64,000 nucleotides of DNA from Nocardia shimofusensis NBRC 100134 (lineage in GTDB: Bacteria > Actinomycetota > Actinomycetes > Mycobacteriales > Mycobacteriaceae): the NCBI RefSeq assembly GCF_001613125.1, contig NZ_BDBT01000006.1, positions 1 through 64,000 of the forward strand, in the 5' to 3' direction. A program made the position numbers and the translations under genes. The notes under the pieces are model-generated. The model was not told the DNA's origin and made no database searches. It saw nothing but the letters and a program-made list of their open reading frames with translations. Within the stretch, counting starts at the first letter, position 1, and each line of letters starts with the position of its first letter. This document shows positions 1 to 64,000 of the stretch, one piece after another.

Positions 1-636
1 GTCCGGCCCTCGCCCGCGCCGGTCGCGCCCCCGGTACCGGCCATGGGTGGGTACGGTCCACCGGCGCCGCCCCCGGCTGCCGGTGCCGCGGACTCGGGTA
101 CACAGCGCAAGCCGACGCTGATGCTGGCGGCCGTCGCGGTGGTGGCCGTGCTGGCCCTCGCCGTGGTCCTGCTGCTCACCCGCGGCACCGACGGCGACGA
201 AACCGCCGCGCCCCCTTCGGTTCCGGCGTCCGCCGAGCCCGCGCCGCCGGACAACACCACCGACGCCGGTGACGCCGAGCCGACCACCGGCGCGGCGCCG
301 ACCACCACGCCCTCGACGACCACCACGGCGGCCCCTGCGGCCGACGCGGCGCAGTTCGCCCAGAGCTACTACGCCATGCTGCCCGGCGACATCGCCGGCG
401 CGTGGGCGCAGCTCTCGCCCGCCTACCAGGCACAGACCGGCGGCTACGGTTCCTACTCCTCGTTCTGGTCCTCGATCCGCTCGGTGAGCGTGAACAGCGT
501 GACTCCCAACGGGCCCGACCGCGCGACGGTCTCGCTGACCTACGTCAAGAGCGACGGCACGGTGGCGGGGGAGAGCCGTTGGATCAGCGTCACCCGGGAG
601 GGCGACCGCACCCTGATCTCCGGTTCCGGTCTCTGA
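1..636 (+). CDS. C-terminal part of Pro-rich single-pass membrane protein (possible Ser/Thr kinase tail), 5' incomplete
   Basis: The frame is open from the first base of the window, so the gene probably starts upstream. An ATG at 43 is possible, but the Pro-rich coding continues before it. The visible part is a Pro/Gly-rich cytoplasmic linker, one membrane segment (starting at LMLAAVAVVAVLALAVVL), a Thr/Pro/Ala-rich stalk and an extracellular domain of about 90 residues with FAQSYYAMLPGD and SYSSFWSSIRSV. This layout, especially the Trp/Tyr-rich end domain, is common at the outer end of actinobacterial Ser/Thr protein kinases, so the kinase domain may lie just outside the window. That is inference: no kinase motif is visible. 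It could also be a stand-alone DUF4878/NTF2-like membrane protein. Confidence 0.6.
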   Translation, partial: VRPSPAPVAPPVPAMGGYGPPAPPPAAGAADSGTQRKPTLMLAAVAVVAVLALAVVLLLTRGTDGDETAAPPSVPASAEPAPPDNTTDAGDAEPTTGAAPTTTPSTTTTAAPAADAAQFAQSYYAMLPGDIAGAWAQLSPAYQAQTGGYGSYSSFWSSIRSVSVNSVTPNGPDRATVSLTYVKSDGTVAGESRWISVTREGDRTLISGSGL

Positions 637-790
637 GCCCCCGGCCGCGCCGAGGAGGTCCGGGGCGGCGGTAGGCGCCCGCCCGGTTCGGGCCCCACCG
701 TGCCCGGCTCGGGCGATGGTGGGCCGATAGGCTGGAGGCGACAGGCCGGGGACAGCCCCCGGAAGGCTCGGGTCGAGGGGAAATACGCGG

Positions 791-1462
791 ATGACGGGGC
801 GACTCGCCGCGGTCCTGTGGGATATGGACGGGACGCTGCTGGATTCGGAGAAGTTGTGGGACATCGCGGTGCGCGAGCTCGCGGTGGAACTCGGCGGCGT
901 GATGACCGACGAGCTGCGGCACGCGCTGATCGGCGCGTCCGGGCCGAACGCGCTACGGATCGTGTTCAACGGTCTCGGCGCGGATCCGACGCCGCGGGCG
1001 CTGGCCGAGGCCGCCGATTTCCTGGAGTGGCGGGTGGGCCGGCTGATGACCGGCCCGATCCCGTGGCGTCCCGGCGCGGCCGACGCGCTGGCATCGGTGC
1101 GGTCGGCGGGGGTGTCCACGGCGCTGGTCACCAACACCGTCCGCTCGCTCACCGAGTTCGGTCTCGACACCATCGGCAGGCACCACTTCGACGTCTCGGT
1201 CTGCGGCGACGAGGTGCCAGAGGGCAAGCCCGCCCCCGATCCCTACCTGCGTGCCGCGGAGTTGCTCGGCGTCGACCCGCGGCACTGTGTGGCCGTGGAG
1301 GATTCGCCGACCGGCGCTCGGGCGGCGGCCGCGGCGGGCTGCGCGGTGATCGTGGTGCCCTGTGAGATCCCGGTGCCTGCCGGCCCCGGCCGGATGCTGC
1401 GTGATTCGCTCGTCGGCCTGACCGTCGATCATCTGCACGAAGCGCTGCTGCTCAACTACTGA
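791..1462 (+). CDS. HAD-superfamily phosphatase (beta-phosphoglucomutase-like)
   Basis: 223 residues with the complete HAD hydrolase signature. The nucleophile motif is WDMDGTLLDSEKLW (Asp11 nucleophile, Asp13 acid/base). The helical cap follows, then the motif II Ser/Thr region in LVTNT, the motif III Lys in EGKPAPDPYL and the motif IV acid in VEDSPTGARAA. The cap position and the phrase VEDSPTGARAA place it in the phosphoglycolate/beta-phosphoglucomutase-like group. These are cytoplasmic phosphatases or mutases acting on small phosphorylated metabolites, and the substrate cannot be read from the sequence. In related actinobacteria a HAD gene of this type sits just upstream of hisE-hisG. Here three extra genes separate them. 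Confidence 0.85.
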   Translation: MTGRLAAVLWDMDGTLLDSEKLWDIAVRELAVELGGVMTDELRHALIGASGPNALRIVFNGLGADPTPRALAEAADFLEWRVGRLMTGPIPWRPGAADALASVRSAGVSTALVTNTVRSLTEFGLDTIGRHHFDVSVCGDEVPEGKPAPDPYLRAAELLGVDPRHCVAVEDSPTGARAAAAAGCAVIVVPCEIPVPAGPGRMLRDSLVGLTVDHLHEALLLNY

Positions 1463-1605
1463 AGATATGGTTGTCCGGGCGATAACCGGCTGTGTCACAA
1501 GGCAACTGGGCCCGGATAGCTGAAATATCGCCGCTGTGACCGTCTTCACCGATGATCTTTCCGAATCCCGGGCGTGTTCGACACGCCGTGCATAACAATG
1601 TCGAT

Positions 1606-2466
1606 ATGGCATCGATCGGCGTGTTGGACGAAATCGTCGACACCGCAAGGTATCCGCTGCGGGAGCCGGGTGGTGCGCAATGGGAGGCGGCGGTCTCGGC
1701 CGCGCGCGCCGAACTCGCGGAGTCGGGCTGCACCGTGCTGCGTGAGTTCATCCGGCCCGAGCTGGTCGACACCCTGCGCAAGCAGGGCGAGCAGATGGCG
1801 CCGCACGCCTACTACCGCACCGAGCAGGTCAACGCCTACAACATCCCGCTCGACGCCGAACTGCCCGAGGGGCATCCCGGCCGCATCGTGCTCGAACGCG
1901 GCAACGCCTTCGTGCCGCGCGACCGCATCCCCGCCGGCTCGTTGATCCATCGCCTCTACGTCGACGAGTTCTTCCAGCGGTTCGTCGCCGATTGCTTCGG
2001 CCGTCCCGAACTGCACGAATACGCTGATCCGCTGGCCGGGCTGTGTCTGAACGTGGTGGCCCCCGGCATGTCGCACCCGTGGCATTTCGACACCAACGAA
2101 TTCACCGTCAGCATGCTGACCCGCGTGCCGGACGACGGCGGCGTCTTCGAGTACTGCCCGGCCATCCGCACTCCCGACGACGAGCATCTCGACGATGTGC
2201 GCGATGTGCTCACCGGCTCCGGCGATCACCTGGTGCGCAGACTCGACCTGCGCCCCGGCGACCTGCAACTGTTCCAGGGCCGCTACTCATTGCACCGGGT
2301 GTCCACGGTCTCCGGTGCCACGCAACGTCATTCGGCGATCTTCGCCTACACCGACCGACCCGGCGTCATCGGCACCGTCGAACGCACCCGCCAGCTGTTC
2401 GGGCGCGTTCTGCCGGATCACATCGCCGCGGCCGAGGCGGTCCGGAGCGACCGACTACTCGACTGA
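1606..2466 (+). CDS. Fe(II)/2-oxoglutarate-dependent oxygenase (PhyH/BesD-HalD-like fold)
   Basis: About 286 residues from ATG 1606. The frame is open to ATG 1552, but neither start has a clear ribosome binding site. The metal-binding facial triad is visible: HFD (His160, Asp162) within HPWHFDTNEFT, and a distal His near 230 in YSLHRVS. Jelly-roll strands and a late Arg-rich segment that could hold 2-oxoglutarate surround it. In the related BesD/HalD amino-acid halogenases the Asp is replaced by Gly and chloride takes its place. Asp is kept here, so a hydroxylase is expected. The substrate is probably a free amino acid or betaine. It is first of three closely spaced same-strand genes with a methyltransferase and a carnitine-type acyltransferase, so it may add the hydroxyl group that the third enzyme acylates. 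Exact substrate unknown. Confidence 0.75.
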   Translation: MASIGVLDEIVDTARYPLREPGGAQWEAAVSAARAELAESGCTVLREFIRPELVDTLRKQGEQMAPHAYYRTEQVNAYNIPLDAELPEGHPGRIVLERGNAFVPRDRIPAGSLIHRLYVDEFFQRFVADCFGRPELHEYADPLAGLCLNVVAPGMSHPWHFDTNEFTVSMLTRVPDDGGVFEYCPAIRTPDDEHLDDVRDVLTGSGDHLVRRLDLRPGDLQLFQGRYSLHRVSTVSGATQRHSAIFAYTDRPGVIGTVERTRQLFGRVLPDHIAAAEAVRSDRLLD

Positions 2467-2498
2467 GTAAGTTCCGACCCGAAGGGAAACCGAGACAC

Positions 2499-3335
2499 GT
2501 GCCAGTGCCGTTGCACACCACCGGGAAAGCCTCTTTCGACGACATCTACGACCGTCCCGATCCCCGCGAGTACTACGCCCGGATGTCCGAACTGGACTAT
2601 CGCATTCCGGAACTGGCCAAGCCCTTCTTCGAACAGCAGATTCGGGAATTCCGTGCCGTGATGCACGGCTCGCCGGAGGCCGCCGACCCGGTCACCGTGC
2701 TCGACATCGGCTGTTCCTACGGCGTGAACGCCGCACTCATGCGCTTCGACACCACCATCGGCGAGTTGGCCGAGCACTACCGCTCGGCGGGTGAGGCCGA
2801 TCGCGCCGAGCTCGTCGAGCGCGATCGTGCCAGGCTCGCCGCGAAAGACGCGTGGCCCGGCGTCCGTTTCGTCGGCATCGACGCGTCCGGGCCCGCCCTC
2901 GAGTACGCCGAGCAGGCGGGGCTGCTGCACGAGGTGGTGCACGCCGATCTGGAGGCCGCGGACCCCACCGACGACCAGCGGGAGGCGCTCGCCAGGGCCG
3001 ATCTGGTCGTCTCCACCGGTTGCATCGGCTATGTCACCGAGAAGACGATCACCAGGATCGCCGCCGCGCGGCCCGACCGGCTGCCGTGGATGGCGCATTT
3101 CGTGCTGCGCATGTTCGACTTCACGCCGATCGCGGCCGAGCTCGACGCGCTCGGCTATCGCACCGAGCAGCTTCCCGGCCTGTACAAGCAGCGGCGGTTC
3201 GCCTCGCCCGTCGAACAGCGGCAGGTGCTGACGGCGCTGGCCGACAACGAGATCGACACCCGCGGCCACGAAAGCGAAGGCTGGCTGTGCGCCCGCCTGT
3301 TCCTCTCCCGGCCAGACCCCGAACGCCGTCCCTGA
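2499..3335 (+). CDS. Class I SAM-dependent methyltransferase
   Basis: 278 residues from GTG 2499, which has GAAGGGA about 11 bases upstream and begins 32 bases after the oxygenase stop. A Rossmann-fold methyltransferase core is evident: motif I VLDIGCSYGVN near residues 67-77, an acidic strand-2 end in VGIDASG, then LVVSTGCIGYV and MAHFVLRMFDF. The residues before motif I carry a helical segment (FFEQQIREFRAVMHG) typical of small-molecule methyltransferases. No rRNA or DNA methyltransferase NPPY-type motif is seen. Given its neighbours, I infer N- or O-methylation of the small molecule that is hydroxylated and acylated by the flanking enzymes. That is not shown directly. Confidence 0.75.
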   Translation: MPVPLHTTGKASFDDIYDRPDPREYYARMSELDYRIPELAKPFFEQQIREFRAVMHGSPEAADPVTVLDIGCSYGVNAALMRFDTTIGELAEHYRSAGEADRAELVERDRARLAAKDAWPGVRFVGIDASGPALEYAEQAGLLHEVVHADLEAADPTDDQREALARADLVVSTGCIGYVTEKTITRIAAARPDRLPWMAHFVLRMFDFTPIAAELDALGYRTEQLPGLYKQRRFASPVEQRQVLTALADNEIDTRGHESEGWLCARLFLSRPDPERRP

Positions 3336-3536
3336 GACCAGAACTGCCCACGCCGCGCCCCGGTCACCGTCCGGGGCGCCACGCCCGAGCGCGGACCCGC
3401 GCGAGGGCGGTTGGCGAAACGCCGTCGCGTGCCCGAGGATCGTGGACAAGCGTGATCCCCGGCACGAGTGAACCCCTTCCGCAGATTTGCCCGCGCACCC
3501 GTGGCGCGGCGCACCCACCCGATACGAGGAACCGAG

Positions 3537-5354
3537 TTGACCGAACGCACTTTCGCCGCCGAAGACGAACTGCCCCGCGTTCCGCTGCCCACGCTCGAGG
3601 CCAGCGCCGAGCGCTTCCTGCAGTGGTGCTCGCCGTTGCTGACCGCCGAGGAACTGGCCACCACCGAGGCGGCGGTGGCCGAACTGCTCAGCGCCGACGG
3701 GCCGGGGCGCACCCTGCACGCGGCGCTCGCCGAATACGACGCCACCCCCGGCGTCGGCAGCTGGCTCGACCAGTTCTGGCCCTCGCGCTACCTGGGCAGA
3801 CGTGACCGGATCGCGTTGAACGCCAACTTCTTCTTCCTCTTCCGCGACGACACCGTCCTGGCCGCCTCCACCGCGTCCGATCAGGTCTCGCGCGCGGCCG
3901 CCATCGTGATCGCGGCAGTCGACTACAAGCTGGCGCTGGATCGCGAGGAGATCCCGCCCGCCACCCAGCGTGGCAAGCGGCTGTCGATGTGGCAGAACAA
4001 GTACCTGTTCTCCGAGACCCGCATCCCCGGCGCCGAACAGGACTCCGTGCGGGTGCCCTACACCGACGAATGGCCCGGCCCCTCGCGGGAACGCCATATC
4101 GCGGTCTTCCATCGGGGCAACGTCTTCCGGCTCGACGTGATCGGCCCGGAAGGTGTGCCGCACACCCTGGACGAGCTGGGCGAGGGTCTGCGCACGGTGC
4201 TCGAGGCGGGCGCCACGGCTGCCGACGCCGACACCTCCGTGGGGCACCTGACCACCAAGGCCCGCGCCGAATGGGCCGCCGACCGGGAGCTGCTGCGCGC
4301 GGAGCCGGCCAACGCCGCCGCGCTCGACACCATCGAGACCGCGCTGTTCTGCGTGTGCCTGGAGGACTTCGCGCCCCGCGACACCCTGCACGCCTGCGAT
4401 CAGCTGCTGCACGGCGACAGCGCCAACCGCTACTTCGACAAGTCGGTGTCGTTCATCGTCTTCGCCGACGGCAGCGCGGGCATCAATGTCGAGCACTGCG
4501 GACTGGACGGCACCACCATCCTGTCCTTCGTCGACACCCTGCTCGAGCGCACCGCCGCCGAGCACGCCGAGGCCGCGGGCGCACGAGCGCAGGGCACGCC
4601 GGCGGTCGCGCCGATCGAGTTCGGCCTCGACTCCGAACTGCGCCAGCGCATTCTCGCCGCCGCCAAGGACTTCGCCGACTACGCGGCGGCGAATGCGACC
4701 ACGACGGTCAGCTTCACCGAGTTCGGCACCGCCGAGGCCAAGAAGCTGAAGATCTCACCGGACGCCTTCGCCCAGCTCAGCTACCAGCTCGCGCACCGGC
4801 GCAGCAAGGGCCTGACCGGCGCGACCTACGAGTCCATCGCGACCCGTCAGTACCGCAACGGCCGCACCGAGGCGATGCGCGTGATCACCCCGGAGATCAT
4901 CGCCTTTGTCGACGCCATGGTGGACCCGGCGGCCGATCACGAGGCGAGGCTGGCCGCGGCCCGTGTCGCCGCCGACGCGCACGTTGCCCGCGCCCAGCAG
5001 TGCCAGGCTGGTGACGCCCCCGAACAGCACCTGTGGGAGCTGCAGTGGATCCAGCGCCGTCGCGGCGCGGAGCTCGGCGTCACCGAGCCGCTCGCGCTCT
5101 ACGACAGCCCCGGCTGGACGATCATGCGCGACGACTATCTGAGCACCAGTTCGGCGCCGTCGGTGAACATCGAGTACTTCGGTTTCGGCTCCACCAGCCC
5201 GCGCTGCATCGGCATCGCCTATGTGCTGCTGCCGGATCGCTGGAACCTGTACCTGGCCACCCCGACCACGGTCGCCGATCAGATGCACGCCTTCGCCGAT
5301 CAGCTGCGGATCGCGGTGAGCGAACTGGCCGAACTGCTGGCCGCGCCGCAGTGA
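3537..5354 (+). CDS. Carnitine/choline-type O-acyltransferase
   Basis: 605 residues from TTG 3537, preferred because GAGG lies 8 bases upstream. An in-frame GTG at 3468 would add 23 residues without a clear site. The catalytic His motif is NVEHCGLDGTT, matching the family E-H-x-x-x-D-G pattern. The STS motif that helps bind carnitine appears as DYLSTSSAPS, followed by the FGFGSTSPRCIGIAY strand. The N-terminal LPRVPLPTLEASAERFLQW segment is the usual family start, and total length equals eukaryotic carnitine acetyltransferases. Such enzymes move an acyl group between CoA and a quaternary-ammonium alcohol. They are uncommon in bacteria. Placement directly after an oxygenase and a methyltransferase suggests it acylates a carnitine-like product made by those two. 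The substrate is inferred. Confidence 0.85.
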   Translation: MTERTFAAEDELPRVPLPTLEASAERFLQWCSPLLTAEELATTEAAVAELLSADGPGRTLHAALAEYDATPGVGSWLDQFWPSRYLGRRDRIALNANFFFLFRDDTVLAASTASDQVSRAAAIVIAAVDYKLALDREEIPPATQRGKRLSMWQNKYLFSETRIPGAEQDSVRVPYTDEWPGPSRERHIAVFHRGNVFRLDVIGPEGVPHTLDELGEGLRTVLEAGATAADADTSVGHLTTKARAEWAADRELLRAEPANAAALDTIETALFCVCLEDFAPRDTLHACDQLLHGDSANRYFDKSVSFIVFADGSAGINVEHCGLDGTTILSFVDTLLERTAAEHAEAAGARAQGTPAVAPIEFGLDSELRQRILAAAKDFADYAAANATTTVSFTEFGTAEAKKLKISPDAFAQLSYQLAHRRSKGLTGATYESIATRQYRNGRTEAMRVITPEIIAFVDAMVDPAADHEARLAAARVAADAHVARAQQCQAGDAPEQHLWELQWIQRRRGAELGVTEPLALYDSPGWTIMRDDYLSTSSAPSVNIEYFGFGSTSPRCIGIAYVLLPDRWNLYLATPTTVADQMHAFADQLRIAVSELAELLAAPQ

Positions 5355-5490
5355 CCCCGGCTCGCTGAGGTTCGCCCGCGCCCGGTCCGCCGCCGATTTC
5401 CGAGGCGAGGGACCGGGCGCGCGCGTGCGCGCGGGGTGAACCCGGTGGCGTGTGCGGGGCGGATGCCGGGATCTGAGAGAATGTCGACCC

Positions 5491-5754
5491 GTGAAGACTT
5501 TCGAATCCCTGTTCGCCGAGCTGCAGGATCGTGCCGCCACCCGTCCCGAGGGGTCCGGCACCGTGGCCGCCCTGGACGCCGGCGTGCATACCCAGGGTAA
5601 GAAGGTTCTCGAGGAGGCGGGCGAGGTCTGGCTGGCCGCGGAACACGAGAGCGACGATTCCCTGGCCGAGGAGATCTCGCAGTTGCTGTACTGGGTCCAG
5701 GTGCTGATGGTGGGCCGGGGGCTGACGCTCGACGACGTGTACCGACATCTGTGA
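5491..5754 (+). CDS. hisE: Phosphoribosyl-ATP pyrophosphatase HisE
   Basis: 87 residues from GTG 5491. This is the all-alpha NTP pyrophosphatase of histidine synthesis, which hydrolyses phosphoribosyl-ATP to phosphoribosyl-AMP in the second pathway step. The MazG-like metal-binding pattern is clear: [13 protein letters not shown] followed by [14 protein letters not shown], with the conserved acidic pairs. Length matches stand-alone HisE of mycobacteria. hisG follows 52 bases downstream on the same strand, the same pairing as in M. tuberculosis (Rv2122c-Rv2121c). The intervening bases contain GGAAGG ahead of hisG. Confidence 0.95.
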
Positions 5755-5806
5755 CGGTCGCGTTCTCCGCTCGATACCTCCACCCTCCGGAAGGACACCG
5801 TTCCCC

Positions 5807-6658
5807 ATGCTGCGCGTAGCAGTCCCCAACAAAGGCTCGCTGTCGGAATCGGCGACCTCCATCCTGTCCGAAGCCGGTTACCGCAAGCGCACCGATTCGC
5901 GCGAACTGAGCGTGCTCGACCCGCAGAACCAGGTCGAGTTCTACTTCCTGCGGCCCAAGGACATCGCCGTCTACGTCGGCTCCGGCGAACTCGACCTCGG
6001 CATCACCGGCCGCGATCTGGCCCTCGACTCCGGCGCCCCCGTCCAGGAACGGCTCGCCCTCGGCTTCGGGCGCTCCAGCTTCCGCTACGCCGCCCCGGCG
6101 GGCAGCGAGTGGAAGGTCGACGATCTGGCGGGCAAGCGGATCGCCACCTCCTACCCGAACCTGGTGCGCGCCGACCTGCGTGAGCGCGGCCTCGAGGCCG
6201 AGGTCATCCGCCTCGACGGCGCGGTCGAGATCTCCATCCAGCTCGGTGTCGCGGACGCGATCGCCGACGTGGTCGGCTCCGGCCGCACTCTGCGCCAACA
6301 CAATCTGGTGGCCTTCGGTGAGTCGCTGTGCGACTCCGAGGGCGTACTCGTGGAGCGCATCGGCTCCGACGCGCAGGACCGGGCCCGCAACCAGCTCATC
6401 GCGCGCGTCCAGGGTGTGGTCTTCGCCCAGCAGTACCTCATGCTGGACTACGACTGCCCGAAGAACCTGCTGGACAAGGCGGTGCAGATCACCCCCGGCC
6501 TGGAGTCGCCGACGGTCTCGCCGCTGGCCGACGAGTCCTGGGTGGCGGTGCGGGCGCTGGTGCCGCGCGGCAAGTCGAACCACGTCATGGACGAGCTGGC
6601 CTATCTGGGCGCCAAGGCGATCCTGGCCACCGACATCCGGTCCTGCCGCGCGTTCTGA
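5807..6658 (+). CDS. hisG: ATP phosphoribosyltransferase HisG, long form
   Basis: 283 residues. The enzyme catalyses the first committed step of histidine synthesis, joining ATP and PRPP. It starts [16 protein letters not shown] and contains the phosphate-binding stretch with [20 protein letters not shown] followed by GSGRTL, which binds PRPP. The length and the last 75 or so residues (from [13 protein letters not shown] through the [14 protein letters not shown] end) show the long form with the C-terminal regulatory ACT-like domain, which gives histidine feedback inhibition without HisZ. GGAAGGACAC upstream provides the ribosome binding site. It forms a two-gene unit with hisE and is followed by a stem-loop. 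Confidence 0.96.
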
Positions 6659-6668
6659 GTACCGCGCG

Positions 6669-6710
6669 CTCGGCAGCGGCCGCTGTGCGCCGCACGGTGA
6701 CGCTGCCGAG
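6669..6710. terminator. Stem-loop between convergent hisG and nuclease gene
   Basis: A perfect 10-bp inverted repeat (CTCGGCAGCG and CGCTGCCGAG) encloses a 22-base GC-rich loop just after hisG. No U-run follows. It lies between two genes that run toward each other, so it may end transcription from either side. Confidence 0.5.
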
Positions 6711-6846
6711 CCCGGTGGTCACAGGATCTGTTCAGGCCGAACACCGCCCGTGTGCGCGGTTTCGCGACGGTGGTGAATCCGGTTGTCGGCGTGGTGCTGT
6801 CGGTGTTGTTGTCCGCTGGCTCCAGCGTCGGACCCGGTGGTGAGGG

Positions 6847-7743
6847 TCAGTCGGAGACGGCCTCGGCCTCGATCTGTTCGAAGGACTCGCCGACCGTCTG
6901 CGGCCAGCCGGGATAGACCGGCGGGGTACCGCCGTGCGCCGGGCACAGCGGTTTGTAATCGCAATAACCGCACAGCCAACTGACGTTCGGCGGGAAATCG
7001 CCGGTGCGCCCGGCTTCCAGGATGGCCGCCCACAGCGCGCCGAGGGTGCGCTCGAAACGATCCAGCTCCTCGCTGTCGGGGGTGTAGGTGAGGATCAGCT
7101 CGTCGGCCAGATAGATCAATCGCAGCTGGGCGGGCAGCACGCCTCGGGTGCGCAGGACCACCAGCGCGTAGAACTTCAGCTGGAACAGCGCTTTGGTCTC
7201 CTGCACCGGACCGGGTGCGCGCCCGGTCTTGTAGTCGACCACCCGCAGCTCCCCGGTCGGCGCCACATCGATGCGGTCGACGAAGCCGCGCGCCGGCACA
7301 CCGTCGGCCAGCTCCACCTCGACCCTGGCCTCCCGTGATTCCGGGGAGAAGCGGGTCGGATCCTCCAGCCGGTAGTAATTGTCCAGCAGCGCCCGCACCT
7401 CGGCCAGAAAGGGCCCGGTGCCCTCGTCGGCGTGCAGTTCGGCGATCTCGGGCTGTTCGGCCAGCACCCGTGCCCAGGCGGGCTCGACGAGTTCGTCGGC
7501 GCGGGCGCGGCCGCGCTCGGGCTGGGGTAGTCCGTAGAGGTCTTCGAGGACCGCGTGCACCACCGTGCCGCGCACCGCTTGGCGCGTGGGTGGTTCCGGG
7601 ATCGCGTCGATCGCGCGCAGCCGGTACTTCAACGGGCATTGCTTGAAATCCGTTGCCCGCGAGGGCGACAGTGCCGGTCTGCGGGCTTGCGCACGCGGCG
7701 GTGTCGAAGGCTCGGCAGGGGGTGTGGACGCGGGCGCTGACAT
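6847..7743 (-). CDS. RecB-like PD-(D/E)XK nuclease with Fe-S cluster cysteines
   Basis: 298 residues from ATG 7743. It is a Cas4/AddB-type exonuclease domain of the RecB family, the counterpart of M. tuberculosis Rv2119. The family start SPSRATDFKQCPLKYRL gives the first Cys. Near the C-terminus WLCGYCDYKPLCPAH supplies three more, the usual C...CxxCxxxxxC arrangement that holds a 4Fe-4S cluster. Between them, GFVDRIDV and LRVVDYKTGR give the catalytic D...D-x-K core, with QLKFYALV as the QxxxY motif. The first 30 residues are a Pro/Ala-rich tail. It diverges from trmI with 48 bases between the starts, matching mycobacterial synteny. The biological role is unknown, probably DNA repair or processing. 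Confidence 0.88.
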   Translation of the reverse strand: MSAPASTPPAEPSTPPRAQARRPALSPSRATDFKQCPLKYRLRAIDAIPEPPTRQAVRGTVVHAVLEDLYGLPQPERGRARADELVEPAWARVLAEQPEIAELHADEGTGPFLAEVRALLDNYYRLEDPTRFSPESREARVEVELADGVPARGFVDRIDVAPTGELRVVDYKTGRAPGPVQETKALFQLKFYALVVLRTRGVLPAQLRLIYLADELILTYTPDSEELDRFERTLGALWAAILEAGRTGDFPPNVSWLCGYCDYKPLCPAHGGTPPVYPGWPQTVGESFEQIEAEAVSD

Positions 7744-7770
7744 ACCTGGCAGGCTATCCGGCGGCACTGA

Positions 7771-8625
<855 letters not shown>

Positions 8626-8676
8626 GCGCTGACGCCCGGCCCGCCACCGGGGGTGACCCCGGCCGCGCGAGAGCGG

Positions 8677-9216
8677 TCAGGAGAGGCAGGGCGCCTGGGC
8701 GAAGCCGAGCAGGGTGCAGGCGCTCCCGTCCGAGATCTTCCAGCTGTCGTCCTCGTGCTGCCAGGTCAGTGGCATCGCGGGGGCAGGGCCGTGCGGGGAG
8801 GTGATGACCACCTGGGCGGTCGCGGTCTCGCCCTCGACGGTGACGTCGGTGACAGTGAAGGTCAGCGCGCCGTACCCGCCGAGGGCGGCGTTCATGGCCT
8901 CGATATTGGCGAGGCGCTTGTCGCCGTCGACGACCAGGCCGGTCTTCTCGGTGGCGGGCTCGGCGGGGTCGGCGAACCGGTCGAGGGTGGCCTGCAGTTC
9001 GTCGGGAGCGGGGGCCTCGTGCGAGTGGCCCTCTTCGCCGGTAGCGGCGGAGGCCGGGCCGGTGGTGGCCGAGGCCGCGCTGGTGGCCACCGCGCTGCTG
9101 GTCGCGGCGGTGTCGGTGGACTCGTCGTCCGAGCAGCCGACGAGTCCGGCGGCCAGGGCGACGACGGCGACGGCGGTGGCGATGCCCGCTCGCAGCGATC
9201 GGGTAGGACGGTGCAT
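8677..9216 (-). CDS. Secreted lipoprotein, LppK/MTB12-like
   Basis: 179 residues from ATG 9216, which has GAAAGG upstream. The signal peptide with lipobox LVGC (AAGLVGCSDDE) predicts cleavage and lipidation at the Cys, anchoring it outside the cell membrane. A Ser/Thr/Ala-rich linker follows with a short GHSHE His patch. The C-terminal domain of about 110 residues has PDELQATLDRFADP, FTVTDVTVEGETA and DDSWKISDGSACTLL, the pattern of the low-molecular-weight antigen MTB12 group that includes LppK (Rv2116), which occupies the same place next to mpa. Function unknown. A weak iron-box-like sequence lies 47 bases upstream of the start. Confidence 0.75.
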   Translation of the reverse strand: MHRPTRSLRAGIATAVAVVALAAGLVGCSDDESTDTAATSSAVATSAASATTGPASAATGEEGHSHEAPAPDELQATLDRFADPAEPATEKTGLVVDGDKRLANIEAMNAALGGYGALTFTVTDVTVEGETATAQVVITSPHGPAPAMPLTWQHEDDSWKISDGSACTLLGFAQAPCLS

Positions 9217-9262
9217 ATTCGGCAACCTTTCGGCGGTGCGAGGGAATGTCTCCCCAGTCGGG

Positions 9263-9281
9263 TTAGGGGAGGCTAACATGG
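9263..9281. promoter_or_regulatory. Weak IdeR/DtxR-like iron box candidate
   Basis: TTAGGGGAGGCTAACATGG matches 14 of 19 positions of the IdeR consensus TTAGGTTAGGCTAACCTAA by eye, with a good central AGGCTAAC. It lies between the divergent lipoprotein gene (start 47 bases away) and mpa (111 bases away). It is weaker than the boxes of the siderophore locus, and binding is not shown. Confidence 0.35.
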
Positions 9282-9391
9282 AGCTCCGCCGCCGATCGCA
9301 AGGCAGATGTGATCACGAAGAAACAATGTCGCAGGGCGAGAACGGTTCGCGCCCGGTAGCGTTGTAAGACCGGGACTGGGAGGAGCAGCAC

Positions 9392-11152
9392 ATGAGCCCC
9401 ATCGAGAATTCGGATTCGGCGGCCTGGAGAGAGCTCGAGGCGGTACGCGCCGAGGTGGCTGCGCTCCGAAGGCAACTGGCCGACTCGCCGGATCAGGCGC
9501 GGGAATTGGAAGCCCGCATCGATTCGCTGACCATTCGCAACACCAAGCTGATGGACACCCTCAAGGAGGCACGTCAGCAGTTGGTCGCGTTGCGTGAGGA
9601 GGTCGATCGGCTGGGCCAGCCCCCGAGCGGGTACGGCGTGCTGATCGGCGTGCACGAGGATCAGACCGTCGACGTGTTCACCTCCGGTCGGAAGATGCGG
9701 TTGACCTGTTCACCCAACATCGACACCGACACGCTCGCCTACGGCCAGACCGTCCGGTTGAACGAAGCCCTCACGGTCGTGGAGGCCACCGACTACGACG
9801 CGGTCGGTGAGATCGGCACCCTGCGCGAGATCCTCGACGACGGCCGCCGGGCCCTGGTGGTCGGCCATGCCGACGAGGAGCGGGTGGTCTGGCTGGCGGG
9901 CCCGCTGGCCAAGGTCGCCGAGGTCGACGACCTGGAGGATCCCGATTCGCCCATCCGCAAGCTGCGGCCGGGCGATTCGCTGCTGGTCGACACCAAAGCG
10001 GGCTTCGCCTTCGAGCGCATCCCCAAGGCCGAGGTCGAGGACCTCGTGCTGGAAGAGGTGCCCGACGTCGACTACACCGACATCGGCGGCCTCGGCAGGC
10101 AGATCGAGCAGATCCGCGACGCGGTCGAGCTGCCGTTCCTGCACAAGGACCTGTTCCGCGAATACGAGCTGCGTCCGCCCAAGGGCGTGCTGCTCTACGG
10201 TCCGCCCGGGTGCGGTAAGACGCTCATCGCCAAGGCGGTGGCCAACTCGCTGGCCAAGAAGATCGCCGAGGCGCGCGGCGAGGACGCCAAGGAAGCCAAG
10301 TCGTTCTTCCTGAACATCAAGGGTCCCGAGCTGCTCAACAAGTTCGTGGGCGAGACCGAGCGCCACATCAGGATCATCTTCCAGCGGGCTCGCGAGAAGG
10401 CGTCCGAGGGCACACCGGTGATCGTGTTCTTCGACGAGATGGATTCGATCTTCCGTACCCGTGGCTCGGGCGTCTCCTCGGACGTGGAGACCACCGTGGT
10501 GCCGCAGTTGCTCTCGGAGATCGACGGCGTGGAGGGGCTCGAGAACGTCATCGTGATCGGCGCGTCCAACCGTGAGGACATGATCGACCCCGCGATCCTG
10601 CGGCCCGGCCGCCTCGATGTGAAGATCAAGATCGAGCGTCCGGACGCGGAATCGGCGCAGGACATCTTCTCCAAGTACCTGACCAAGGAACTGCCGCTGC
10701 ACACCGACGACCTGGAGGAGTTCAACGGCGACAAGGCGGCCTGTGTCCGGGCGATGATCGAACGGGTCGTCGACCGGATGTACGCCGAGAGCGAGGACAA
10801 CCGCTTCCTGGAGGTCACCTACGCCAACGGTGACAAGGAAGTCCTGTACTTCAAGGACTTCAACTCCGGCGCGATGATCCAGAACATCGTCGACCGCGCG
10901 AAGAAGTACGCGATCAAGGCGGTGCTCGACACCGGCAATCCGGGCCTGCGCATCCAGCATCTCTACGATTCGATCGTGGACGAGTTCTCCGAGAACGAGG
11001 ACCTGCCCAACACCACGAATCCCGATGACTGGGCGCGGATCTCGGGTAAGAAGGGCGAGCGCATCGTCTACATCCGCACCCTGGTCACCGGCAAGAACGC
11101 CAGCGCCAGCCGTGCGATCGACACCGAGTCCAACACCGGTCAGTATCTGTAA
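9392..11152 (+). CDS. mpa: Proteasomal AAA+ ATPase Mpa/ARC
   Basis: 586 residues. The hexameric ATPase recognises pupylated proteins, unfolds them and feeds them to the 20S proteasome. The N-terminal coiled coil that binds Pup spans about residues 10-75 ([17 protein letters not shown] onward). Two OB-fold interdomains follow. The AAA module has Walker A GPPGCGKT near 270-277, Walker [13 protein letters not shown] near 343-354, and an Arg-finger region in [12 protein letters not shown]. The protein ends in GQYL, the C-terminal Gln-Tyr-Leu that docks into the proteasome alpha ring. GGGAGGAG precedes the start. A strong hairpin follows the stop, so it is probably a single-gene unit. Confidence 0.97.
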
Positions 11153-11162
11153 GAGCGCACCG

Positions 11163-11205
11163 GACCACCGGCCGCGATTCCGTCTCGGGATCGCGGCCGG
11201 TGGTC
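11163..11205 (+). terminator. Strong hairpin after mpa
   Basis: A perfect 16-bp inverted repeat (GACCACCGGCCGCGAT and its complement) with an 11-base loop starts 10 bases after the mpa stop. There is no clear U-run, as is usual for actinobacterial terminators. Confidence 0.65.
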
Positions 11206-11293
11206 GCTACGCGGCTGGGCGGCCCTGTGGCCGCGCTGGATGCGCCTGTGACACGAGCCAGAGGCGATCGGGTCCGGATACTAGGCTGAGCCC

Positions 11294-11662
11294 ATGACCG
11301 AAGGGCACACCGAGATATGGCACAACCCCCGGTGCAGCAAGAGCCGGGCAGCACTCGCGCATCTGGAGGCGATCAGCACGGGATTCACCGTCCGCAGATA
11401 CCTGGACGAGCCGCCTACCGCCGAGGAACTGCGTGCCGTGCTCGACCGTCTCGGCCTCGAGCCGTGGGAGATCACCCGCACCGGCGAACGGCTTGCCAAG
11501 GATCTCGGTCTCGCGCAGTGGGGCCGCACTCCGGACGACCGTGAGCGCTGGATCGAAGCGCTGGTCGCGCGGCCCGAGCTCATCCAACGGCCCATCGTGC
11601 TGACCGGCGACGGCCGTGCGATCGTCGCCCGCAGCGCGGAAGCGCTGCGCGAACTCGGCTGA
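11294..11662 (+). CDS. ArsC/Spx-type thioredoxin-fold reductase
   Basis: 122 residues, the normal length for glutaredoxin-linked ArsC (YffB/ArsC family). The start EIWHNPRCSKSRAAL carries the single catalytic Cys14 in the CSKSR motif, and the middle RRYLDEPPTAEELRAVL is the typical family segment. RPIVLTGDGRAIVARS contains the cis-Pro and the Arg used for oxyanion binding in arsenate reductases. It may reduce arsenate with mycothiol or glutaredoxin, but no ars genes (pump, repressor) lie nearby. A general thiol-reductase or Spx-like role is as likely. Confidence 0.8.
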   Translation: MTEGHTEIWHNPRCSKSRAALAHLEAISTGFTVRRYLDEPPTAEELRAVLDRLGLEPWEITRTGERLAKDLGLAQWGRTPDDRERWIEALVARPELIQRPIVLTGDGRAIVARSAEALRELG

Positions 11663-11791
11663 CCGGCCCACTCCCGATCCGAACCCGACACCGGGCCGAC
11701 GATCGGCGGCCCGGGCCGGCTCGTCGATCCGGACACCTTCGGCACACGGCGTCGTACCGTATTCCGCCGCAAGGTACGGTCAACGCACCTG

Positions 11792-11823
11792 TTACCGAAC
11801 TTTATCTCGATAAGGTTTGGTAA
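11792..11823. promoter_or_regulatory. 32-bp imperfect palindrome, probable operator of the Fic gene
   Basis: Two 15-base arms, TTACCGAACTTTATC and GATAAGGTTTGGTAA, are complementary at 13 of 15 positions around a 2-base centre. The site ends 9 bases before the fic ATG at 11833, overlapping where the ribosome binding site and promoter should be. The Fic protein carries a C-terminal winged-helix-like domain, so self-repression is a plausible reading. Confidence 0.6.
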
Positions 11824-11832
11824 GCTCGGCGC

Positions 11833-13041
11833 ATGGCAGACGATCGCCTGCGCGTCCCAGCTGCTTGGCCTGCGATCGGCGAGGAGTCCTACCCCTGGTC
11901 CCTCGGCGACGCGGCCACGTCGCGGACGCAGCGTCGTAAGCACACCGGGGACTATCGCGCCGCGACCGTGCCCGTCATCGCCCGACAGTCACTCGAGCTG
12001 CCCGCCGAACTGTTGGTCGAGGCGGAAGAGGCCGCGAGCACCCTCGCCCGGTTCGACGCGCATCGCGCGCTGGGTACCGAAGCGGGCCCGATGAGCGCGG
12101 TGCTGCTGCGTACCGAGAGCGCGGCCTCCTCGCAGATCGAGAACCTCACCGTGGGGGCCCGGCAGCTCGCGCTGGCCGGACTCGGTGAGCACACCAATCG
12201 CAATGCGCGGATTGTCACCGCCAATGTCCGCACGATGGAAGCCGCACTGGCGCTCAGCCACGAGATCGACGAATCCTCGGTGCTGGCGATGCATCACGCC
12301 CTGCTGTCCGGATCCGATCCAGGTAATGCGGGACGGTGGCGGGACCAGCAGGTGTGGATCGGCGGTTCCGCGCTCGGTCCGCACGGTGCGATGTTCGTGC
12401 CGCCGCATCACACTCGGGTGCCCGCGGCGATGGCCGACCTCTTCGATTTCGTCGCCAGGACCGACGTGCCGGGCCTGGTGCATGTCGCACTCGCGCACGC
12501 CCAGTTCGAGACGATCCACCCGTTCACCGACGGCAACGGGCGTACCGGCCGGGCCCTGGTGCACGCCATGCTGCACCGCCGCGGGCTCATCCGCCACGTC
12601 ACGGTGCCGTTGTCGGCCGGCCTGCTCGTCGACACCTCCGCCTACTTCGAGGCGCTGACCAGTTACCGGGCCGGAGATCCGGTGCCGATAATCCGGCAGT
12701 TCGTCGATGCCACCTTCTTCGCCGTGGACAGCGGCGCCCGGCTCGTGGCGCGGCTGTGCGAGATCCGCGACGACTACCGCTCCGCCGTCACCGCCCGCAG
12801 TGACTCGGTCGTGTGGCCCCTGATCGACCGGCTCGCCGCGCAGCCCGTTGTCGGCAACGCCTACGTGCGAGCTACCTTCGGCGTGACGGATGTGGCGGCG
12901 CAGCGGGCGATCGACCGACTGGTCGGCGCCGGCGTGCTGCGGGCTCCGAAGGCGCGAGCGCGCAACCGTATCTGGGTGGCCGAGGAGATCGTGCGCGTCC
13001 TGGACGAATTCGCCGAGGGGGCCCGGCGAGTTCGCGGGTAG
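11833..13041 (+). CDS. Fic-domain protein with own inhibitory helix and C-terminal winged helix
   Basis: 402 residues. The Fic active site is complete: HPFTDGNGRTGR at residues 229-240, with the catalytic His229, so AMP transfer (or a similar NMP transfer) to a target protein is expected. The inhibitory motif S-x-x-x-E-N is present as SSQIEN at residues 99-104. This makes it a class II Fic protein, kept off by its own N-terminal helix. The last 70 residues (TFGVTDVAAQRAIDRLVGAG) look like a winged helix-turn-helix. It stands alone between ArsC-like and AIM24 genes, behind a large palindrome. No separate antitoxin is visible. The target is unknown. Confidence 0.9.
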   Translation: MADDRLRVPAAWPAIGEESYPWSLGDAATSRTQRRKHTGDYRAATVPVIARQSLELPAELLVEAEEAASTLARFDAHRALGTEAGPMSAVLLRTESAASSQIENLTVGARQLALAGLGEHTNRNARIVTANVRTMEAALALSHEIDESSVLAMHHALLSGSDPGNAGRWRDQQVWIGGSALGPHGAMFVPPHHTRVPAAMADLFDFVARTDVPGLVHVALAHAQFETIHPFTDGNGRTGRALVHAMLHRRGLIRHVTVPLSAGLLVDTSAYFEALTSYRAGDPVPIIRQFVDATFFAVDSGARLVARLCEIRDDYRSAVTARSDSVVWPLIDRLAAQPVVGNAYVRATFGVTDVAAQRAIDRLVGAGVLRAPKARARNRIWVAEEIVRVLDEFAEGARRVRG

Positions 13042-13077
13042 AGCGTTGAGCGTTGCCTCGCGGTAGGGTCCGGGAAC

Positions 13078-13758
13078 ATGAAGGTACAGATGCGCCACAA
13101 TCCCGCTTCGACCGTCGCTCGCTGTTTTCTGGCGGGCGGTGAGCCGATGCGGGTCGAGAGCGGCGCGATGCTCGCGCATTCGGCCGGTGTGAGCCTGCAG
13201 GCCAAGGCCGAAGGCGGCATCCTGGCCGGGTTGAAGCGGTCGGTACTGGCCGGGGAGTCGTTCTTCGTCTCCACCTTCACCGCGCCGCCGCAGGGCGGCT
13301 GGGTGGATGTCGCGCCCGCGCTGCCCGGTGACATGCTGAGCCTGACGATCACGCCGGACCGGCCGTACTTCATCAATCGTGGGGGCTGGATCGCCAACTC
13401 CCACGGGGTTACCGTGGAAGGGAAGTGGGGCGGGTTCGCGAACCTGTTCGGCGGTGAGGGCGGATTCGGTCTGCGAGCCCACGGCGAGGGCGAGGCGGTG
13501 GTCGGCGTGTTCGGTGCGATCGACGTCATCGACCTGCCACCGGGGGAGCCGATCACCATCGACACCGGGCACGTGGTCGCCTACGACCTGACGATGAGCT
13601 TCACCATTCGCCGGGCGGTGTCGGGACGGTCGATCCAGTCACTGAAATCCGGTGAGGGTTTCGTCTTCGATTTCATCGGGCCCGGCCGGGTGCTGCTGCA
13701 GACCCGCAATCCGAGCGCGTTCGCCGCGTGGGCCGCCTCGGTGGCATCCTCGAGCTGA
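13078..13758 (+). CDS. AIM24/TIGR00266 family protein
   Basis: 226 residues matching the AIM24 (DUF124) family: SGAMLAHSAGVSLQAKAEGG near the start, then GESFFVSTFTA, and the late RVLLQTRNPSAFAAWA ending typical of these proteins. The fold is a duplicated beta-sandwich. The family is widespread in actinobacteria and takes its name from a yeast mitochondrial protein. Its bacterial function is not known. It begins 36 bases after the Fic gene on the same strand and is followed after 10 bases by an oxidoreductase gene, so the last two probably share a transcript. Confidence 0.85.
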   Translation: MKVQMRHNPASTVARCFLAGGEPMRVESGAMLAHSAGVSLQAKAEGGILAGLKRSVLAGESFFVSTFTAPPQGGWVDVAPALPGDMLSLTITPDRPYFINRGGWIANSHGVTVEGKWGGFANLFGGEGGFGLRAHGEGEAVVGVFGAIDVIDLPPGEPITIDTGHVVAYDLTMSFTIRRAVSGRSIQSLKSGEGFVFDFIGPGRVLLQTRNPSAFAAWAASVASSS

Positions 13759-13768
13759 GAAGGGCGAG

Positions 13769-14164
13769 ATGGTACTTCCGCATTCCCTGGCCACGTTCAA
13801 CCGCCACGTCACCAATCGGGTCGCCGGTCCGCTGGCGAGCCGCGTGCGACCGCTGGCGGTGGTGCTGCACAAGGGCCGCCACTCCGGCCGGTCCTACGAG
13901 ACGCCGGTGCTCGCGTTCGCCGACGGGCCGGTGCATCGCATCGCACTCACCTACGGCCGTGACGTCGACTGGCTCAAGAACGTCATGGCCGCGGGTGAAT
14001 TCGAGCTCCGGCTCAAACACCACACCGTGCGATTGATCGATCCCGAGGTGCTCGAGGACCCGTCGGCGGCATGGGCTCCGCCGGGTGTCCGGCAGGCGCT
14101 CAGGACGATCGGCGCGCGCTATCACCTGCGCGCCACGGCACACGAGGAGCCGGCTACGGACTGA
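13769..14164 (+). CDS. Ddn-like deazaflavin/FMN-dependent oxidoreductase
   Basis: 131 residues from ATG 13769, with GAGAAGGG just upstream. It is a split-barrel protein of the nitroreductase/deazaflavin-dependent (Ddn, DUF385) family: NRVAGPLASRVRPLAVVLHKGRHSGRSY is the usual N-terminal region, giving the phosphate-binding HKGRHSGR loop, and DVDWLKNVMAAGEFEL is the conserved core. Members bind F420 or a similar cofactor and reduce unsaturated or nitro compounds in mycobacteria. The native substrate is unknown. It is linked to the AIM24 gene by a 10-base gap and ends before a hairpin shared with the convergent AraC gene. Confidence 0.8.
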   Translation: MVLPHSLATFNRHVTNRVAGPLASRVRPLAVVLHKGRHSGRSYETPVLAFADGPVHRIALTYGRDVDWLKNVMAAGEFELRLKHHTVRLIDPEVLEDPSAAWAPPGVRQALRTIGARYHLRATAHEEPATD

Positions 14165-14224
14165 TGCCGGAGCGGACCCGCTCGTCGGGGCCCAGTGCTC
14201 GGCCGCGATGCCGGACAGCGGTTG

Positions 14225-14267
14225 TCCGCCGCAGGGACCTGCCGGGCGAGGGCTGCGGCGATCGGAC
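14225..14267. terminator. Hairpin between convergent genes
   Basis: TCCGCCGCAG pairs with CTGCGGCG-ATC-GGA, leaving a small bulge and a GC-rich loop of about 18 bases. It lies between the oxidoreductase gene and the oppositely directed AraC gene and could terminate both. No U-run. Confidence 0.4.
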
Positions 14268-14288
14268 ACCGTGGATCGACGGCGCGTG

Positions 14289-15053
14289 CTAACGCACTTC
14301 GTCGCCGAGATCCCAGTGCGCGGCGTGGTGCAGGGCGTCCGGGGTGAGACCGAAGGTGCGCCTGCACGTGCGGGTGAGGTCGGTGCTGTCGTCGAAACCC
14401 GCGGCGTTCGCCGCCGCGGCCAGATCGTCGCCGGAGCCGAAGCGGCCGATGGCGATGCGCAGCCGCAGCCAGAGGATGTAGGGGCGCAACGGGATTCCGA
14501 CCTGCTCGGTGAACAGGTGGGACAGGCGGCCGGGGGAGAGCCCGACCCGTTTGGCGACATCCGCGCCGCGGATGCTGCGGTCGAGGACCAGGGAGGGCAG
14601 CAGCTGCAGCGCCTCGGTGACGGCGGCGTGCCGGTGCGGCGCCATGAGCGGTGTCGAGCGCAGGGTCTGCACGATGGCGGCGACCTGTTCGGCGATGGGT
14701 GAGTCGGCCATGGTCGCGGGCAACGGGTTCCGGTCATCCGCCCAGCCGCCGCGGTGGGCGTCGGCCACGGCGGCCGCGCCCGCGGCGGTCTCCGGGTCGA
14801 GGTACAGAGTCGCGCCCTCGGCCGCGGATTCGATCCGGTACGGCGCGTCGGCAGGCACGATCACCCGGGTGCCCTGATGGCGTACGCCGCCTGCGTCCAT
14901 GACGGTGACGGGCGTCCGGGCGACCAGCATCTGGACGGTGTGATGGGCGTGCAGCGCAGAGGGCTCGATCGGCCCGCCGAAGGCCAGGATGCCGGGGCGC
15001 AGCAGAGCCGTTGCCCAGCGGGGCTTTTCGTCGACGACCAGGGTCTTCTCCAT
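14289..15053 (-). CDS. AraC-family transcriptional regulator
   Basis: 254 residues from ATG 15053, chosen because GGGAG lies 7 bases upstream. ATG 15104 would add 17 Arg-rich residues. The N-terminal half is a cupin-like sensing domain (ALHAHHTVQMLVARTPVTVM, VIVPADAPYRIES). The C-terminal half is the double helix-turn-helix of the AraC family: GADVAKRVGLSPGRLSHLFT, then AAANAAGFDDSTDLTRTCRR followed by FGLTPDAL. Both DNA-binding helices are intact. It probably controls a neighbouring gene, perhaps the DUF418 membrane protein on the same strand, in response to a small ligand. Neither ligand nor target can be read. Confidence 0.88.
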   Translation of the reverse strand: MEKTLVVDEKPRWATALLRPGILAFGGPIEPSALHAHHTVQMLVARTPVTVMDAGGVRHQGTRVIVPADAPYRIESAAEGATLYLDPETAAGAAAVADAHRGGWADDRNPLPATMADSPIAEQVAAIVQTLRSTPLMAPHRHAAVTEALQLLPSLVLDRSIRGADVAKRVGLSPGRLSHLFTEQVGIPLRPYILWLRLRIAIGRFGSGDDLAAAANAAGFDDSTDLTRTCRRTFGLTPDALHHAAHWDLGDEVR

Positions 15054-15200
15054 CCGACGCTCCCGCATGCCGCGCATCCGCGGGTCCGGATTCGGGCCCG
15101 CCACACGAGAATATCCGGCGACACGCGCTCACCGTGGTCGTTTCGGCGAGTCGGTCCCCGTCGGGGCCGACCGTCCTGGCTTGGGGGAAGACGACCTTCG

Positions 15201-16430
15201 TCAGCGGTCGCCGGCCAGCCGCCGATAACTCGTGTGCCACAGCCATTCCACCGGCCCCCGGTCGAAGCGGCGCAACCACAGATGCGCGGCCGTCACCACG
15301 ACAGCGCACACCAGCAGGTACACCCCGATCGTGAACGGCACCCGGGTCTCGTCGCCGACCCGCGCCGCCAGCCCAAGCCCCCAGCCGTAGCACAGCGCCG
15401 AGGCCACCAGATTCTGCAGGATGTAGCAGGACAACGCGGTTCGGCCGACCTCGGTGAGCCTGCGTCCGGCGAATCCGGTCCGGCGCCCGTGCGCGTAGCA
15501 CTCGGCGACGAGGGCGAGCAGACCGAAGGACACCAGCGGAGCGGTCCCGTAACGGGTGAAGATCAGCGCGTTGCCGCCGCCCAGCACGCCCGCGAGCAGA
15601 TCGACGACGGCGGCCGCCGCGCCGACGATCATCAGTCCCCGCCGCAGGCGCGCGCCTTCCGGCCGGAAGACGCCGCGCCGGAAGAGCACGGCGCCGGTCA
15701 GGAACAGGGCGACCGACATCGGGAAGATCACCACCGGCTCGAGCCGGAACAGGCCCGCGTTCTCGAGCCGGAACAGCGCGAGATCCCAGAACGAGCCGTC
15801 CGCGTACGGATTCGGGTCGAGTGGTGCGGGTGGTGCGGATTCGGTGGCCTGCGCGGTCGCCAGCACCACGGCGATCAGTGTCAGCAGGGTCAGATGCACC
15901 GCCGTCGCGACGATCAGCCATCGCCGTTGCGCCCGTTCGCTCGTCGCGAGCAGGAACGCCACCACCAGGCCGGTGACCGCATAGCCCATGAGCACATCGA
16001 ATTCGGCCACGAGCACGAAGTTCACGACGCCGTCGAGGAACAGCAGACCCGCGCGCCACGGGTAACCGCCCGGCCATCGGCGCCGCGCACGGGTCGCCGT
16101 GGCCTGCTGTATGGCCAGGCCGATGCCGAACATGATGGTGAGCAATCCCAGGAATTTGCCCTGGGCGATCTGCTGGAGAACGCGCTCGGTCCACCCGGCG
16201 CTCGTGGAGCCCACGTGGCCGAGATAGCCGATCATGCCCTCCGAATCGGTCATGATCCAGACATTCGTCGCGAGCGTGCCCAGAATCGCGATACCGCGCA
16301 GCACATCGAGGGCGGCCAGTCGTCCGGGCGCGGCCGGGGCCGGCGAGCCGGGAGCCGGATTGCGCGCGGGATCGGCGATCTGTTCGGTCACCTCGTCACT
16401 ATCCGGCGCGGGCGCCTGCGCTGTCGTCAC
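15201..16430 (-). CDS. DUF418 multi-pass membrane protein
   Basis: 409 residues from GTG 16430. GTG 16391 is an alternative 13 codons later and neither site is strong. The family opening LDVLRGIAILGTLATNVW begins the first membrane segment, followed by about nine more hydrophobic segments, and the C-terminal DUF418 block includes VGRTALSCYILQNLVAS. These proteins sit in the cell membrane and resemble acyltransferase-3/YeiB proteins. Their transport or acylation role is unproven. The first 45 residues are Ala/Pro-rich. It diverges from dop, whose start lies 138 bases away, with no obvious operator between. Confidence 0.8.
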   Translation of the reverse strand: MTTAQAPAPDSDEVTEQIADPARNPAPGSPAPAAPGRLAALDVLRGIAILGTLATNVWIMTDSEGMIGYLGHVGSTSAGWTERVLQQIAQGKFLGLLTIMFGIGLAIQQATATRARRRWPGGYPWRAGLLFLDGVVNFVLVAEFDVLMGYAVTGLVVAFLLATSERAQRRWLIVATAVHLTLLTLIAVVLATAQATESAPPAPLDPNPYADGSFWDLALFRLENAGLFRLEPVVIFPMSVALFLTGAVLFRRGVFRPEGARLRRGLMIVGAAAAVVDLLAGVLGGGNALIFTRYGTAPLVSFGLLALVAECYAHGRRTGFAGRRLTEVGRTALSCYILQNLVASALCYGWGLGLAARVGDETRVPFTIGVYLLVCAVVVTAAHLWLRRFDRGPVEWLWHTSYRRLAGDR

Positions 16431-16568
16431 CCGAGAGAACCATCCGGGGTACCCATCGCGGACGACCGCTACCCCGATCGCACCCCCGACGAATGTGGAG
16501 ACACCGGATCGGACGGGGCGCGAACGGGTACGGCCGCCGCGACGGCGCGCGTCGCCTAGGCTCGAGGG

Positions 16569-18068
16569 ATGCAGCGCATCATCGGAATAGAGGTCGAATA
16601 CGGCATCTCGACGCCTACCGAGCCGTCGGCCAACCCGATCCTCACCTCCACGCAGGCGGTCCTGGCGTACGCGGCGGCAGAGGGCGTGCCGCGCGCGCGG
16701 CGGACCCGATGGGACTACGAGGTGGAGTCGCCGTTGCGCGACGCGCGCGGGTTCGACCTGAGCCGGATGAACGGCCCGGCTCCGGTCATCGACGCCGACG
16801 AGGTCGGCGCGGCCAACATGATCCTCACCAACGGGGCCAGGCTCTACGTCGACCACGCCCACCCGGAGTACTCCGCGCCCGAGGTCGTCGACCCGCTCGA
16901 CGCGGTGATCTGGGACAAGGCGGGCGAACGGGTCATGGAGGCCGCCGCCAGGCACGCCTCCAGCGTGCCGGGGGCGCCGCGCCTACAGCTGTACAAGAAC
17001 AATGTCGACGGTAAAGGCGCCTCCTACGGCACCCACGAGAACTACCTGATGAACCGGGACACGCCGTTCAATCAGATCATCGTGGGACTGACGCCGTTCT
17101 TCGTCTCCCGCCAGGTGATCTGCGGGTCCGGCCGGGTCGGCATCGGCCAGTCCGGTGATCAGTCCGGGTTCCAGCTGTCCCAGCGTTCGGACTACATCGA
17201 GGTCGAGGTCGGCCTCGAGACCACCCTCAAGCGCGGCATCATCAACACCCGTGACGAACCGCACGCCGATGCGGACAAGTACCGCAGGCTGCACGTCATC
17301 ATCGGCGACGCCAACCTGGCCGAGATGTCGACCTATCTCAAGGTGGGCACCACCGCCCTGGTCCTCGATCTGATCGAGGCGGGCGAGGACCTGTCGGACC
17401 TGCAGCTGGCCCGCCCGGTCACCGCCGTGCACCAGATCAGCCACGACCCGACCCTGCGGGTGGCCGTCGCGATGGCCGACGGACGCGAGCTCACCGGTCT
17501 GGCTCTGCAGCGGCTCTACCACGAGAAGGTCGCCAAGTTCATGGACCGCGAGGGCAACGACGACCCGCGTGCCCGCGACGTCCTGGACAACTGGGCGATG
17601 GTGCTCGACCTGCTCGAGCGCGACCCGATGGAATGTGCGAACCTGCTCGACTGGCCGGCCAAGCTGCGCCTGCTCGAGGGCATGCGCAGCCGGGAGGGCC
17701 TGAACTGGGCCGCGCCCAAGCTGCACATGATGGACCTGCAGTACTCCGACGTCCGCCTGGACAAGGGCCTGTACAACCGGCTGGTGGCACGCGGGTCGAT
17801 GAAGCGGCTGGTCAGCGAGCAGCAGGTGCTCGACGCGATGACCAATCCGCCCACCGACACCAGGGCCTACTTCCGCGGCGAGTGCCTGCGCCGGTTCGGC
17901 GCCGATATCGCGGCGGCGAGCTGGGATTCGGTGATCTTCGACCTGGGCGGTGACTCGCTGGTGCGCATTCCCACCCTGGAGCCGCGCCGTGGCACCAAGT
18001 CGCACGTCGGAAAACTGCTGGACGGCGTGGACAGCGCGGCCGAACTGGTGCGTGAGCTCACCCACTGA
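16569..18068 (+). CDS. dop: Pup deamidase/depupylase Dop
   Basis: 499 residues. Dop converts the C-terminal Gln of Pup to Glu and removes Pup from substrates. The carboxylate-amine-ligase fold is shown by [12 protein letters not shown] (metal-binding Glu8/Glu10) and the catalytic Asp95 in [15 protein letters not shown]. The Dop-specific loop falls near residues 35-80 ([16 protein letters not shown]), and this insertion separates it from Paf[19 protein letters not shown] and the final [16 protein letters not shown] are typical. It lies upstream of pup-prcB-prcA with a 164-base gap. Pup here ends in GGQ, so Dop activity is needed for pupylation. Confidence 0.97.
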
Positions 18069-18232
18069 TCGCCGGGGAGATCACCTGGACAGACCGCACG
18101 AAAAGACAACAGATCCGACATGGTGTCGGGGTCGCTGGGTAGTGTTGAGGAACGAGCACGCACATTGCGCATGATCGGAACCGTGCTCACCCCTGGCTCC
18201 GGTCATGATGAGAACACAGGAGGTCGGCTGCC

Positions 18233-18427
18233 ATGGCACAAGAGCAGACCAAGCGCACCGGGGGCGGCGACGAGGACGAAGGTTCCGGCGGCCCCGATGC
18301 CGGAGGGCAGGAACGCCGCGAGAAGCTCGCGGAGGAGACCGACGACCTGCTCGACGAGATCGACGACGTGCTCGAGGAAAACGCGGAGGACTTCGTCCGC
18401 GCCTACGTGCAGAAGGGCGGCCAGTGA
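18233..18427 (+). CDS. pup: Prokaryotic ubiquitin-like protein Pup
   Basis: 64 residues, the usual length. It starts [17 protein letters not shown], is acidic and largely disordered, and has the coiled-coil-binding helix [20 protein letters not shown] that docks onto Mpa. It ends VQKGGQ. The last Gln must be deamidated by Dop before PafA can attach Pup to target lysines. GGAGGTCGGC upstream is a good ribosome binding site. The stop overlaps the GTG of prcB by 4 bases, so translation is coupled. Confidence 0.98.
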
Positions 18428-19293
18428 CTGCGGGTGACCCGATGCGTCTCCACCCGGGGCACGCGCTTTCCTCTTTCACCGAACACCTGCGGCTACACGC
18501 TCCGGAATTGCTGTGGCCCAACAGGTTCTCAGCCCTCGACGGCGCCACCGGTTCTGCCGGTGGCGCCGCCGCGAAGGACATCGCCCCGCACGGCACCACC
18601 ATCGTCGCGGTCAGCTACCGCGGCGGCGTGCTGATCGCGGGCGATCGCCGGGCCACCCAGGGAAACCTGTTGGCCAGCAGGGACATGGACAAGGTGTACA
18701 TCACCGACACCTACTCCGCGGCGGGCATCGCCGGTACCGCCGGCATGGCCGTGGAGCTGGTGCGATTGTTCGCGGTCGAACTCGAGCACTACGAGAAGAT
18801 CGAGGGCGTCCCGCTCACCTTCGACGGCAAGGCCAACAAGCTGTCGAAGATGGTGCGCGACAACCTTCCCGCGGCGATGCAGGGCTTGGCCGTGGTGCCG
18901 GTGCTCGTCGGTTACGACGAGCGCGCGGCCGGTGACCCGGACCGGGCCGGTCGCATCGTGTCCTACGACGTGGTCGGCGGGCGCAGCGAGGAACGTTTCG
19001 GGTACACCGCGGTCGGTTCCGGGTCGATGTTCGCCCGGACGTCGTTGAAGAAGCTGTACACCAAGGGAATCGATCAGGACCGGGCGTTGCGCATCGCGAT
19101 CGAGTCGCTCTACGACGCGGCCGACGACGACACCGCCACCGGCGGGCCGGATCTGCTGCGCGGCATCTACCCGACCGCGGTCGTGATCGATGCCGAGGGG
19201 GCGCTCGAGGTGGCCGGGGACCGGCTCGCCGAGATCGCCCGCGGCATCGTGGCAGATCGCACCGCCGCTCAGGAAGGGGGTGCGCTCGCATGA
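18424..19293 (+). CDS. prcB: 20S proteasome beta subunit PrcB
   Basis: 289 residues from GTG 18424, which overlaps the pup stop as GTGA. The N-terminal propeptide of 57 residues is removed at [15 protein letters not shown], exposing catalytic Thr58, the nucleophile of the proteolytic chamber. The rest keeps the Ntn-hydrolase pattern: [13 protein letters not shown] with the Asp and Arg, MDKVYITD with the Lys, and [12 protein letters not shown]. Length matches the mycobacterial subunit (291). It ends in an ATGA overlap with prcA, giving a tightly coupled pup-prcB-prcA unit that makes the subunits in equal amounts. Confidence 0.97.
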
Positions 19294-20093
19294 CGCTGCC
19301 GTACTACGCGTCCGCCGAGCAGATCATGCGCGACAAGACCGAGCTCGCCCGTAAGGGCATCGCTCGGGGTCGCAGCGTGATCGTGCTGACCTACGACAAG
19401 GGCGTGCTGTTCGTGGCGGAGAATCCCTCCGCCACGCTGCACAAGGTCAGCGAGCTCTACGACCGCGTCGGCTTCGCCGCCGTGGGCAAGTACAACGAGT
19501 TCGAGAGCCTGCGCCGTGGCGGGATCCTGCAGGCCGATCTGCGGGGTTACCAGTACGACCGGCGCGATGTCACCGGCCGGGCGTTGGCCAACGCCTACGC
19601 CCAGACCCTCGGCACGATCTTCAACGACCAGCTCAAGCCGTTCGAGGTGGAGATCTGCGTCGCGGAGGTGGGCTACGCCGGGGAGTCTCCGGAAGCGGTG
19701 CTGTACCGGATCAACTACGAAGGCGCGATCGTCGACGAGCGCGAGTTCGTGGTCATGGGCGGTACCACCGAGCCCATCGTCACGGAGTTGAAGAGCTCCT
19801 ACCAGCCGGGCCTGGAGCTCGGTGCGGCGATCGCCATCGCGGTGAAAGCCCTGAAGGCCGCCATCCCCGAAGGCGACAAGGACAAGCGCGCCATCGGCGT
19901 CGCGCAGCTCGAGGTCGCCACCCTGGAACAGGCGCGGCCTCGCCGGGCGTTCCGCAGGGTCGCCGCCTCCGCGCTCGAGCAACTCCTGGCCGCGGGCGAC
20001 GGCGCGCCCGCACCGGACGAGGCGGCGAAGAAACCGACCACTACGGTGGAATTGCCCGATGATTCCCCCGAAGAACCGGGCGGCTCCGCCTAG
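19290..20093 (+). CDS. prcA: 20S proteasome alpha subunit PrcA
   Basis: 267 residues starting at the ATGA overlap with prcB. The alpha-subunit gate and H0 helix are visible: [20 protein letters not shown], followed by the conserved [19 protein letters not shown] core and [20 protein letters not shown]. It lacks a catalytic Thr, as expected for the outer ring that docks Mpa. The tail (from [17 protein letters not shown]) is Pro/Glu-rich and ends [11 protein letters not shown], similar to actinobacterial alpha subunits. A very strong hairpin follows 25 bases after the stop and separates this unit from pafA. Confidence 0.97.
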
Positions 20094-20117
20094 CGAGAAC
20101 GGGACGAATATCACTCG

Positions 20118-20158
20118 ACGGGTCCGTGCTCGAACCACTGGTTCGAGCACGGACCCGT
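20118..20158 (+). terminator. Strong intrinsic terminator after prcA
   Basis: A perfect 19-bp stem (from ACGGGTCCGTGCTCGAACC) with a 3-base loop is followed by TCTGTTTTT. A stem this long with a real U-run is unusual for a high-GC actinobacterium. It should end the proteasome transcript before pafA. Confidence 0.9.
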
Positions 20159-20284
20159 TCTGTTTTTGCGGCCGGAGTTTCCCGGTCGGAAACGGTCGAT
20201 CCGCCCCGAATCGTTGTGAAGCCGTGTGCCCCGCTGTTGTCCGCACCGCCCCGCGACAACCCCACTTGGCTGTAACCTCGAAGA

Positions 20285-21643
20285 GTGCAGCGACGAATTA
20301 TGGGGATCGAGACCGAGTTCGGTGTGACATGCACCTTTCACGGTCACCGTCGGCTGTCCCCCGACGAAGTTGCCCGGTACCTCTTCCGCCGGGTGGTGTC
20401 CTGGGGCCGTAGCTCGAACGTGTTCCTTCGCAACGGTGCTCGCCTCTATCTCGACGTCGGCTCGCATCCCGAGTACGCCACGGCCGAGTGCGACAGCTTG
20501 CATCAACTGGTCACCCACGACCGCGCGGGTGAGCGGGTGCTCGAAGATCTGCTCATCGACGCCGAGCAACGGCTCGCCGAAGAGGGCATCGGCGGTGACA
20601 TCTATCTGTTCAAGAACAACACCGATTCGGCGGGCAATTCCTACGGTTGCCACGAGAACTTCCTGGTGGTGCGGGCGGGAGAGTTCTCCCGGATCTCCGA
20701 CGTGCTGCTGCCGTTCCTGGTCACCCGCCAGCTGATCTGCGGGGCGGGCAAGGTGCTGCAGACGCCCAAGGCCGCCACCTTCTGCCTGTCGCAGCGGGCC
20801 GAGCACATCTGGGAGGGCGTCTCCTCGGCGACCACCCGCTCGCGCCCGATCATCAACACCCGGGACGAGCCGCACGCCGACGCCGAGAAGTACCGGCGCC
20901 TGCACGTCATCGTCGGCGATTCGAACATGTCCGAGACCACCACGATGCTCAAGGTGGGCACCGCGGCGCTGGTGCTGGAGATGATCGAAGCGGGGGTCTC
21001 CTTCCGCGACTTCGCGCTGGACAACCCGATCCGCGCCATTCGCGAGGTCAGCCACGACCTCACCGGTCGCAGGCCGGTGCGGCTCGCGGGCGGGCGGCAG
21101 GCCAGTGCGCTCGACATCCAGCGCGAGTACTACTCCCGCGCGGTCGAGCATCTGCGCAACCGGGACCGCGACCCGCAGATCGACCAGGTCGTCGACCTGT
21201 GGGGCCGTACGCTCGACGCGGTGGAAGCGCAGGACTTCGCCAAGGTCGACACCGAGATCGACTGGGTGATCAAGCGCAAGTTGTTCCAGCGCTATCAGGA
21301 TCGCTACAGCATGGAGCTCTCCGATCCCAAGATCGCTCAGCTGGATCTGGCCTACCACGACATCAAGCGCGGCCGCGGCGTGTTCGACCTGCTGCAGCGC
21401 AAGGGGCTGGCCAAGCGGATCACCGAGGACGAGGCCGTCGACGCCGCGGTGGACACCCCGCCGCAGACCACGCGCGCCAAGCTGCGCGGTGATTTCATCA
21501 CCGCCGCCCAGGAGGCCGGCCGCGACTTCACCGTGGACTGGGTCCACCTCAAGCTCAACGACCAGGCCCAGCGCACCGTGCTGTGCAAGGACCCGTTCCG
21601 GTCGGTCGACGAGCGGGTGGAACGGCTGATTGCCTCCATGTAA
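20285..21643 (+). CDS. pafA: Pup ligase PafA
   Basis: 452 residues from GTG 20285. PafA uses ATP to join the C-terminal Glu of Pup to lysine side chains of target proteins. The glutamine-synthetase-like fold has [13 protein letters not shown] with the metal-binding Glu9/Glu11, and catalytic Asp57 in [16 protein letters not shown]. It lacks the Dop loop, which distinguishes it from the related dop gene in the same window. Length equals that of M. tuberculosis PafA (452). It is separated from prcA by the strong terminator, so it should have its own promoter, and is followed by a short hairpin before pafB. Confidence 0.97.
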
Positions 21644-21660
21644 CCCGTGTCCGGCCCGAG

Positions 21661-21686
21661 CCCGCCTCACCAGCGCGTGAGGCGGG
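21661..21686 (+). terminator. Hairpin after pafA
   Basis: CCCGCCTCAC pairs exactly with GTGAGGCGGG around a 6-base loop, followed by TTT. It lies 17 bases after the pafA stop and 52 bases before pafB. Confidence 0.6.
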
Positions 21687-21737
21687 TTTCGCGCGCCGCC
21701 GCGCACCTGCGCGCGCGGGCGGATTACCCTCTATCGG

Positions 21738-22808
21738 GTGGCGATATCCAAGGTCGAGCGGCTGATGAATCTGGTCATCGCGCTGTTGTCGACCCGTCAG
21801 TTCCTGAGCGCGGAGCGGATCAGGGAAAGCGTCGCGGGTTACGAGGACTCGGTCAGCGACGAAGCGTTCAGCCGGATGTTCGAGCGCGACAAGAACGAGC
21901 TACGCGACCTGGGCATTCCCCTCGAGGTGGGGCCGGTCGGGCGGTTCTCGGCGCTGGAGGGCTACCGGATCAACCCCGACGCCTACGCCCTGCCCGACAT
22001 CGATCTCACCGACGAGCAGGCCGCCGCCGTGGCGGTCGCCGTGCAGTTGTGGGAGTCGCCGGAGCTGGCCGCCGCGGCCGAGGGCGCGTTGCTGAAGCTG
22101 CGCGCGGCGGGCATCCACGTCGAGACCGAGGCGCCGGTGGCGACGGTGCCCGCGGTGCCCGCCCGCACCCGTGGGTCGGAGCCGGTGCTCGGCAAGCTGC
22201 TGGCCGCGGTGGACGCCGGTCAGGCCGTGCGTTTCGAGCATCGGGGCTCGGTCGGCGAACCGTACCGGATGCGTGATGTCGAGCCGTGGGGCGTGGTGAC
22301 CCATCGAGGCCGGTGGTATCTGGTCGGGCACGATCGGGACCGCGACGCGGTGCGCAGCTTCCGGCTCTCCCGGATCACCGCCGATGTGACCGCCTACGGG
22401 CCGCGCAATGTGGTGCGCAAACCCGAGGGCGTGGATCTGCGCGATATCGTCGCCCGGGTCACCAGGAGCAGCCCGGTCACCGGGACCGCGGTCATCTGGG
22501 TGGCCGACGGTCGCGGTCGTGACCTGCGCAGGCTGGCCTCGGTGCGGGAGCCGAAGGTGCTCGCCGGTCGGTCCGGGATGGTGCTCGAGGTGCCGGTTCG
22601 CTCGTGGGACTGGATCGCGCGGCTGGTCACCGGCCTCGGGCCGGACGCGTTGGTGCTCGAACCGCCGGAACTGCGCACCGATGTGATGGCGCGGCTGCGC
22701 GCGGTCTCCGAACTCGCCGTCTCGAAGGCCGCGGGTTCGAAGGTCACGGGTGCGAAGGTCACGGGTGCGAAGGTCACCGTCTCGGAGAGCCCGGAGGCTT
22801 CGGCATGA
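21738..22808 (+). CDS. pafB: WYL-domain transcription regulator PafB
   Basis: 356 residues from GTG 21738. PafB and PafC together activate DNA-damage genes in mycobacteria without RecA/LexA. The N-terminal winged helix (SKVERLMNLVIALLSTRQFL, EAFSRMFERDKNELRDLGI) is followed by the WYL domain with the RGRWYLVGHDRDRDAVRSFRL core and a C-terminal WCX extension. The last 30 residues contain three tandem copies of a 5-residue unit (G-[SA]-K-V-T), not part of the conserved domain, so the tail length probably varies between strains. The stop overlaps the pafC start by 4 bases (ATGA). Confidence 0.94.
   Translation: MAISKVERLMNLVIALLSTRQFLSAERIRESVAGYEDSVSDEAFSRMFERDKNELRDLGIPLEVGPVGRFSALEGYRINPDAYALPDIDLTDEQAAAVAVAVQLWESPELAAAAEGALLKLRAAGIHVETEAPVATVPAVPARTRGSEPVLGKLLAAVDAGQAVRFEHRGSVGEPYRMRDVEPWGVVTHRGRWYLVGHDRDRDAVRSFRLSRITADVTAYGPRNVVRKPEGVDLRDIVARVTRSSPVTGTAVIWVADGRGRDLRRLASVREPKVLAGRSGMVLEVPVRSWDWIARLVTGLGPDALVLEPPELRTDVMARLRAVSELAVSKAAGSKVTGAKVTGAKVTVSESPEASA
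22734..22778 (+). repeat. 15-bp in-frame tandem repeat in pafB tail
   Basis: Three copies of GGGTGCGAAGGTCAC (the first has one change) encode G-[SA]-K-V-T. It lies in the unstructured C-terminal tail, so copy number can change without loss of frame. Confidence 0.85.
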
Positions 22809-23791
22809 GTACGAGCAGGCTTTCGGTGCGGCTGTCGCGGCTGCTCAACATGATCCCGTACCTGATCGCCAATCCGGGTATCAGCGCCGCCGAGGCGGCC
22901 GCCGACCTGGGCGTGAGCATCAAACAGCTGATGAGCGATCTGAATCAGCTGTGGATGTGCGGGTTGCCCGGTTACGGTCCCGGCGACCTGATCGACCTGT
23001 CGTTCTCCGAGGAGAGCATCGAGGTCACCTTCTCCGCGGGCATCGACCGCCCCCTGCGGCTGACCTCGACCGAGGCCACCGCCCTGCTGGTGGCGCTGCG
23101 TTCGATCGTGGAGATGCCGGGCATGGTCGATCCCACGGCCGCGCACGCCGCGATCGCCAAGATCGAATCCGCCATCGCCGACGGCGCGACCGACTCCGAG
23201 GGGGCGCAGCCCGCCTCGTTCGCCCCGGCGGAGGCGCCCGCGGTGACCTCCGTCCGCTCGGCGCTGGCCGATGGGCACGCGCTGCGCCTGGTCTACTACT
23301 CGGCCAGTCGCGACGAGGTCTCCGAGCGGGTGGTCGATCCGATCCGCATCCTGCTCGTCGACGACAACAGCTACCTGCAGGCCTGGTGCCGGGAAGCCGA
23401 GGCGGTGCGATTGTTCCGCTTCGATCGGATGGAGGCCGCCACCGAACTGGACGAGCGGGCCGAGCCGCCACGTGACGTATCCACCGAGGCGGCACTCGAC
23501 CTGTTCCAGGACGATCCCGCGGTGCCGCTGGCCCGTCTGCTGATCCGGCCGGACTACGGCTGGGTGCTCGATCAATACCCCATGCACCGGGTCGCCACCC
23601 GCCCCGATGGCTCGATGGAAGCCACCATGCGCTTCGCGACCCTGGACTGGATGGCGCGGCTGCTGCTCGGCTTCGGCGCGGGCGTGCGTGCGCTCGGGCC
23701 GGTGGAACTGGTCGCCGCGGTGCGCGAGCGTTCCGAGGCCGCGCTGTCGGCCTACCGGGATGCGGGCCTGGATGAAGTGGGCGCGCTGTGA
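22805..23791 (+). CDS. pafC: WYL-domain transcription regulator PafC
   Basis: 328 residues from ATG 22805, overlapping pafB. It is the partner of PafB. The N-terminal helix-turn-helix is ISAAEAAADLGVSIKQLMSD followed by LNQLWMCGLPGYGPGDLI. The middle segment TSTEATALLVALRSIVEMPG is typical of the family. The WYL domain follows (ALRLVYYSASRDEVSERVVD, SYLQAWCREAEAVRLFRFDR), then the WCX domain with ATLDWMARLLLGFGAGVRAL. The WYL domain probably senses single-stranded DNA or a related signal, as proposed for mycobacterial PafBC. Its stop overlaps the next gene by 4 bases (GTGA). Confidence 0.94.
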   Translation: MSTSRLSVRLSRLLNMIPYLIANPGISAAEAAADLGVSIKQLMSDLNQLWMCGLPGYGPGDLIDLSFSEESIEVTFSAGIDRPLRLTSTEATALLVALRSIVEMPGMVDPTAAHAAIAKIESAIADGATDSEGAQPASFAPAEAPAVTSVRSALADGHALRLVYYSASRDEVSERVVDPIRILLVDDNSYLQAWCREAEAVRLFRFDRMEAATELDERAEPPRDVSTEAALDLFQDDPAVPLARLLIRPDYGWVLDQYPMHRVATRPDGSMEATMRFATLDWMARLLLGFGAGVRALGPVELVAAVRERSEAALSAYRDAGLDEVGAL

Positions 23792-24843
23792 GCGGGGCGC
23801 CGCCTCGGGTGATGGTGTTCGGCGCGGGCAGTATCGGCATGTATGTCGGCGGGCTGCTGGCCGACGCCGGCGCGGAGGTGACTTTCGTCGGCAGGCGACG
23901 GCTGCTCGACGAGATCACGGCCGAAGGCCTGCACCTGACCGATCTCGACGGCGCGTCGCACAGGATCGCCCCGCAGCGGTTCCGCGTGGCGACCGAACCC
24001 GACGACGCCGATCGAGCCGATCTGGTACTCGTCACGGTGAAATCCGGGGCCACCGCCGACGCCGCCCGCGCGCTGGCGGGCCGGATCCGGCCCGGCACGG
24101 TGGTGCTGAGCCTGCAGAACGGAATCGGCAACGACACCGTCGCGCGCGAGATCCTGTCCTCGTGCGTCGTGCTGCCCGGCATGGTGATGTTCAATGTGAT
24201 CCGCCGCGCGCCCGGTCACTACCATCGCGGTACCGAGGGCGGGCTCGCGGTGCAGGACGATCCGGTGCTGGGGGACTACCTCGGCCTGTTCGACCGCGCG
24301 GGCCTGCCGTTGCAGCGCCACGACGATCTGCGCCCGGTGCAGTGGGCCAAGCTGCTGCTGAACCTGAACAACCCGGTCAACGCGCTGTCGGGCCTGCCGC
24401 TGCGCGAGGAACTCTCCGATCGCGACTATCGCCGCTGTGTGGCGCTGGCGCAGAAGGAGGCGCTCGCGGTCATGCGCCGAGCGCGTATCCACCCGGCCCG
24501 GCTCACCGCGCTGCCGCCGACACTGATGGCCTCGGTGCTCAGGGTGCCGACCTGGCTGTTCCGTCTGCTGGCGGCCCGGGTGCTGGCGATCGATCCGCTG
24601 GCGCGATCGTCGATGGCCGACGATCTGGCCGCCGGGCGGCGCACCGAGATCACCTGGCTGTGCGGGGAAGTGGTGGATCTCGGGGCGATGACCGGGGTGC
24701 CGACGCCGGTGAACCAGCGGCTCATCCAGCTGATCAACGAGGCCGAACAGGGCGAGGCCCGGCAATGGACCGGCGGGGAGTTGCTCGCCGAACTCCGCGC
24801 GGCGGCCGACCGCGGCGGCAAGGGGACCGCGCGGTTGCCGTAG
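23788..24843 (+). CDS. 2-dehydropantoate 2-reductase family protein
   Basis: 351 residues from GTG 23788. It is an NADPH-dependent Rossmann enzyme: VMVFGAGSIGMYVGGLLADA gives the GxGxxG nucleotide motif, LVLVTVKSGAT is the conserved strand, and QWAKLLLNLNNPVNALSG holds the catalytic Lys and Asn-rich helix of ketopantoate reductases. SSMADDLAAGRRTEI supplies the substrate Ser-Met-x-x-Asp pattern, and NGAI-type replacements are not seen. It could make pantoate for CoA synthesis or act on another 2-oxo acid. It is translationally coupled to pafC, and mycobacteria have tatA here instead, so the gene is an insertion in the conserved paf-tat order. Confidence 0.85.
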   Translation: MSGAPPRVMVFGAGSIGMYVGGLLADAGAEVTFVGRRRLLDEITAEGLHLTDLDGASHRIAPQRFRVATEPDDADRADLVLVTVKSGATADAARALAGRIRPGTVVLSLQNGIGNDTVAREILSSCVVLPGMVMFNVIRRAPGHYHRGTEGGLAVQDDPVLGDYLGLFDRAGLPLQRHDDLRPVQWAKLLLNLNNPVNALSGLPLREELSDRDYRRCVALAQKEALAVMRRARIHPARLTALPPTLMASVLRVPTWLFRLLAARVLAIDPLARSSMADDLAAGRRTEITWLCGEVVDLGAMTGVPTPVNQRLIQLINEAEQGEARQWTGGELLAELRAAADRGGKGTARLP

Positions 24844-24943
24844 GGCGACAGGTCGGTGACTACTCCCAGCTACACCCGGAGCGCCGATGCGGTGCCGGGC
24901 AGGTCCGGTAGCATCGAAGACACCACTTTCTCGGGAGGTACAC

Positions 24944-25231
24944 ATGTCAGGCACGTTCAGCTGGTCGCACCTGCTGATCATCGCGTTGTTGTTCGTGGTG
25001 CTCTTCGGTGCGAAGCGACTGCCCGACGCGGCGCGTGGCCTCGGGCGTTCGTTGCGCATCTTCAAGAGCGAGGTCAGCCAGATGCAGAACGAGACGCCGC
25101 AGCAGTCCGGCGCCGCGCCTGTGCAGCAGCCCGCGCAGCAGTTGCCCGCCGGTCAGGCCGCGCAGCCCGCAGCCGCTCCGCAGCAGGCCGCCGCACCGCA
25201 GGCCACTCAGCACGAGCAGAAGTCGGCCTGA
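24944..25231 (+). CDS. tatA: Twin-arginine translocase subunit TatA
   Basis: 95 residues, with GGGAGG 7 bases before ATG. The single membrane helix ([20 protein letters not shown]) is followed by the amphipathic helix [17 protein letters not shown] with the conserved F-G-x-K/R-x-L-P hinge. The remaining 45 residues are Gln/Pro/Ala-rich and probably disordered. TatA oligomers form the passage through which TatC hands folded proteins. tatC follows 110 bases downstream. This is the mycobacterial order pafC-tatA-tatC, apart from the inserted reductase gene. Confidence 0.95.
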
Positions 25232-25341
25232 GCCGATCGCTTCCCTCGGGGTGAGCCCACGCTCGCCCCGATCAGTGCTGTTCGGTGGTAGAGACAGGCG
25301 TCCGCCTCCGCGGCCCGCGAGCACAGGGACAAATCACGACG

Positions 25342-26289
25342 ATGCGAATCCCGTTCGATCCTCGGCGCAGCAAGCGCAGGACGAATCCCGACGGCACCAT
25401 GTCGTTGGTCGAACACCTGCAGGAGTTGCGCAGCAGGCTGCTCAAGTCCATCGCGGCTGTCCTGCTGACCTCGGTGCTCGGGTTCTTCTGGTACGCGCAT
25501 TCCTTCTGGATGCTGCCCAGTCTCGGTGACATGCTCACCGGGCCGTACTGCTCGCTGCCCGCCGACACCCGGGCGTCGCTGACGCTCGACGGTTCCTGCC
25601 GACTGCTGGCGACCGCTCCGTTCGAGCAGTTCATGCTCCGGATGAAAGTCGGCTTCACCGCGGGCGTGGTTCTGGCGGCGCCCATCTGGCTGTACCAACT
25701 GTGGGCGTTCATCACCCCCGGTCTCTACGCGAAGGAACGCCGGTACGCCGTCGGTTTCGTCAGCGCGGGCAGCGTGCTGTTCGTGACCGGCGCGGTGCTG
25801 GCCTACGTCGTGGTGGCGCACGCGTTGAGCTTCCTGCTCTCGATCGGTGACAACGCCCAGATCACCGCGCTGAGCGGTTCCCAGTACTTCTCGTTCATCA
25901 TCCAGCTGCTGATCATCTTCGGCGTCAGCTTCGAGACGCCGCTGCTGGTCGTCGGCTTGAACGCCGTCGGGGTGCTGCCCTACGTCAAGCTCAAGGCGTG
26001 GCGGCGCGGGATCATCTTCGGCCTGTTCGTCTTCGCCGCGGTGGTGACCCCGCAGGATCCGTTCTCGATGCTCGCGCTGGCGTGCGCGCTGACCGTGTTG
26101 TTCGAGTTAGCGGTGCAGATCGCCCGGATCACCGACGCCCGCCGTGCCAAGCGGGAAGCGGCCGCGGCGCTGCGCGACGACGAAGCCTCCGAGATCGCGA
26201 TGCCCCAGCCGGTAGATCCGGCGGCGCCGCATCCGGATCTGGCGCCGCACTCGTCGCGTTCGGCGGCGGACTTCTCCGACACCCTCTGA
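25342..26289 (+). CDS. tatC: Twin-arginine translocase subunit TatC
   Basis: 315 residues from ATG 25342. TatC is the receptor for twin-arginine signal peptides. The hallmark cytoplasmic start [20 protein letters not shown] contains the signal-peptide-binding Glu, and six membrane segments follow, including [20 protein letters not shown] with the conserved FxFE-type glutamate. Helix 5-6 has [20 protein letters not shown] with the Thr-Pro-Asp motif. The C-terminal 50 residues are charged and Pro-rich. It is the last conserved backbone gene before the 34-kb inserted region; helY, its neighbour in mycobacteria, is at 60638. Confidence 0.96.
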
Positions 26290-26368
26290 TCCCCGGCGGT
26301 TGCGGGACCGGCCACCACGCCGCGGCGCGGATGGCCTCGCCGACCGGCACAGCGATGTCGACCCGATA

Positions 26369-26397
26369 GATAGTTAGGTTTGACTCACCTAACTATC
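26369..26397. promoter_or_regulatory. IdeR/DtxR-type iron box with extended palindrome
   Basis: TTAGGTTTGACTCACCTAA (26374-26392) resembles the IdeR consensus TTAGGTTAGGCTAACCTAA. It sits inside a perfect 11-base inverted repeat, GATAGTTAGGT and ACCTAACTATC. It lies about 130 bases upstream of the secreted protein at 26524, predicting that this gene is repressed when iron is plentiful. Confidence 0.75.
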
Positions 26398-26523
26398 GCG
26401 GTTTATGGTTCTCACGCCGCGCGGTCCTCGAAAGTCCGAGGCGCGCAACGGCGGGGAGGCGTGGACGTCTCGCGCGAGTCCGGCCAGGCCGGACCTCCCC
26501 CGGGTCGAGTCGAGAAGGGTGTC

Positions 26524-27006
26524 ATGTCCAAAATCCTCAAGGTTGTCATCGCCGGCGCTTTCGCCGCACTGCTCGCGTTGGGTCTGGCCTCGCCCGCTTC
26601 GGCCGATGTCTCGATCCGTAACTCCACGGCGAACGACCTCTACGTCAGCTCCGATACCCCCGGCCTCGACCAGATCGAGCGCCAGTTCGCGGCCTTCTGG
26701 AACCCGAACATCGGCATCGACCCCAAGATCGAGGTCAGCTACAACGGCCCTGGCGCCCGTGCCGCGCTCGAGCAGGTCATGCAGAACAGCCGGACCATGG
26801 ACTTCTTCTCCATCCAGGGCCGCGCGCTCGGTCCGGTGAACATCTCCGGTAGCCAGATGTCCGTCGCGGTGCAGGGTCTGATGGCGGGCTTCCCGGCCAC
26901 CACCACCGTCTACCACTGGATCCGCGAAGGCGGCCTGTGGAAGTTCGACTGGAAGTCGATCTGCCAGGAGATGCAGTGCGCCGGTAACCCGAGCTTCGGT
27001 TACTGA
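26524..27006 (+). CDS. Small secreted protein behind an iron box
   Basis: 160 residues from ATG 26524, with GAGAAGGG 4 bases upstream. A Sec signal peptide (MSKILKVVIAGAFAALLALG) ends at SPASA, leaving a mature protein of about 133 residues with two Cys in CQEMQC. The mature part has a helix-strand layout (LDQIERQFAAFWNPN, FSIQGRALGPVNISG, WKFDWKSICQE) reminiscent of MTB12-like antigens, but I do not recognise the family with confidence. An IdeR-type box upstream and siderophore transport genes downstream suggest a role outside the cell under iron limitation, perhaps iron or siderophore binding. A strong hairpin follows. Confidence 0.7.
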   Translation: MSKILKVVIAGAFAALLALGLASPASADVSIRNSTANDLYVSSDTPGLDQIERQFAAFWNPNIGIDPKIEVSYNGPGARAALEQVMQNSRTMDFFSIQGRALGPVNISGSQMSVAVQGLMAGFPATTTVYHWIREGGLWKFDWKSICQEMQCAGNPSFGY

Positions 27007-27021
27007 CGATCGGATGTCCCG

Positions 27022-27059
27022 ACTGGAGCGATCCCCGGTGTTCCGGGGGTCGCTCCAGT
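27022..27059 (+). terminator. Hairpin after the secreted protein gene
   Basis: A 17-bp stem starting ACTGGAGCGATCCCCGG, with one G-T pair and a 4-base loop, begins 15 bases after the stop. No U-run. Confidence 0.65.
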
Positions 27060-27100
27060 GCTGCGAAGGGGCCGCAGTGCTGCGGCGCGCCGCCGAGGGA

Positions 27101-27130
27101 CGGAGAGGTACAGAGAGGTACGGAGAGGTA
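27101..27130 (+). repeat. Triple 10-bp repeat carrying Shine-Dalgarno-like cores
   Basis: CGGAGAGGTA, CAGAGAGGTA and CGGAGAGGTA stand head to tail, 11 bases before the ABC ATPase ATG. Each copy has GAGAGG, so three alternative ribosome binding sites are present. Confidence 0.7.
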
Positions 27131-27141
27131 CGGACTGAGCG

Positions 27142-27879
27142 ATGATCAGCGTCAAGGGCGTTTCCAAGAGCTTCGGTGACAAAGCCGCGGTGCGGGCGGT
27201 CGATTTCACGGCCGAGGACGGGGCGATCACTTATCTGCTCGGACCCAACGGTGCGGGCAAGACCACCCTCATGCGCATGATCGCCGGTCTGATCACCCCG
27301 GACTCCGGGACGATCACCATCAACGGCAGGCCGTTGCGGAAACTGGAGAACACCATGGGCGAGGTCGGTTTCAGCCTCGGTGCGTTCTCCCGCAACCCGA
27401 AACACACCGCCGGGCAACATCTGCGCTGGCAGGCTCGCCTCGGCGGGATCTCCGTCAGCGCGGTCGCCCCGGCGCTCGAGCGCGTCGGACTGGCGAGCGT
27501 GGCCGAGCGCCCGGTCGGCAAGTTCTCCTATGGCATGTTGCAGCGCCTCGGCATCGCCTCGGCATTGCTGGGCGATCCGCGCACCGTCGTTCTCGACGAG
27601 CCGGCCAACGGCCTCGATGTCGAGGGCACGCTGTGGTTGCGCGAACTGCTCACCGGTCTCGCCGCCGAGGGCACATGCGTGATGGTGGCCTCCCACGACC
27701 TCACCGAAGTGGAGATCACCGCCACCTGGATCACCGTGATGGGCAAGGGCGAGGTCCTCTCCGACGCCAGTCGTGACGACACCGTCGCGCGCGGCAGCGG
27801 GCCGCGCCTGCTCGAGTCGGCCTATCTCGAGATCACCGGAAACAGCGTCGAATACGCCGCGAAAGGGGGAGTGCGGTGA
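27142..27879 (+). CDS. ABC transporter ATP-binding protein (ABC-2 type)
   Basis: 245 residues. Walker A is LLGPNGAGKTTLM near residues 33-45, the Q-loop is shifted (MGEVGFSLGAFSRNPKH, with no clear Gln), and Walker B is TVVLDEPANGLD with the D-loop. The H-loop His is in VMVASHDLTEVE. The signature motif is unusual: FSYGMLQRLGIA instead of LSGGQ, a variant seen in bacitracin/BcrA-type exporters. These ATPases drive export of peptides, lipids or drugs. Its stop overlaps the permease gene by 4 bases. It lies between the iron-regulated secreted protein and irtA, so siderophore or lipid export is possible but unproven. Confidence 0.88.
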   Translation: MISVKGVSKSFGDKAAVRAVDFTAEDGAITYLLGPNGAGKTTLMRMIAGLITPDSGTITINGRPLRKLENTMGEVGFSLGAFSRNPKHTAGQHLRWQARLGGISVSAVAPALERVGLASVAERPVGKFSYGMLQRLGIASALLGDPRTVVLDEPANGLDVEGTLWLRELLTGLAAEGTCVMVASHDLTEVEITATWITVMGKGEVLSDASRDDTVARGSGPRLLESAYLEITGNSVEYAAKGGVR

Positions 27880-28670
27880 GCACCGCGACCTACCTGATCA
27901 GGTCGGTGCGCAGCGAATGCGCGAAACTGTCCTGGCGCAATTCCTTGTGGTACACGATCGTGCCCGCGGCCGTGCTGATCCCGATCCTGCTGAACTACGG
28001 GATCGCGATGGCGGTGCAGACGAACAAGTTCGACGGCGCGGGCGGCATGGACACCGACAACGCCGCCTACTGGATCATCGTGTTCTCCACCTTCATCCTG
28101 ATGGCGGGTGGGGTCTCCTCGCTGTGCTCGGAGTTCAAGGACAACACGATCCAGATCGTCTTCGGCATCCAGACGCGCCGCTGGCTGCTGCCCGTCGCCA
28201 AGCTGATCGTGTTCGGTGCGATCGCGGCACTCACCGCTTGGGTGACGACTTTCGTGATCCTGTGGGGCTTCCCGCGTCTGCTGCCCGATGTCTGGGGCCG
28301 CGTGGACGTGTTCTCCTCCGAGGGACTGCGGCTGTGGTTCGGCATCCCGCTGCTGACCGTGCTGGTCTGCGCCCTGGGCCTCGGCCTGGCCGCGCTGGTG
28401 CCGAAACCGGGCTTCGTGGTGATGATCGTGCTGCTGTGGAAGTTCGGCGTGGAAGTGTTCGTCAACTTCATCCCCGGCGACGTGGGCATGCTGGTGCAAC
28501 GCCTGATGCCGTTCAAGAACGGCGAACTCGGCGTCGGCCAGCTGGCGACGTTCAAGAGCTTGTTCGGCGGAGAGAACGGCTCGCTGCTGTATTTCGGCGC
28601 GCTGTGCCTGGCGCTGTTCGTGGCGGGCGTGGTTCGCCTGTCGCTGACCGATCTGAAGAACGACAACTGA
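27876..28670 (+). CDS. ABC-2 family permease
   Basis: 264 residues starting at a GTGA overlap with the ATPase gene. Six hydrophobic segments can be seen, among them AYWIIVFSTFILMAGGVSSL, LIVFGAIAALTAWVTTFVIL and FVVMIVLLWKFGVEVFV. The N-terminal VRSECAKLSWRNSLWYTIVP is the usual short cytoplasmic start of actinobacterial ABC-2 permeases (coupling helix ECAKL). With the preceding ATPase it forms a complete half-transporter pair that probably works as an exporter. The transported molecule is unknown. It ends 46 bases before an iron box that belongs to irtA. Confidence 0.85.
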   Translation: MSTATYLIRSVRSECAKLSWRNSLWYTIVPAAVLIPILLNYGIAMAVQTNKFDGAGGMDTDNAAYWIIVFSTFILMAGGVSSLCSEFKDNTIQIVFGIQTRRWLLPVAKLIVFGAIAALTAWVTTFVILWGFPRLLPDVWGRVDVFSSEGLRLWFGIPLLTVLVCALGLGLAALVPKPGFVVMIVLLWKFGVEVFVNFIPGDVGMLVQRLMPFKNGELGVGQLATFKSLFGGENGSLLYFGALCLALFVAGVVRLSLTDLKNDN

Positions 28671-28716
28671 CCCGTGCCGTACCGATTCGGCGGCACGACG
28701 GTCGCGGCGCTCGAAG

Positions 28717-28735
28717 TTTGTGTAGGCTAACCAAA
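28717..28735. promoter_or_regulatory. IdeR/DtxR-type iron box upstream of irtA
   Basis: TTTGTGTAGGCTAACCAAA matches 15 of 19 consensus positions by eye. It ends 25 bases before the irtA ATG, a position fitting repression by iron-bound IdeR. Confidence 0.75.
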
Positions 28736-28760
28736 GTCGCACGCGAGAGGACATGGCTGA

Positions 28761-31478
28761 ATGGCTCGCAGAGGATTCACCGGCGCGATGCTTCGTGCCT
28801 ACGGCATCCAGTATCACACCGCCACGGTCGTCGGTTCCGAACAGACGACGCCCCGGATGCGCCGGGTCTGGCTGACCGCGCCGACGCTGTTCGCCGAGAT
28901 CGACATCGAACCCACGGCCTGGCTGCGGATCTGGTTCCCGGCCGCGGACGGCTCGGACAAGGAGTTCCAGCGCGGCTACACCATCGCCGAAGTGGACTCC
29001 GAGACCGGCGATTTCGCCGTGGACTTCGTGCTGCACGAACCGGCGGGTCCGGCCTCGGCCTGGGCGCAACGGGCGCAGGCGGGCGAAGAGATCGAGGTGG
29101 CCTCGTTCGGCTCGCGGGGTTTCGCGATCCCCGAGGACCTGCCCGCGGGCTATCTGCTGATCGGCGATTCCGCCTCGATCCCGGCGATCAACTCCATCCT
29201 GCGCGCGCTCCCGCAGCACGTGTCGGTCGAGGTGTACCTCGAACAGCACCACGGCGACGACCAGCTCATCCCGCTGGCCGAACATCCGCTCGCGCGCGTG
29301 CACTGGGTGCCACGGACCTCCGAGCAGGCGATGGCCGCCGCGCTCGAGGCCCGCGACTGGTCGAACTGGTACTGCTGGGCCGGACCGGAATCCAAGGCGC
29401 TCAAACACATCCGGACCAGGGTCAAGGACGAATTCGGCTTCCCCAAGTCGGAGTTCTACCAGCAGGCGTACTGGGCGATCGGCCGTGCCATGGGCAAGGA
29501 GCGCGACGGCTCCGAGCTCGAGGACGCAGGGACCGACACCACCGAAGCCGCAGGGGCCGACACCACCGAGGCCGCAGGGACCACGGCCACCACCGACGTG
29601 CCCGAAGTGACGGCGGCGACCGAGAAGGTCGTCGAGCCGCCCGCGACTCCCGTCGCGCGGCCCGCCGCGGCGACCGTCGCGCCCACCAGGGGCAACTGGC
29701 GTTCGCAGGCGGGCAGCAAGCTCTTCGCCGAGCTGAAGCCGAAATTCGTGGTCGCGGGCGTACTCCAGGTACTGCTGACCCTGCTCCAGCTGGCGCCGTA
29801 CGTGCTGCTCGTGGAGCTGGCCCGGCATCTGCTGAAGGGCAGCGAGAACTCCACGTTGTGGGCGCTGGGCCTGTGGGCCGTGGGTCTGCTCGCGCTGAGC
29901 GCGGTGCTCGAGGCGGCGTTGCAACTGTGGCTGCACACCGTCGACGCCCGGTTCAGTCGTGACCTGCGCGGTCGCCTGCTGAGCAAACTGGCTCGCCTGC
30001 CGCTGGGCTGGTTCACCGCGCGCACCTCGGGCCAGATCGACAAGCTGGTCACCGGTGACACGCTGTCGCTGCACTACCTGGTGACGCACGCGGTGACCGA
30101 CGCGGTGGCCGCCGTCGTCGCGCCCATCGCCGTGCTGGTCTACCTGATCTGGGTGGACTGGCGACTGGGTCTGCTGCTGCTGGTGCCGATTCTCGCCTAC
30201 ATCATCACGATGATGACGATGATGGCCACCTCCGGTCCCAAGACGATGCAGTCGCAGCGGTGGGCCGAGCGGATGAACGGCGAGGCCACCTCCTACATGG
30301 ACGGCCAGCCGGTGATCCGGGTGTTCGGCGGTTCGGCCGCCTCGCCGTTCCGGCGCAGCCTCGACGACTACATCGCCTTCCTCGACGGCTGGCAGCGGCC
30401 CTTCGTCGGCAAGAAGGCGACGATGGACCTGATCACCCGGCCGGTCACCTTCCTGTGGCTGATCCTGCTCGCGGGCACCGCGCTGGTGGCGGGCGGCGGT
30501 CTCGATCCGGTGGATCTGCTGCCGTTCCTGTTCCTGGGCACCACCTTCGGATCACGGCTGCTCGGCATCGGCTACGGCCTGATGGGCCTGCGTGAGGGCC
30601 GCGTGGCCGCGCAGAACATCCAGGCCGCGCTGGACGAGAACGAACTCGACGTCCGCACCGGCGGCACGCGGTTCGAGGAGGCCGACGGCCATGTCGAATT
30701 CGACGGCGTCACCTTCGGATACCGCGCCGAGGCGCCGGTGGTCCAGGACGTCTCGCTGACCTTGGCTCCCGGCACGGTGACCGCCCTGGTCGGCCCTTCC
30801 GGCGCGGGCAAGTCGACGCTGGCCGCGCTGCTGGCGCGCTTCCACGATCCGCACGCCGGTGCGATCCGGATCGGCGGGCGCGACATCACGACCTTCACCC
30901 CCGACGAGCTGTACGCCAGGATCGGGTTCGTCTTCCAGGACGCCCAGCTGGTGCACGGTACCGTGCGGGAGAACATCGCCCTGGCCGTCCCGGACGCCTC
31001 CGAGGAGGCCGTCGTTCAGGCGGCGAAGGACGCCCGGCTGCACGAACGCATCCTGGCGCTGCCCCAGGGCTACGACACCGTGCTCGGCGCGAATGTCACG
31101 CTCTCCGGCGGTGAGCGGCAACGACTCACCATCGCGCGGGCGCTGCTCGCCGACACGCCGGTGCTGATCCTGGACGAGGCCACCGCCTTCGCCGACCCGG
31201 AGTCGGAATTCCTGGTGCAGCAGGCGATCAACCGCCTGACCGCCGGACGCACCGTGCTGGTGATCGCGCACCGGCTGCGCACCATCGCCGGCGCCGACCG
31301 CATCGTCGTGCTCGAGGGCGGCCGGGTCACCCAGACGGGCACGCACGACGACCTGATCGCCGAGCGAGGCCGCTACCGGCAGCTGTGGGAGGCGAGCGTG
31401 GACAGCGCGGCGAGCGTGGAGACAGCCGGTGCGGGCGTCGGCGGCGGTATCGGTGTGCATTCGAAGGAGAACGTCTGA
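28761..31478 (+). CDS. irtA: Siderophore importer IrtA: FAD reductase domain fused to ABC half-transporter
   Basis: 905 residues, close to mycobacterial IrtA. Residues 1-250 form a siderophore-interacting FAD domain: [11 protein letters not shown] holds the RxYT flavin motif, and [20 protein letters not shown] and [15 protein letters not shown] are the typical late segments. It would reduce ferric siderophore inside the cell. A linker with 8-residue repeats (near 256-271) leads to six membrane helices. The ATPase has Walker [19 protein letters not shown], signature [17 protein letters not shown] and Walker [17 protein letters not shown]. IrtA pairs with IrtB. Despite the exporter fold, IrtAB imports mycobactins. 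It follows an iron box and overlaps irtB by 1 base. Confidence 0.93.
29526..29573 (+). repeat. 24-bp in-frame tandem repeat in irtA linker
   Basis: Two 24-base copies starting GCAGGGACCGACACC, plus a partial third, encode A-G-[TA]-D-T-T-E-A. They lie in the linker between reductase and membrane domains. Confidence 0.8.
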
Positions 31479-33244
31479 TGTTCCGGACTGTGCTGAGCCT
31501 GCTGCCTCCCGCGCAGCGTGGCCGTGTCGCGGGCTATCTCGCGATCGAGGTCCTCTCGACGATCGTGCGGGCCGTCGCCGTCGTGCTGGTGGTTCCGCTG
31601 GTGACAGAGCTTTTCGGCGATGATCCCGGCGCCGCTTGGCGCTGGGTCGGCCTGCTGACCCTGGCGGTGGCGATCGGCTGGGTGGTCGACTCGATCGGCT
31701 ACCGGATCGGCTTCGATCTCGGCTTCGGCATCCTGGACAACGCGCAGCGTTCGGTGGCCGCTCAGGTGGCGCGCATCCCGTTGCGCTGGTTCACCGAAGA
31801 CAACTCGGCGACCGCGCGGCGCGCCATCGCCGGCACCGGTCCCGACCTCGTCGGGCTGGTCGGCTACCTGCTGACGCCGCTGATCCAGGGCATCCTGCTG
31901 CCGATCGCCATCGCGGTGGCCCTGGTGCCGATCGCCTGGCAGCTCGGCCTGGTCGCGCTGATCGCGGTGCCGCTGCTGCTGGGCGCGCTGTGGGGCGCCA
32001 ACCGGATCAGTCAGCAGGCCGACCGGGTGGCCGCCGCCGCCAACGGCGAGCTCACCGCGCGCATCATCGAATTCGCCCGCACCCAGGCCGCGTTGCGCGC
32101 TGCCCGCCGGGTGGAACCGGCGAGCAGTCAGGCCGGTGCGGCGCTGGCCGCCCAGCACGGCGCCACCCTGCGTCTGCTGCTGCTGAGCATCCCGGGGCAA
32201 CTGTTGTTCACCGTGGCCGCGCAGATCGCCCTGCTGGCGATGGCCGGGACCATCGCGTGGCTGGCGGTGCGCGGCACGATCGGGATTCCCGAGGCGATCG
32301 CCCTGATCGTGGTCGTGGTGCGGTTCGTGGAGCCGTTCACCTCGATTCGCGATCTGGCTCCGGCCATGGAGACCAGCCGCTCCACCCTGAAGGACATCCG
32401 CACCGTCATCGACACGCCGGGCCCGGAGTCCTCGGGTCGGGCCGGGGAACTCACCCCGGCCGCCGCCACGGTGCAATTGCGTTCCGTGCGTTTCGGTTAC
32501 GGCGACGACGAGAGCGAACCACCGGTGCTCGACGGTCTGGACCTGGAATTCCGAGCCGGTGAGGTCACCGCCATCGTCGGCCCGTCCGGCGCGGGCAAGA
32601 GCACGGTCCTCGGCCTGGTGGCCGGGCTCGAGCAGCCGAATGCGGGCAGCGTGGTCGTCGGCGGCGTCGATCTGGGCGAGCTGGACTCGGCGCATCGCTC
32701 GACGGTGAGCAGCATGGTCTTCCAACAGCCGTACCTGTTCGCCGGAACCATCAGGGAGAACGTGCTGTCGGGCAATCCCGAGGCAGGCGAGGACGAACTG
32801 GCCGCGGCGCTGCGCCTGGCGCGCGTCGAGGAGTTCGCCCGGCGGCTGCCCGACGGCGTGGATACCGTGGTCGGGGAAGCGGGAACGGCGTTGTCCGGCG
32901 GTGAGCGCCAGCGGGTTTCGATCGCTCGCGCGCTGCTCAAGCCGTCGTCGGTGTTGCTCGTCGACGAGGGCACCAGCGCGCTGGACGCGGAGAACGAGGC
33001 CGCGGTCGTGACGGCCATCGGCGAGGATCCCCGGCAGCGCACCCGCATCGTGGTGACGCATCGGCTGTCCACCATCGCCGGCGCGGACCGCGTGCTGTTC
33101 CTCGACGGCGGTCGCGTGGTCGAGGACGGCACCGTCGCGGAGTTGCTGGCCGCGGACGGACGCTTCGCGCGGTTCTGGCGGCATCAGAACGATGCCGCCG
33201 GATGGCGCATCACCTCGGAAACCGTTTCGGTCGGCGGAAACTGA
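31478..33244 (+). CDS. irtB: Siderophore importer half-transporter IrtB
   Basis: 588 residues from ATG 31478, overlapping the irtA stop as TGATG. The start [20 protein letters not shown] leads into six membrane helices. The ATPase domain has Walker [22 protein letters not shown]-loop VFQQPYLFAGTIRENVLSGN, signature [17 protein letters not shown] and Walker B VLLVDEGTSALD. Both ATP sites of the IrtAB pair therefore look functional. Its partner IrtA holds the flavin reductase. A hairpin at 33259-33286 closes the operon before the three-iron-box region of the biosynthesis genes. Confidence 0.92.
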   Translation: MFRTVLSLLPPAQRGRVAGYLAIEVLSTIVRAVAVVLVVPLVTELFGDDPGAAWRWVGLLTLAVAIGWVVDSIGYRIGFDLGFGILDNAQRSVAAQVARIPLRWFTEDNSATARRAIAGTGPDLVGLVGYLLTPLIQGILLPIAIAVALVPIAWQLGLVALIAVPLLLGALWGANRISQQADRVAAAANGELTARIIEFARTQAALRAARRVEPASSQAGAALAAQHGATLRLLLLSIPGQLLFTVAAQIALLAMAGTIAWLAVRGTIGIPEAIALIVVVVRFVEPFTSIRDLAPAMETSRSTLKDIRTVIDTPGPESSGRAGELTPAAATVQLRSVRFGYGDDESEPPVLDGLDLEFRAGEVTAIVGPSGAGKSTVLGLVAGLEQPNAGSVVVGGVDLGELDSAHRSTVSSMVFQQPYLFAGTIRENVLSGNPEAGEDELAAALRLARVEEFARRLPDGVDTVVGEAGTALSGGERQRVSIARALLKPSSVLLVDEGTSALDAENEAAVVTAIGEDPRQRTRIVVTHRLSTIAGADRVLFLDGGRVVEDGTVAELLAADGRFARFWRHQNDAAGWRITSETVSVGGN

Positions 33245-33258
33245 CTTTCGACGGAAGG

Positions 33259-33286
33259 CGCCCGCCACGAGCACTCGTGGCGGGCG
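33259..33286 (+). terminator. Hairpin after irtB
   Basis: CGCCCGCCACGAG pairs exactly with CTCGTGGCGGGCG. The drawn loop is 2 bases, in practice 4 or more. It begins 15 bases after the irtB stop. Confidence 0.65.
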
Positions 33287-33380
33287 TCCTCGTTGTGCCC
33301 GAAGTTGTCTGCCCGCAACAGATCTGGTGTCGGAAAGCGCGAAATCCCGGGCGTCTCGTGGCGAACTGGACAAGCAAAGG

Positions 33381-33399
33381 TGAGGTTAGTGTAACCTAA
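33381..33399. promoter_or_regulatory. IdeR/DtxR-type iron box 1 of NRPS promoter
   Basis: TGAGGTTAGTGTAACCTAA matches 16 of 19 positions of the IdeR consensus, the best match by count in the window. It lies about 140 bases before the NRPS start. Confidence 0.8.
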
Positions 33400-33472
33400 C
33401 CAATCGGAGACGATGTGGCGTTGTCCGCAGCTCGACGCTCTGCCTCGAAGGGGCGGGCCGATATCGGGGGCC

Positions 33473-33488
33473 GGTTAGCATTACCTAA
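33473..33488. promoter_or_regulatory. IdeR/DtxR-type iron box 2 of NRPS promoter (partial match)
   Basis: GGTTAGCATTACCTAA matches 13 of the last 16 consensus positions; its left end is degenerate. It lies 51 bases before the NRPS start. Confidence 0.55.
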
Positions 33489-33492
33489 TTTC

Positions 33493-33511
33493 TTAGGGTA
33501 CGCTAACTTCG
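33493..33511. promoter_or_regulatory. IdeR/DtxR-type iron box 3 of NRPS promoter
   Basis: TTAGGGTACGCTAACTTCG matches 14 of 19 consensus positions. It begins 5 bases after box 2 and 28 bases before the start codon, where bound protein would block transcription. Confidence 0.6.
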
Positions 33512-33539
33512 AAAACCTGATCTTGCGAGAGGCGTTCTC

Positions 33540-36500
33540 ATGGTGGTTGCTCGTCCCGAGGCGAGGGCGGATATCGATATCCGAGCAGAAGTCGGATCAG
33601 TTCTGGGTATCGCGCCGGAGTCGCTCGACCTGGACGGCGACCTGATCACGCAGGGCCTGGATTCGCTGCGGATGATGCGGCTGGCGGGCCAGTGGCGTAA
33701 GCGCGGGCACGACATCGATTTCGCCCGGCTGTCCGGGGCGCCGACGATCCGGGCCTGGACGGCCTTGCTCCTCGGCGACGCCGCCGATGGTGCGGACTCG
33801 GATCGGGGCGCGAGGTCCGCGGAGCCCGCCGAGCGGATCGGCGATCTCACCAGCGACCTCGGCGCCGCGTTCCCGCTGGCCCCGATGCAGCACGCGTACT
33901 GGATCGGGCGCTCCGACAGCCACGCCTACGGCGACGTCGCGGCCCACCTCTACATCGAGTTCGACGGCCACGACTTGGAGCCGGAGCGCTTCCGCGACGC
34001 GGTCACGAAACTTCTGCTGCGCCATCCCATGCTGCGGATTCGGGTATTGCCCGACGGCACCCAGCTGGTCGGCGCACCGCATCCGGAGGCCATCGCGATC
34101 CACGACCTGCGCGAGCAGTCGCCGGAATCGGCCGCCGACATCCTGGCCCGCCGCCGCGAACAGGGAACCCACCGCGCGCTGCCGATCGAGGACGGCGCGG
34201 TCGTCCGCGTGGAACTGAGCCTGCTGCCCGGCGGCGGCAGCCGGGTCCACCTCGATGTGGACATGATCGCCGCCGACGCCATGAGCTACCGCGTGCTGGT
34301 CGACGACCTGGCCCGCATCTACCGCGGCGAGCATCTGCCCGAGCTGCGTGTGCACTTCCCCGCACTCTCTGCCGAGCGCACCGGCCGCACCCCCGACGAA
34401 GCGGATATCGCCTGGTGGCGGGAACGGATCGCGGATCTGCCCGGCCCGCCGGAACTTCCGGTGCGTGAGGCCGCCGCGCGCGGCGAGGCGCCCCCTGCGA
34501 CCGTGCGCCTGCACCATGCCATCGACGCCACCGACCGCAAGCGTCTCGAGGAGTACGCCCACAAGCGTGGTGTCACTCCGGCCGCCGCGGTGGCCGCGGT
34601 CTTCGCCGAGGCTGTCGGCGCGTACTCCGCCGGTCCCCGCTTCCTGCTGACGGTGCCGCTGTTCGACCGCGACCCGGTGCACCCCGATGTCGAGAAGGTG
34701 GTCGGTGACTTCACCTCCTCGCTCGTCATCGATGTCGACCTGCGCGAGAACCTGACCCTCGCCGAGCGCGCCAGGGCGATGCGGGTGGCCATGCACGAGG
34801 CGGCCGCGCACGGCAGCTTCGGCGGCCTGGATGTACTGCGTGAACTGAGCAGGCAGCGGGGCGAACCCGTGGTGTCGCCGGTGGTGTTCACCAGCGCGCT
34901 CGGACTGGGCGAGCTGTTCTCCCCTGCGGTCACCGAGGTGTTCGGCGAGCCGTCGTGGATCGTCTCCCAGGGCCCGCAGGTGCTGCTCGACGCCCAGGTC
35001 ACCGAGCTCGCGGGCGGTCTGCTGCTCAACTGGGACGTGCGGGCCTCCGATCTCGAACTCGACACCGCCCGTGAGATGTTCGCCTACTACGTTCGGCTGC
35101 TCGATCTGCTGATGGCCGACGAGTGGGATCGGCCCGCCCCGGACCCGGTCTCCGACGAGGTCCGCGCCCAGCGGCTTTCGGTCGAGCGACCGCTGCCCGG
35201 CACCGAGTTCTTCGACGGCACACTGCACGGACACTTCCTCGCCTCCGCCGAACAGCGCGCCGAGGCTCCGGCGATCATCAGCGACGCGCGCACCTGGAGC
35301 CATGCCGAACTGGCGCAGGAGGCCCGCCGGGTGGCCGGTGCGCTGCTGGCCGCGGGCGTGGGCGCCGGTGACACCGTGATCGTCGATCTGGCCAAGGGCG
35401 GCGACCAGATCGTGGCCGCCCTCGGCGTGCTCACCGCGGGCGCGGCGTATGTGCCGATGGCGCCCACCCAGCCGCGGGCCCGCCGCGAGCGGATCGCCTC
35501 GGTGGCGACCCCGGCCGCGATCCTCACCGATCACCCGCAGCGCTGGGCGGATTCGGCCGTCCCGGTGCTCGGGCCGGCGGACGCGCGCACCGCCGCGCCC
35601 GCCGAGCCGGTGGCGGTGTCCACCGACGCACTGGCCTACGTGCTGTTCACCTCCGGCTCCACCGGTCTGCCCAAGGGCGTGCAGGTGCCGCACCGCGCGG
35701 CCGTGGCGACTCTCACCGATCTGGTGCGCCGTTACGAACTGGGCGCGAACGATCGCAGCCTGCAGGTCTCCGCGCTGGAGTTCGACCTGTCGGTCTTCGA
35801 CATCTTCGGTCTGCTCGCCGTGGGCGGCGCGGTGGTGGTTCCCATCGACGACCCGGACGCCAAGGTCGACACCTGGACCCGTCTGCTGCGCGACGCTCAG
35901 GTGACGGTGCTGAACTGCGTTCCCTCGGTCCTCGGCATGATCCTCGACATCGCCCCGCTGCCGGCCGCGCTGCGGGTGATCATCATGGGTGGCGACAAAG
36001 TCGACGTCTCGCTGCTGCACCGCGTCGGCGCGCAACTGCCCGGCTGCCGCGTCGCCGGTCTGGGCGGCACCACCGAGACCGCCATCCATTCCACGGTGTG
36101 CGAGGCGCCGGACGTGCCCGCGGGCGCGACCTTCGTGCCCTACGGCGTGCCGCTGGACGGCGTGCGCTGCCGGGTCGTCGACGCCGTCGGCCGGGACCGG
36201 CCCGACCGCGTCCCCGGCGAGCTGTGGATCGGCGGCGCGGGTGTGGCCGACGGCTACCGCGGCGATCCGGAGCGCACCGCGGACCGGTTCGTGACCGTCG
36301 AGGGCGTGCGCTGGTACCGCACCGGCGACATGGTGCGCTACCTGCCCGGCGGGTTCCTGGACTTCCTCGGCCGCGCCGACCACATGGTCAAGATCCGTGG
36401 TTACCGGGTGGAACTCGGTGAGGTGGAAGCGGGTCTGCTCGGTCTGGACGCGGTCACCGGGGCGGTGGCCTGGTCCGACGGCAAGGATCTGCGCGCCGCG

Positions 36501-37652
36501 GTCACCGCGACCGGCGCCACCGGCGAATCGCTGCGCGAACAGCTCACCGAAGCCCTTCCATCGCACATGATTCCGCGCTCGATCACCGTGACGGAGCACC
36601 TGCCGCTGACCTCCAACGGCAAGTACGACCGCGCGAAGGTCCAGCAGCTCGTCGTCGCCGAGGACCGGTCGGCCGCGGTCGCGCCACGCACCCCCGTCGA
36701 GTCGGCCCTGGCGGAGATCCTCGGCACCGTGCTGAGCACCCGACCGCTCGGCGTCACCGACGACTTCCTCGCACTCGGCGGGGATTCGGTGCTGGCCACC
36801 GCGTTCGTCGCGAAAGTCCGCCGCTGGCTGGATGTGCCCCGGTTGACGGTCGCCGAGATCTTCGGCCGCCGCACCCTCGCGGGTCTCGCGCAGCGCCTGA
36901 CCGAACTCGACGGCGAACGCGCCGAGCGGGTGGCGGCGCTTTTCCTGGAGGTCATGCAGTTGTCCGACGCACAGGTCGACGCCGAACTCACCGCAGCCGA
37001 ACTCGCCACAGCCGAACTCACCGCAGCCGAACTCACCACCACCGAACTCGCCACCACCAGGGCGCTGCCGTCCTACGAGTTCGAGCACCGGCGGATGACG
37101 GTCGAACTCGACGCGGTGATCGCGCACGAGTGGCTCACCCATCCGAAGTCGGGCTACTGGGGGATGCTCGACAGCACCGTCGCCGAGGTGGCGGAGCTCA
37201 TCCGGCACAGCGCGACGGTCGGCGGTTCGCCCGAATTCGGTCTGCGGATGGGCAGTTACGAGGGGGAGCGCTCGTTCTTCTTCGAGCTCTACAACCCGGC
37301 GGTGGGCGATCTGGCACAGCCCGGCACCGGGTACACCTACGTCCCCGGTGACATCGGCATGCACCTGCTGGTCTCGCCCAGCGACAAGCGCCTGCCCGGC
37401 TTCACCGCGAACGTGATGCTGCACATCATGCGGACCGCGTTCTTCGAATCGGGCGCGCAGCGGGTGGTCGTGGAGCCGGACGTGCGCAATCTCGATGTGC
37501 AGCGGCTCAATGCCGCGGTCGGTTTCGTCGTCGCCGGTGACTACCCGGTGGCCGACAAGATCGCGCGGCTGAGTTACTGCACGCGGGAGGACTTCCTGCG
37601 GGCGACCGACAACGGGCGGATCATCACGCCGCAGGCGCAGATCGATTCGTGA
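33540..37652 (+). CDS. NRPS with ArCP-Cy-A-PCP and fused C-terminal GNAT acyltransferase
   Basis: 1370 residues. Carrier domain 1-90 (QGLDSLRMM, Ser42) resembles the aryl carrier of MbtB. The cyclization domain (about 110-530) has D241-M-I-A-A-D246-A-M-S, the DxxxxD motif that replaces the condensation His motif. The adenylation domain (about 555-1040) has [13 protein letters not shown] and [10 protein letters not shown] second carrier follows (LGGDSVLAT, Ser near 1083), then a repeat linker, then an IucB/MbtK-like GNAT domain (about 1175-1370). Reading the pocket by eye gives D-L-F-N-I-G-L-I-H-K, nearest to the Thr code. Expected product: hydroxyphenyl-(methyl)oxazoline on the carrier. Salicylate must be activated by an enzyme outside the window. 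The GNAT fusion is unlike MbtB. Three iron boxes precede it. Confidence 0.9.
36981..37055 (+). repeat. 15-bp in-frame tandem repeat in NRPS linker
   Basis: Five copies of a unit like GCCGAACTCACCGCA encode A-E-L-T-A variants. They occupy the linker between the last carrier domain and the GNAT domain. Confidence 0.85.
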
Positions 37653-39514
37653 GAGAGCAGAGTGTGAGCACCCGATCCGTCAGCCATTCCCCAGCCGTGC
37701 GCGATCCGCGATTCGTCGAAGGCCAGTCGTTCTGGCCGGCCTATCACCTACGCATCGCCCGCAAGATCCTCGCCGAGTTCTGCCACGAGCGCTACATCCT
37801 GCCCGTGGAGGTGGCGCCGGGGGAGTACGTGGTCCATTCCGGTGACCGGCGCACCGAATACCGTTTCCGCGCCGAGATCCTGTCGCTGGACAGTTGGAAC
37901 ATCGACGAATGGTCGATGCGGCGCGTGCGCGACGGCGAGCAGTTGCGCGTCGACGCCCTGGAACTGCTCGTCGATCTCGGTGATTTCCTCGGCATTCCAC
38001 GCGAAGCGCTGCCGGAATATCTGGAGGAATTCACCAACACGCTGGTGATCAGCGCGGGCAGGCATGATTCCCGCCGCATCACCGCCGCGGAACTGGCGGT
38101 CTCGGATTTCCAGACCATCGAGGCGACGATGACCGAGGGGCATCCCTGCATCGTCGCCAATGCCGGCCGGCTCGGATTCAGCGTCGACGACATCGCCCGC
38201 TACGCCCCCGAACAGGGCAACCGCTTCCGGCTCACCTGGGTGGCCGTGGCGCGGGCGAACTCCGAATTCGCCGCCGTCACCGGCGTCGGCTACGACAGCC
38301 TGGTGCGGGCCGAACTCGGCGAGGAAACGCTCGCCCGGTTCGACGCGGTGCTCACCGGCCGCGGCCTGGATCCGGCCGAGTACTACTACATGCCGGTGCA
38401 TCCCTGGCAGTGGGCGCACAAGGTCGCCCGGATCTACGCGCTCGACATCGCCGAAGGAAAGATCGTCGAGGTCGGCGAGGGCCGGGATCTGTACCAGCCG
38501 CAGCAGTCCATCCGGACCCTGTTCAACACCACCCACCCCGAGCGCCAGTACGTGAAGATGGCGCTGTCGATCGTGAACATGGGTTTCACCCGCGGCATGT
38601 CGGCCGATTACATGCGGACCACCCCGCTGATCAACGACTACATCCGCGGCCGGGTCGGCGGCGACGAATATCTCCGGTCCATCGGTTTCGAGATGATCTA
38701 CGAGACCGCCGCGATCGGTTACCGCAACACCGTGCTCGACAAGCTCACCCAGCCGGGTTCGGAATACCGGAAACTGCTCTCGGCGCTGTGGCGGGAGAGC
38801 CCCGTTCCGCTGGTCGAACCGCATGAGCAGTTGACGACGATGGCCGCCCTGCTGCACATCGACCATACCGGCGCACCACTGGTCGCGGAATTCATTCGCG
38901 CCTCGGGCATTCCCGCCGAGGACTGGCTGGCCCGCTACCTGCGGTCCTATCTGCACCCGATCATCTACCTGCTCTACAAGTACGAGTTCAAGTTCTCTCC
39001 GCACGGCGAGAACCTGATCCTCGTGCTGGATTCCGGTGTCCCGGTCCGGGCGATCCTCAAGGACATCGGCGAAGAGGTCACCATCTTCTGCGATCCCGAC
39101 GTGGTGCCGGAGAGCTGCCGCCGGGCGGTGTCGCGGGAATCCGACGAAATCCGCAATATGGGCGTGCTCTCGGACGTCTTCGACGATTACCTGCGCCATC
39201 TCGCGGCGATCCTGCATGCCGGCGGACTGGTCGCCGACGAGACGTTCTGGGCGGTCGTGGCCGAGAGCGTCGTCGAGTTCCAGGACACCCACCCGGATCT
39301 GGACGAGCGATTCCGGCGCTGGGATCTGTTCGCGCCCACTTTCAAGGCCATCCACATGAACCGTCTTCAGCTGACGAACAATCGCCGCATGGTCGCTCTC
39401 GGCGACTCGTACGCGACGCTGGTCGACTCCGACCACGAACTGGTGAACCCGATCGCGGTGTTCCGGCCCGCCGCCGACCGCGCCGCCCGCCGAGCGGAGG
39501 TGTCGGTCTCGTGA
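37649..39514 (+). CDS. NIS siderophore synthetase (IucA/IucC family)
   Basis: 621 residues from GTG 37649, overlapping the NRPS stop; GTG 37664 behind GAGAGAG is an alternative. NRPS-independent synthetases join a carboxylate to an amine or hydroxylamine using ATP. Family motifs are present: [48 protein letters not shown] followed by NMGFTRGM, and [20 protein letters not shown]. FhuF-like tail residues are also seen. Type C members such as DesD use dicarboxylic-acid half-amides such as succinyl-N-hydroxycadaverine, fitting the nearby decarboxylase and hydroxylase. The type call is by context. It stands between an NRPS and an acylase in one transcript with 4-base overlaps. Confidence 0.92.
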
Positions 39515-41940
39515 GCGCCACTCCCGCTGTGGAGATCATCCGCGACGCACACGGCATCGCGCACATCACCGCGGATTCGGCCACCGGCGCGCTGTTCGGC
39601 CAGGGCTACGCCTGCGGCGTCGACCGTGCCTGGCAGCTCGAATACCTGCGGCTGCGCGCCGAGGGCCGCACGGCCGAGATCGTCGGCGCGGTCGGCGTGA
39701 GCTGGGACGAGTTCGCCCGCCGCGCCCGCATCGACGCGGCCGCCCGGCGGATCTTCGAGGCTTCCTCCGAACGCACCCGCGGTCTGGTCCAGGCCTACGT
39801 CGACGGCGTCAACAGCACTCTCGACACCGCCGAGGCGCTCGAGTTGACCGAGTTCGACCATCGGCCCACCCCGTGGCAGCCGTGGACGCCGATCTCGATC
39901 TTCATCGTCCACCACATTCTGTTCGGCCGGTTCACCACCAAGTTGTGGCGGCTGCACGCCTGCAAGGCGCTCGGTCGGGACGCGCTGCGCCTGTTCGACT
40001 GCGAGGGCGTGGACGAGTCCTGGGAGAGCGTGCCCGCGCTCCCGGACGAAGCCTTCCTGACCGAGGTGCTCGCCGAGTTCGGCGCGGGCGCGGACGCCGG
40101 GCAGCCGGACCGTACCTCCTTCGGCGAACCGCTGTCGGGCAGCAATGCCTGGGGGCTGGCCGCCGCGCGCACCGCCACCGGCGCCCCGCTGATCGCGGGA
40201 GATCCGCATCGGTTCCTGGAACTGCCCGGCATCTACCAGCAGGTGCACCTCGCCGCACCCGAATTCGACGTCGTCGGTTTCGCTTTCGCCGGTGTGCCCG
40301 CGGTTCCGCACTTCGCCCACGCCGGCCCGGTGGCCTGGGGCATCACCAATGCGATGGGCGACTACCAGGACCTGTACTTCGAGCGCCTGACCCGCAGGGG
40401 CGCGGATGTGCTCGCCGAGTCGGCCGACGGCCCGCGCGTCGCGACGACCCACCGCGAGGACATCCTCGTGCGCGACGGCGACCCGGTCTCGGTGGAGATC
40501 ATCGGCACCGGCAACGGCTCGGTCGTCTTCGGTGGACCGGAGGCGCCGTTCGCCATCAGCCTGCGCACCCCGCTGCTCGACGATGCCGACGCGACCTTCG
40601 ATTCCGCGCTGGATCTGTTGTTCGCCCGTTCGGTCCCCGAGGTCGAGCAGGCGCTGACGCAGTGGGTCGAACCGGCCAACCGCGTCGTCGTCGCCGATGT
40701 CGAGGGCAGGCTGACCCGGCACGTGGTCGGAGCCATGCCCCTGCGCGCGCCGGAGAACTATTGGCTGCCGGTGCCCGGCTGGGACGCTCGCTACCAGTGG
40801 CGCGGGCGGGCCACCGCCTCGGTGTCGGATACCGCTTTCGACGCGACCGTGGGCTCGTACGCGGTGATCGCCAATCAGCGCATCCGCGCATCCGCGCCCC
40901 TACAGCCGGTCACAACCGAGTGCGCGGCCCCCGACCGCGCGGAGCGCATCGCGGCTCTGCTCGACCGATTGACGCTCACCACGAACCAGGCAGGCACGGA
41001 ACCAGGCGGTGCGGAGCGGGTCGATGCGCCGGTCACGGTCGACGACTGCGCCGAGATCCACCGCGATGTGGTGTCGGAGGGCGCGCGGACCCTGCTGTCG
41101 CTGCTGGGTTCGCTGACCGGTCTCACTCCGGCCGCCGAGCAGGTGCGTGAGCGCCTGCTCGCCTGGGATCGCACCATGGCCGCCGACAGCGTCGACGCCT
41201 ACGTCTTCGCCGAGGTCCGCACCCGCCTGGTCTCGGCGATCGCCCGCCACGAGGCGCTGGCCGGACTGGCTGCCCCGCACGGCTTCCCGCGCGTGTTCGA
41301 CCCCTGGTTCGTGGTCGAGACCCGGCTCGGGGCCGCGCTGGACTCGGTCGTGCACCGAGCCGCCGCCGTCGGCGTCGACATCGCCGTGGTGGCGGCCGCG
41401 GCGATCGAAGCGGTCGCGGCGCACCTGGCCGAGCAGAAGACCCCACCGACCTGGGGCAGCGTCCATGTGCTGCAACCGATCCACGGTATGGACCTGATGG
41501 GCGCCACCCCGGCGCACCCGGAACTGTCGGCGAAGATCCGCCCGGCCCGGCTGCCGCTGGGCGGCGACGGCGAGTGCGTGATGGCCAATGCCAGTGCGAT
41601 CGGCTTCTCCCACGCGTGCAGCCTCGGTTCGGCCGCGCGATACATCTGGGATCTCGCCGACCGCGACGCGAGCCGCTGGATCGTCCCGCTGGGCGTCAGC
41701 GGCGATCCGCGCTCGGACCACTTCCAAGACCAGGCCCGGCTGTGGGCGCGGGGCGAACTCGTCGGCGTCGTGGGCGACTGGCAGGCACTGCGCGCGCGGG
41801 CGACGACGGTGGACGCCTTCACCCGAGTCCCGAAAGAGGCCGCCGAATCCGGTGGTCCCGTCGACAGTTTCGTGCTCGCCCGAGCCGAGCGGACGACACC
41901 ACCGCAGTCCACCGACGACTCGACGCTGGGAGAAGCATGA
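39511..41940 (+). CDS. Penicillin-acylase-type Ntn hydrolase
   Basis: 809 residues from GTG 39511, overlapping the NIS gene. The family start [20 protein letters not shown] and [20 protein letters not shown] mark the alpha chain. Self-cleavage before Ser211 in [15 protein letters not shown] would expose the catalytic N-terminal Ser of the beta chain. [18 protein letters not shown] and [18 protein letters not shown] are typical beta-chain blocks. No signal peptide is present, unlike classical periplasmic acylases, so it should act in the cytoplasm. PvdQ, a relative, removes a fatty acyl group from a pyoverdine precursor. Here it may trim or rearrange an acylated siderophore intermediate. Confidence 0.88.
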
Positions 41941-43415
41941 ACGCATTGACCGACGCGCGACTGGCACTGCTGCGCCGCCGGATGGCCGCGGCCGGGATCG
42001 CCGGCGAGCACGTCCCCGCCCGGACCGTGGCGGCGCCCACGGCGAACCGGGCGCAGCCGGGTACCGGTGAGTTCGGCATCGCCGAGCGCCGGATGTGGCG
42101 GATCTACGAGTTCGACCAGGACTCGGTCTCCCACAACATCGCCCTCGTCCTGGATTTCGGTGACACCTACACCCTCGACGCTCTCGTCGCCTCGACGGAA
42201 CTGATGATCGGCAGAGCCGCGGTGCTCGGCTCGATCGTCACCGTCGGCGCGGACGGCGTCGCCCGCCGCACGCCCAGCGGCGTGCGTGGCCGCTGGGCCG
42301 ACCGCGGCCGGGTGTGGGAGTACGGCACGCTGCCGGCCTACGACGGCCGCACCGATCGCGACGGTGTGCTCGCCGCCGCGGACGTGCTCGCCAGATCCCC
42401 GTTCGCCTTGACGAAGGAACCGCCGCTGCGGGTGCGTCTGTACTCCCGCGCCGACGGCGGTGTCACCATGATCCTGGTCGTGCACCACCTGGCCGTGGAC
42501 GACACCTCCTGGCCCGCGCTGCTGGGCACCCTCACCACCGGGGCGTGGCCGGAGCAGGCCGGGGCCGACGGGCAGTCGGCCGCCGATCGCCCGGTCGCCG
42601 CCGTCGAGGACGCGCTGCGTCACGCCCAGCGGACCTGGGCTGCCGAGGATGTGCGCTTCCCGTTGTCGGGAGATCTGCCCGCCCTCGGCGCCGAGGAGAG
42701 CTGGCTGTCGCCGATGGACGACAGGCCCGGCGCGAAGCTGTACGCGCCGGTCGCCCCCGAGCACCGAACCGCACTCGACGAGGTGGCTCGTGAGGTCGGC
42801 GCCACCAGCAACGCGCTCTACATCGCGATCTGCGCGCTCGGCGTCTACGCGCTCACCGGCGCCGCCGACCACGTGCTGCTGGTGCCCACCGACAACCGCA
42901 GGCCCGGTGACACACCCGACCGTGTCGGCTACAGCGGCAATATCGTGCCGATGCGCTTCACCTTCGACCCCACATCGAACCTGCGCGAGGCGCTGCGCTC
43001 GGGGGTGGCCGCGGTCTACGCGGCGATGGAGTACTCCACGGTCGATTACGGCGCCGTCCTCACCGCGCTGCGCGGGGCGGGCGGGCGTTTCCCGGTCGCC
43101 GAGATCATGGCCTCGGTGCGCAACGCGCCGCTGCGCGGCATCCCGGTGCCCGAGGGCGCGTCGGTGTCGTGCCGTTCGGTGTTCAACGGGGTCGGCAACT
43201 ACCCGCTCACTTTCGCTTTCGAGATCGGAGCTTTCGAGATCGGAGCCGACGAGCGGGTGCACCTGGAGGTGGATTACCAGACCGGGATCGTGGACGAGGA
43301 ATTCGCGCACCGCGCCGCCGCGCTGCTGACCGGACTGATCGAGCGGATCCCGGACCGTCTCGACATCGAAGTGGGACAGCTGGTCTCGGCGCTTCGCGAA
43401 CCCGAAGTCATCTAG
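41937..43415 (+). CDS. Free-standing NRPS condensation domain
   Basis: 492 residues from ATG 41937, overlapping the acylase stop (ATGA). It is a condensation-domain protein without adenylation or carrier domains. The catalytic HHxxxD motif is HHLAVDD at residues 183-189. Other condensation motifs are [12 protein letters not shown] near the start, [20 protein letters not shown] and [15 protein letters not shown]. It probably moves the hydroxyphenyl-oxazoline from the NRPS carrier onto a free amine such as cadaverine or N-hydroxycadaverine. That step is inferred from the missing release domain of the NRPS. A 15-bp duplication (AFEIG twice) lies near its end. Confidence 0.85.
43215..43244 (+). 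repeat. 15-bp in-frame duplication in condensation gene
   Basis: Two exact copies of GCTTTCGAGATCGGA encode A-F-E-I-G twice near the C-terminal domain. Confidence 0.8.
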
Positions 43416-43556
43416 CCGTCCCGCCTCGAAAACAAGCGATCACCGCGGTGTGCCCGGCCTGCCGGGGCCGGAATGACCCACCGCGCGACCACCGGTTGAG
43501 CGACCACTCGGTACCGCTCGACCGCTCTTTATCCGAATTACCTGATGGGGCTGTCC

Positions 43557-45098
43557 GTGTCACAAGAAATTGTCTTCCCGTGGGGGCAGGCGTCGAAGTT
43601 CTCCCGCCCTGGCGACGGCTGGGCGGAAGTCGGCGCCGGCTTGACCCGCGTCGCCGCCGTAGTCGATGGCCGCCATCACGGATTCCCCCTGCCCGCGGGT
43701 GATCCGGCCACGGTGCTGGCCGCCGTGGCGGACGTGCTGGGCCCGGAACAGATTCCCGCCGCCGGAATCGGTGCGGAGGCCGCGCTCGAGCAGGTGGCCG
43801 ACCTGGTCGCCCGCTACGGCCTCGACCTGACCCACAAGCAGTGCGCGGCGCACCTGCAGCCGCCCGCGCTGACCGTGTCCGTGGTCGCCGACGCGCTGGC
43901 CAGCGCCTCCAACGCGTCGCTGGACACCTACGACTCCGGCCCGGCGACGCTGGGCATCGAGCAGTGGACCATCAAGTCGCTGGCCCGGCTGGCCGGTCTC
44001 ACCGACGCCGCGGGCGGCGTGTTCGGCCCCGGCGGTTCCTACTCGAACCTGCTGGCGTTGCTGGTCGCCCGTGACTACGGTGCGGCGCGGCGCGGCGTGG
44101 ATGTCCGCCAGAACGGGGTCAGCGCGCTGCCGCGACCGGTGGTGTTCTGCTCGCGGGTGGCGCACTTCTCCGTGCATCGCGCCTGCGCCGCACTGGGATT
44201 GGGCGAGGCCGCGGCCATCGCGGTGCCGGTCGACTCCGACCACCGGATGATCCCCGAGGCGCTCGAGGAACTGCTGGAGCGCTACAGCGCCGATCACACC
44301 CCGATCGCGATCGTGGCGACCGCGGGCACCACCGATTTCGGCAGCATCGATCCGCTGCCGGCTATCGCCGAGATCGCCGCCCGGCACGACGTGTGGATGC
44401 ACGTCGACGCGGCCTACGGCTTCGGTTCGCTGTTCTCCGGCAACCTTTCGCATCTGCTGACCGGCGTCGAACGCGCCGACTCGATCACCCTGGATCTGCA
44501 CAAGGTCGGCTGGCAGCCGGCCGCGGCCAGCGTGCTGCTGCTGGCCGACCAGCAGCGCTTCGCCTCGCTGAACCGCTCGGTGGCCTACCTCAATCCCGAC
44601 GACGACGTGGAGGCCGGCTACGGCGGACTGCTCGGCCAGACCCTGCAGACCACCCGCCGCCCCGACGTGCTCAAAGTCGCCGCCACCTTCCTGGCCTACG
44701 GCCGCGAAGGACTCGGCGAGATGCTCGACACCTGCCACGAATTGGCCCTGCACGCCGAGCGCCGGATCGCCACCGAACTGCAGCTGGACCTGGTCGCCCC
44801 GGTCACCCTGACCACGGTGGTGTTCCGTTACCGCTGCGAAGACCTGGATCTGGATCAGGTCAACGGCGAAGTGCGCCGCCGTCTGATCGATTCGGGCAAG
44901 GCGCTCATCGGTCGCACCCAGGTGCGCGTCCACGGCGAGGGTGAGCCGCGCACCTGCCTCAAGCTCACGCTGCTCAATCCCGAGGCGACCGAGAAGGACA
45001 TCGACGCGCTGTTCGACGACATCCTGCGCATCGCCCTGGAAGTGGAATCAGAAGGTCTGGAACACAGTGTCGAGGAAATGGTGAAGGTCCATGAGTGA
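43557..45098 (+). CDS. PLP-dependent amino-acid decarboxylase (lysine/diaminobutyrate type)
   Basis: 513 residues from GTG 43557, preferred over ATG 43545 because GGGG lies upstream of it. It belongs to the group II decarboxylases such as DesA and RhbB. The PLP Lys is in SITLDLHKVGWQPAAAS (about K316). MHVDAAYGFGSL binds the cofactor, FGPGGSYSNLLALLVARDYG holds the phosphate, and VATAGTTDFGSIDPL is conserved. It should make cadaverine from lysine, or diaminopropane from diaminobutyrate. Cadaverine fits a desferrioxamine-like unit but is not proved. The last 8 bases overlap the hydroxylase start. It begins 141 bases after the condensation gene, with no iron box in the gap. Confidence 0.9.
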   Translation: MSQEIVFPWGQASKFSRPGDGWAEVGAGLTRVAAVVDGRHHGFPLPAGDPATVLAAVADVLGPEQIPAAGIGAEAALEQVADLVARYGLDLTHKQCAAHLQPPALTVSVVADALASASNASLDTYDSGPATLGIEQWTIKSLARLAGLTDAAGGVFGPGGSYSNLLALLVARDYGAARRGVDVRQNGVSALPRPVVFCSRVAHFSVHRACAALGLGEAAAIAVPVDSDHRMIPEALEELLERYSADHTPIAIVATAGTTDFGSIDPLPAIAEIAARHDVWMHVDAAYGFGSLFSGNLSHLLTGVERADSITLDLHKVGWQPAAASVLLLADQQRFASLNRSVAYLNPDDDVEAGYGGLLGQTLQTTRRPDVLKVAATFLAYGREGLGEMLDTCHELALHAERRIATELQLDLVAPVTLTTVVFRYRCEDLDLDQVNGEVRRRLIDSGKALIGRTQVRVHGEGEPRTCLKLTLLNPEATEKDIDALFDDILRIALEVESEGLEHSVEEMVKVHE

Positions 45099-46458
45099 CA
45101 TCGAATCGGTAGACATTCTCGCGATCGGCTGCGGTCCGTTCAATCTCGGTCTGGCGGCGCTGGCGTCGACGGTCGAGGACGCCGACGTACTCGTGGTGGA
45201 CTCGGCCGAGGAGTTCCGCTGGCATCCCGGCCTGATGTTCGACGAGGCCAAGCTCCAGGTGAGCTTCCTGTCCGACCTGGTCTCGCTGGTGGACCCCCGC
45301 CACCCGCTGTCGTTCCTGGCCTACCTGGCCGATGTCGACCGGCTCTACCCGTTCCTGGTGCGCGAGGACTTCTTCCCCACCCGGCGCGAGTACGAGGCCT
45401 ATCTGCTGTGGGTTGTCGCGCAACTGGACTCGCTGCGCTGGCGCACCACCGTCGAGCAGGTGCGCTGGAACGACGAGCTGGAGTTGTTCGAGGTCTCGGT
45501 GACTTCTGGAAGCACAGCCTCGGTGGCTTCTGGAGGCGCAGCCTCGGTAACTTCTGGGGGCACGGCCTCGGTGATCCACGCGAGGCACGTGGTGGTCGGC
45601 ATCGGCACCGAGCCGGTGATCCCGCCCGCGCTGACCACCGACTCGCCCGCCCTGATCCACAGCTCGCAGTACCTGTTCCACTCCGACACCGCGCACGCCG
45701 CGGACTCGGTGACGGTGATCGGTTCCGGCCAGTCCGGCGCCGAGATCGTCATCGACCTGCTCGAGGAGAACCTGCGCGGCGGCCCGGCGGTCACCTGGTG
45801 GACTCGCACCCCGTGGTTCGCGCCGCTGGACTTCACCAAGCTCTCGCTCGAGATGACGACCCCGGCGTACATGGACTACTTCCATTCGCTGCCCGAGGAC
45901 GCCCGTGATCGGGTGCGCGCGCAGCACTGGCAGTTCCACAAGGGCATCTCCACCGAGACGCTGGCGCGGCTGCACGACCTGCTCTACCGCAGGCAGTTGC
46001 TGGAGAAACTGCAGCCGGTACGGTTGCGCCAGAGCGTCGCGGTCGAGCGCATCGACACCCTCGGCGACGGCCGGCTGCGGGTCCGCGGTCAGCACCTGGA
46101 CACCGGGAAGGCACTGGCGCACACCGCCGATCTGGTCATCGCCTGCACCGGCTACCAGCAGCGCAAGCCGGACTTCCTCGCGCCGGTGGTCGATCGGCTG
46201 CATCGGGATTCGCGGGACCGGCTGGTCGTCGAGTCGAATCATTCGGTGGCCGCCGACGGCGCGCTGGCGGACCGGCTCTTCGTCGTCAATGCCGAGGCGC
46301 ACGCGGTCGGTGTGTCCGCACCCAACCTCGACATCGGCGCCATGCGCAACGCCAAGATCCTCAACACGGTGCTCGGTCGCGAGGTCTATCGCCTGCAGCG
46401 CAACACCGCGTTCACCAGCTTCGCCGCCGACGGCGAAGACGTCGTGGACGAGCAGTAG
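45091..46458 (+). CDS. Siderophore lysine/cadaverine N-hydroxylase (IucD/SidA family)
   Basis: 455 residues. It is a flavin N-hydroxylase: the FAD motif is ILAIGCGPFNLGLAALAS (GCGPFNLG, residues 13-20), the NADPH motif is VIGSGQSGAEIVIDLLEE near 209, and the C-terminal VIACTGYQQRKPDFLAPVVD is the ATGY-like block. FRWHPGLMFDEAKLQVSFLS is the usual substrate-side segment. It should hydroxylate the free primary amine of cadaverine, which the neighbouring decarboxylase would supply, or of lysine. Three 8-residue repeats are inserted at about residues 136-159, where IucD-like enzymes usually have a loop. The stop is followed by an iron box. Confidence 0.92.
   Translation: MSDIESVDILAIGCGPFNLGLAALASTVEDADVLVVDSAEEFRWHPGLMFDEAKLQVSFLSDLVSLVDPRHPLSFLAYLADVDRLYPFLVREDFFPTRREYEAYLLWVVAQLDSLRWRTTVEQVRWNDELELFEVSVTSGSTASVASGGAASVTSGGTASVIHARHVVVGIGTEPVIPPALTTDSPALIHSSQYLFHSDTAHAADSVTVIGSGQSGAEIVIDLLEENLRGGPAVTWWTRTPWFAPLDFTKLSLEMTTPAYMDYFHSLPEDARDRVRAQHWQFHKGISTETLARLHDLLYRRQLLEKLQPVRLRQSVAVERIDTLGDGRLRVRGQHLDTGKALAHTADLVIACTGYQQRKPDFLAPVVDRLHRDSRDRLVVESNHSVAADGALADRLFVVNAEAHAVGVSAPNLDIGAMRNAKILNTVLGREVYRLQRNTAFTSFAADGEDVVDEQ
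45496..45567 (+). repeat. 24-bp in-frame tandem repeat in N-hydroxylase gene
   Basis: Three 24-base copies starting TCGGTGACTTCTGGA encode S-V-[TA]-S-G-[SG]-[TA]-A. They form an extra Ser/Gly-rich loop in the enzyme. Confidence 0.85.
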
Positions 46459-46462
46459 TTAG

Positions 46463-46481
46463 TTAGGTTTGCCTTGCCTGA
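46463..46481. promoter_or_regulatory. IdeR/DtxR-type iron box upstream of the acyl-chain genes
   Basis: TTAGGTTTGCCTTGCCTGA matches 14 of 19 consensus positions. It begins 4 bases after the N-hydroxylase stop and ends 89 bases before the ACP gene, suggesting a second iron-controlled transcript. Confidence 0.65.
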
Positions 46482-46570
46482 CCATCCAGGTGTCGATTAG
46501 TGTTTGCTCGGCCCCGACGGTGTCCGGCTCCCGGAAGTATCCGGTTCGCCTGTGAAGGAGAAGTTCTCGA

Positions 46571-46822
46571 ATGTCCGACCATATCCGTGAAACGCTCGAC
46601 AGCATCCTCGAAGAGGATCTCGACCTGCCGCTCGCGCAACTCACTCGCTCGTCGCTGCTGATCGAGGACCTCGGTCTGGATTCCGTCGCGTTCGCCATCG
46701 GCGTGGTCGCCATCGAGGAGCGCCTGGGTGTGCAGCTGAGCGAGCGCGAGATGTCCGAGGCTGCCTCGGTCGGCGACCTCGAGGATCTCATCCGCTCGAA
46801 GGCAGGCAGCGTCGCGAAGTGA
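46571..46822 (+). CDS. Acyl carrier protein (MbtL-like)
   Basis: 83 residues, with GAAGGAG 8 bases upstream. It has the three-helix carrier fold and the phosphopantetheine Ser38 in [14 protein letters not shown]. The tail ends KAGSVAK. In mycobactin synthesis the similar MbtL carries a fatty acid activated by MbtM, desaturated by MbtN and transferred to hydroxylysine. Here the same neighbours follow in order, so this protein probably carries the lipid chain of the siderophore. Its stop overlaps the next gene by 4 bases. Confidence 0.9.
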
Positions 46823-47988
46823 CGTCCTACGACGAGTTGCTCGACACGGTCTTCGACGATCGCGTCGTGGCATGGACCGAGCAGGCCGAGCGGGAGGAGA
46901 AGTTCCCCAGGGAACTGCTCGAGCACCTGGGCGCGGCGGGCGTGTTCGCCCGTAAGTGGTCCGACCGCAAGCTCACCGACCTGGGTATGCACTTCGCCCT
47001 GGCGCTGCGGCTCGGATCGTTGCAGTCGGCGGGCATCGCCGTCGGTGTGAGCCTGCACGATTCGGCCATCGCCATGCTGCGTCGCTTCGCGCGCAACGAC
47101 TTCCAGCGCACGCTGGCCGAGCAGGCGATCAGCGTGGAGAAGGTGCTCTGCATCGCGGCCTCGGAGGAATCCGGTGGCTCGGATCTGCAGAATGTCGCGA
47201 CCACCCTCGAGGCCGAGAACGGCGGCTACCGGGTGCGGGGCGTGAAGAAATTCGTCTCGCTCTCGCCGATCGCGGACTACATCATGGTCGTCTGCCGGCA
47301 TGTCGACGGTGCGGCCACCGCCGACTCGGGCGCGAGCAGCGCTGTCGCGCACGGCAATGTGGCGCTGGTGATCGTGCCGACCTCGCAGGTCGTCATCGGA
47401 ACGCCCTACGCCAAGCTCGGCGCGGGACCGCTGGACACCGCCCCGGTCACCATCGACACCTGGGTGCCCGAGGAGAACCTGCTGGCGCGTCCGGGCACCG
47501 GCCTGGCCGTGATCAGCTGGGGCCTGGCGCACGAACGCTATTCGGTCGCGGGCCAGATTGCGGCCAACTGCGAGGCCATGATCGGCGTGACGCTGGCGCG
47601 GATGATGCACCGCAGCCAGTTCGGCAAGCGACTGTTCGACCACCAGGCGCTGCGCCTGCGCGTCGCGGACCTGCAGTCGCGGGTGGACCTGTTGCGCTAC
47701 GGCCTGGCAGGCGTCGCCGCGGAGGGCAAGATCAACCTGCGCACCGCCGCCTCGCTCAAGGCGACCGCCGCCAACCTCGGCGTCGAGGTGGCCTCGGAAT
47801 GCCTGCACATCTTCGGCGGCTCAGGCTATCTCGAGTCCGAGACCCCGGTGGGGCGCTGGTGGCGCGACATGAAGCTGGCCCGTGTCGGCGGCGGCACCGA
47901 CGAGGTGCTGTGGGAGCTGGTCGCGGCGGGCATGAAGCCCGACAACGAACGTTACGAGAAGCTCTACAAGAGTCAGGTGCCACAGTGA
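46819..47988 (+). CDS. Acyl-CoA dehydrogenase-like acyl-ACP desaturating enzyme (MbtN-like)
   Basis: 389 residues from GTG 46819, overlapping the ACP gene. It is a flavin acyl-CoA dehydrogenase: [20 protein letters not shown] binds FAD near the acyl group, [20 protein letters not shown] is the family central block, and [20 protein letters not shown] followed by [15 protein letters not shown] gives the C-terminal domain. In mycobacteria the similar MbtN (FadE14) puts a cis double bond in the ACP-bound chain. The catalytic Glu is not assigned by eye. It is coupled with GTGA overlaps to genes on both sides. Confidence 0.88.
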
Positions 47989-49250
47989 CCAGTCCTGTCG
48001 AACTCGCCCCGCCCGACCACACCTATCTGCATCTGGACACCAAGACCAGTCCGATGCACTGGGCGATGGTCATGGTCCTCGCCGAAGACGGCGAGCACCT
48101 GTCGATCGACGATCTGCGCGCGCGGGTGCGCGAGCGCGGCACGCTGTTCGACCTGTTCCGGCTCGGTATCCGCGAAGGCCGCTGGCGCAGGCCGCGGGTC
48201 GAGCTGGCCGCCGAGGTCGACGTGCAGGCCCAGGTCGCGCATGCCGAGTACACCGACGACGCCGACCTGTTCCGGCGCATCGCCGTCCTGCACGAACAGC
48301 CGCTGCCCCGCCCGGCGCCGATGTGGCACATCACGCTGTTCACCCCGCACGCGTCCGGCGCCCAGCACATCGTGCTGCGCGTGCACCACAGCGTCTCCGA
48401 CGGCATCGCGGGCGCGGCCTTCGCCGCCCTGGTCGCCGACGGGACGCCCGAGGAACTCACCGAGTTCGAGCGTTTCGCCACCAGCCCGCGCTACCGGATC
48501 ACCGAGATCGATCCCGAACAGTTCGCGGCGTCCAAGGCTGCCTTCGGCGAGCAGTGGACCGCCGGTCAGGCCGGGCGTGGCTGGCCGAAACTCACCAAGA
48601 GCGGTCGCCGCGAAGTCGCCATGACCGGGGTATCCACCCGCGATCTGCGCCGCGCCGCCAAGCACAACGGCGCGACCGTGCACGAGTTCGTGCTCGCCGC
48701 GGTCGGCCGGGCGCTGAACCTGACCCCGCCGCCCGGCAAAGCGGGCGGCGAGATCCTGCGGGTGACCCTGCCGGTGACCCACGACGAGGCGTTCCGGCAC
48801 ACCGGCAACGCCGTGCTGGTCTCGCTGCTCAATCTGCCCGGCGCCGAATCGGATCTGGCCGCGCAGATCGAACGCGCCCGCGCCGAGCTGACGCTGATCG
48901 AGGAACGCAAGCCGCACCTGTCGCTGGCCGCCACCGACAACGGCCCCAAGGCGCCGTGGCCGCTGCAGCGTGCCATCACCATCGCCTCGATGGCCCGGAT
49001 GGCCCCCGACATCCACATCGGCATCAATCCCGGCTTCTCCCGGATCAGGGCCGTGCTGGGCAAGAAGATCACCGAGCTGACACCGCTGTCCCCGCTGGTC
49101 GGCTACTCGTTCTCGGTGACCTGCCTGATCCTGGGCAACCGCACCTCCTTCGGCGTCGTCACCGACCCGGTCGCGCTGTCGGACGGATACGCCGCCACCT
49201 TCGTGGAGACCTTCGGTCGTGTGCTGGCCGAGGCCGCGCCGACGTCCTGA
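47985..49250 (+). CDS. WS/DGAT-type acyltransferase
   Basis: 421 residues from GTG 47985, overlapping the dehydrogenase gene. It is a wax-ester-synthase/DGAT-type acyltransferase with the active site [20 protein letters not shown] (HHxxxDG). [20 protein letters not shown] is the usual family start and [20 protein letters not shown] is part of the C-terminal DUF1298 domain. Such enzymes normally acylate alcohols or diacylglycerol. In this operon I infer it moves the desaturated acyl chain from the ACP to the N-hydroxy group of the siderophore, a role MbtK (GNAT) fills in mycobactin. The GNAT fused to the NRPS could instead do this. Confidence 0.85.
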
Positions 49251-49320
49251 ATCACGGCACCGCGCACACCGATCCCGCAGTACCGCAGCCTTCACCGCAG
49301 ACTGAGATGAGAAAGTACCG

Positions 49321-50958
49321 ATGAGCAGAATTACCGACCTGTTGTTCCGGCAGCCCGCGCCCGAGGACACCGGTCTGTGGAGCGGTGAGAGTTCGTCGGA
49401 GCTGTCGTTCCTGTCCTGGGCGCAGGTGCGCTCGGCGGCGGGCGCGGCCGCCGCGGGCCTGGCCGGCGCCGGGGTCGGGCCCGGTGATTCGGTGGCGATC
49501 CTCGCCGGTGGCGCCGAGGACGTCACCGTGACGGTGCAGGCGACCTGGATGCGCGGCGCGGCGTTCACGATGCTGCACCAGCCCACTCCGCGCACCAACC
49601 TCGAGACCTGGCTCGCCGACTGCCGCGAGGTGGTGCGGATGCTCGGCGCGCGGGCGGTCGCGGTGGGACAGCCCTTCTTCGACGCCGTGCGCGAACTCGA
49701 TCTCGGCGCGCCGATCGTCTCGATCGACGAGATCCGCGCCGGGACGAGCCGGATCGAGGCCGTCGACACCGACGAGGACGATCTCGCGGTGCTGCAGCTG
49801 ACCTCCGGCACCACCGGTGTCCCGAAGGCGGTCGCCATCACCTATCGCAACCTGTGGGCGAATCAGCAGGCCATCGTGCAGGCCGCGGACTTCCGCACCG
49901 ACGACGTCGCGGTCAGCTGGCTGCCGCTCTACCACGACATGGGCATGATCGGCACCCTGATGACCCCGATGTTCGCCCGGACGACCACGGTGATCACCAC
50001 GCCGATGGCCTTCCTGAAGAACCCGCTGTCCTGGGCCGAGCTGTTCACCCGCTTCGGCGGAACCTTCACCGCCGCCCCGAACTTCGCCTACTCCGTGCTC
50101 GCCCGCCGCCTGCGCCGGGCGCCCGACGGCGCTTACGACCTGTCGAAGCTGCGCGTCGCGGTCAACGGCGCGGAGGCCATCGACACCGGGGTGGTCGAGG
50201 AATTCCTCACCGAGGGCGCGCGTTTCGGGGTCAAGCCGGAAGCCATGATGCCCGCCTACGGCATGGCCGAGACCACGCTGGCGGTGTCGTTCAGCGCCCA
50301 CGACCAGCGCTACACCGTCGACGTCATCGACGCCGACCGCGCCGAGCGCGACAACATCGCCGCGCGCGAGGACATCGGGCGCGAACGGACGGTCGTGCGG
50401 CTCGGCCCGCCGGTCCCCGGCCTCGAGATGCGGGTCGTCGACGAGGAGGGCAACCCCCTGCCCGCCGACCACATCGGCACCTTCCAGGTGCGCGGCGAGG
50501 CGGTCACCCGCCGCTACCTCGGCCCGGACGGTTTCGTCGCGGCCGTCGACGCCGACGGCTGGCTCGACACCGGCGACCTCGGCTACCTGACCGCCGACGG
50601 CGAAGCGGTGGTGAGCGGTCGCAAGAAGGACATCATCATCGTCGCGGGCCGCAACATCTCCCCGGTCGTGGTGGAGCGCGCCGCGGGCGTGATCCCGGGC
50701 GTGCGCGCGGGCGGCGTGGCGGCGCTCGCGGTCAAACTGCCGTCGATGGCGCGCGAGGGCATCGCCGTCATCGCCGAATCCGACGCGGCGGGCGATGCGG
50801 AGGAGTCCGAGCGCATCCGCAAGGAGGTCGCCCGGGCGGTCTATGACGATGTGGGGATCGCCCCCGCTGTGGTGACCATCGTCGGCAAGGGAGCGCTGCC
50901 CAAGACGCCCTCGGGCAAGCTGCGCCGCGCGGCGTCGGCGAGCCTGATCACGGCCTGA
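49321..50958 (+). CDS. Long-chain fatty acyl-AMP ligase (MbtM/FadD33-like)
   Basis: 545 residues; GATGAGAAAG lies upstream of ATG 49321. It is an adenylate-forming ligase: LTSGTTGVPKAVAITYRNL is the ATP motif, PAYGMAETTLAVSF the adenine block, and GWLDTGDLGYLTADGEAVV the ribose-binding block. SWLPLYHDMGMIGTLMTPMF is the fatty acyl-AMP ligase hallmark that distinguishes it from acyl-CoA synthetases. It probably loads a fatty acid onto the ACP at 46571. It is the last gene of the iron-box-controlled set, begins 70 bases after the acyltransferase, and ends in a region of remnants. Confidence 0.92.
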   Translation: MSRITDLLFRQPAPEDTGLWSGESSSELSFLSWAQVRSAAGAAAAGLAGAGVGPGDSVAILAGGAEDVTVTVQATWMRGAAFTMLHQPTPRTNLETWLADCREVVRMLGARAVAVGQPFFDAVRELDLGAPIVSIDEIRAGTSRIEAVDTDEDDLAVLQLTSGTTGVPKAVAITYRNLWANQQAIVQAADFRTDDVAVSWLPLYHDMGMIGTLMTPMFARTTTVITTPMAFLKNPLSWAELFTRFGGTFTAAPNFAYSVLARRLRRAPDGAYDLSKLRVAVNGAEAIDTGVVEEFLTEGARFGVKPEAMMPAYGMAETTLAVSFSAHDQRYTVDVIDADRAERDNIAAREDIGRERTVVRLGPPVPGLEMRVVDEEGNPLPADHIGTFQVRGEAVTRRYLGPDGFVAAVDADGWLDTGDLGYLTADGEAVVSGRKKDIIIVAGRNISPVVVERAAGVIPGVRAGGVAALAVKLPSMAREGIAVIAESDAAGDAEESERIRKEVARAVYDDVGIAPAVVTIVGKGALPKTPSGKLRRAASASLITA

Positions 50959-51140
50959 TCGTCTCCTCGAATCGCCGCGCCGCACGCGTTGCGGCCCTTA
51001 CCCGAATCCTTGACCCGCCAAGCGAGTTCAGGGGTGGATTACCCACCGCGTTCCGGATCTTCGGGGGATCGACCAGTGCATTGCGGAGCGCCCCGACGCC
51101 CGTACCCTGCCCGCCATCGTCCCAGTCGTCGTCCACAGCG

Positions 51141-51410
51141 GACCTCACGGCCGCCGCTGGAACACCCACCGAGCTGTCCGAACTCATCGACCTGCCCCCC
51201 GCCACCCGCCCCGCACTCGGCGAACACCTGCCCCGCCTCCGCCTGATTCTCGATGACCTCACCACCGTCGATTCGACACCCTGCGCCGCCGCGACCTCAC
51301 CCCCCGCGACACGGCTGATGTTCATCCTGCACAAGATCACCGCGGGCTGCCAGATCCGGGCCGCTCAGGAGATCAGCGCTCACAGATCCAGCGTGGAACG
51401 CAGTATCAAC
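51141..51410 (+). pseudogene. Remnant of an Rpn/transposase-like gene (weak)
   Basis: One frame reads ELSELIDLPPATRPALGEHL, then LDDLTTVDSTPCAAATSPPA and TRLMFILHKITAG, the pattern of the nuclease/transposase-like proteins (Rpn, YhgA-like) of actinobacteria, then loses coding character. No start is convincing. It joins the IS5-type fragment at about 51430. 50959-51140 shows nothing coding that I can support. Confidence 0.35.
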
Positions 51411-51714
51411 CACCTGCGGACGCCGACAGCACCAAGATCGGGGCGCCTTCGCGCAAGACCGCTTGATGCATCTGTTCGAACACCCCGGCGGCTTGCCAGT
51501 CCCGCAACCGACGCCAGCACGTCATCCCGGATCCGAACCCGAGTTCCTGGGGTAAATCTTCCCATCCGATGCCGGTGAACAACACGAACAAGATCCCCTG
51601 AAACACCAACCGTGGATCATGCTGGGCCGGGCCCGGTGTCCCGGCAGGTTTGATCGGTGGTAGAGGTTCGATAACCGACCATAACTCGTCATTCACGATC
51701 CACGGTGCTGCCAC
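51406..51714 (-). pseudogene. IS5-family transposase, N-terminal fragment
   Basis: The start MAAPWIVNDELWSVIEPLPP is intact, and GIGWEDLPQELGFGSGMTCW is followed by RRLRDWQAAGVFEQMHQAVL, the N-terminal helix-turn-helix part of IS5-type transposases. Homology stops at about 51430, where the frame runs into unrelated sequence. The DDE catalytic part and its inverted repeats are missing, so it is immobile. It marks a recombination scar at the edge of the remnant zone. Confidence 0.75.
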
Positions 51715-51768
51715 GACGAAAGATACTGCACTACAGCATGACCGCCGCTATCCGAGCGAGCCCGTTAG

Positions 51769-52059
51769 AGGCTCTACGACTGGCTTCGCGCAGCGAAGAC
51801 GATCGCACAGGAGATCCCAGAGGACGACTACTCCGAGGATTTCTCACCATATGCCGATGCATTCATTTTCAAACGCATCTGGGGTACATGTTCTACGATT
51901 TACGCGGGGAGGATCCCGCTTCGGGCGATCCCCATTTCTGGATCTATGCCGAAATCGTCCGCTACAGAGAAGTGGGGACACGTTTTCATCGAGTGGATTC
52001 GTATGCTGGCCGCAGATCTGCCGCGGGTGCTCGAGACGCGCGAGCGTCTCTACGGCTGA
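51769..52059 (+). pseudogene. Frameshifted small gene with two compensating shifts
   Basis: Coding sense runs in one frame to about 51880 (RLYDWLRAAKTIAQEIPEDD, FSPYADAFIFKRIW), changes frame at a G-run (GYMFYDLRGEDPASGDPHFW), and returns to the first frame at about 51965 (KWGHVFIEWIRMLAADLPRV) before the stop at 52059. The 5' end is cut off by a stop at 51766. The phrase YDLRGEDPASGDP and the ending could be an SMI1/KNR4-type (SUKH) immunity protein, but I am not sure. The single-base shifts could also be sequencing errors. Confidence 0.4.
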
Positions 52060-52190
52060 CGCCGTCCCCGTCACTACGACAAGACTGGTCATGCCGTCGA
52101 ATTGACCAGTGGACACCAATAAAGTATAGTCGGGGCGCTCGAGCAGCGTGCAATTAATGCGCGCAGGGTTGATGCAGCAAGGGGGGTGTG

Positions 52191-52907
52191 ATGTACGAGG
52201 AAGTCCAGAATGCCGAGAACGGGCAGACGCCGACCATTCGTAGTTACGATACATCTATTCATCCAAATTATCCGACGGTCGATCTGAGTAATTACGATAC
52301 ACTTTCGGACCTCACCGGCGAATTGACTCAGGCCAATCTGGTCCAAGCAGCCTCGGTGGGGGCATACTTTGACGTGAGAGACCGTCCGATCGCCAAAAAG
52401 TTGTTCGATCACTACTATCGGAGGACTGGTGACGACTATTACCTGGATGAATCAACCGTTGACCGCTGGATTGCAGAGGACAGCAACGCATACGGTGATC
52501 CAAAAATTTCAACTTGCCCTGTAGTAGTTGCCGACAACAAGGAGGCTACGATAAGGAGAGCGATCGCCGAAGTGGACAGGACCCAGAATCCCGTCAAGGT
52601 AATCTTGTCCACCGACTGGGTGGTCGTCGCCGGAAGTTCGAACGATAATGTTCAATCGATTGGCCGCTACAGCATGGCTTCGACTACCGTGGTGATCGCT
52701 CGGCCGGGAGAGATCAATTCGCACCAAATCGAACTCCGGCAGCAGTCCCACATCTGCGACATTTACAACTTTCACGAGGACTCCGATTACGGGAATATGG
52801 CGCAGTCTGCGGTGAACACAATGGCACAGAGCGAGCAACTCGGACTTGCCAAGCCGTTCCTTGTGCAAGGGGAGAGTTCGGTACATGCATGGTCGGGCTC
52901 GAGGTAG
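52191..52907 (+). CDS. Unrecognised soluble protein, low GC
   Basis: 238 residues from ATG 52191, with GGGGGG 4 bases upstream; GTG 52188 is next to it. Base composition is clearly lower than the genomic background, and the protein is rich in Asp, Tyr, Ser and Asn. It has no signal peptide or membrane segment. The clearest segments are RPIAKKLFDHYYRRTGDDYY and VKVILSTDWVVVAGSSND. I do not recognise a family. It is followed after 8 bases by a membrane protein and then by a WXG-like protein, so the three may form one transferred cassette, for example a type VII secretion cargo with partners. The coding call rests on the clean frame, ribosome binding site and gene spacing. Confidence 0.6.
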   Translation: MYEEVQNAENGQTPTIRSYDTSIHPNYPTVDLSNYDTLSDLTGELTQANLVQAASVGAYFDVRDRPIAKKLFDHYYRRTGDDYYLDESTVDRWIAEDSNAYGDPKISTCPVVVADNKEATIRRAIAEVDRTQNPVKVILSTDWVVVAGSSNDNVQSIGRYSMASTTVVIARPGEINSHQIELRQQSHICDIYNFHEDSDYGNMAQSAVNTMAQSEQLGLAKPFLVQGESSVHAWSGSR

Positions 52908-52915
52908 GTAGAGGC

Positions 52916-53281
52916 ATGACTGACAAGAGCAGCAGGTCGGAAAACGCGCTGATGCCCTCGATCGTGGGTGTCATCACTGGTGGCATATTGGCGGTGCTCG
53001 TCTATTTCCCTGTGGTTGCGTGGCTGCAGAACGTTTTTGATGTTCCCGAACTCACACCGGTTCCCAAAAAATATCGAGGCGAAACGGAACCGATATCGAT
53101 GTGGTACTGGGCAACGTGGATGATTCCGATACTTGTCGTGATTTCCATCGGATCGGCATTGTCTTTCTGGCGTCGACTCCGGGTCTTCGCGCTGGTGTTC
53201 ACGGTAGTTTTCGTCCTGGGCTCGGCCGCAGTTGCTGCTATGGTGATCTCATTCGAAACCAACGGATTTGCACCGGACTGA
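52916..53281 (+). CDS. Small membrane protein, three membrane segments
   Basis: 121 residues from ATG 52916. ATG 52889 in the same frame would add 9 residues and overlap the previous gene. Three hydrophobic stretches are present: IVGVITGGILAVLVYFPVVA, WATWMIPILVVISIGSALSF and VFALVFTVVFVLGSAAVAAM. Polar, charged sequence lies between the first two. Its GC is lower than that of the backbone genes. It sits between two unusual genes of the same low-GC cassette, so it may be an immunity or membrane partner. No family was recognised. Confidence 0.6.
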   Translation: MTDKSSRSENALMPSIVGVITGGILAVLVYFPVVAWLQNVFDVPELTPVPKKYRGETEPISMWYWATWMIPILVVISIGSALSFWRRLRVFALVFTVVFVLGSAAVAAMVISFETNGFAPD

Positions 53282-53358
53282 CCGGGTGGAAGTGGCCGGA
53301 TCGGAAGGGGATGCGAGTTCGAACCGAACGTTGTCGCCGGGCCCTGAGGGGGGAACCT

Positions 53359-54486
53359 ATGAATGACTTCACCGTGCAGGTGGCCAGTCTCGAGGGATTC
53401 GGGCTGGACCTGCAGGACCTTGGAATGAACTTCTCCTCCAATGCCTCGCGCATGCTTTCGGAATTATCAATACCCAGTGGCACGACCGGGTTACTCGCCA
53501 CGCTGACATCGTCGGTCGAGAACCTTCAGGCAAGGTTGGCCACGTCGTATCAGCAGGACTTGACCAGCTTGTCTTCCTACCGGTCCAGCCTGTCCACAGC
53601 TTCACGTCAGTTTCAGGGAACCGACAATGCTTCCGCACACGCGATCTCGACCCTCGCTGCGAGCACGATGATTGATCAAGCGACCACTGGGCTGTCGGAA
53701 GCTATCGGAGTCACCCGATACGCGGGTCTGCAGTTGCCTACACTGCCAGCAATCGAGGACAGTCAGTTCACCGTGCGCAAGGTGGTCGACTCGGCTATCG
53801 AGCTGCTCGCACACTTCGATGATCCGCTGTACGGGGCGATCGGGATCAAGCCGACAGCAGACTATCTCGTCCCGCTGGCCTCGGATTGGGAGAGGTTGGA
53901 GGCGCTGGGCAGTCGGATTCGACAGCTCGGCTTCAATGACTTCGTGGCGTCGGAAAACCTGTCCAGCGGCGTCCGGTGGTTGCAGGGCAGCTGGTCCGGG
54001 AACACTGCGGAGTCCTTTGCGACGAGTGCGACTGCCCTCGGGCAGGCCCTGTCCACCCGCAGCTCCGATCTGGACGTCGTGGCGAAGATCGTCACCAACG
54101 GTGGGGCTTGCCTCGAACGTCTGGTCTACAACCAGGCGATGGCCTTGAGCAGCGGGCTGTCCCAGCCGATGACCTTCCTGAACTTCACTCTCCCGCTCGG
54201 AGGCTGGGCTCAACTCATCGATCGGCCGATGAACGAGTCCTATAGATCGCAGATCGTCACGGCAGTCGATACTCTGAAAGCAGCATCCGCTGCTCGGCAC
54301 GAGTCGATCACGACAATGATCGGCAAGATCACCCAGGCGCTCGACTACGCGCCGGGAGGGGCCGTTCCGACCTTCTCCGCTGCTGAATATGAGGTGCCAG
54401 ACAAAGTGGTTGTCGATTTCGGTGCGAGCCGATACGGGTTCGAAAACCTAGTGTGGTGGGAGAGCACCATTGCATCGCCCTCCTAA
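53359..54486 (+). CDS. WXG-like helical protein, possible type VII secretion substrate
   Basis: 375 residues from ATG 53359, with GAGGGGGG upstream. It is mostly helical, with an N-terminal half resembling the EspC/WXG region (FGLDLQDLGMNFSSNASRML, VENLQARLATSYQQDLTSLS), and WLQGSWSGNTAESFATSATA near residues 206-225 holding a W-x-x-G-type turn typical of WXG100 proteins. The C-terminal part has no recognised toxin motif. Type VII-secreted proteins of this shape often travel with small partners, and the two genes before it fit that arrangement. The secretion call is inference. Confidence 0.6.
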   Translation: MNDFTVQVASLEGFGLDLQDLGMNFSSNASRMLSELSIPSGTTGLLATLTSSVENLQARLATSYQQDLTSLSSYRSSLSTASRQFQGTDNASAHAISTLAASTMIDQATTGLSEAIGVTRYAGLQLPTLPAIEDSQFTVRKVVDSAIELLAHFDDPLYGAIGIKPTADYLVPLASDWERLEALGSRIRQLGFNDFVASENLSSGVRWLQGSWSGNTAESFATSATALGQALSTRSSDLDVVAKIVTNGGACLERLVYNQAMALSSGLSQPMTFLNFTLPLGGWAQLIDRPMNESYRSQIVTAVDTLKAASAARHESITTMIGKITQALDYAPGGAVPTFSAAEYEVPDKVVVDFGASRYGFENLVWWESTIASPS

Positions 54487-54620
54487 TAGTGCTTTGTTAG
54501 GTATGAGGTGGTTGTATCCGGGCCAGGGCTCCGTCAAAGTCTCCTTTCAGCAGCTCAGTAGTAGTTCGAACGGCCGGGTGAAGTCGTGCGCGTAGCGCGG
54601 CGGCGATATTGGTGTGGCCG

Positions 54621-54731
54621 CTGCCGATCGCCCGCGCTGCCGGCTACGAAGGCTCACCCCATAACTTCCGCCGCCTGGTCGCGGAGCAGAAAGCTGCCGG
54701 CCACCAGCGGGGGCTTACGAATGGCCGTTGA
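54621..54731 (+). pseudogene. Transposase fragment (IS21/ISL3-like)
   Basis: One frame gives PIARAAGYEGSPHNFRRLVA followed by EQKAAGHQRG and a stop. The GYxGSxxNFRRLVAE pattern is common in the N-terminal DNA-binding part of actinobacterial IS21-like transposases. Everything else of the element is missing. Confidence 0.4.
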
Positions 54732-54849
54732 CATCGGCGACCCATTCCGGCGGCGGGAAGGCGGAACCACCTGCGCCGAAGATTGTCATCAGATTTGAGC
54801 GGGCGGCGTAAAACTGCTGGTAGACAAAGCGCTTGAGCTCGACATGGAG

Positions 54850-55011
54850 TCATCGATCACGCGCGGCCGCCGCCTGAGCGATCAACCAGTCGACCGTTCT
54901 CCGATACCGCTGCCAGTCCGGCGCGAGTCTGTTCGATCATCGTGTCCCGCTCCAGGCCATGCCGTAGGACTTGCGTATTCGCCGGATGACTTCGCCCGTC
55001 GCGGTGGTCAT
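54850..55011 (-). pseudogene. Short degenerate gene with an in-frame TGA
   Basis: On the minus strand ATG 55011 opens MTTATGEVIRRIRKSYGMAW, meets TGA after SGTR, and the same frame continues as RLAPDWQRYRRTVDWLIAQ to a stop at 54850. The continuation looks protein-like, suggesting a CGA-to-TGA change. Family unknown. Confidence 0.25.
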
Positions 55012-55440
55012 CGCAAGCCTTCCGAGGTCCATTGGCTTGGGGGATCGATGCGATCGGAATCTCGGTACCAGGGTGGTCCCCGTCTGCTCGTGCGACCTCA
55101 TGCGATTCGCGCATACCTCGATAACTCTTCGCGGATTTGCCCTCGGCGCTGCCGAATCCGCGCCCATATGGTCGCCCCGGCGCTCGACACCGGGTGACGC
55201 CGTCCTCACCCTCACACGGCGCGGCGGCTTCCCCGGAGAGGAGGGAAGCCGGTGGCGAAAGCCCCGGTGTCGAGTGCCTTCCACTCCAACGACCCTCCAG
55301 GAGGCGCTGTGCTGGGATGTTCGCCCGAGCTACCGGTAGCCGCTCCGCACCACACCAGCTCGACATCATCAGCGAGTCGCGAACAGTGTCGCCGTGATGG
55401 GTGCGCATCGTCCGCATTCCGTTCGATCCGGAGTATCACG

Positions 55441-55722
55441 TTGCCTACAGCGCATTCCGCCGATCCTGTTCTGCATGGCGTGGGCCGTGGCTCACCGCAG
55501 GACGCCGACAACAGTTTCCGCGTCCCGATCTACACCGACCGGTTCGCGGCCGACCCGCACGCCGCCTACGCCCACATGCGTGAGCGGTTCGGTTCACTGG
55601 CGCCGATCTGGCTCGCGCCGGGCGTCCCGGCGACTCTGGTGATCGGCTACTGGACCGCGCTGAAGATCATGCACGACCCCGAGATGCGCTGTGGTGCCCG
55701 ACAGTATTTCAGTTGCCATTAA
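55441..55722 (+). pseudogene. Cytochrome P450, N-terminal fragment
   Basis: From TTG 55441, behind GGAG, the frame reads VPIYTDRFAADPHAAYAHMR, then FGSLAPIWLAPGVPATLVIG and YWTALKIMHDPEMR, the N-terminal helix A and beta-1 region of actinobacterial P450s. Homology stops at about 55690. The remaining three quarters, including the heme Cys loop, are absent. It is joined directly to an hsdS fragment, so the junction is a deletion or recombination scar. Confidence 0.7.
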
Positions 55723-56059
55723 TACGAAGCATCTCTGCTGCATCACCCTCGATCACAGTAAATGCTTACCTGAATATCTGCACAGTTACTTTCTTCAGCA
55801 TCCGGACGCGCAGAGGTACCTTCGGCAGAAGGCCAAGGGTGCCATCATGGCCGGTTTGAACATGGGAATCATAAAATCGCTTCCTGTCGCAGTTCCTCCT
55901 CTGGAACTACAAGAGCGCTACGTACAACGGGTCCGAAAGATTCGAGAAGCACGTCAAGTTGCGGAGCGCCACCTCGCCCATCTGGACAACCTTTTCGCCT
56001 CCATCCAGTCCCGCGCCTTCCGTGGCGAGCTCTGGCAAGATGACGTGAAAGCCGTTTAA
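55691..56059 (+). pseudogene. hsdS: Type I restriction specificity subunit HsdS, C-terminal fragment
   Basis: About 122 codons of an S subunit: end of a target-recognition domain (YLHSYFLQHPDAQRYL, AIMAGLNMGIIKSLPVAVPP) and the conserved distal helix (LELQERYVQRVRKIREARQV) with AHLDNLFASIQSRAFRGEL. The N-terminal target-recognition domain is missing, replaced by the P450 fragment. It stops 14 bases before hsdR, the normal gene order, so hsdM and most of hsdS have been lost. Confidence 0.8.
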
Positions 56060-56073
56060 GGGGAGGACTTTTC

Positions 56074-59000
56074 GTGACCGACAGCAACTTCGACTTCCTG
56101 CGCACCGAGTGGCCGGACCTGTTCGCCGAAGCGATCCGGGCCGAGCGCAGCGCGGTGGGCGATCCGCGAGTCTCGTGCTTCTTCGCCCGCCGCACGCTCG
56201 AGCTGGCGGTCGAATGGTTGTTCCGGGCCGACAGCGCCCTGCGCATGCCCTACCGCGACGATCTGAGCGCCAAGCTCAAGGAGCCGACGCTGGCGCAGGT
56301 GGCGGGGCAGGTGATCGTCACGAAGATGGATGTGGTGCGGCGGCGGGGCAATGTCGCCGTCCACCGCAAGGGCGAGGTGCCGGCGCAGGATGCGGTGGGT
56401 GCGGTCGGTGAGCTGTTCCATGTGCTGTATTGGCTGGGCCGCACCTATGCGCGCTCCGAGGAGGGTAAGCCGTTCGACGGGCAGCGGTTCGACACCTCGC
56501 TGATCCCGCGCCCGCTGCCTGCCGAGGTGCGCAAGAAGAAGCAGGCCGAGGTCGCCGAGATGGCGAAGGAGTTCGCCGCGCAGCAGGCCGAGCTGGCCAA
56601 CGAGCGGCGGCGAAGCAAGGAACTCGACGACGAGGTCAAGCGGCTGCGGGCCGAGGTCAAGGCGGCGAAGGCGGCCAATGCCACGGTGCCGGACCGGCAC
56701 GATTACGCCGAGGCCCAGACGCGGACGCAGCTGATCGACCTGTTGTTGCAGGAGTCGGGATGGGCGCTGGACGGGGACGACGACCGCGAGTACCCGGTGA
56801 CCGGGATGCCGACGGACAGCGGCAAGGGCCGGGTCGACTACGTGCTGTGGGACGACAACGGCAAACCGCTGGCCGTGGTGGAGGCCAAGCGCACGTCCAA
56901 GAGCGTGGAGTCGGGCAAGTATCAGGCGTCGCTGTACGCCGACGCGCTGGAGCGCCAGCACGGGCAGCGGCCGGTCATCTTCTACACCAACGGCTACGAG
57001 ACCCAGATCTGGGACGACACCTTCTACCCGCCCCGCCCCGTCCAGGGTTTCTACACCAAAGAGCAACTGCGCCTGCTCGTTCGGCGGCGCGCGAATCGGC
57101 GGTCCCTGGCGACCGAGCCGATCAACGATGCCATCGCGAGCCGGCACTACCAGAAGCGTGCGATCGAGCGCATCGGGGAGGCGTTCGAGAAGGACAGACA
57201 GCGCCAAGCCCTGCTGGTGATGGCGACGGGCACGGGCAAGACGCGCACGGTGATCGCGCTGGTGGATCAGCTGATCCGGGCCGGTTGGGTGAAGCGGGTG
57301 TTGTTCCTGGCCGACCGGCAGGCGTTGGTGGCGCAGGCGACGAATGCGTTCAAGACGCATCTGCCGAGCGTGCCGACTGTGAACCTGTTGAACGAGAAGG
57401 ACAGCAACGCACGGGTTTACGTGTCGACGTATCCGACGATGCTCAATCTCATCAATCAGGTCGACGACACCAAGCAGCGGCCGTTCGGGCCGGGGTACTT
57501 CGATCTCGTGGTCATCGACGAGGCGCATCGGTCGGTGTATCAGAAGTACGGGGTGATCTTCGAGCACTTCGATTCGCTGCTCGTGGGGTTGACCGCGACG
57601 CCGAAGAACGAGATCGACCGCAACACCTACCGGCTGTTCCACCTCGAGGAGGGCGTGCCGACCGACGTCTACGACCTGGAACAGGCGGTGCAGGAGGGTT
57701 ATCTGGTCCCAGCGCTGGCGAAAGAGGTGCCGCTGAAGTTCCTGCGCACCGGTATCCGCTACGCCGAGCTGTCGGAGGCGGAGAAGGAGTACTGGGAAGA
57801 GCTGGAATGGCGTGACGACGAGGACATTCCCGAATCGGTCGACGCGCACGCGCTCAACCAGTTCCTGTTCAACCACGACACCATCGACCAGATGCTGCTC
57901 GTGCTGATGGAGCAGGGGGACCGGGTCGCCGATGGGGAACGGATCGGCAAGACGATCATCTTCGCGCGCAACAACCGGCATGCCGAGCTGATCGTGCAGC
58001 GGTTCCGGGTGCTGTATCCCGACTACCCGGGCGACTTCATAGAGATGATCACCCATGCGCAGGGCAGCTACGCGCAGATCCTCATCGGCAAGTTCGAGAA
58101 CCCGGAGAAGGCGCCGCATATCGCTGTCTCGGTGGACATGCTCGACACCGGCATCGACGTGCCCGCGGTGGCGAATCTGGTGTTCGCGAAAGCGGTGCGC
58201 ACCAGCACCAAGTACTGGCAGATGATCGGGCGCGGCACCCGGCTGTGCCCGGATCTGTACGCGCCGAACCAGGACAAGGAACGGTTCCTGGTGTTCGACC
58301 TGTGTCAGAACGTCGAGTACTTCAACCAGGATCTGCCGACCGCCGAAGGGCGCACGCAGACGTCGATGAGCGAGAAGGTGTTCGCGGCCCGTGCGGACCT
58401 GGTGCGCGATATCGACCAGGTGCACGCGCCGGGGAGCAGGCCCGCCGAGATCCCGGAGGGCGAACCGGCGAGCCTGCCGGACGTGCGGTGGCAGCTCGCC
58501 GAACGGCTGCGGGTGGAAGTCGCGAACATGAACCAGCAGAACGTCGAGGTGCGCAAGGAACTGCGCTACGTCGAGAAGTTCTCCGAGCCGGGCAGCTGGG
58601 ACGTCGTCACACCGGAGATCCGGGTCGAAGTCGGCAATCTGGCCGGGTTGCCCACCCAGTTCGCCGCCGACGATACCGGCCCGGCGGCCAAGCGGTTCGA
58701 CCTGCTCGCCTATCGGCTGCAGTTGGCGCATCTCGCGGGTGACCCGGCCTACGACGGGCTGCGGGAGAAGGTCCAGGAGGTTGCGAGCTCGCTGCTGGAT
58801 CCGAGTTTGAACAGCATCACCGCCATCCGGCAGCGGCACGCGTTCCTCGAGGACGTGGCCGGTGACGCGTGGTGGGAAGACGTGACGATTCCCATGCTGG
58901 AAACGCTGCGTCGGCGACTGAGGGGACTGGTCGGATACATTCCGCCCAAGGATGCGCAGAATCCGCTGTATACCGATTTCCGGGACGAGCTGGGCGAGGT

Positions 59001-59532
59001 GATCGACGTCGAGATGGCGGTGCTGCCCGGTGGCGGCAAGGGCATGGCGCGCTTCGAGTCGAAGGTCCGCACCTATCTGCGCAGCCACGAGAACGAGCTG
59101 GCGGTGCAGAAGCTGTTGCGCAACAAGCAGATCACTTCGGCCGATCTCGGTGAATTGCAGCGGGTTTTCCTCGACAACGGTTTCGGGACCGCCGAGGACG
59201 TCGAGCACGCGGCCGAGAAGCACGGCGGGCTCGGCTTGTTCCTGCGCTCGCTCAGCGGGCTCGACGCCACCGCCGCCACGGCCGCGTTCGACGAGTTCCA
59301 TGCCGGTCGCACCCTCACCGCGAATCAGCTGCACTTCCTGAAGCTGCTCATCGACTACATCACCAAGAACGGGGTGATCGAGGTTGGCGCGCTCTACGAG
59401 CCGCCGTTCAAGTCGGTGGCGCCGGCGGGGCCGGAGGACATCTTTTCCGAGGATGAGGTGGATCGGATCGTGGCGGTGGTCGAGAACATCCGCGCCACGG
59501 CACTACCCGGGCAGGCGGCGGCGAGCGGTTAG
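56074..59532 (+). CDS. hsdR: Type I restriction endonuclease subunit R (orphan)
   Basis: 1152 residues from GTG 56074, preceded by GGGGAGGA. The N-terminal domain (about 1-140) resembles DUF4145, followed by a coiled segment. The nuclease core is GRVDYVLWDDNGKPLAVVEA followed by KRTS (PD-(D/E)XK type). The motor has Walker A LLVMATGTGKTRTVIALVDQ, DEAH box VVIDEAHRSVYQK and SAT-like LVGLTATPKNEID. A helicase C-terminal domain (VSVDMLDTGIDVPAVANLVF) and an EcoEI_R-C-type tail complete it. Length is normal and no break is visible. Without hsdM and intact hsdS it cannot form a working type I system from this locus. It may be silent or serve another partner. Confidence 0.92.
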   Translation: MTDSNFDFLRTEWPDLFAEAIRAERSAVGDPRVSCFFARRTLELAVEWLFRADSALRMPYRDDLSAKLKEPTLAQVAGQVIVTKMDVVRRRGNVAVHRKGEVPAQDAVGAVGELFHVLYWLGRTYARSEEGKPFDGQRFDTSLIPRPLPAEVRKKKQAEVAEMAKEFAAQQAELANERRRSKELDDEVKRLRAEVKAAKAANATVPDRHDYAEAQTRTQLIDLLLQESGWALDGDDDREYPVTGMPTDSGKGRVDYVLWDDNGKPLAVVEAKRTSKSVESGKYQASLYADALERQHGQRPVIFYTNGYETQIWDDTFYPPRPVQGFYTKEQLRLLVRRRANRRSLATEPINDAIASRHYQKRAIERIGEAFEKDRQRQALLVMATGTGKTRTVIALVDQLIRAGWVKRVLFLADRQALVAQATNAFKTHLPSVPTVNLLNEKDSNARVYVSTYPTMLNLINQVDDTKQRPFGPGYFDLVVIDEAHRSVYQKYGVIFEHFDSLLVGLTATPKNEIDRNTYRLFHLEEGVPTDVYDLEQAVQEGYLVPALAKEVPLKFLRTGIRYAELSEAEKEYWEELEWRDDEDIPESVDAHALNQFLFNHDTIDQMLLVLMEQGDRVADGERIGKTIIFARNNRHAELIVQRFRVLYPDYPGDFIEMITHAQGSYAQILIGKFENPEKAPHIAVSVDMLDTGIDVPAVANLVFAKAVRTSTKYWQMIGRGTRLCPDLYAPNQDKERFLVFDLCQNVEYFNQDLPTAEGRTQTSMSEKVFAARADLVRDIDQVHAPGSRPAEIPEGEPASLPDVRWQLAERLRVEVANMNQQNVEVRKELRYVEKFSEPGSWDVVTPEIRVEVGNLAGLPTQFAADDTGPAAKRFDLLAYRLQLAHLAGDPAYDGLREKVQEVASSLLDPSLNSITAIRQRHAFLEDVAGDAWWEDVTIPMLETLRRRLRGLVGYIPPKDAQNPLYTDFRDELGEVIDVEMAVLPGGGKGMARFESKVRTYLRSHENELAVQKLLRNKQITSADLGELQRVFLDNGFGTAEDVEHAAEKHGGLGLFLRSLSGLDATAATAAFDEFHAGRTLTANQLHFLKLLIDYITKNGVIEVGALYEPPFKSVAPAGPEDIFSEDEVDRIVAVVENIRATALPGQAAASG

Positions 59533-59593
59533 CGCACGCAGATTTCGACCGGCCCGGCAGGCGCTGTTCTATTCGGCGGACCCGGCAATCAGG

Positions 59594-60220
59594 TCATTCG
59601 CCCAGTCGCCGGGTGCCGACGAAGGCAGCGAGTTCACGCGGGTCCCGGTGAACGTCGTACTCGCGCAGAAGTTCGATGTACCGACACTTGTCCAGGTGCC
59701 AGTCATACAGTTCTGGCACGTCCGTGTTCTGAGCCGCCAAGAAGACCAGGTCGGCGAGTAGGCGGGTGGTTCTGCCGTTTCCGTCGGTGAACGGGTGGAT
59801 TCGGACAGTCTCGGCATGCGCCGCGATGCCGAGTTCGCGCCCTGTCCAATCAGCGGTGTGCTGCCAGCGGTAGAGGATGGTATCCAGCGAACCCCGCAGC
59901 TCGACTGCGATCTGCTCTGGAGCGACTCCGATGTTCAGCTCTCGATGTCGGTAAGTGCCGGCCCAAGTCCAGACATCACCATAGAGCCGACGGTGTAGAT
60001 CGCGAAGAAAATAGTCGGTCAGCAGTTCTTCGACCACGAGATTTCCGCCGATGACCTCGACGAAGCGCTCCTCGGCTACCTCGTCCTGAATCGCCTGCTC
60101 CAGGTCGTATACGGCTGCTTTGACAAGCTGGTTGCCTAGCGCCTCACGAACAGTAGGAAGCAGCGAAGCGGCGTCGTCTTCGGGCACAGGCGTCTCGCCA
60201 TAGCCGGGAGCGAAGGTCAT
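59594..60220 (-). CDS. Fic-domain protein of small TA-like type
   Basis: 208 residues from ATG 60220. The active site IHPFTDGNGRTTRLLADLVF holds HPFTDGNGRTTR, with catalytic His142. ELLTDYFLRDLHRRLYGDVW followed by TWAGTYRHRELNIGV is the family N-terminal region, as in Rv3641c and mobile mystery protein B. It lacks an N-terminal inhibitory helix of the S-x-x-x-E-[GN] kind, so an outside antitoxin is expected. A 56-residue gene directly upstream overlaps it by 1 base (TGATG). It is convergent with hsdR and divergent from helY. Confidence 0.9.
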   Translation of the reverse strand: MTFAPGYGETPVPEDDAASLLPTVREALGNQLVKAAVYDLEQAIQDEVAEERFVEVIGGNLVVEELLTDYFLRDLHRRLYGDVWTWAGTYRHRELNIGVAPEQIAVELRGSLDTILYRWQHTADWTGRELGIAAHAETVRIHPFTDGNGRTTRLLADLVFLAAQNTDVPELYDWHLDKCRYIELLREYDVHRDPRELAAFVGTRRLGE

Positions 60221-60390
60221 CAAGCCGTCCGGCGGCGGTCTGCCAAGAACCGCTTCACTGCGTCTGAACGCACGTAACCGGTAGGTAGGCTCCGCCGCTC
60301 GAGGTGCGCCGATGCCTTGGTCGACCGCACAACCGACCGCTTGATCGCATCCCTGTCCACTGGCTTTCCGGAAACCGCATGCCGTTTCAT
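60220..60390 (-). CDS. Small antitoxin-like gene coupled to fic
   Basis: 56 residues from ATG 60390, with GGGG 8 bases upstream. It reads MKRHAVSGKPVDRDAIKRSV, then VRSTKASAHLERRSLPTGYV and RSDAVKRFLADRRRTA, ending at the TGA that overlaps the fic ATG. It is basic and may bind DNA. SAHLER resembles the antitoxin inhibitory motif S-x-x-x-E-[GN], with Arg in place of Gly/Asn. M. tuberculosis has a similar pair, as I recall: a small gene (Rv3642c) before fic (Rv3641c). The role is inferred from position and size. Confidence 0.65.
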   Translation of the reverse strand: MKRHAVSGKPVDRDAIKRSVVRSTKASAHLERRSLPTGYVRSDAVKRFLADRRRTA

Positions 60391-60637
60391 CAATCACACC
60401 CCGCTCTCCCGATCTTCATGCACAGCCATCCTATCGCGGCTACCACCTGGGGCGAAGCTCGCATCGCCTGTCGATGAAGCCGGTGTGCGCGCTACCAAGG
60501 GGCGCTGCACACAGCCAGGTAAGGGGACATGCTTTCGGGGAGGGTGCGGAACGGCCACAGCTATCCGGCCCGCACACGGGGGCATCGCCGCGAAATCCGG
60601 GCGACCGGTGTCGGCGTCCTCCGATACCCTCGGACTG

Positions 60638-63340
60638 GTGAAAAACCTGGGGTCGCGAACGAGCGAGCTGGACGAATTCTCCGCCGCGCTGAGCTTCACC
60701 CTCGATCCCTTCCAGCGTGAGGCCTGCGCGGCTCTCGAGGACGGGCACGGGGTGCTGGTCTGCGCGCCGACCGGCGCGGGCAAGACCGTGGTCGGCGAGT
60801 TCGCGGTGCATCTGGCCTTGGCCGCGGGCGGCAAGTGCTTCTACACCACGCCGATCAAAGCGCTGTCCAATCAGAAGTTCGCCGACCTCACCGCCCGCTA
60901 CGGCCGCGAGCGCGTCGGCCTGCTCACCGGCGACCAGTCGATCAATCCGGACGCGCCGGTGGTGGTGATGACCACCGAGGTGCTGCGCAACATGCTCTAC
61001 GCCTCCTCCGATTCGCTGCGCGGGCTGTCGTATGTGGTCATGGACGAGGTGCACTTTTTGGCCGACAGGTTCCGTGGCGCGGTGTGGGAAGAGGTCATCC
61101 TGCACCTGTCCGAGGACGTGCGGTTGGTCAGTCTCTCGGCCACGGTCAGCAATGCCGAGGAGTTCGGCGCCTGGATGGGGACGGTGCGCGGCGACACCAC
61201 CGTGGTGGTGGACGAGACCAGGCCGGTGCCGCTGTGGCAGCACGTCATGGTCGGGCGGCGCATGTTCGATCTGTTCGACACCGACTCGAGTGCGCAGAAG
61301 GTGATCGTCGACGAGGAACTGGTCCGCTACATCAAGCATCGCGAGGTCGCGGACCGGGCGGAGAGCTGGGGCGGCGGGCCGCGCGGCCGCGGCGGCCCCC
61401 GGCGCAACTTCCGCCCGCTGCCGCGCCCCGAGGTGCTGGCCAAGCTGGACGAGGAAGGGCTGCTGCCCGCGATCACCTTCATCTTCAGCCGCGCGGGCTG
61501 CGACGGCGCGCTGGCTCAGTGCCTGCGGTCGCGGCTGGATCTGAGCAGGCCCGCCGACGCCGACGAGATCGACGCGGTGATCGAGAAGCACACCGGCGAC
61601 CTGCCCAAGGGTGATCTCGAGGTGCTCGGTTACTGGGAGTGGCGCGAGGCGCTGCACCGCGGCCTGGCCGCCCACCACGCGGGCATGCTGCCCGCGTTCC
61701 GGCACACCGTCGAGGAACTGTTCGTGCGCGGCCTGGTCCGCGCCGTGTTCGCCACCGAGACCCTCGCCCTGGGCATCAACATGCCCGCCCGGACCGTGGT
61801 GCTCGAGCGGCTGGTGAAGTTCAACGGCGAATCGCACGCCGAACTGACCCCGGGTGAGTACACCCAGCTGACCGGCCGGGCCGGACGGCGCGGCATCGAC
61901 GTCGAGGGCCACGCGGTGGTGCTCTGGCAACCCGAGGTCGACACCAGCGCCGTGGCCGGTCTGGCGTCCACCCGCACCTATCCGCTGCGCAGTTCCTTCA
62001 AGCCCGGCTACAACATGTCGATCAATCTGATCGACCGGATGGGCGCGGCGGAGGCGCGGGCGCTGCTCGAGCGGTCCTTCGCGCAGTTCCAGGCCGACCG
62101 CTCGGTCGTCGGGCTGGTGCGCGGCATCGAACGCAACGAAGGACAGTTGCGGGGTCTGCGCGATCAGCTCGGCGGGGCCGAAGGCGGGTTCCTGGAGTAC
62201 ATCGCGCTGCGTGAGCGGATCAAGCAGCGCGAGCGCCAGTTGCTCCAGCAGAGCCGGGCCGACCGCCGGGGGCAGGCGGTGCAGGCGCTGACCTCGCTGC
62301 GTCGCGGCGATGTGGTGGCGATCCAGTCCGGCCGCCGGATGGGCCTGGCAGTGGTGTTGGAACCCGATGCCACGCCCAATGACCCACGTCCGCTGGTGCT
62401 CACCGAGGACAAGTGGGCGGGCAGGGTCTCGGTGCACGACTTCCCGGTGCCCGCCGAGACGCTCGGGCACATGCGGTTGCCGCGCCGGGTCGATCACCGC
62501 ACTGCCCGCACCCGCCGCGACCTCGCCTCGGCTTTGCGCAGCACCGGCATCAGCGCGCCGGGGCACGCGCGCAGAGGCAAGCGCTCCGAGGCCGCCGAGG
62601 ATCGTGAACTCGACACGCTGCGGCGCACCCTGCGGGCGCATCCGGCGCACAAGCGTCCGGATCGCGAACAGATGAGCCGCGTCGGCGAACGCTACAACCG
62701 GATCCTGCGCGAGACCGAGAGCATGCGCCAGAAGGTTGCCGCCACCACGAACTCGCTGGCGCGCACCTTCGACCGCATCCTCGGCCTGCTCGAGGAACGC
62801 GGGTTCGTGCACGAGGGCGAGGTCACCGCCGACGGGCGCAGGCTCGCGCGCATCTACGCCGAGAGCGATCTGGTGGTGGCCGAATGCCTGCGCCGTGGCG
62901 TGTGGCGCGGACTCGGTCCGGCCGAGCTGGCCGCGGTGGTGTCGATCCTGGTCTACGAATCCAGGCAGGAAGGCGGCTATCTCGGTCCGGCGGGTCCGAC
63001 GCAGCCGATCAAGCGGGCCGTCGGCGCGACCGTCGACATCTGGGGCGAGCTGCGCAGCGACGAGGCCAGGCACAAACTGCCGCCCACCAGGGAGCCGGAT
63101 CTCGGATTCATCACCGGCGTCCACCTCTGGGCACGCGGAGACGGATTGGCCGAGGCGTTGCTGGCGGGCGGCGACCAGGGCACGCCGCTGTCGGCGGGCG
63201 ATTTCGTCCGCTGGTGCAGGCAGGTGATCGACCTGCTCGACCAGATCCACAACACCGCCGACGACACCGAAGTGGCTTCCACGGCGGCCAAGGCGGTGCG
63301 CGCGATCAGGCGGGGTGTCGTGGCGGTGGACGCCGCGTAG
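60638..63340 (+). CDS. helY: DEAD/DEAH-box RNA helicase HelY (Ski2-like)
   Basis: 900 residues from GTG 60638, chosen by comparison with the start of mycobacterial HelY (906 residues); the frame is open further upstream with no coding sense. Walker A is VCAPTGAGKTVVGEFAVHLA, DEVH box YVVMDEVHFLADRFRGAVWE, SAT motif LSLSATVSNAEEFGAW, and helicase C motifs are ATETLALGINMPARTVVLER and LTGRAGRRGIDVEGHAVVLW. The C-terminal DSHCT domain (from LARTFDRILGLLEERGFVHE) matches Ski2-like enzymes that unwind structured RNA. In mycobacteria it directly follows tatC. Here 34 kb of accessory genes intervene. Confidence 0.95.
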   Translation: MKNLGSRTSELDEFSAALSFTLDPFQREACAALEDGHGVLVCAPTGAGKTVVGEFAVHLALAAGGKCFYTTPIKALSNQKFADLTARYGRERVGLLTGDQSINPDAPVVVMTTEVLRNMLYASSDSLRGLSYVVMDEVHFLADRFRGAVWEEVILHLSEDVRLVSLSATVSNAEEFGAWMGTVRGDTTVVVDETRPVPLWQHVMVGRRMFDLFDTDSSAQKVIVDEELVRYIKHREVADRAESWGGGPRGRGGPRRNFRPLPRPEVLAKLDEEGLLPAITFIFSRAGCDGALAQCLRSRLDLSRPADADEIDAVIEKHTGDLPKGDLEVLGYWEWREALHRGLAAHHAGMLPAFRHTVEELFVRGLVRAVFATETLALGINMPARTVVLERLVKFNGESHAELTPGEYTQLTGRAGRRGIDVEGHAVVLWQPEVDTSAVAGLASTRTYPLRSSFKPGYNMSINLIDRMGAAEARALLERSFAQFQADRSVVGLVRGIERNEGQLRGLRDQLGGAEGGFLEYIALRERIKQRERQLLQQSRADRRGQAVQALTSLRRGDVVAIQSGRRMGLAVVLEPDATPNDPRPLVLTEDKWAGRVSVHDFPVPAETLGHMRLPRRVDHRTARTRRDLASALRSTGISAPGHARRGKRSEAAEDRELDTLRRTLRAHPAHKRPDREQMSRVGERYNRILRETESMRQKVAATTNSLARTFDRILGLLEERGFVHEGEVTADGRRLARIYAESDLVVAECLRRGVWRGLGPAELAAVVSILVYESRQEGGYLGPAGPTQPIKRAVGATVDIWGELRSDEARHKLPPTREPDLGFITGVHLWARGDGLAEALLAGGDQGTPLSAGDFVRWCRQVIDLLDQIHNTADDTEVASTAAKAVRAIRRGVVAVDAA

Positions 63341-63458
63341 TGGATTCGTCTGTGATTTGATTTCTTTCGCGTACCGACTGTGGCGGAGCTGTCGTGCTGT
63401 ACGACCAGACGCTGTCGGGGGGCTACCGTATGAGTAACGATGCGAGTGGAGGCAACCA

Positions 63459-64000
63459 ATGAGCGGCCCGTTTGGACCGAACGAAGCGGGGGAGGGACGC
63501 AACGATCCCACCCAGGTGTGGGGTGGCCAGCAGCCGCCCGGCGCCGCGGGCCCGACCCAGCAGTGGGGTGGGCAGACGCCGCAGCCCGCCCAGCCGACCC
63601 CGCAGTGGGCCGACCCGAATCAAGCTCAGCAGCAATGGGGCCAGACGCCGGGGCAACCGCAGCAGCCGTGGGGCCAGACCGGCGGTCAGCCGCAGCAGCC
63701 GTGGGGCCAGACGCCCGGTCAGTCGCACCCGCAGCAGCAGTGGACCCCGCCCGGTCAGCCGCAGCAGCAGCCCTGGGGACCGACGCCCGGTCAGGCGCAG
63801 CCCCAGCAGCAGTGGACCCCGCCCGGTCAGCAGCCGCCGCGCTCCGGTGGCAAAACCGGCCTGATCATCGGCTTGGCCGTGGTCGGCGTGCTCGTTCTCG
63901 GCGGCATCGTCACGCTGGTGCTGTTGCTCACCGCCACCGACAAGCTGGACCAGAATGCCGTGCAGAACGGCGTCTCGTCGGTGCTGAAGGATTCCTACGG
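63459..64000 (+). CDS. Gln/Pro-rich membrane protein, DUF4333-like domain, 3' incomplete
   Basis: From ATG 63459, with GTGGAGG 7 bases upstream, the frame runs to the window end. The first 130 residues are Pro/Gln/Gly/Trp-rich tandem repeats around PGQPQQPWGQT. A membrane helix follows (TGLIIGLAVVGVLVLGGIV) and the outer part starts KLDQNAVQNGVSSVLKDSYG, typical of the DUF4333 domain. The position after helY matches the membrane protein Rv2091c. Function is unknown; the cell-envelope side is expected to be extracellular. Confidence 0.75.
   Translation, partial: MSGPFGPNEAGEGRNDPTQVWGGQQPPGAAGPTQQWGGQTPQPAQPTPQWADPNQAQQQWGQTPGQPQQPWGQTGGQPQQPWGQTPGQSHPQQQWTPPGQPQQQPWGPTPGQAQPQQQWTPPGQQPPRSGGKTGLIIGLAVVGVLVLGGIVTLVLLLTATDKLDQNAVQNGVSSVLKDSY
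63652..63830 (+). repeat. 33- to 36-bp degenerate in-frame repeats in the last gene
   Basis: About five imperfect units such as P-G-Q-P-Q-Q-P-W-G-Q-T are encoded. Variation between units makes them older than the near-perfect 15- and 24-bp repeats elsewhere in the window. Confidence 0.75.

Follow-up and report, generated by a model that had tools for sequence, protein, structure and literature searches.

A predicted nocardichelin-type siderophore locus with NRPS and NIS genes in Nocardia shimofusensis

Gene content and iron-box control

The window is a 64,000-nucleotide stretch of the Nocardia shimofusensis NBRC 100134 genome (NZ_BDBT01000006.1), in which positions 26524-50958 form a single siderophore locus under iron-box control. 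Pfam and NCBIfam profiles were used to call the gene families, and identified a decarboxylase and an N-hydroxylase alongside an ArCP-Cy-A-PCP NRPS, a DesD-type NIS synthetase and an acyl branch like that of mycobactin. An earlier note, based on the sequence alone, had named a Cy-A NRPS, an IucA/IucC synthetase, a decarboxylase, an N-hydroxylase, an acyl carrier protein (ACP), a fatty acyl-AMP ligase (FAAL), an acyl-CoA dehydrogenase and an acyltransferase, and all were recovered by these profiles well above chance. The GNAT domain fused to the NRPS, the DesG-like amidase, the stand-alone condensation enzyme and the IrtAB-like importer are further components absent from that note. All genes lie on the + strand; those for IrtB, the condensation enzyme and the WS/DGAT-fold protein were placed from the open reading frame list and family scans.

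Iron boxes were sought with a 19-base consensus, which we take to be that of IdeR/DmdR-type regulators. At three or fewer mismatches, it matched both strands at two sites, 26374 and 33381, whereas 100 shuffles gave an expectation of 0.00, which rules out their being chance matches and bears out the iron control claimed previously. The first palindrome (26374..26392; three mismatches) is upstream of a secreted protein gene, while the second begins a promoter region (33381..33511) containing boxes at 33381 (three mismatches), 33470 and 33493 (five each). Of the 26 relatives tested, 20 likewise have a box with five or fewer mismatches in the 500 nt preceding their aryl carrier match, and the other six (L053, L056, L057, L058, L059 and L062) have no good box there. 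A degenerate pattern matched ten times against 0.76 expected by chance, and these matches include a weakly supported internal box between the N-hydroxylase and ACP genes (46463..46481; four mismatches to the strict consensus), similar to a box with five mismatches in only 2/17 relatives.

The first gene encodes a 160 aa secreted Mtb12-like protein (26524..27006), with a weak match to the NCBIfam WKL lipoprotein model. PF26580 was found in 40 of its 41 homologues, the named ones being in Nocardia, Gordonia and Skermania, and the gene itself was present in 8/32 fetched loci; as its model (pLDDT 78) had no fold match in the PDB at E<=0.001, no function is proposed. It is followed by the ATPase (27142..27879; PF00005, E=3e-28; in 8/32 loci) and permease (27876..28670; PF12730, 1.6e-05, under its cut-off) of a putative ABC exporter. 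The IrtA-like protein (28761..31478) fuses a siderophore-interacting reductase (SIP) domain to an ABC half-transporter, both called by Pfam, and scores 1178 bits to 6tej over nearly its whole length and 1167 bits to 9fxc, an entry named IrtA. Its IrtB-like partner half-transporter (31478..33244; ABC_tran, 1.7e-29) was started at the first ATG past the IrtA stop region, within a longest frame opening at 31385. Together, IrtAB would import and reduce the ferric complex.

Predicted assembly of the siderophore

The 1370 aa NRPS (33540..37652) is an ArCP-Cy-A-PCP-GNAT fusion (PP-binding, Condensation, AMP-binding at E=6e-72, PP-binding), with intact carrier serines, the Cy motif DMIAAD and the A-domain code DLFNIMLIHK. 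With the code positions where we take them to lie, this code is identical to that of Nocardia carnea locus L043, and the A domains readable in 28 of 32 relatives all fit DLFN[IV][MLT]LIHK. The code leaves serine versus threonine undecided, with serine probably the substrate, and the enzyme would build a 2-hydroxyphenyl-oxazoline from salicylate and this amino acid. The stand-alone condensation-family enzyme (41937..43415; PF00668; motif HHLAVDDT), in which HHxxxD is kept in 32/32 relatives, would then release the aryl-oxazoline onto the remaining amine.

The hydroxamate branch would begin with the decarboxylation of lysine, and its N-hydroxylation to N-hydroxycadaverine. The PLP decarboxylase (43545..45098; PF00282, 4e-56), predicted to convert lysine to cadaverine, matches 2qma, a diaminobutyrate decarboxylase, at 254 bits and 5o5c, the decarboxylase of the desferrioxamine pathway, at 246. 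The DesB-type N-hydroxylase (45091..46458; PF13434, 4e-98), predicted to act on cadaverine, matches 6xbb ("Monooxigenase") at 301 bits, the desferrioxamine enzyme 5o8p at 296, a putrescine hydroxylase at 279 and MbtG at 133. The best NCBIfam models, a diaminobutyrate enzyme for the decarboxylase and a histamine hydroxylase for the N-hydroxylase, both matched far under cut-off. The DesC/NcdE-type GNAT domain (37104..37538; PF13523; NRPS residues 1189-1333) would succinylate one N-hydroxycadaverine; its best PDB match is NcdE 9nij (275 bits), with only 26 bits to MbtK, and no other PF13523 domain in the genome is over cut-off. The DesD/NcdF-type NIS synthetase (37649..39514; IucA/IucC, E=2e-75), likewise the genome's sole IucA/IucC match, scores 1001 bits to its best PDB match, NcdF 9nom, and 581 bits to DesD, and would couple the first unit's succinyl carboxylate to the second unit's free amine. 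Between the NIS synthetase and condensation genes is a DesG-like hydrolase of the penicillin amidase (Ntn) family (39511..41940; PF01804, 1e-149), in which Ser211 of an SNAW motif corresponds to the start of the beta chain in solved relatives; acylated N-hydroxycadaverine is its probable substrate, for editing or recycling.

The lipid branch consists of an ACP that is MbtL-like by position (46571..46822; PF00550, with NCBIfam PRK05883 over cut-off), an MbtN-like acyl-ACP dehydrogenase (46819..47988; NCBIfam MbtN, 5.7e-183, 608 bits against a cut-off of 700), a WS/DGAT-fold acyltransferase with the motif HHSVSDG (47985..49250; TIGR02946, 1e-30, 107 bits, far under the cut-off of 310) and an MbtM-like FAAL (49321..50958; NCBIfam PRK07768 over cut-off, MbtM at 1.6e-91 under cut-off). 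Downstream of the cluster are matches to a defence library. The FAAL would load a fatty acid onto the ACP, and the MbtN-like enzyme make the chain 2-unsaturated, before the WS/DGAT-fold enzyme probably transferred it to the second N-hydroxycadaverine. This last protein had no relative in the PDB by sequence at E<=0.001, and its AlphaFold model (pLDDT 82) matched the wax synthase 6chj first, then AzeD 8s6l and the wax synthase 7nxg, with NRPS condensation-type domains ranking after these. Its role as the lipid N-acyltransferase is a probable assignment reached by elimination, since the genome encodes a single NIS enzyme and a single PF13523 GNAT over cut-off, this GNAT being far from MbtK.

Comparison with known siderophore loci and alternative products

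In the mycobactin clusters (mbt-1 and mbt-2), a salicyl ArCP-Cy-A-PCP logic is combined with an ACP, FAAL and acyl-ACP dehydrogenase lipid part and IrtAB import, all of which recur here. However, no second NRPS module was seen at the window's locus, the N-hydroxylase is nearer to diamine enzymes than to MbtG, and the GNAT is NcdE/DesC-like rather than MbtK-like. No PKS domain was found in the proteins scanned between 26.4 and 51.0 kb. Hence a plain mycobactin cluster is ruled out by what are presumably its markers, an MbtG-type lysine hydroxylase, an MbtK-type GNAT and PKS genes, none of which were found. The decarboxylase, N-hydroxylase, GNAT, DesD-type NIS synthetase and DesG-like amidase instead resemble the desferrioxamine genes (desABCD and desGH), but the aryl-oxazoline and lipid parts are additions, and no separate DesH-type GNAT was over cut-off in the genome. 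With the desABCD set embedded in a larger locus, the pathway would work partly like des, and a plain desferrioxamine cluster is also ruled out.

The closest likeness is to the nocardichelin (ncd) system. Among solved structures in the PDB, the GNAT and NIS enzymes are closest to NcdE (9nij-9nim) and NcdF (9nom), and the 184 NcdE residues compared are 100% identical to locus L043 of N. carnea NBRC 14403, which in all likelihood is the ncd cluster already in print. The reading of "Ncd" as nocardichelin is inferred from this identity and the title of Fisk et al. 2025. The PDB chain of NcdE has 201 residues, whereas in L043 the same residues are in one frame with the NRPS, so this is either an excised domain or a difference in gene models. 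In best non-overlapping tblastn matches, IrtB, the NRPS-GNAT, NIS synthetase, amidase, condensation enzyme, decarboxylase, N-hydroxylase, ACP, MbtN-like dehydrogenase, WS/DGAT-fold protein and FAAL are colinear between N. carnea and the window, with 55-78% protein identity over the biosynthetic pieces; the secreted protein gene and ABC pair differ in being upstream in the window, but downstream of the FAAL in N. carnea.

The published formulas C40H65N5O8, C38H61N5O8 and C42H69N5O8 equal a salicyl-serine oxazoline, two N-hydroxycadaverines and a succinate, with C16:1, C14:1 and C18:1 acyl chains respectively. The acyl chain in these compounds thus carries one unsaturation, as the MbtN-like enzyme would make. 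The same formulas also fit threonine with C13:1, C15:1 or C17:1 chains. Of the hydroxyphenyl-(methyl)oxazoline suggested previously, the plain serine-derived ring is favoured, and the methylated, threonine-derived option is the less likely by these formulas.

The observed gene content, order, motifs, iron boxes and relatives hence point to a nocardichelin-type cluster (probability about 0.87), its product, a lipidated salicyl-oxazoline/bis-hydroxamate siderophore, being predicted, along with its substrates and coupling order, from a hybrid NRPS-NIS route. The nocardichelin prediction of the earlier note is strengthened by the colinearity with N. carnea, the NcdE identity, the closeness of NcdF, the common A code and the arithmetic of the formulas, and no known cluster with the same genes but another product was found. 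One fat-tailed iron scavenger would thereby draw on two routes of biosynthesis that are normally found apart.

That note had left it unsettled whether such a cluster had been described. A literature search by name on NcdE, NcdF and nocardichelin biosynthesis returned no relevant paper, but nocardichelin biosynthesis is reported by Fisk et al. 2025 (ACS Chem Biol), as represented by its citation in PMC13036778, and the available text of a PLoS Biol 2025 paper (PMC12161575) proposes nocardichelin for a locus in Gordonia rubripertincta CWB2. Going by those portions of both sources, an undescribed type of hybrid cluster is ruled out, and novelty as a cluster type pre-empted. Compared by the description in the available text of PMC12161575, the CWB2 locus resembles that in the window in having an NRPS, des-type genes, a desG homologue and further acyltransferases, but differs in encoding a salicylate synthase. 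In other Gordonia loci the GNAT is separate in six and, as in the window, fused in one (metagenome-assembled genome L058).

The DesABCD-type enzymes might instead serve two products, with the locus making desferrioxamines, plain or acyl-capped, in addition to nocardichelins; this is unlikely, if the most plausible of the alternatives. The strain CWB2 is reported, in the same available text, to make desferrioxamines B and A1, and the NIS enzyme's likeness to DesD (581 bits), as the only such match in the genome, agrees with this. The counter-evidence is that no second, DesH-type acetyltransferase was seen, the NRPS-fused GNAT being the genome's sole PF13523 domain over cut-off; yet this is not decisive, as that text allows another acyltransferase in place of DesH.

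A congener with a 5-methyl-oxazoline from threonine, a diamine other than cadaverine, or another acyl chain is improbable. The specificity of the A code is uncertain, the formulas accommodate threonine with odd-chain acids, and the decarboxylase and N-hydroxylase are near diaminobutyrate, putrescine and histamine enzymes as well as those for lysine and cadaverine. However, even-chain fatty acids are the usual ones, the A code is the same as in N. carnea L043, and 5o5c and 5o8p, both enzymes of desferrioxamine synthesis, each rank in the top two PDB matches.

Salicylate supply and distribution among relatives

NcdF-type NIS and NcdE-type GNAT enzymes, intact NRPS motifs and the N. carnea gene order were all found in the window, but a linked salicylate synthase was not. 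No salicylate synthase is on the window's contig, and the genome's only one, on contig C22, adjoins a ligase and an NRPS. This ligase is the genome's best match (642 bits, under the model cut-off of 724), with a much weaker match (222 bits) on the window's contig beyond the window, at C6:81293. Nocobactin cluster II comprises nbtS, nbtT and nbtF, according to the available text of PMC7413640. The C22 set may be of this type, resembling that cluster by gene kinds. Iron boxes lie close to the gene starts of the synthase and ligase pair, at 7317 (five mismatches) and 10477 (four), and this pair would supply salicylate synthesis and activation in trans, neither being encoded in the locus.

By contrast, in N. 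carnea (genome G022, taken as its own) some 13 kb separate a salicylate synthase from the condensation gene. Of the 20 genomes in the genus that have the condensation gene, that of the window included, 5 have a salicylate synthase within 15 kb and 14 have none linked; in the remaining one (G310), a second synthase match falls outside the matches listed. As linkage varies within the group, it was not treated as defining nocardichelin clusters. A decayed or aryl-free pathway making only a lipidated bis-hydroxamate, for want of its own salicylate genes, would explain the confinement of the sole synthase and best ligase match to C22, but is very improbable given the intact NRPS and condensation enzyme motifs, the iron boxes on the synthase and ligase, and the same lack of linkage in those 14 genomes.

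Under the nocardichelin-type reading, a two-part proposal follows for most Nocardia with the cluster, including that of the window, to which we give slightly less than even odds: nocardichelin would depend on the nocobactin system for its aryl cap, with one shared salicylate pool, and its lipid hydroxamate would be formed by an ACP-fed WS/DGAT-fold N-acyltransferase, rather than by mycobactin's GNAT. The window places one more genome, along with 32 named loci, in or near a small group of hybrid NRPS-NIS siderophores, adding unlinked salicylate genes, a WS/DGAT-fold probable lipid transferase and several layouts among 32 named relatives. The gaps to be tested are the enzyme forming the lipid hydroxamate, the role of the amidase, and a single salicylate source for two siderophore systems.

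These relatives are in Nocardia, Gordonia, Williamsia, Dietzia and Jongsikchunia. Presence across the 32 loci was counted at E<=1e-10 and at least 38% identity, with absences partly artefactual, as several loci end at contig edges. Across the family, 27/251 genomes had a match, at E<=1e-60 in 21, the other six, in long frames, resembling ordinary condensation domains. Of the 24 relatives examined, 13 have the GNAT fused and 6 have it as a separate gene; in the other 5 no GNAT follows the best A-domain match. At L037 and L063, no NRPS adjoins the GNAT; similar NRPSs are elsewhere in their genomes, the best four matches having 43-57% identity.

Gene content and kinship with the nocardichelin cluster

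Open reading frames, codon-position GC and family scans together define a plus-strand row of genes extending from 26524 to 50958, within which every part named in the earlier note was found, confirming its gene identifications: the Cy-A NRPS, the IucA/IucC-type (NIS) synthetase, the decarboxylase, the N-hydroxylase and the fatty-acyl branch. The same strand also encodes features that the earlier note did not mention, namely an IrtA/IrtB-like pair (28761-33244), a GNAT domain at the C-terminus of the 1370 aa NRPS (33540-37652), a penicillin-amidase-family protein (39511-41940) and a separate condensation-family enzyme (41937-43415). The carrier serines and the Cy DxxxxD motif of the NRPS are intact.

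The proposal that the product is nocardichelin-like is probably right. Firstly, the closest solved protein to the GNAT domain is NcdE (9nij, 275 bits), and that to the NIS enzyme is NcdF (9nom, 1001 bits), with DesD scoring 581. Secondly, the 184 NcdE residues compared are identical to those of the Nocardia carnea NBRC 14403 locus; the PDB chain comprises 201 residues, whereas in N. carnea the same residues are in-frame with the NRPS. Thirdly, this N. carnea locus shares the window's gene order from IrtB to the FAAL, with 55-78% identity over the biosynthetic pieces. We infer that Ncd in these protein names stands for nocardichelin; a 2025 paper by Fisk et al. (PMC12184538) reportedly concerns nocardichelin biosynthesis, judging by its title. 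An excerpt of PMC12161575 describes a Gordonia rubripertincta CWB2 cluster as consistent with nocardichelin biosynthesis, and nocardichelins as the sole family of NIS/NRPS hybrid siderophores identified so far; petrobactin is also termed such a hybrid in part of PMC13036778. As this kind of cluster is already in print, that in the window is a new, close member, the one notable difference being the lack of linked salicylate genes, which it shares with other Nocardia.

Distribution, layouts and iron boxes

An alignment of 19 condensation proteins, run against named genomes, picked out 32 loci, which belong to Nocardia, Gordonia, Williamsia, Dietzia and Jongsikchunia. All 32 have both an amidase gene and a condensation gene, with the HHxxxD motif of the latter always intact; only the amidase count is informative, as the condensation gene served as bait. 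Thirteen of the 24 loci examined for layout resemble the window in having an NRPS-fused GNAT (ten Nocardia, one Gordonia MAG, Dietzia and Williamsia), and six, all Gordonia, have a separate GNAT gene adjoining the NRPS. A third layout is typified by N. cyriacigeorgica, N. amamiensis and N. puris (L042, L044, L045, L048). In the one such genome read further, G144 (contig C37; L072, L073), an ArCP-Cy-GNAT gene without A-PCP accompanies a second ArCP-Cy-A-PCP gene with 41-49% similarity, as if the NRPS of this N. cyriacigeorgica type were under replacement. The complete second gene belongs to another lineage. A fourth layout occurs in Gordonia and Jongsikchunia (L053-L057), with the two genomes read further (G038, G182) sharing the order GNAT-NIS-decarboxylase-hydroxylase-NRPS-amidase-condensation enzyme. 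At L037 and L063, GNAT, NIS and condensation enzyme were present with no NRPS beside the GNAT; similar NRPSs are located elsewhere in both genomes.

The window's iron boxes include two sites far beyond chance expectation. Among the relatives tested, 20 of 26 have a box (at most five mismatches) within 500 nt 5' of the match to the aryl carrier. Of 520 stretches of 500 nt drawn at random from the same loci, 17 had one, and some of these random stretches will have overlapped real boxes. A strong box lies upstream of a secreted Mtb12-like protein (26524-27006), possibly a siderophore handler, which is cluster-linked in 8/32 loci; PF26580 was found in 40 of its 41 homologues. Directly after the cluster, G+C falls to 0.59 (52000-56000), and 56074-63340 then holds a gene resembling the R subunit of type I restriction systems and a large helicase-like gene, with hits in the defence library; the two stretches have the look of a mobile or defence region.

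Predicted product composition and possible salicylate supply

When salicylate, an oxazoline-forming serine, a pair of N-hydroxycadaverines, succinate and a mono-unsaturated C14, C16 or C18 acid are joined, the sums exactly reproduce the three formulas that an excerpt of PMC6467163 gives for nocardichelins A and B and one further compound from a Gordonia; in the order of those acids, they are C38H61N5O8, C40H65N5O8 and C42H69N5O8. The fitting covered C11-C19 acids with 0-2 unsaturations, serine or threonine, and cyclised or uncyclised forms; across these acids, threonine could be accommodated only by a C13:1, C15:1 or C17:1 chain, and none of the uncyclised forms matched. The single acyl unsaturation agrees with the presence of an MbtN-like dehydrogenase gene in the cluster. 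The A-domain code, its ten positions mapped by motif anchors, is DLFNIMLIHK in both the window and N. carnea, and the pattern DLFN[IV][MLT]LIHK holds for all 28 loci, out of 32, whose A domain could be read.

Four chorismate-binding enzymes are encoded in the window's genome, one of which, on contig C22, exceeds the salicylate synthase cut-off. Next to it is a ligase of the salicylate/DHB type, which at 642 bits falls short of its model's cut-off of 724, and a 2446-aa NRPS with a thioesterase lies ~10 kb further along. One iron box, at 7317 (five mismatches), falls within the longest ORF, yet 5' of the homology start (7447); another, at 10477 (four mismatches), is directly 5' of the ligase; none was found near the start of the 2446-aa NRPS. 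These C22 genes look like nocobactin cluster II, judged by its description in an excerpt of PMC7413640 as nbtS, nbtT and sometimes nbtF, apart from cluster I. A much weaker ligase match (222 bits) is on the window's own contig, at C6:81293. The condensation gene occurs in 20 of 138 genus genomes, the window's included. Each of these 20 also encodes a salicylate synthase somewhere, which says little alone, as 132/138 have one anyway. The synthase is ~13 kb from the condensation gene in five of the 20, including the N. carnea record, and among the matches listed 14 have no such linkage (G310 belongs to neither group), although draft contig breaks may hide some. Elsewhere in the window's genome, a DhbC/EntC-like isochorismate synthase gene (contig C1, 324208-324993) hints at a further catecholate pathway, and the 66 condensation-family matches include those in a 14,713-codon NRPS open frame with many condensation domains (contig C2, ~231000-275000).

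The amidase and the candidate lipid-adding enzyme

The amidase is nearest to 35sz, an unnamed penicillin-acylase-family PDB entry, then to glutaryl-cephalosporanic acid acylase and D-succinylase; these neighbours are in keeping with a possible role like that of DesG, for which an excerpt of PMC12161575 proposes desuccinylase activity.

The NRPS-fused GNAT is the genome's single PF13523 domain over the cut-off, a second match falling below it. Its solved relatives after NcdE are led by the desferrioxamine protein DfoC (79 bits), with MbtK at 26 bits. As this sole GNAT is NcdE-like and far from MbtK, the protein at 47985-49250 is left as the candidate lipid-adding enzyme, and by elimination would form the lipid hydroxamate. 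Its WS/DGAT family score is below cut-off, and sequence comparison found no PDB relative. Nevertheless, the best structural match of its AlphaFold model (pLDDT 82, built with 23 sequences) was the Marinobacter wax synthase 6chj (E 5e-23), followed by AzeD (8s6l), an Acinetobacter wax synthase (7nxg) and then many NRPS condensation-type domains. Its HHxxSDG motif is intact in all 24 loci where the enzyme was found, and it is the one enzyme we single out as worth testing.
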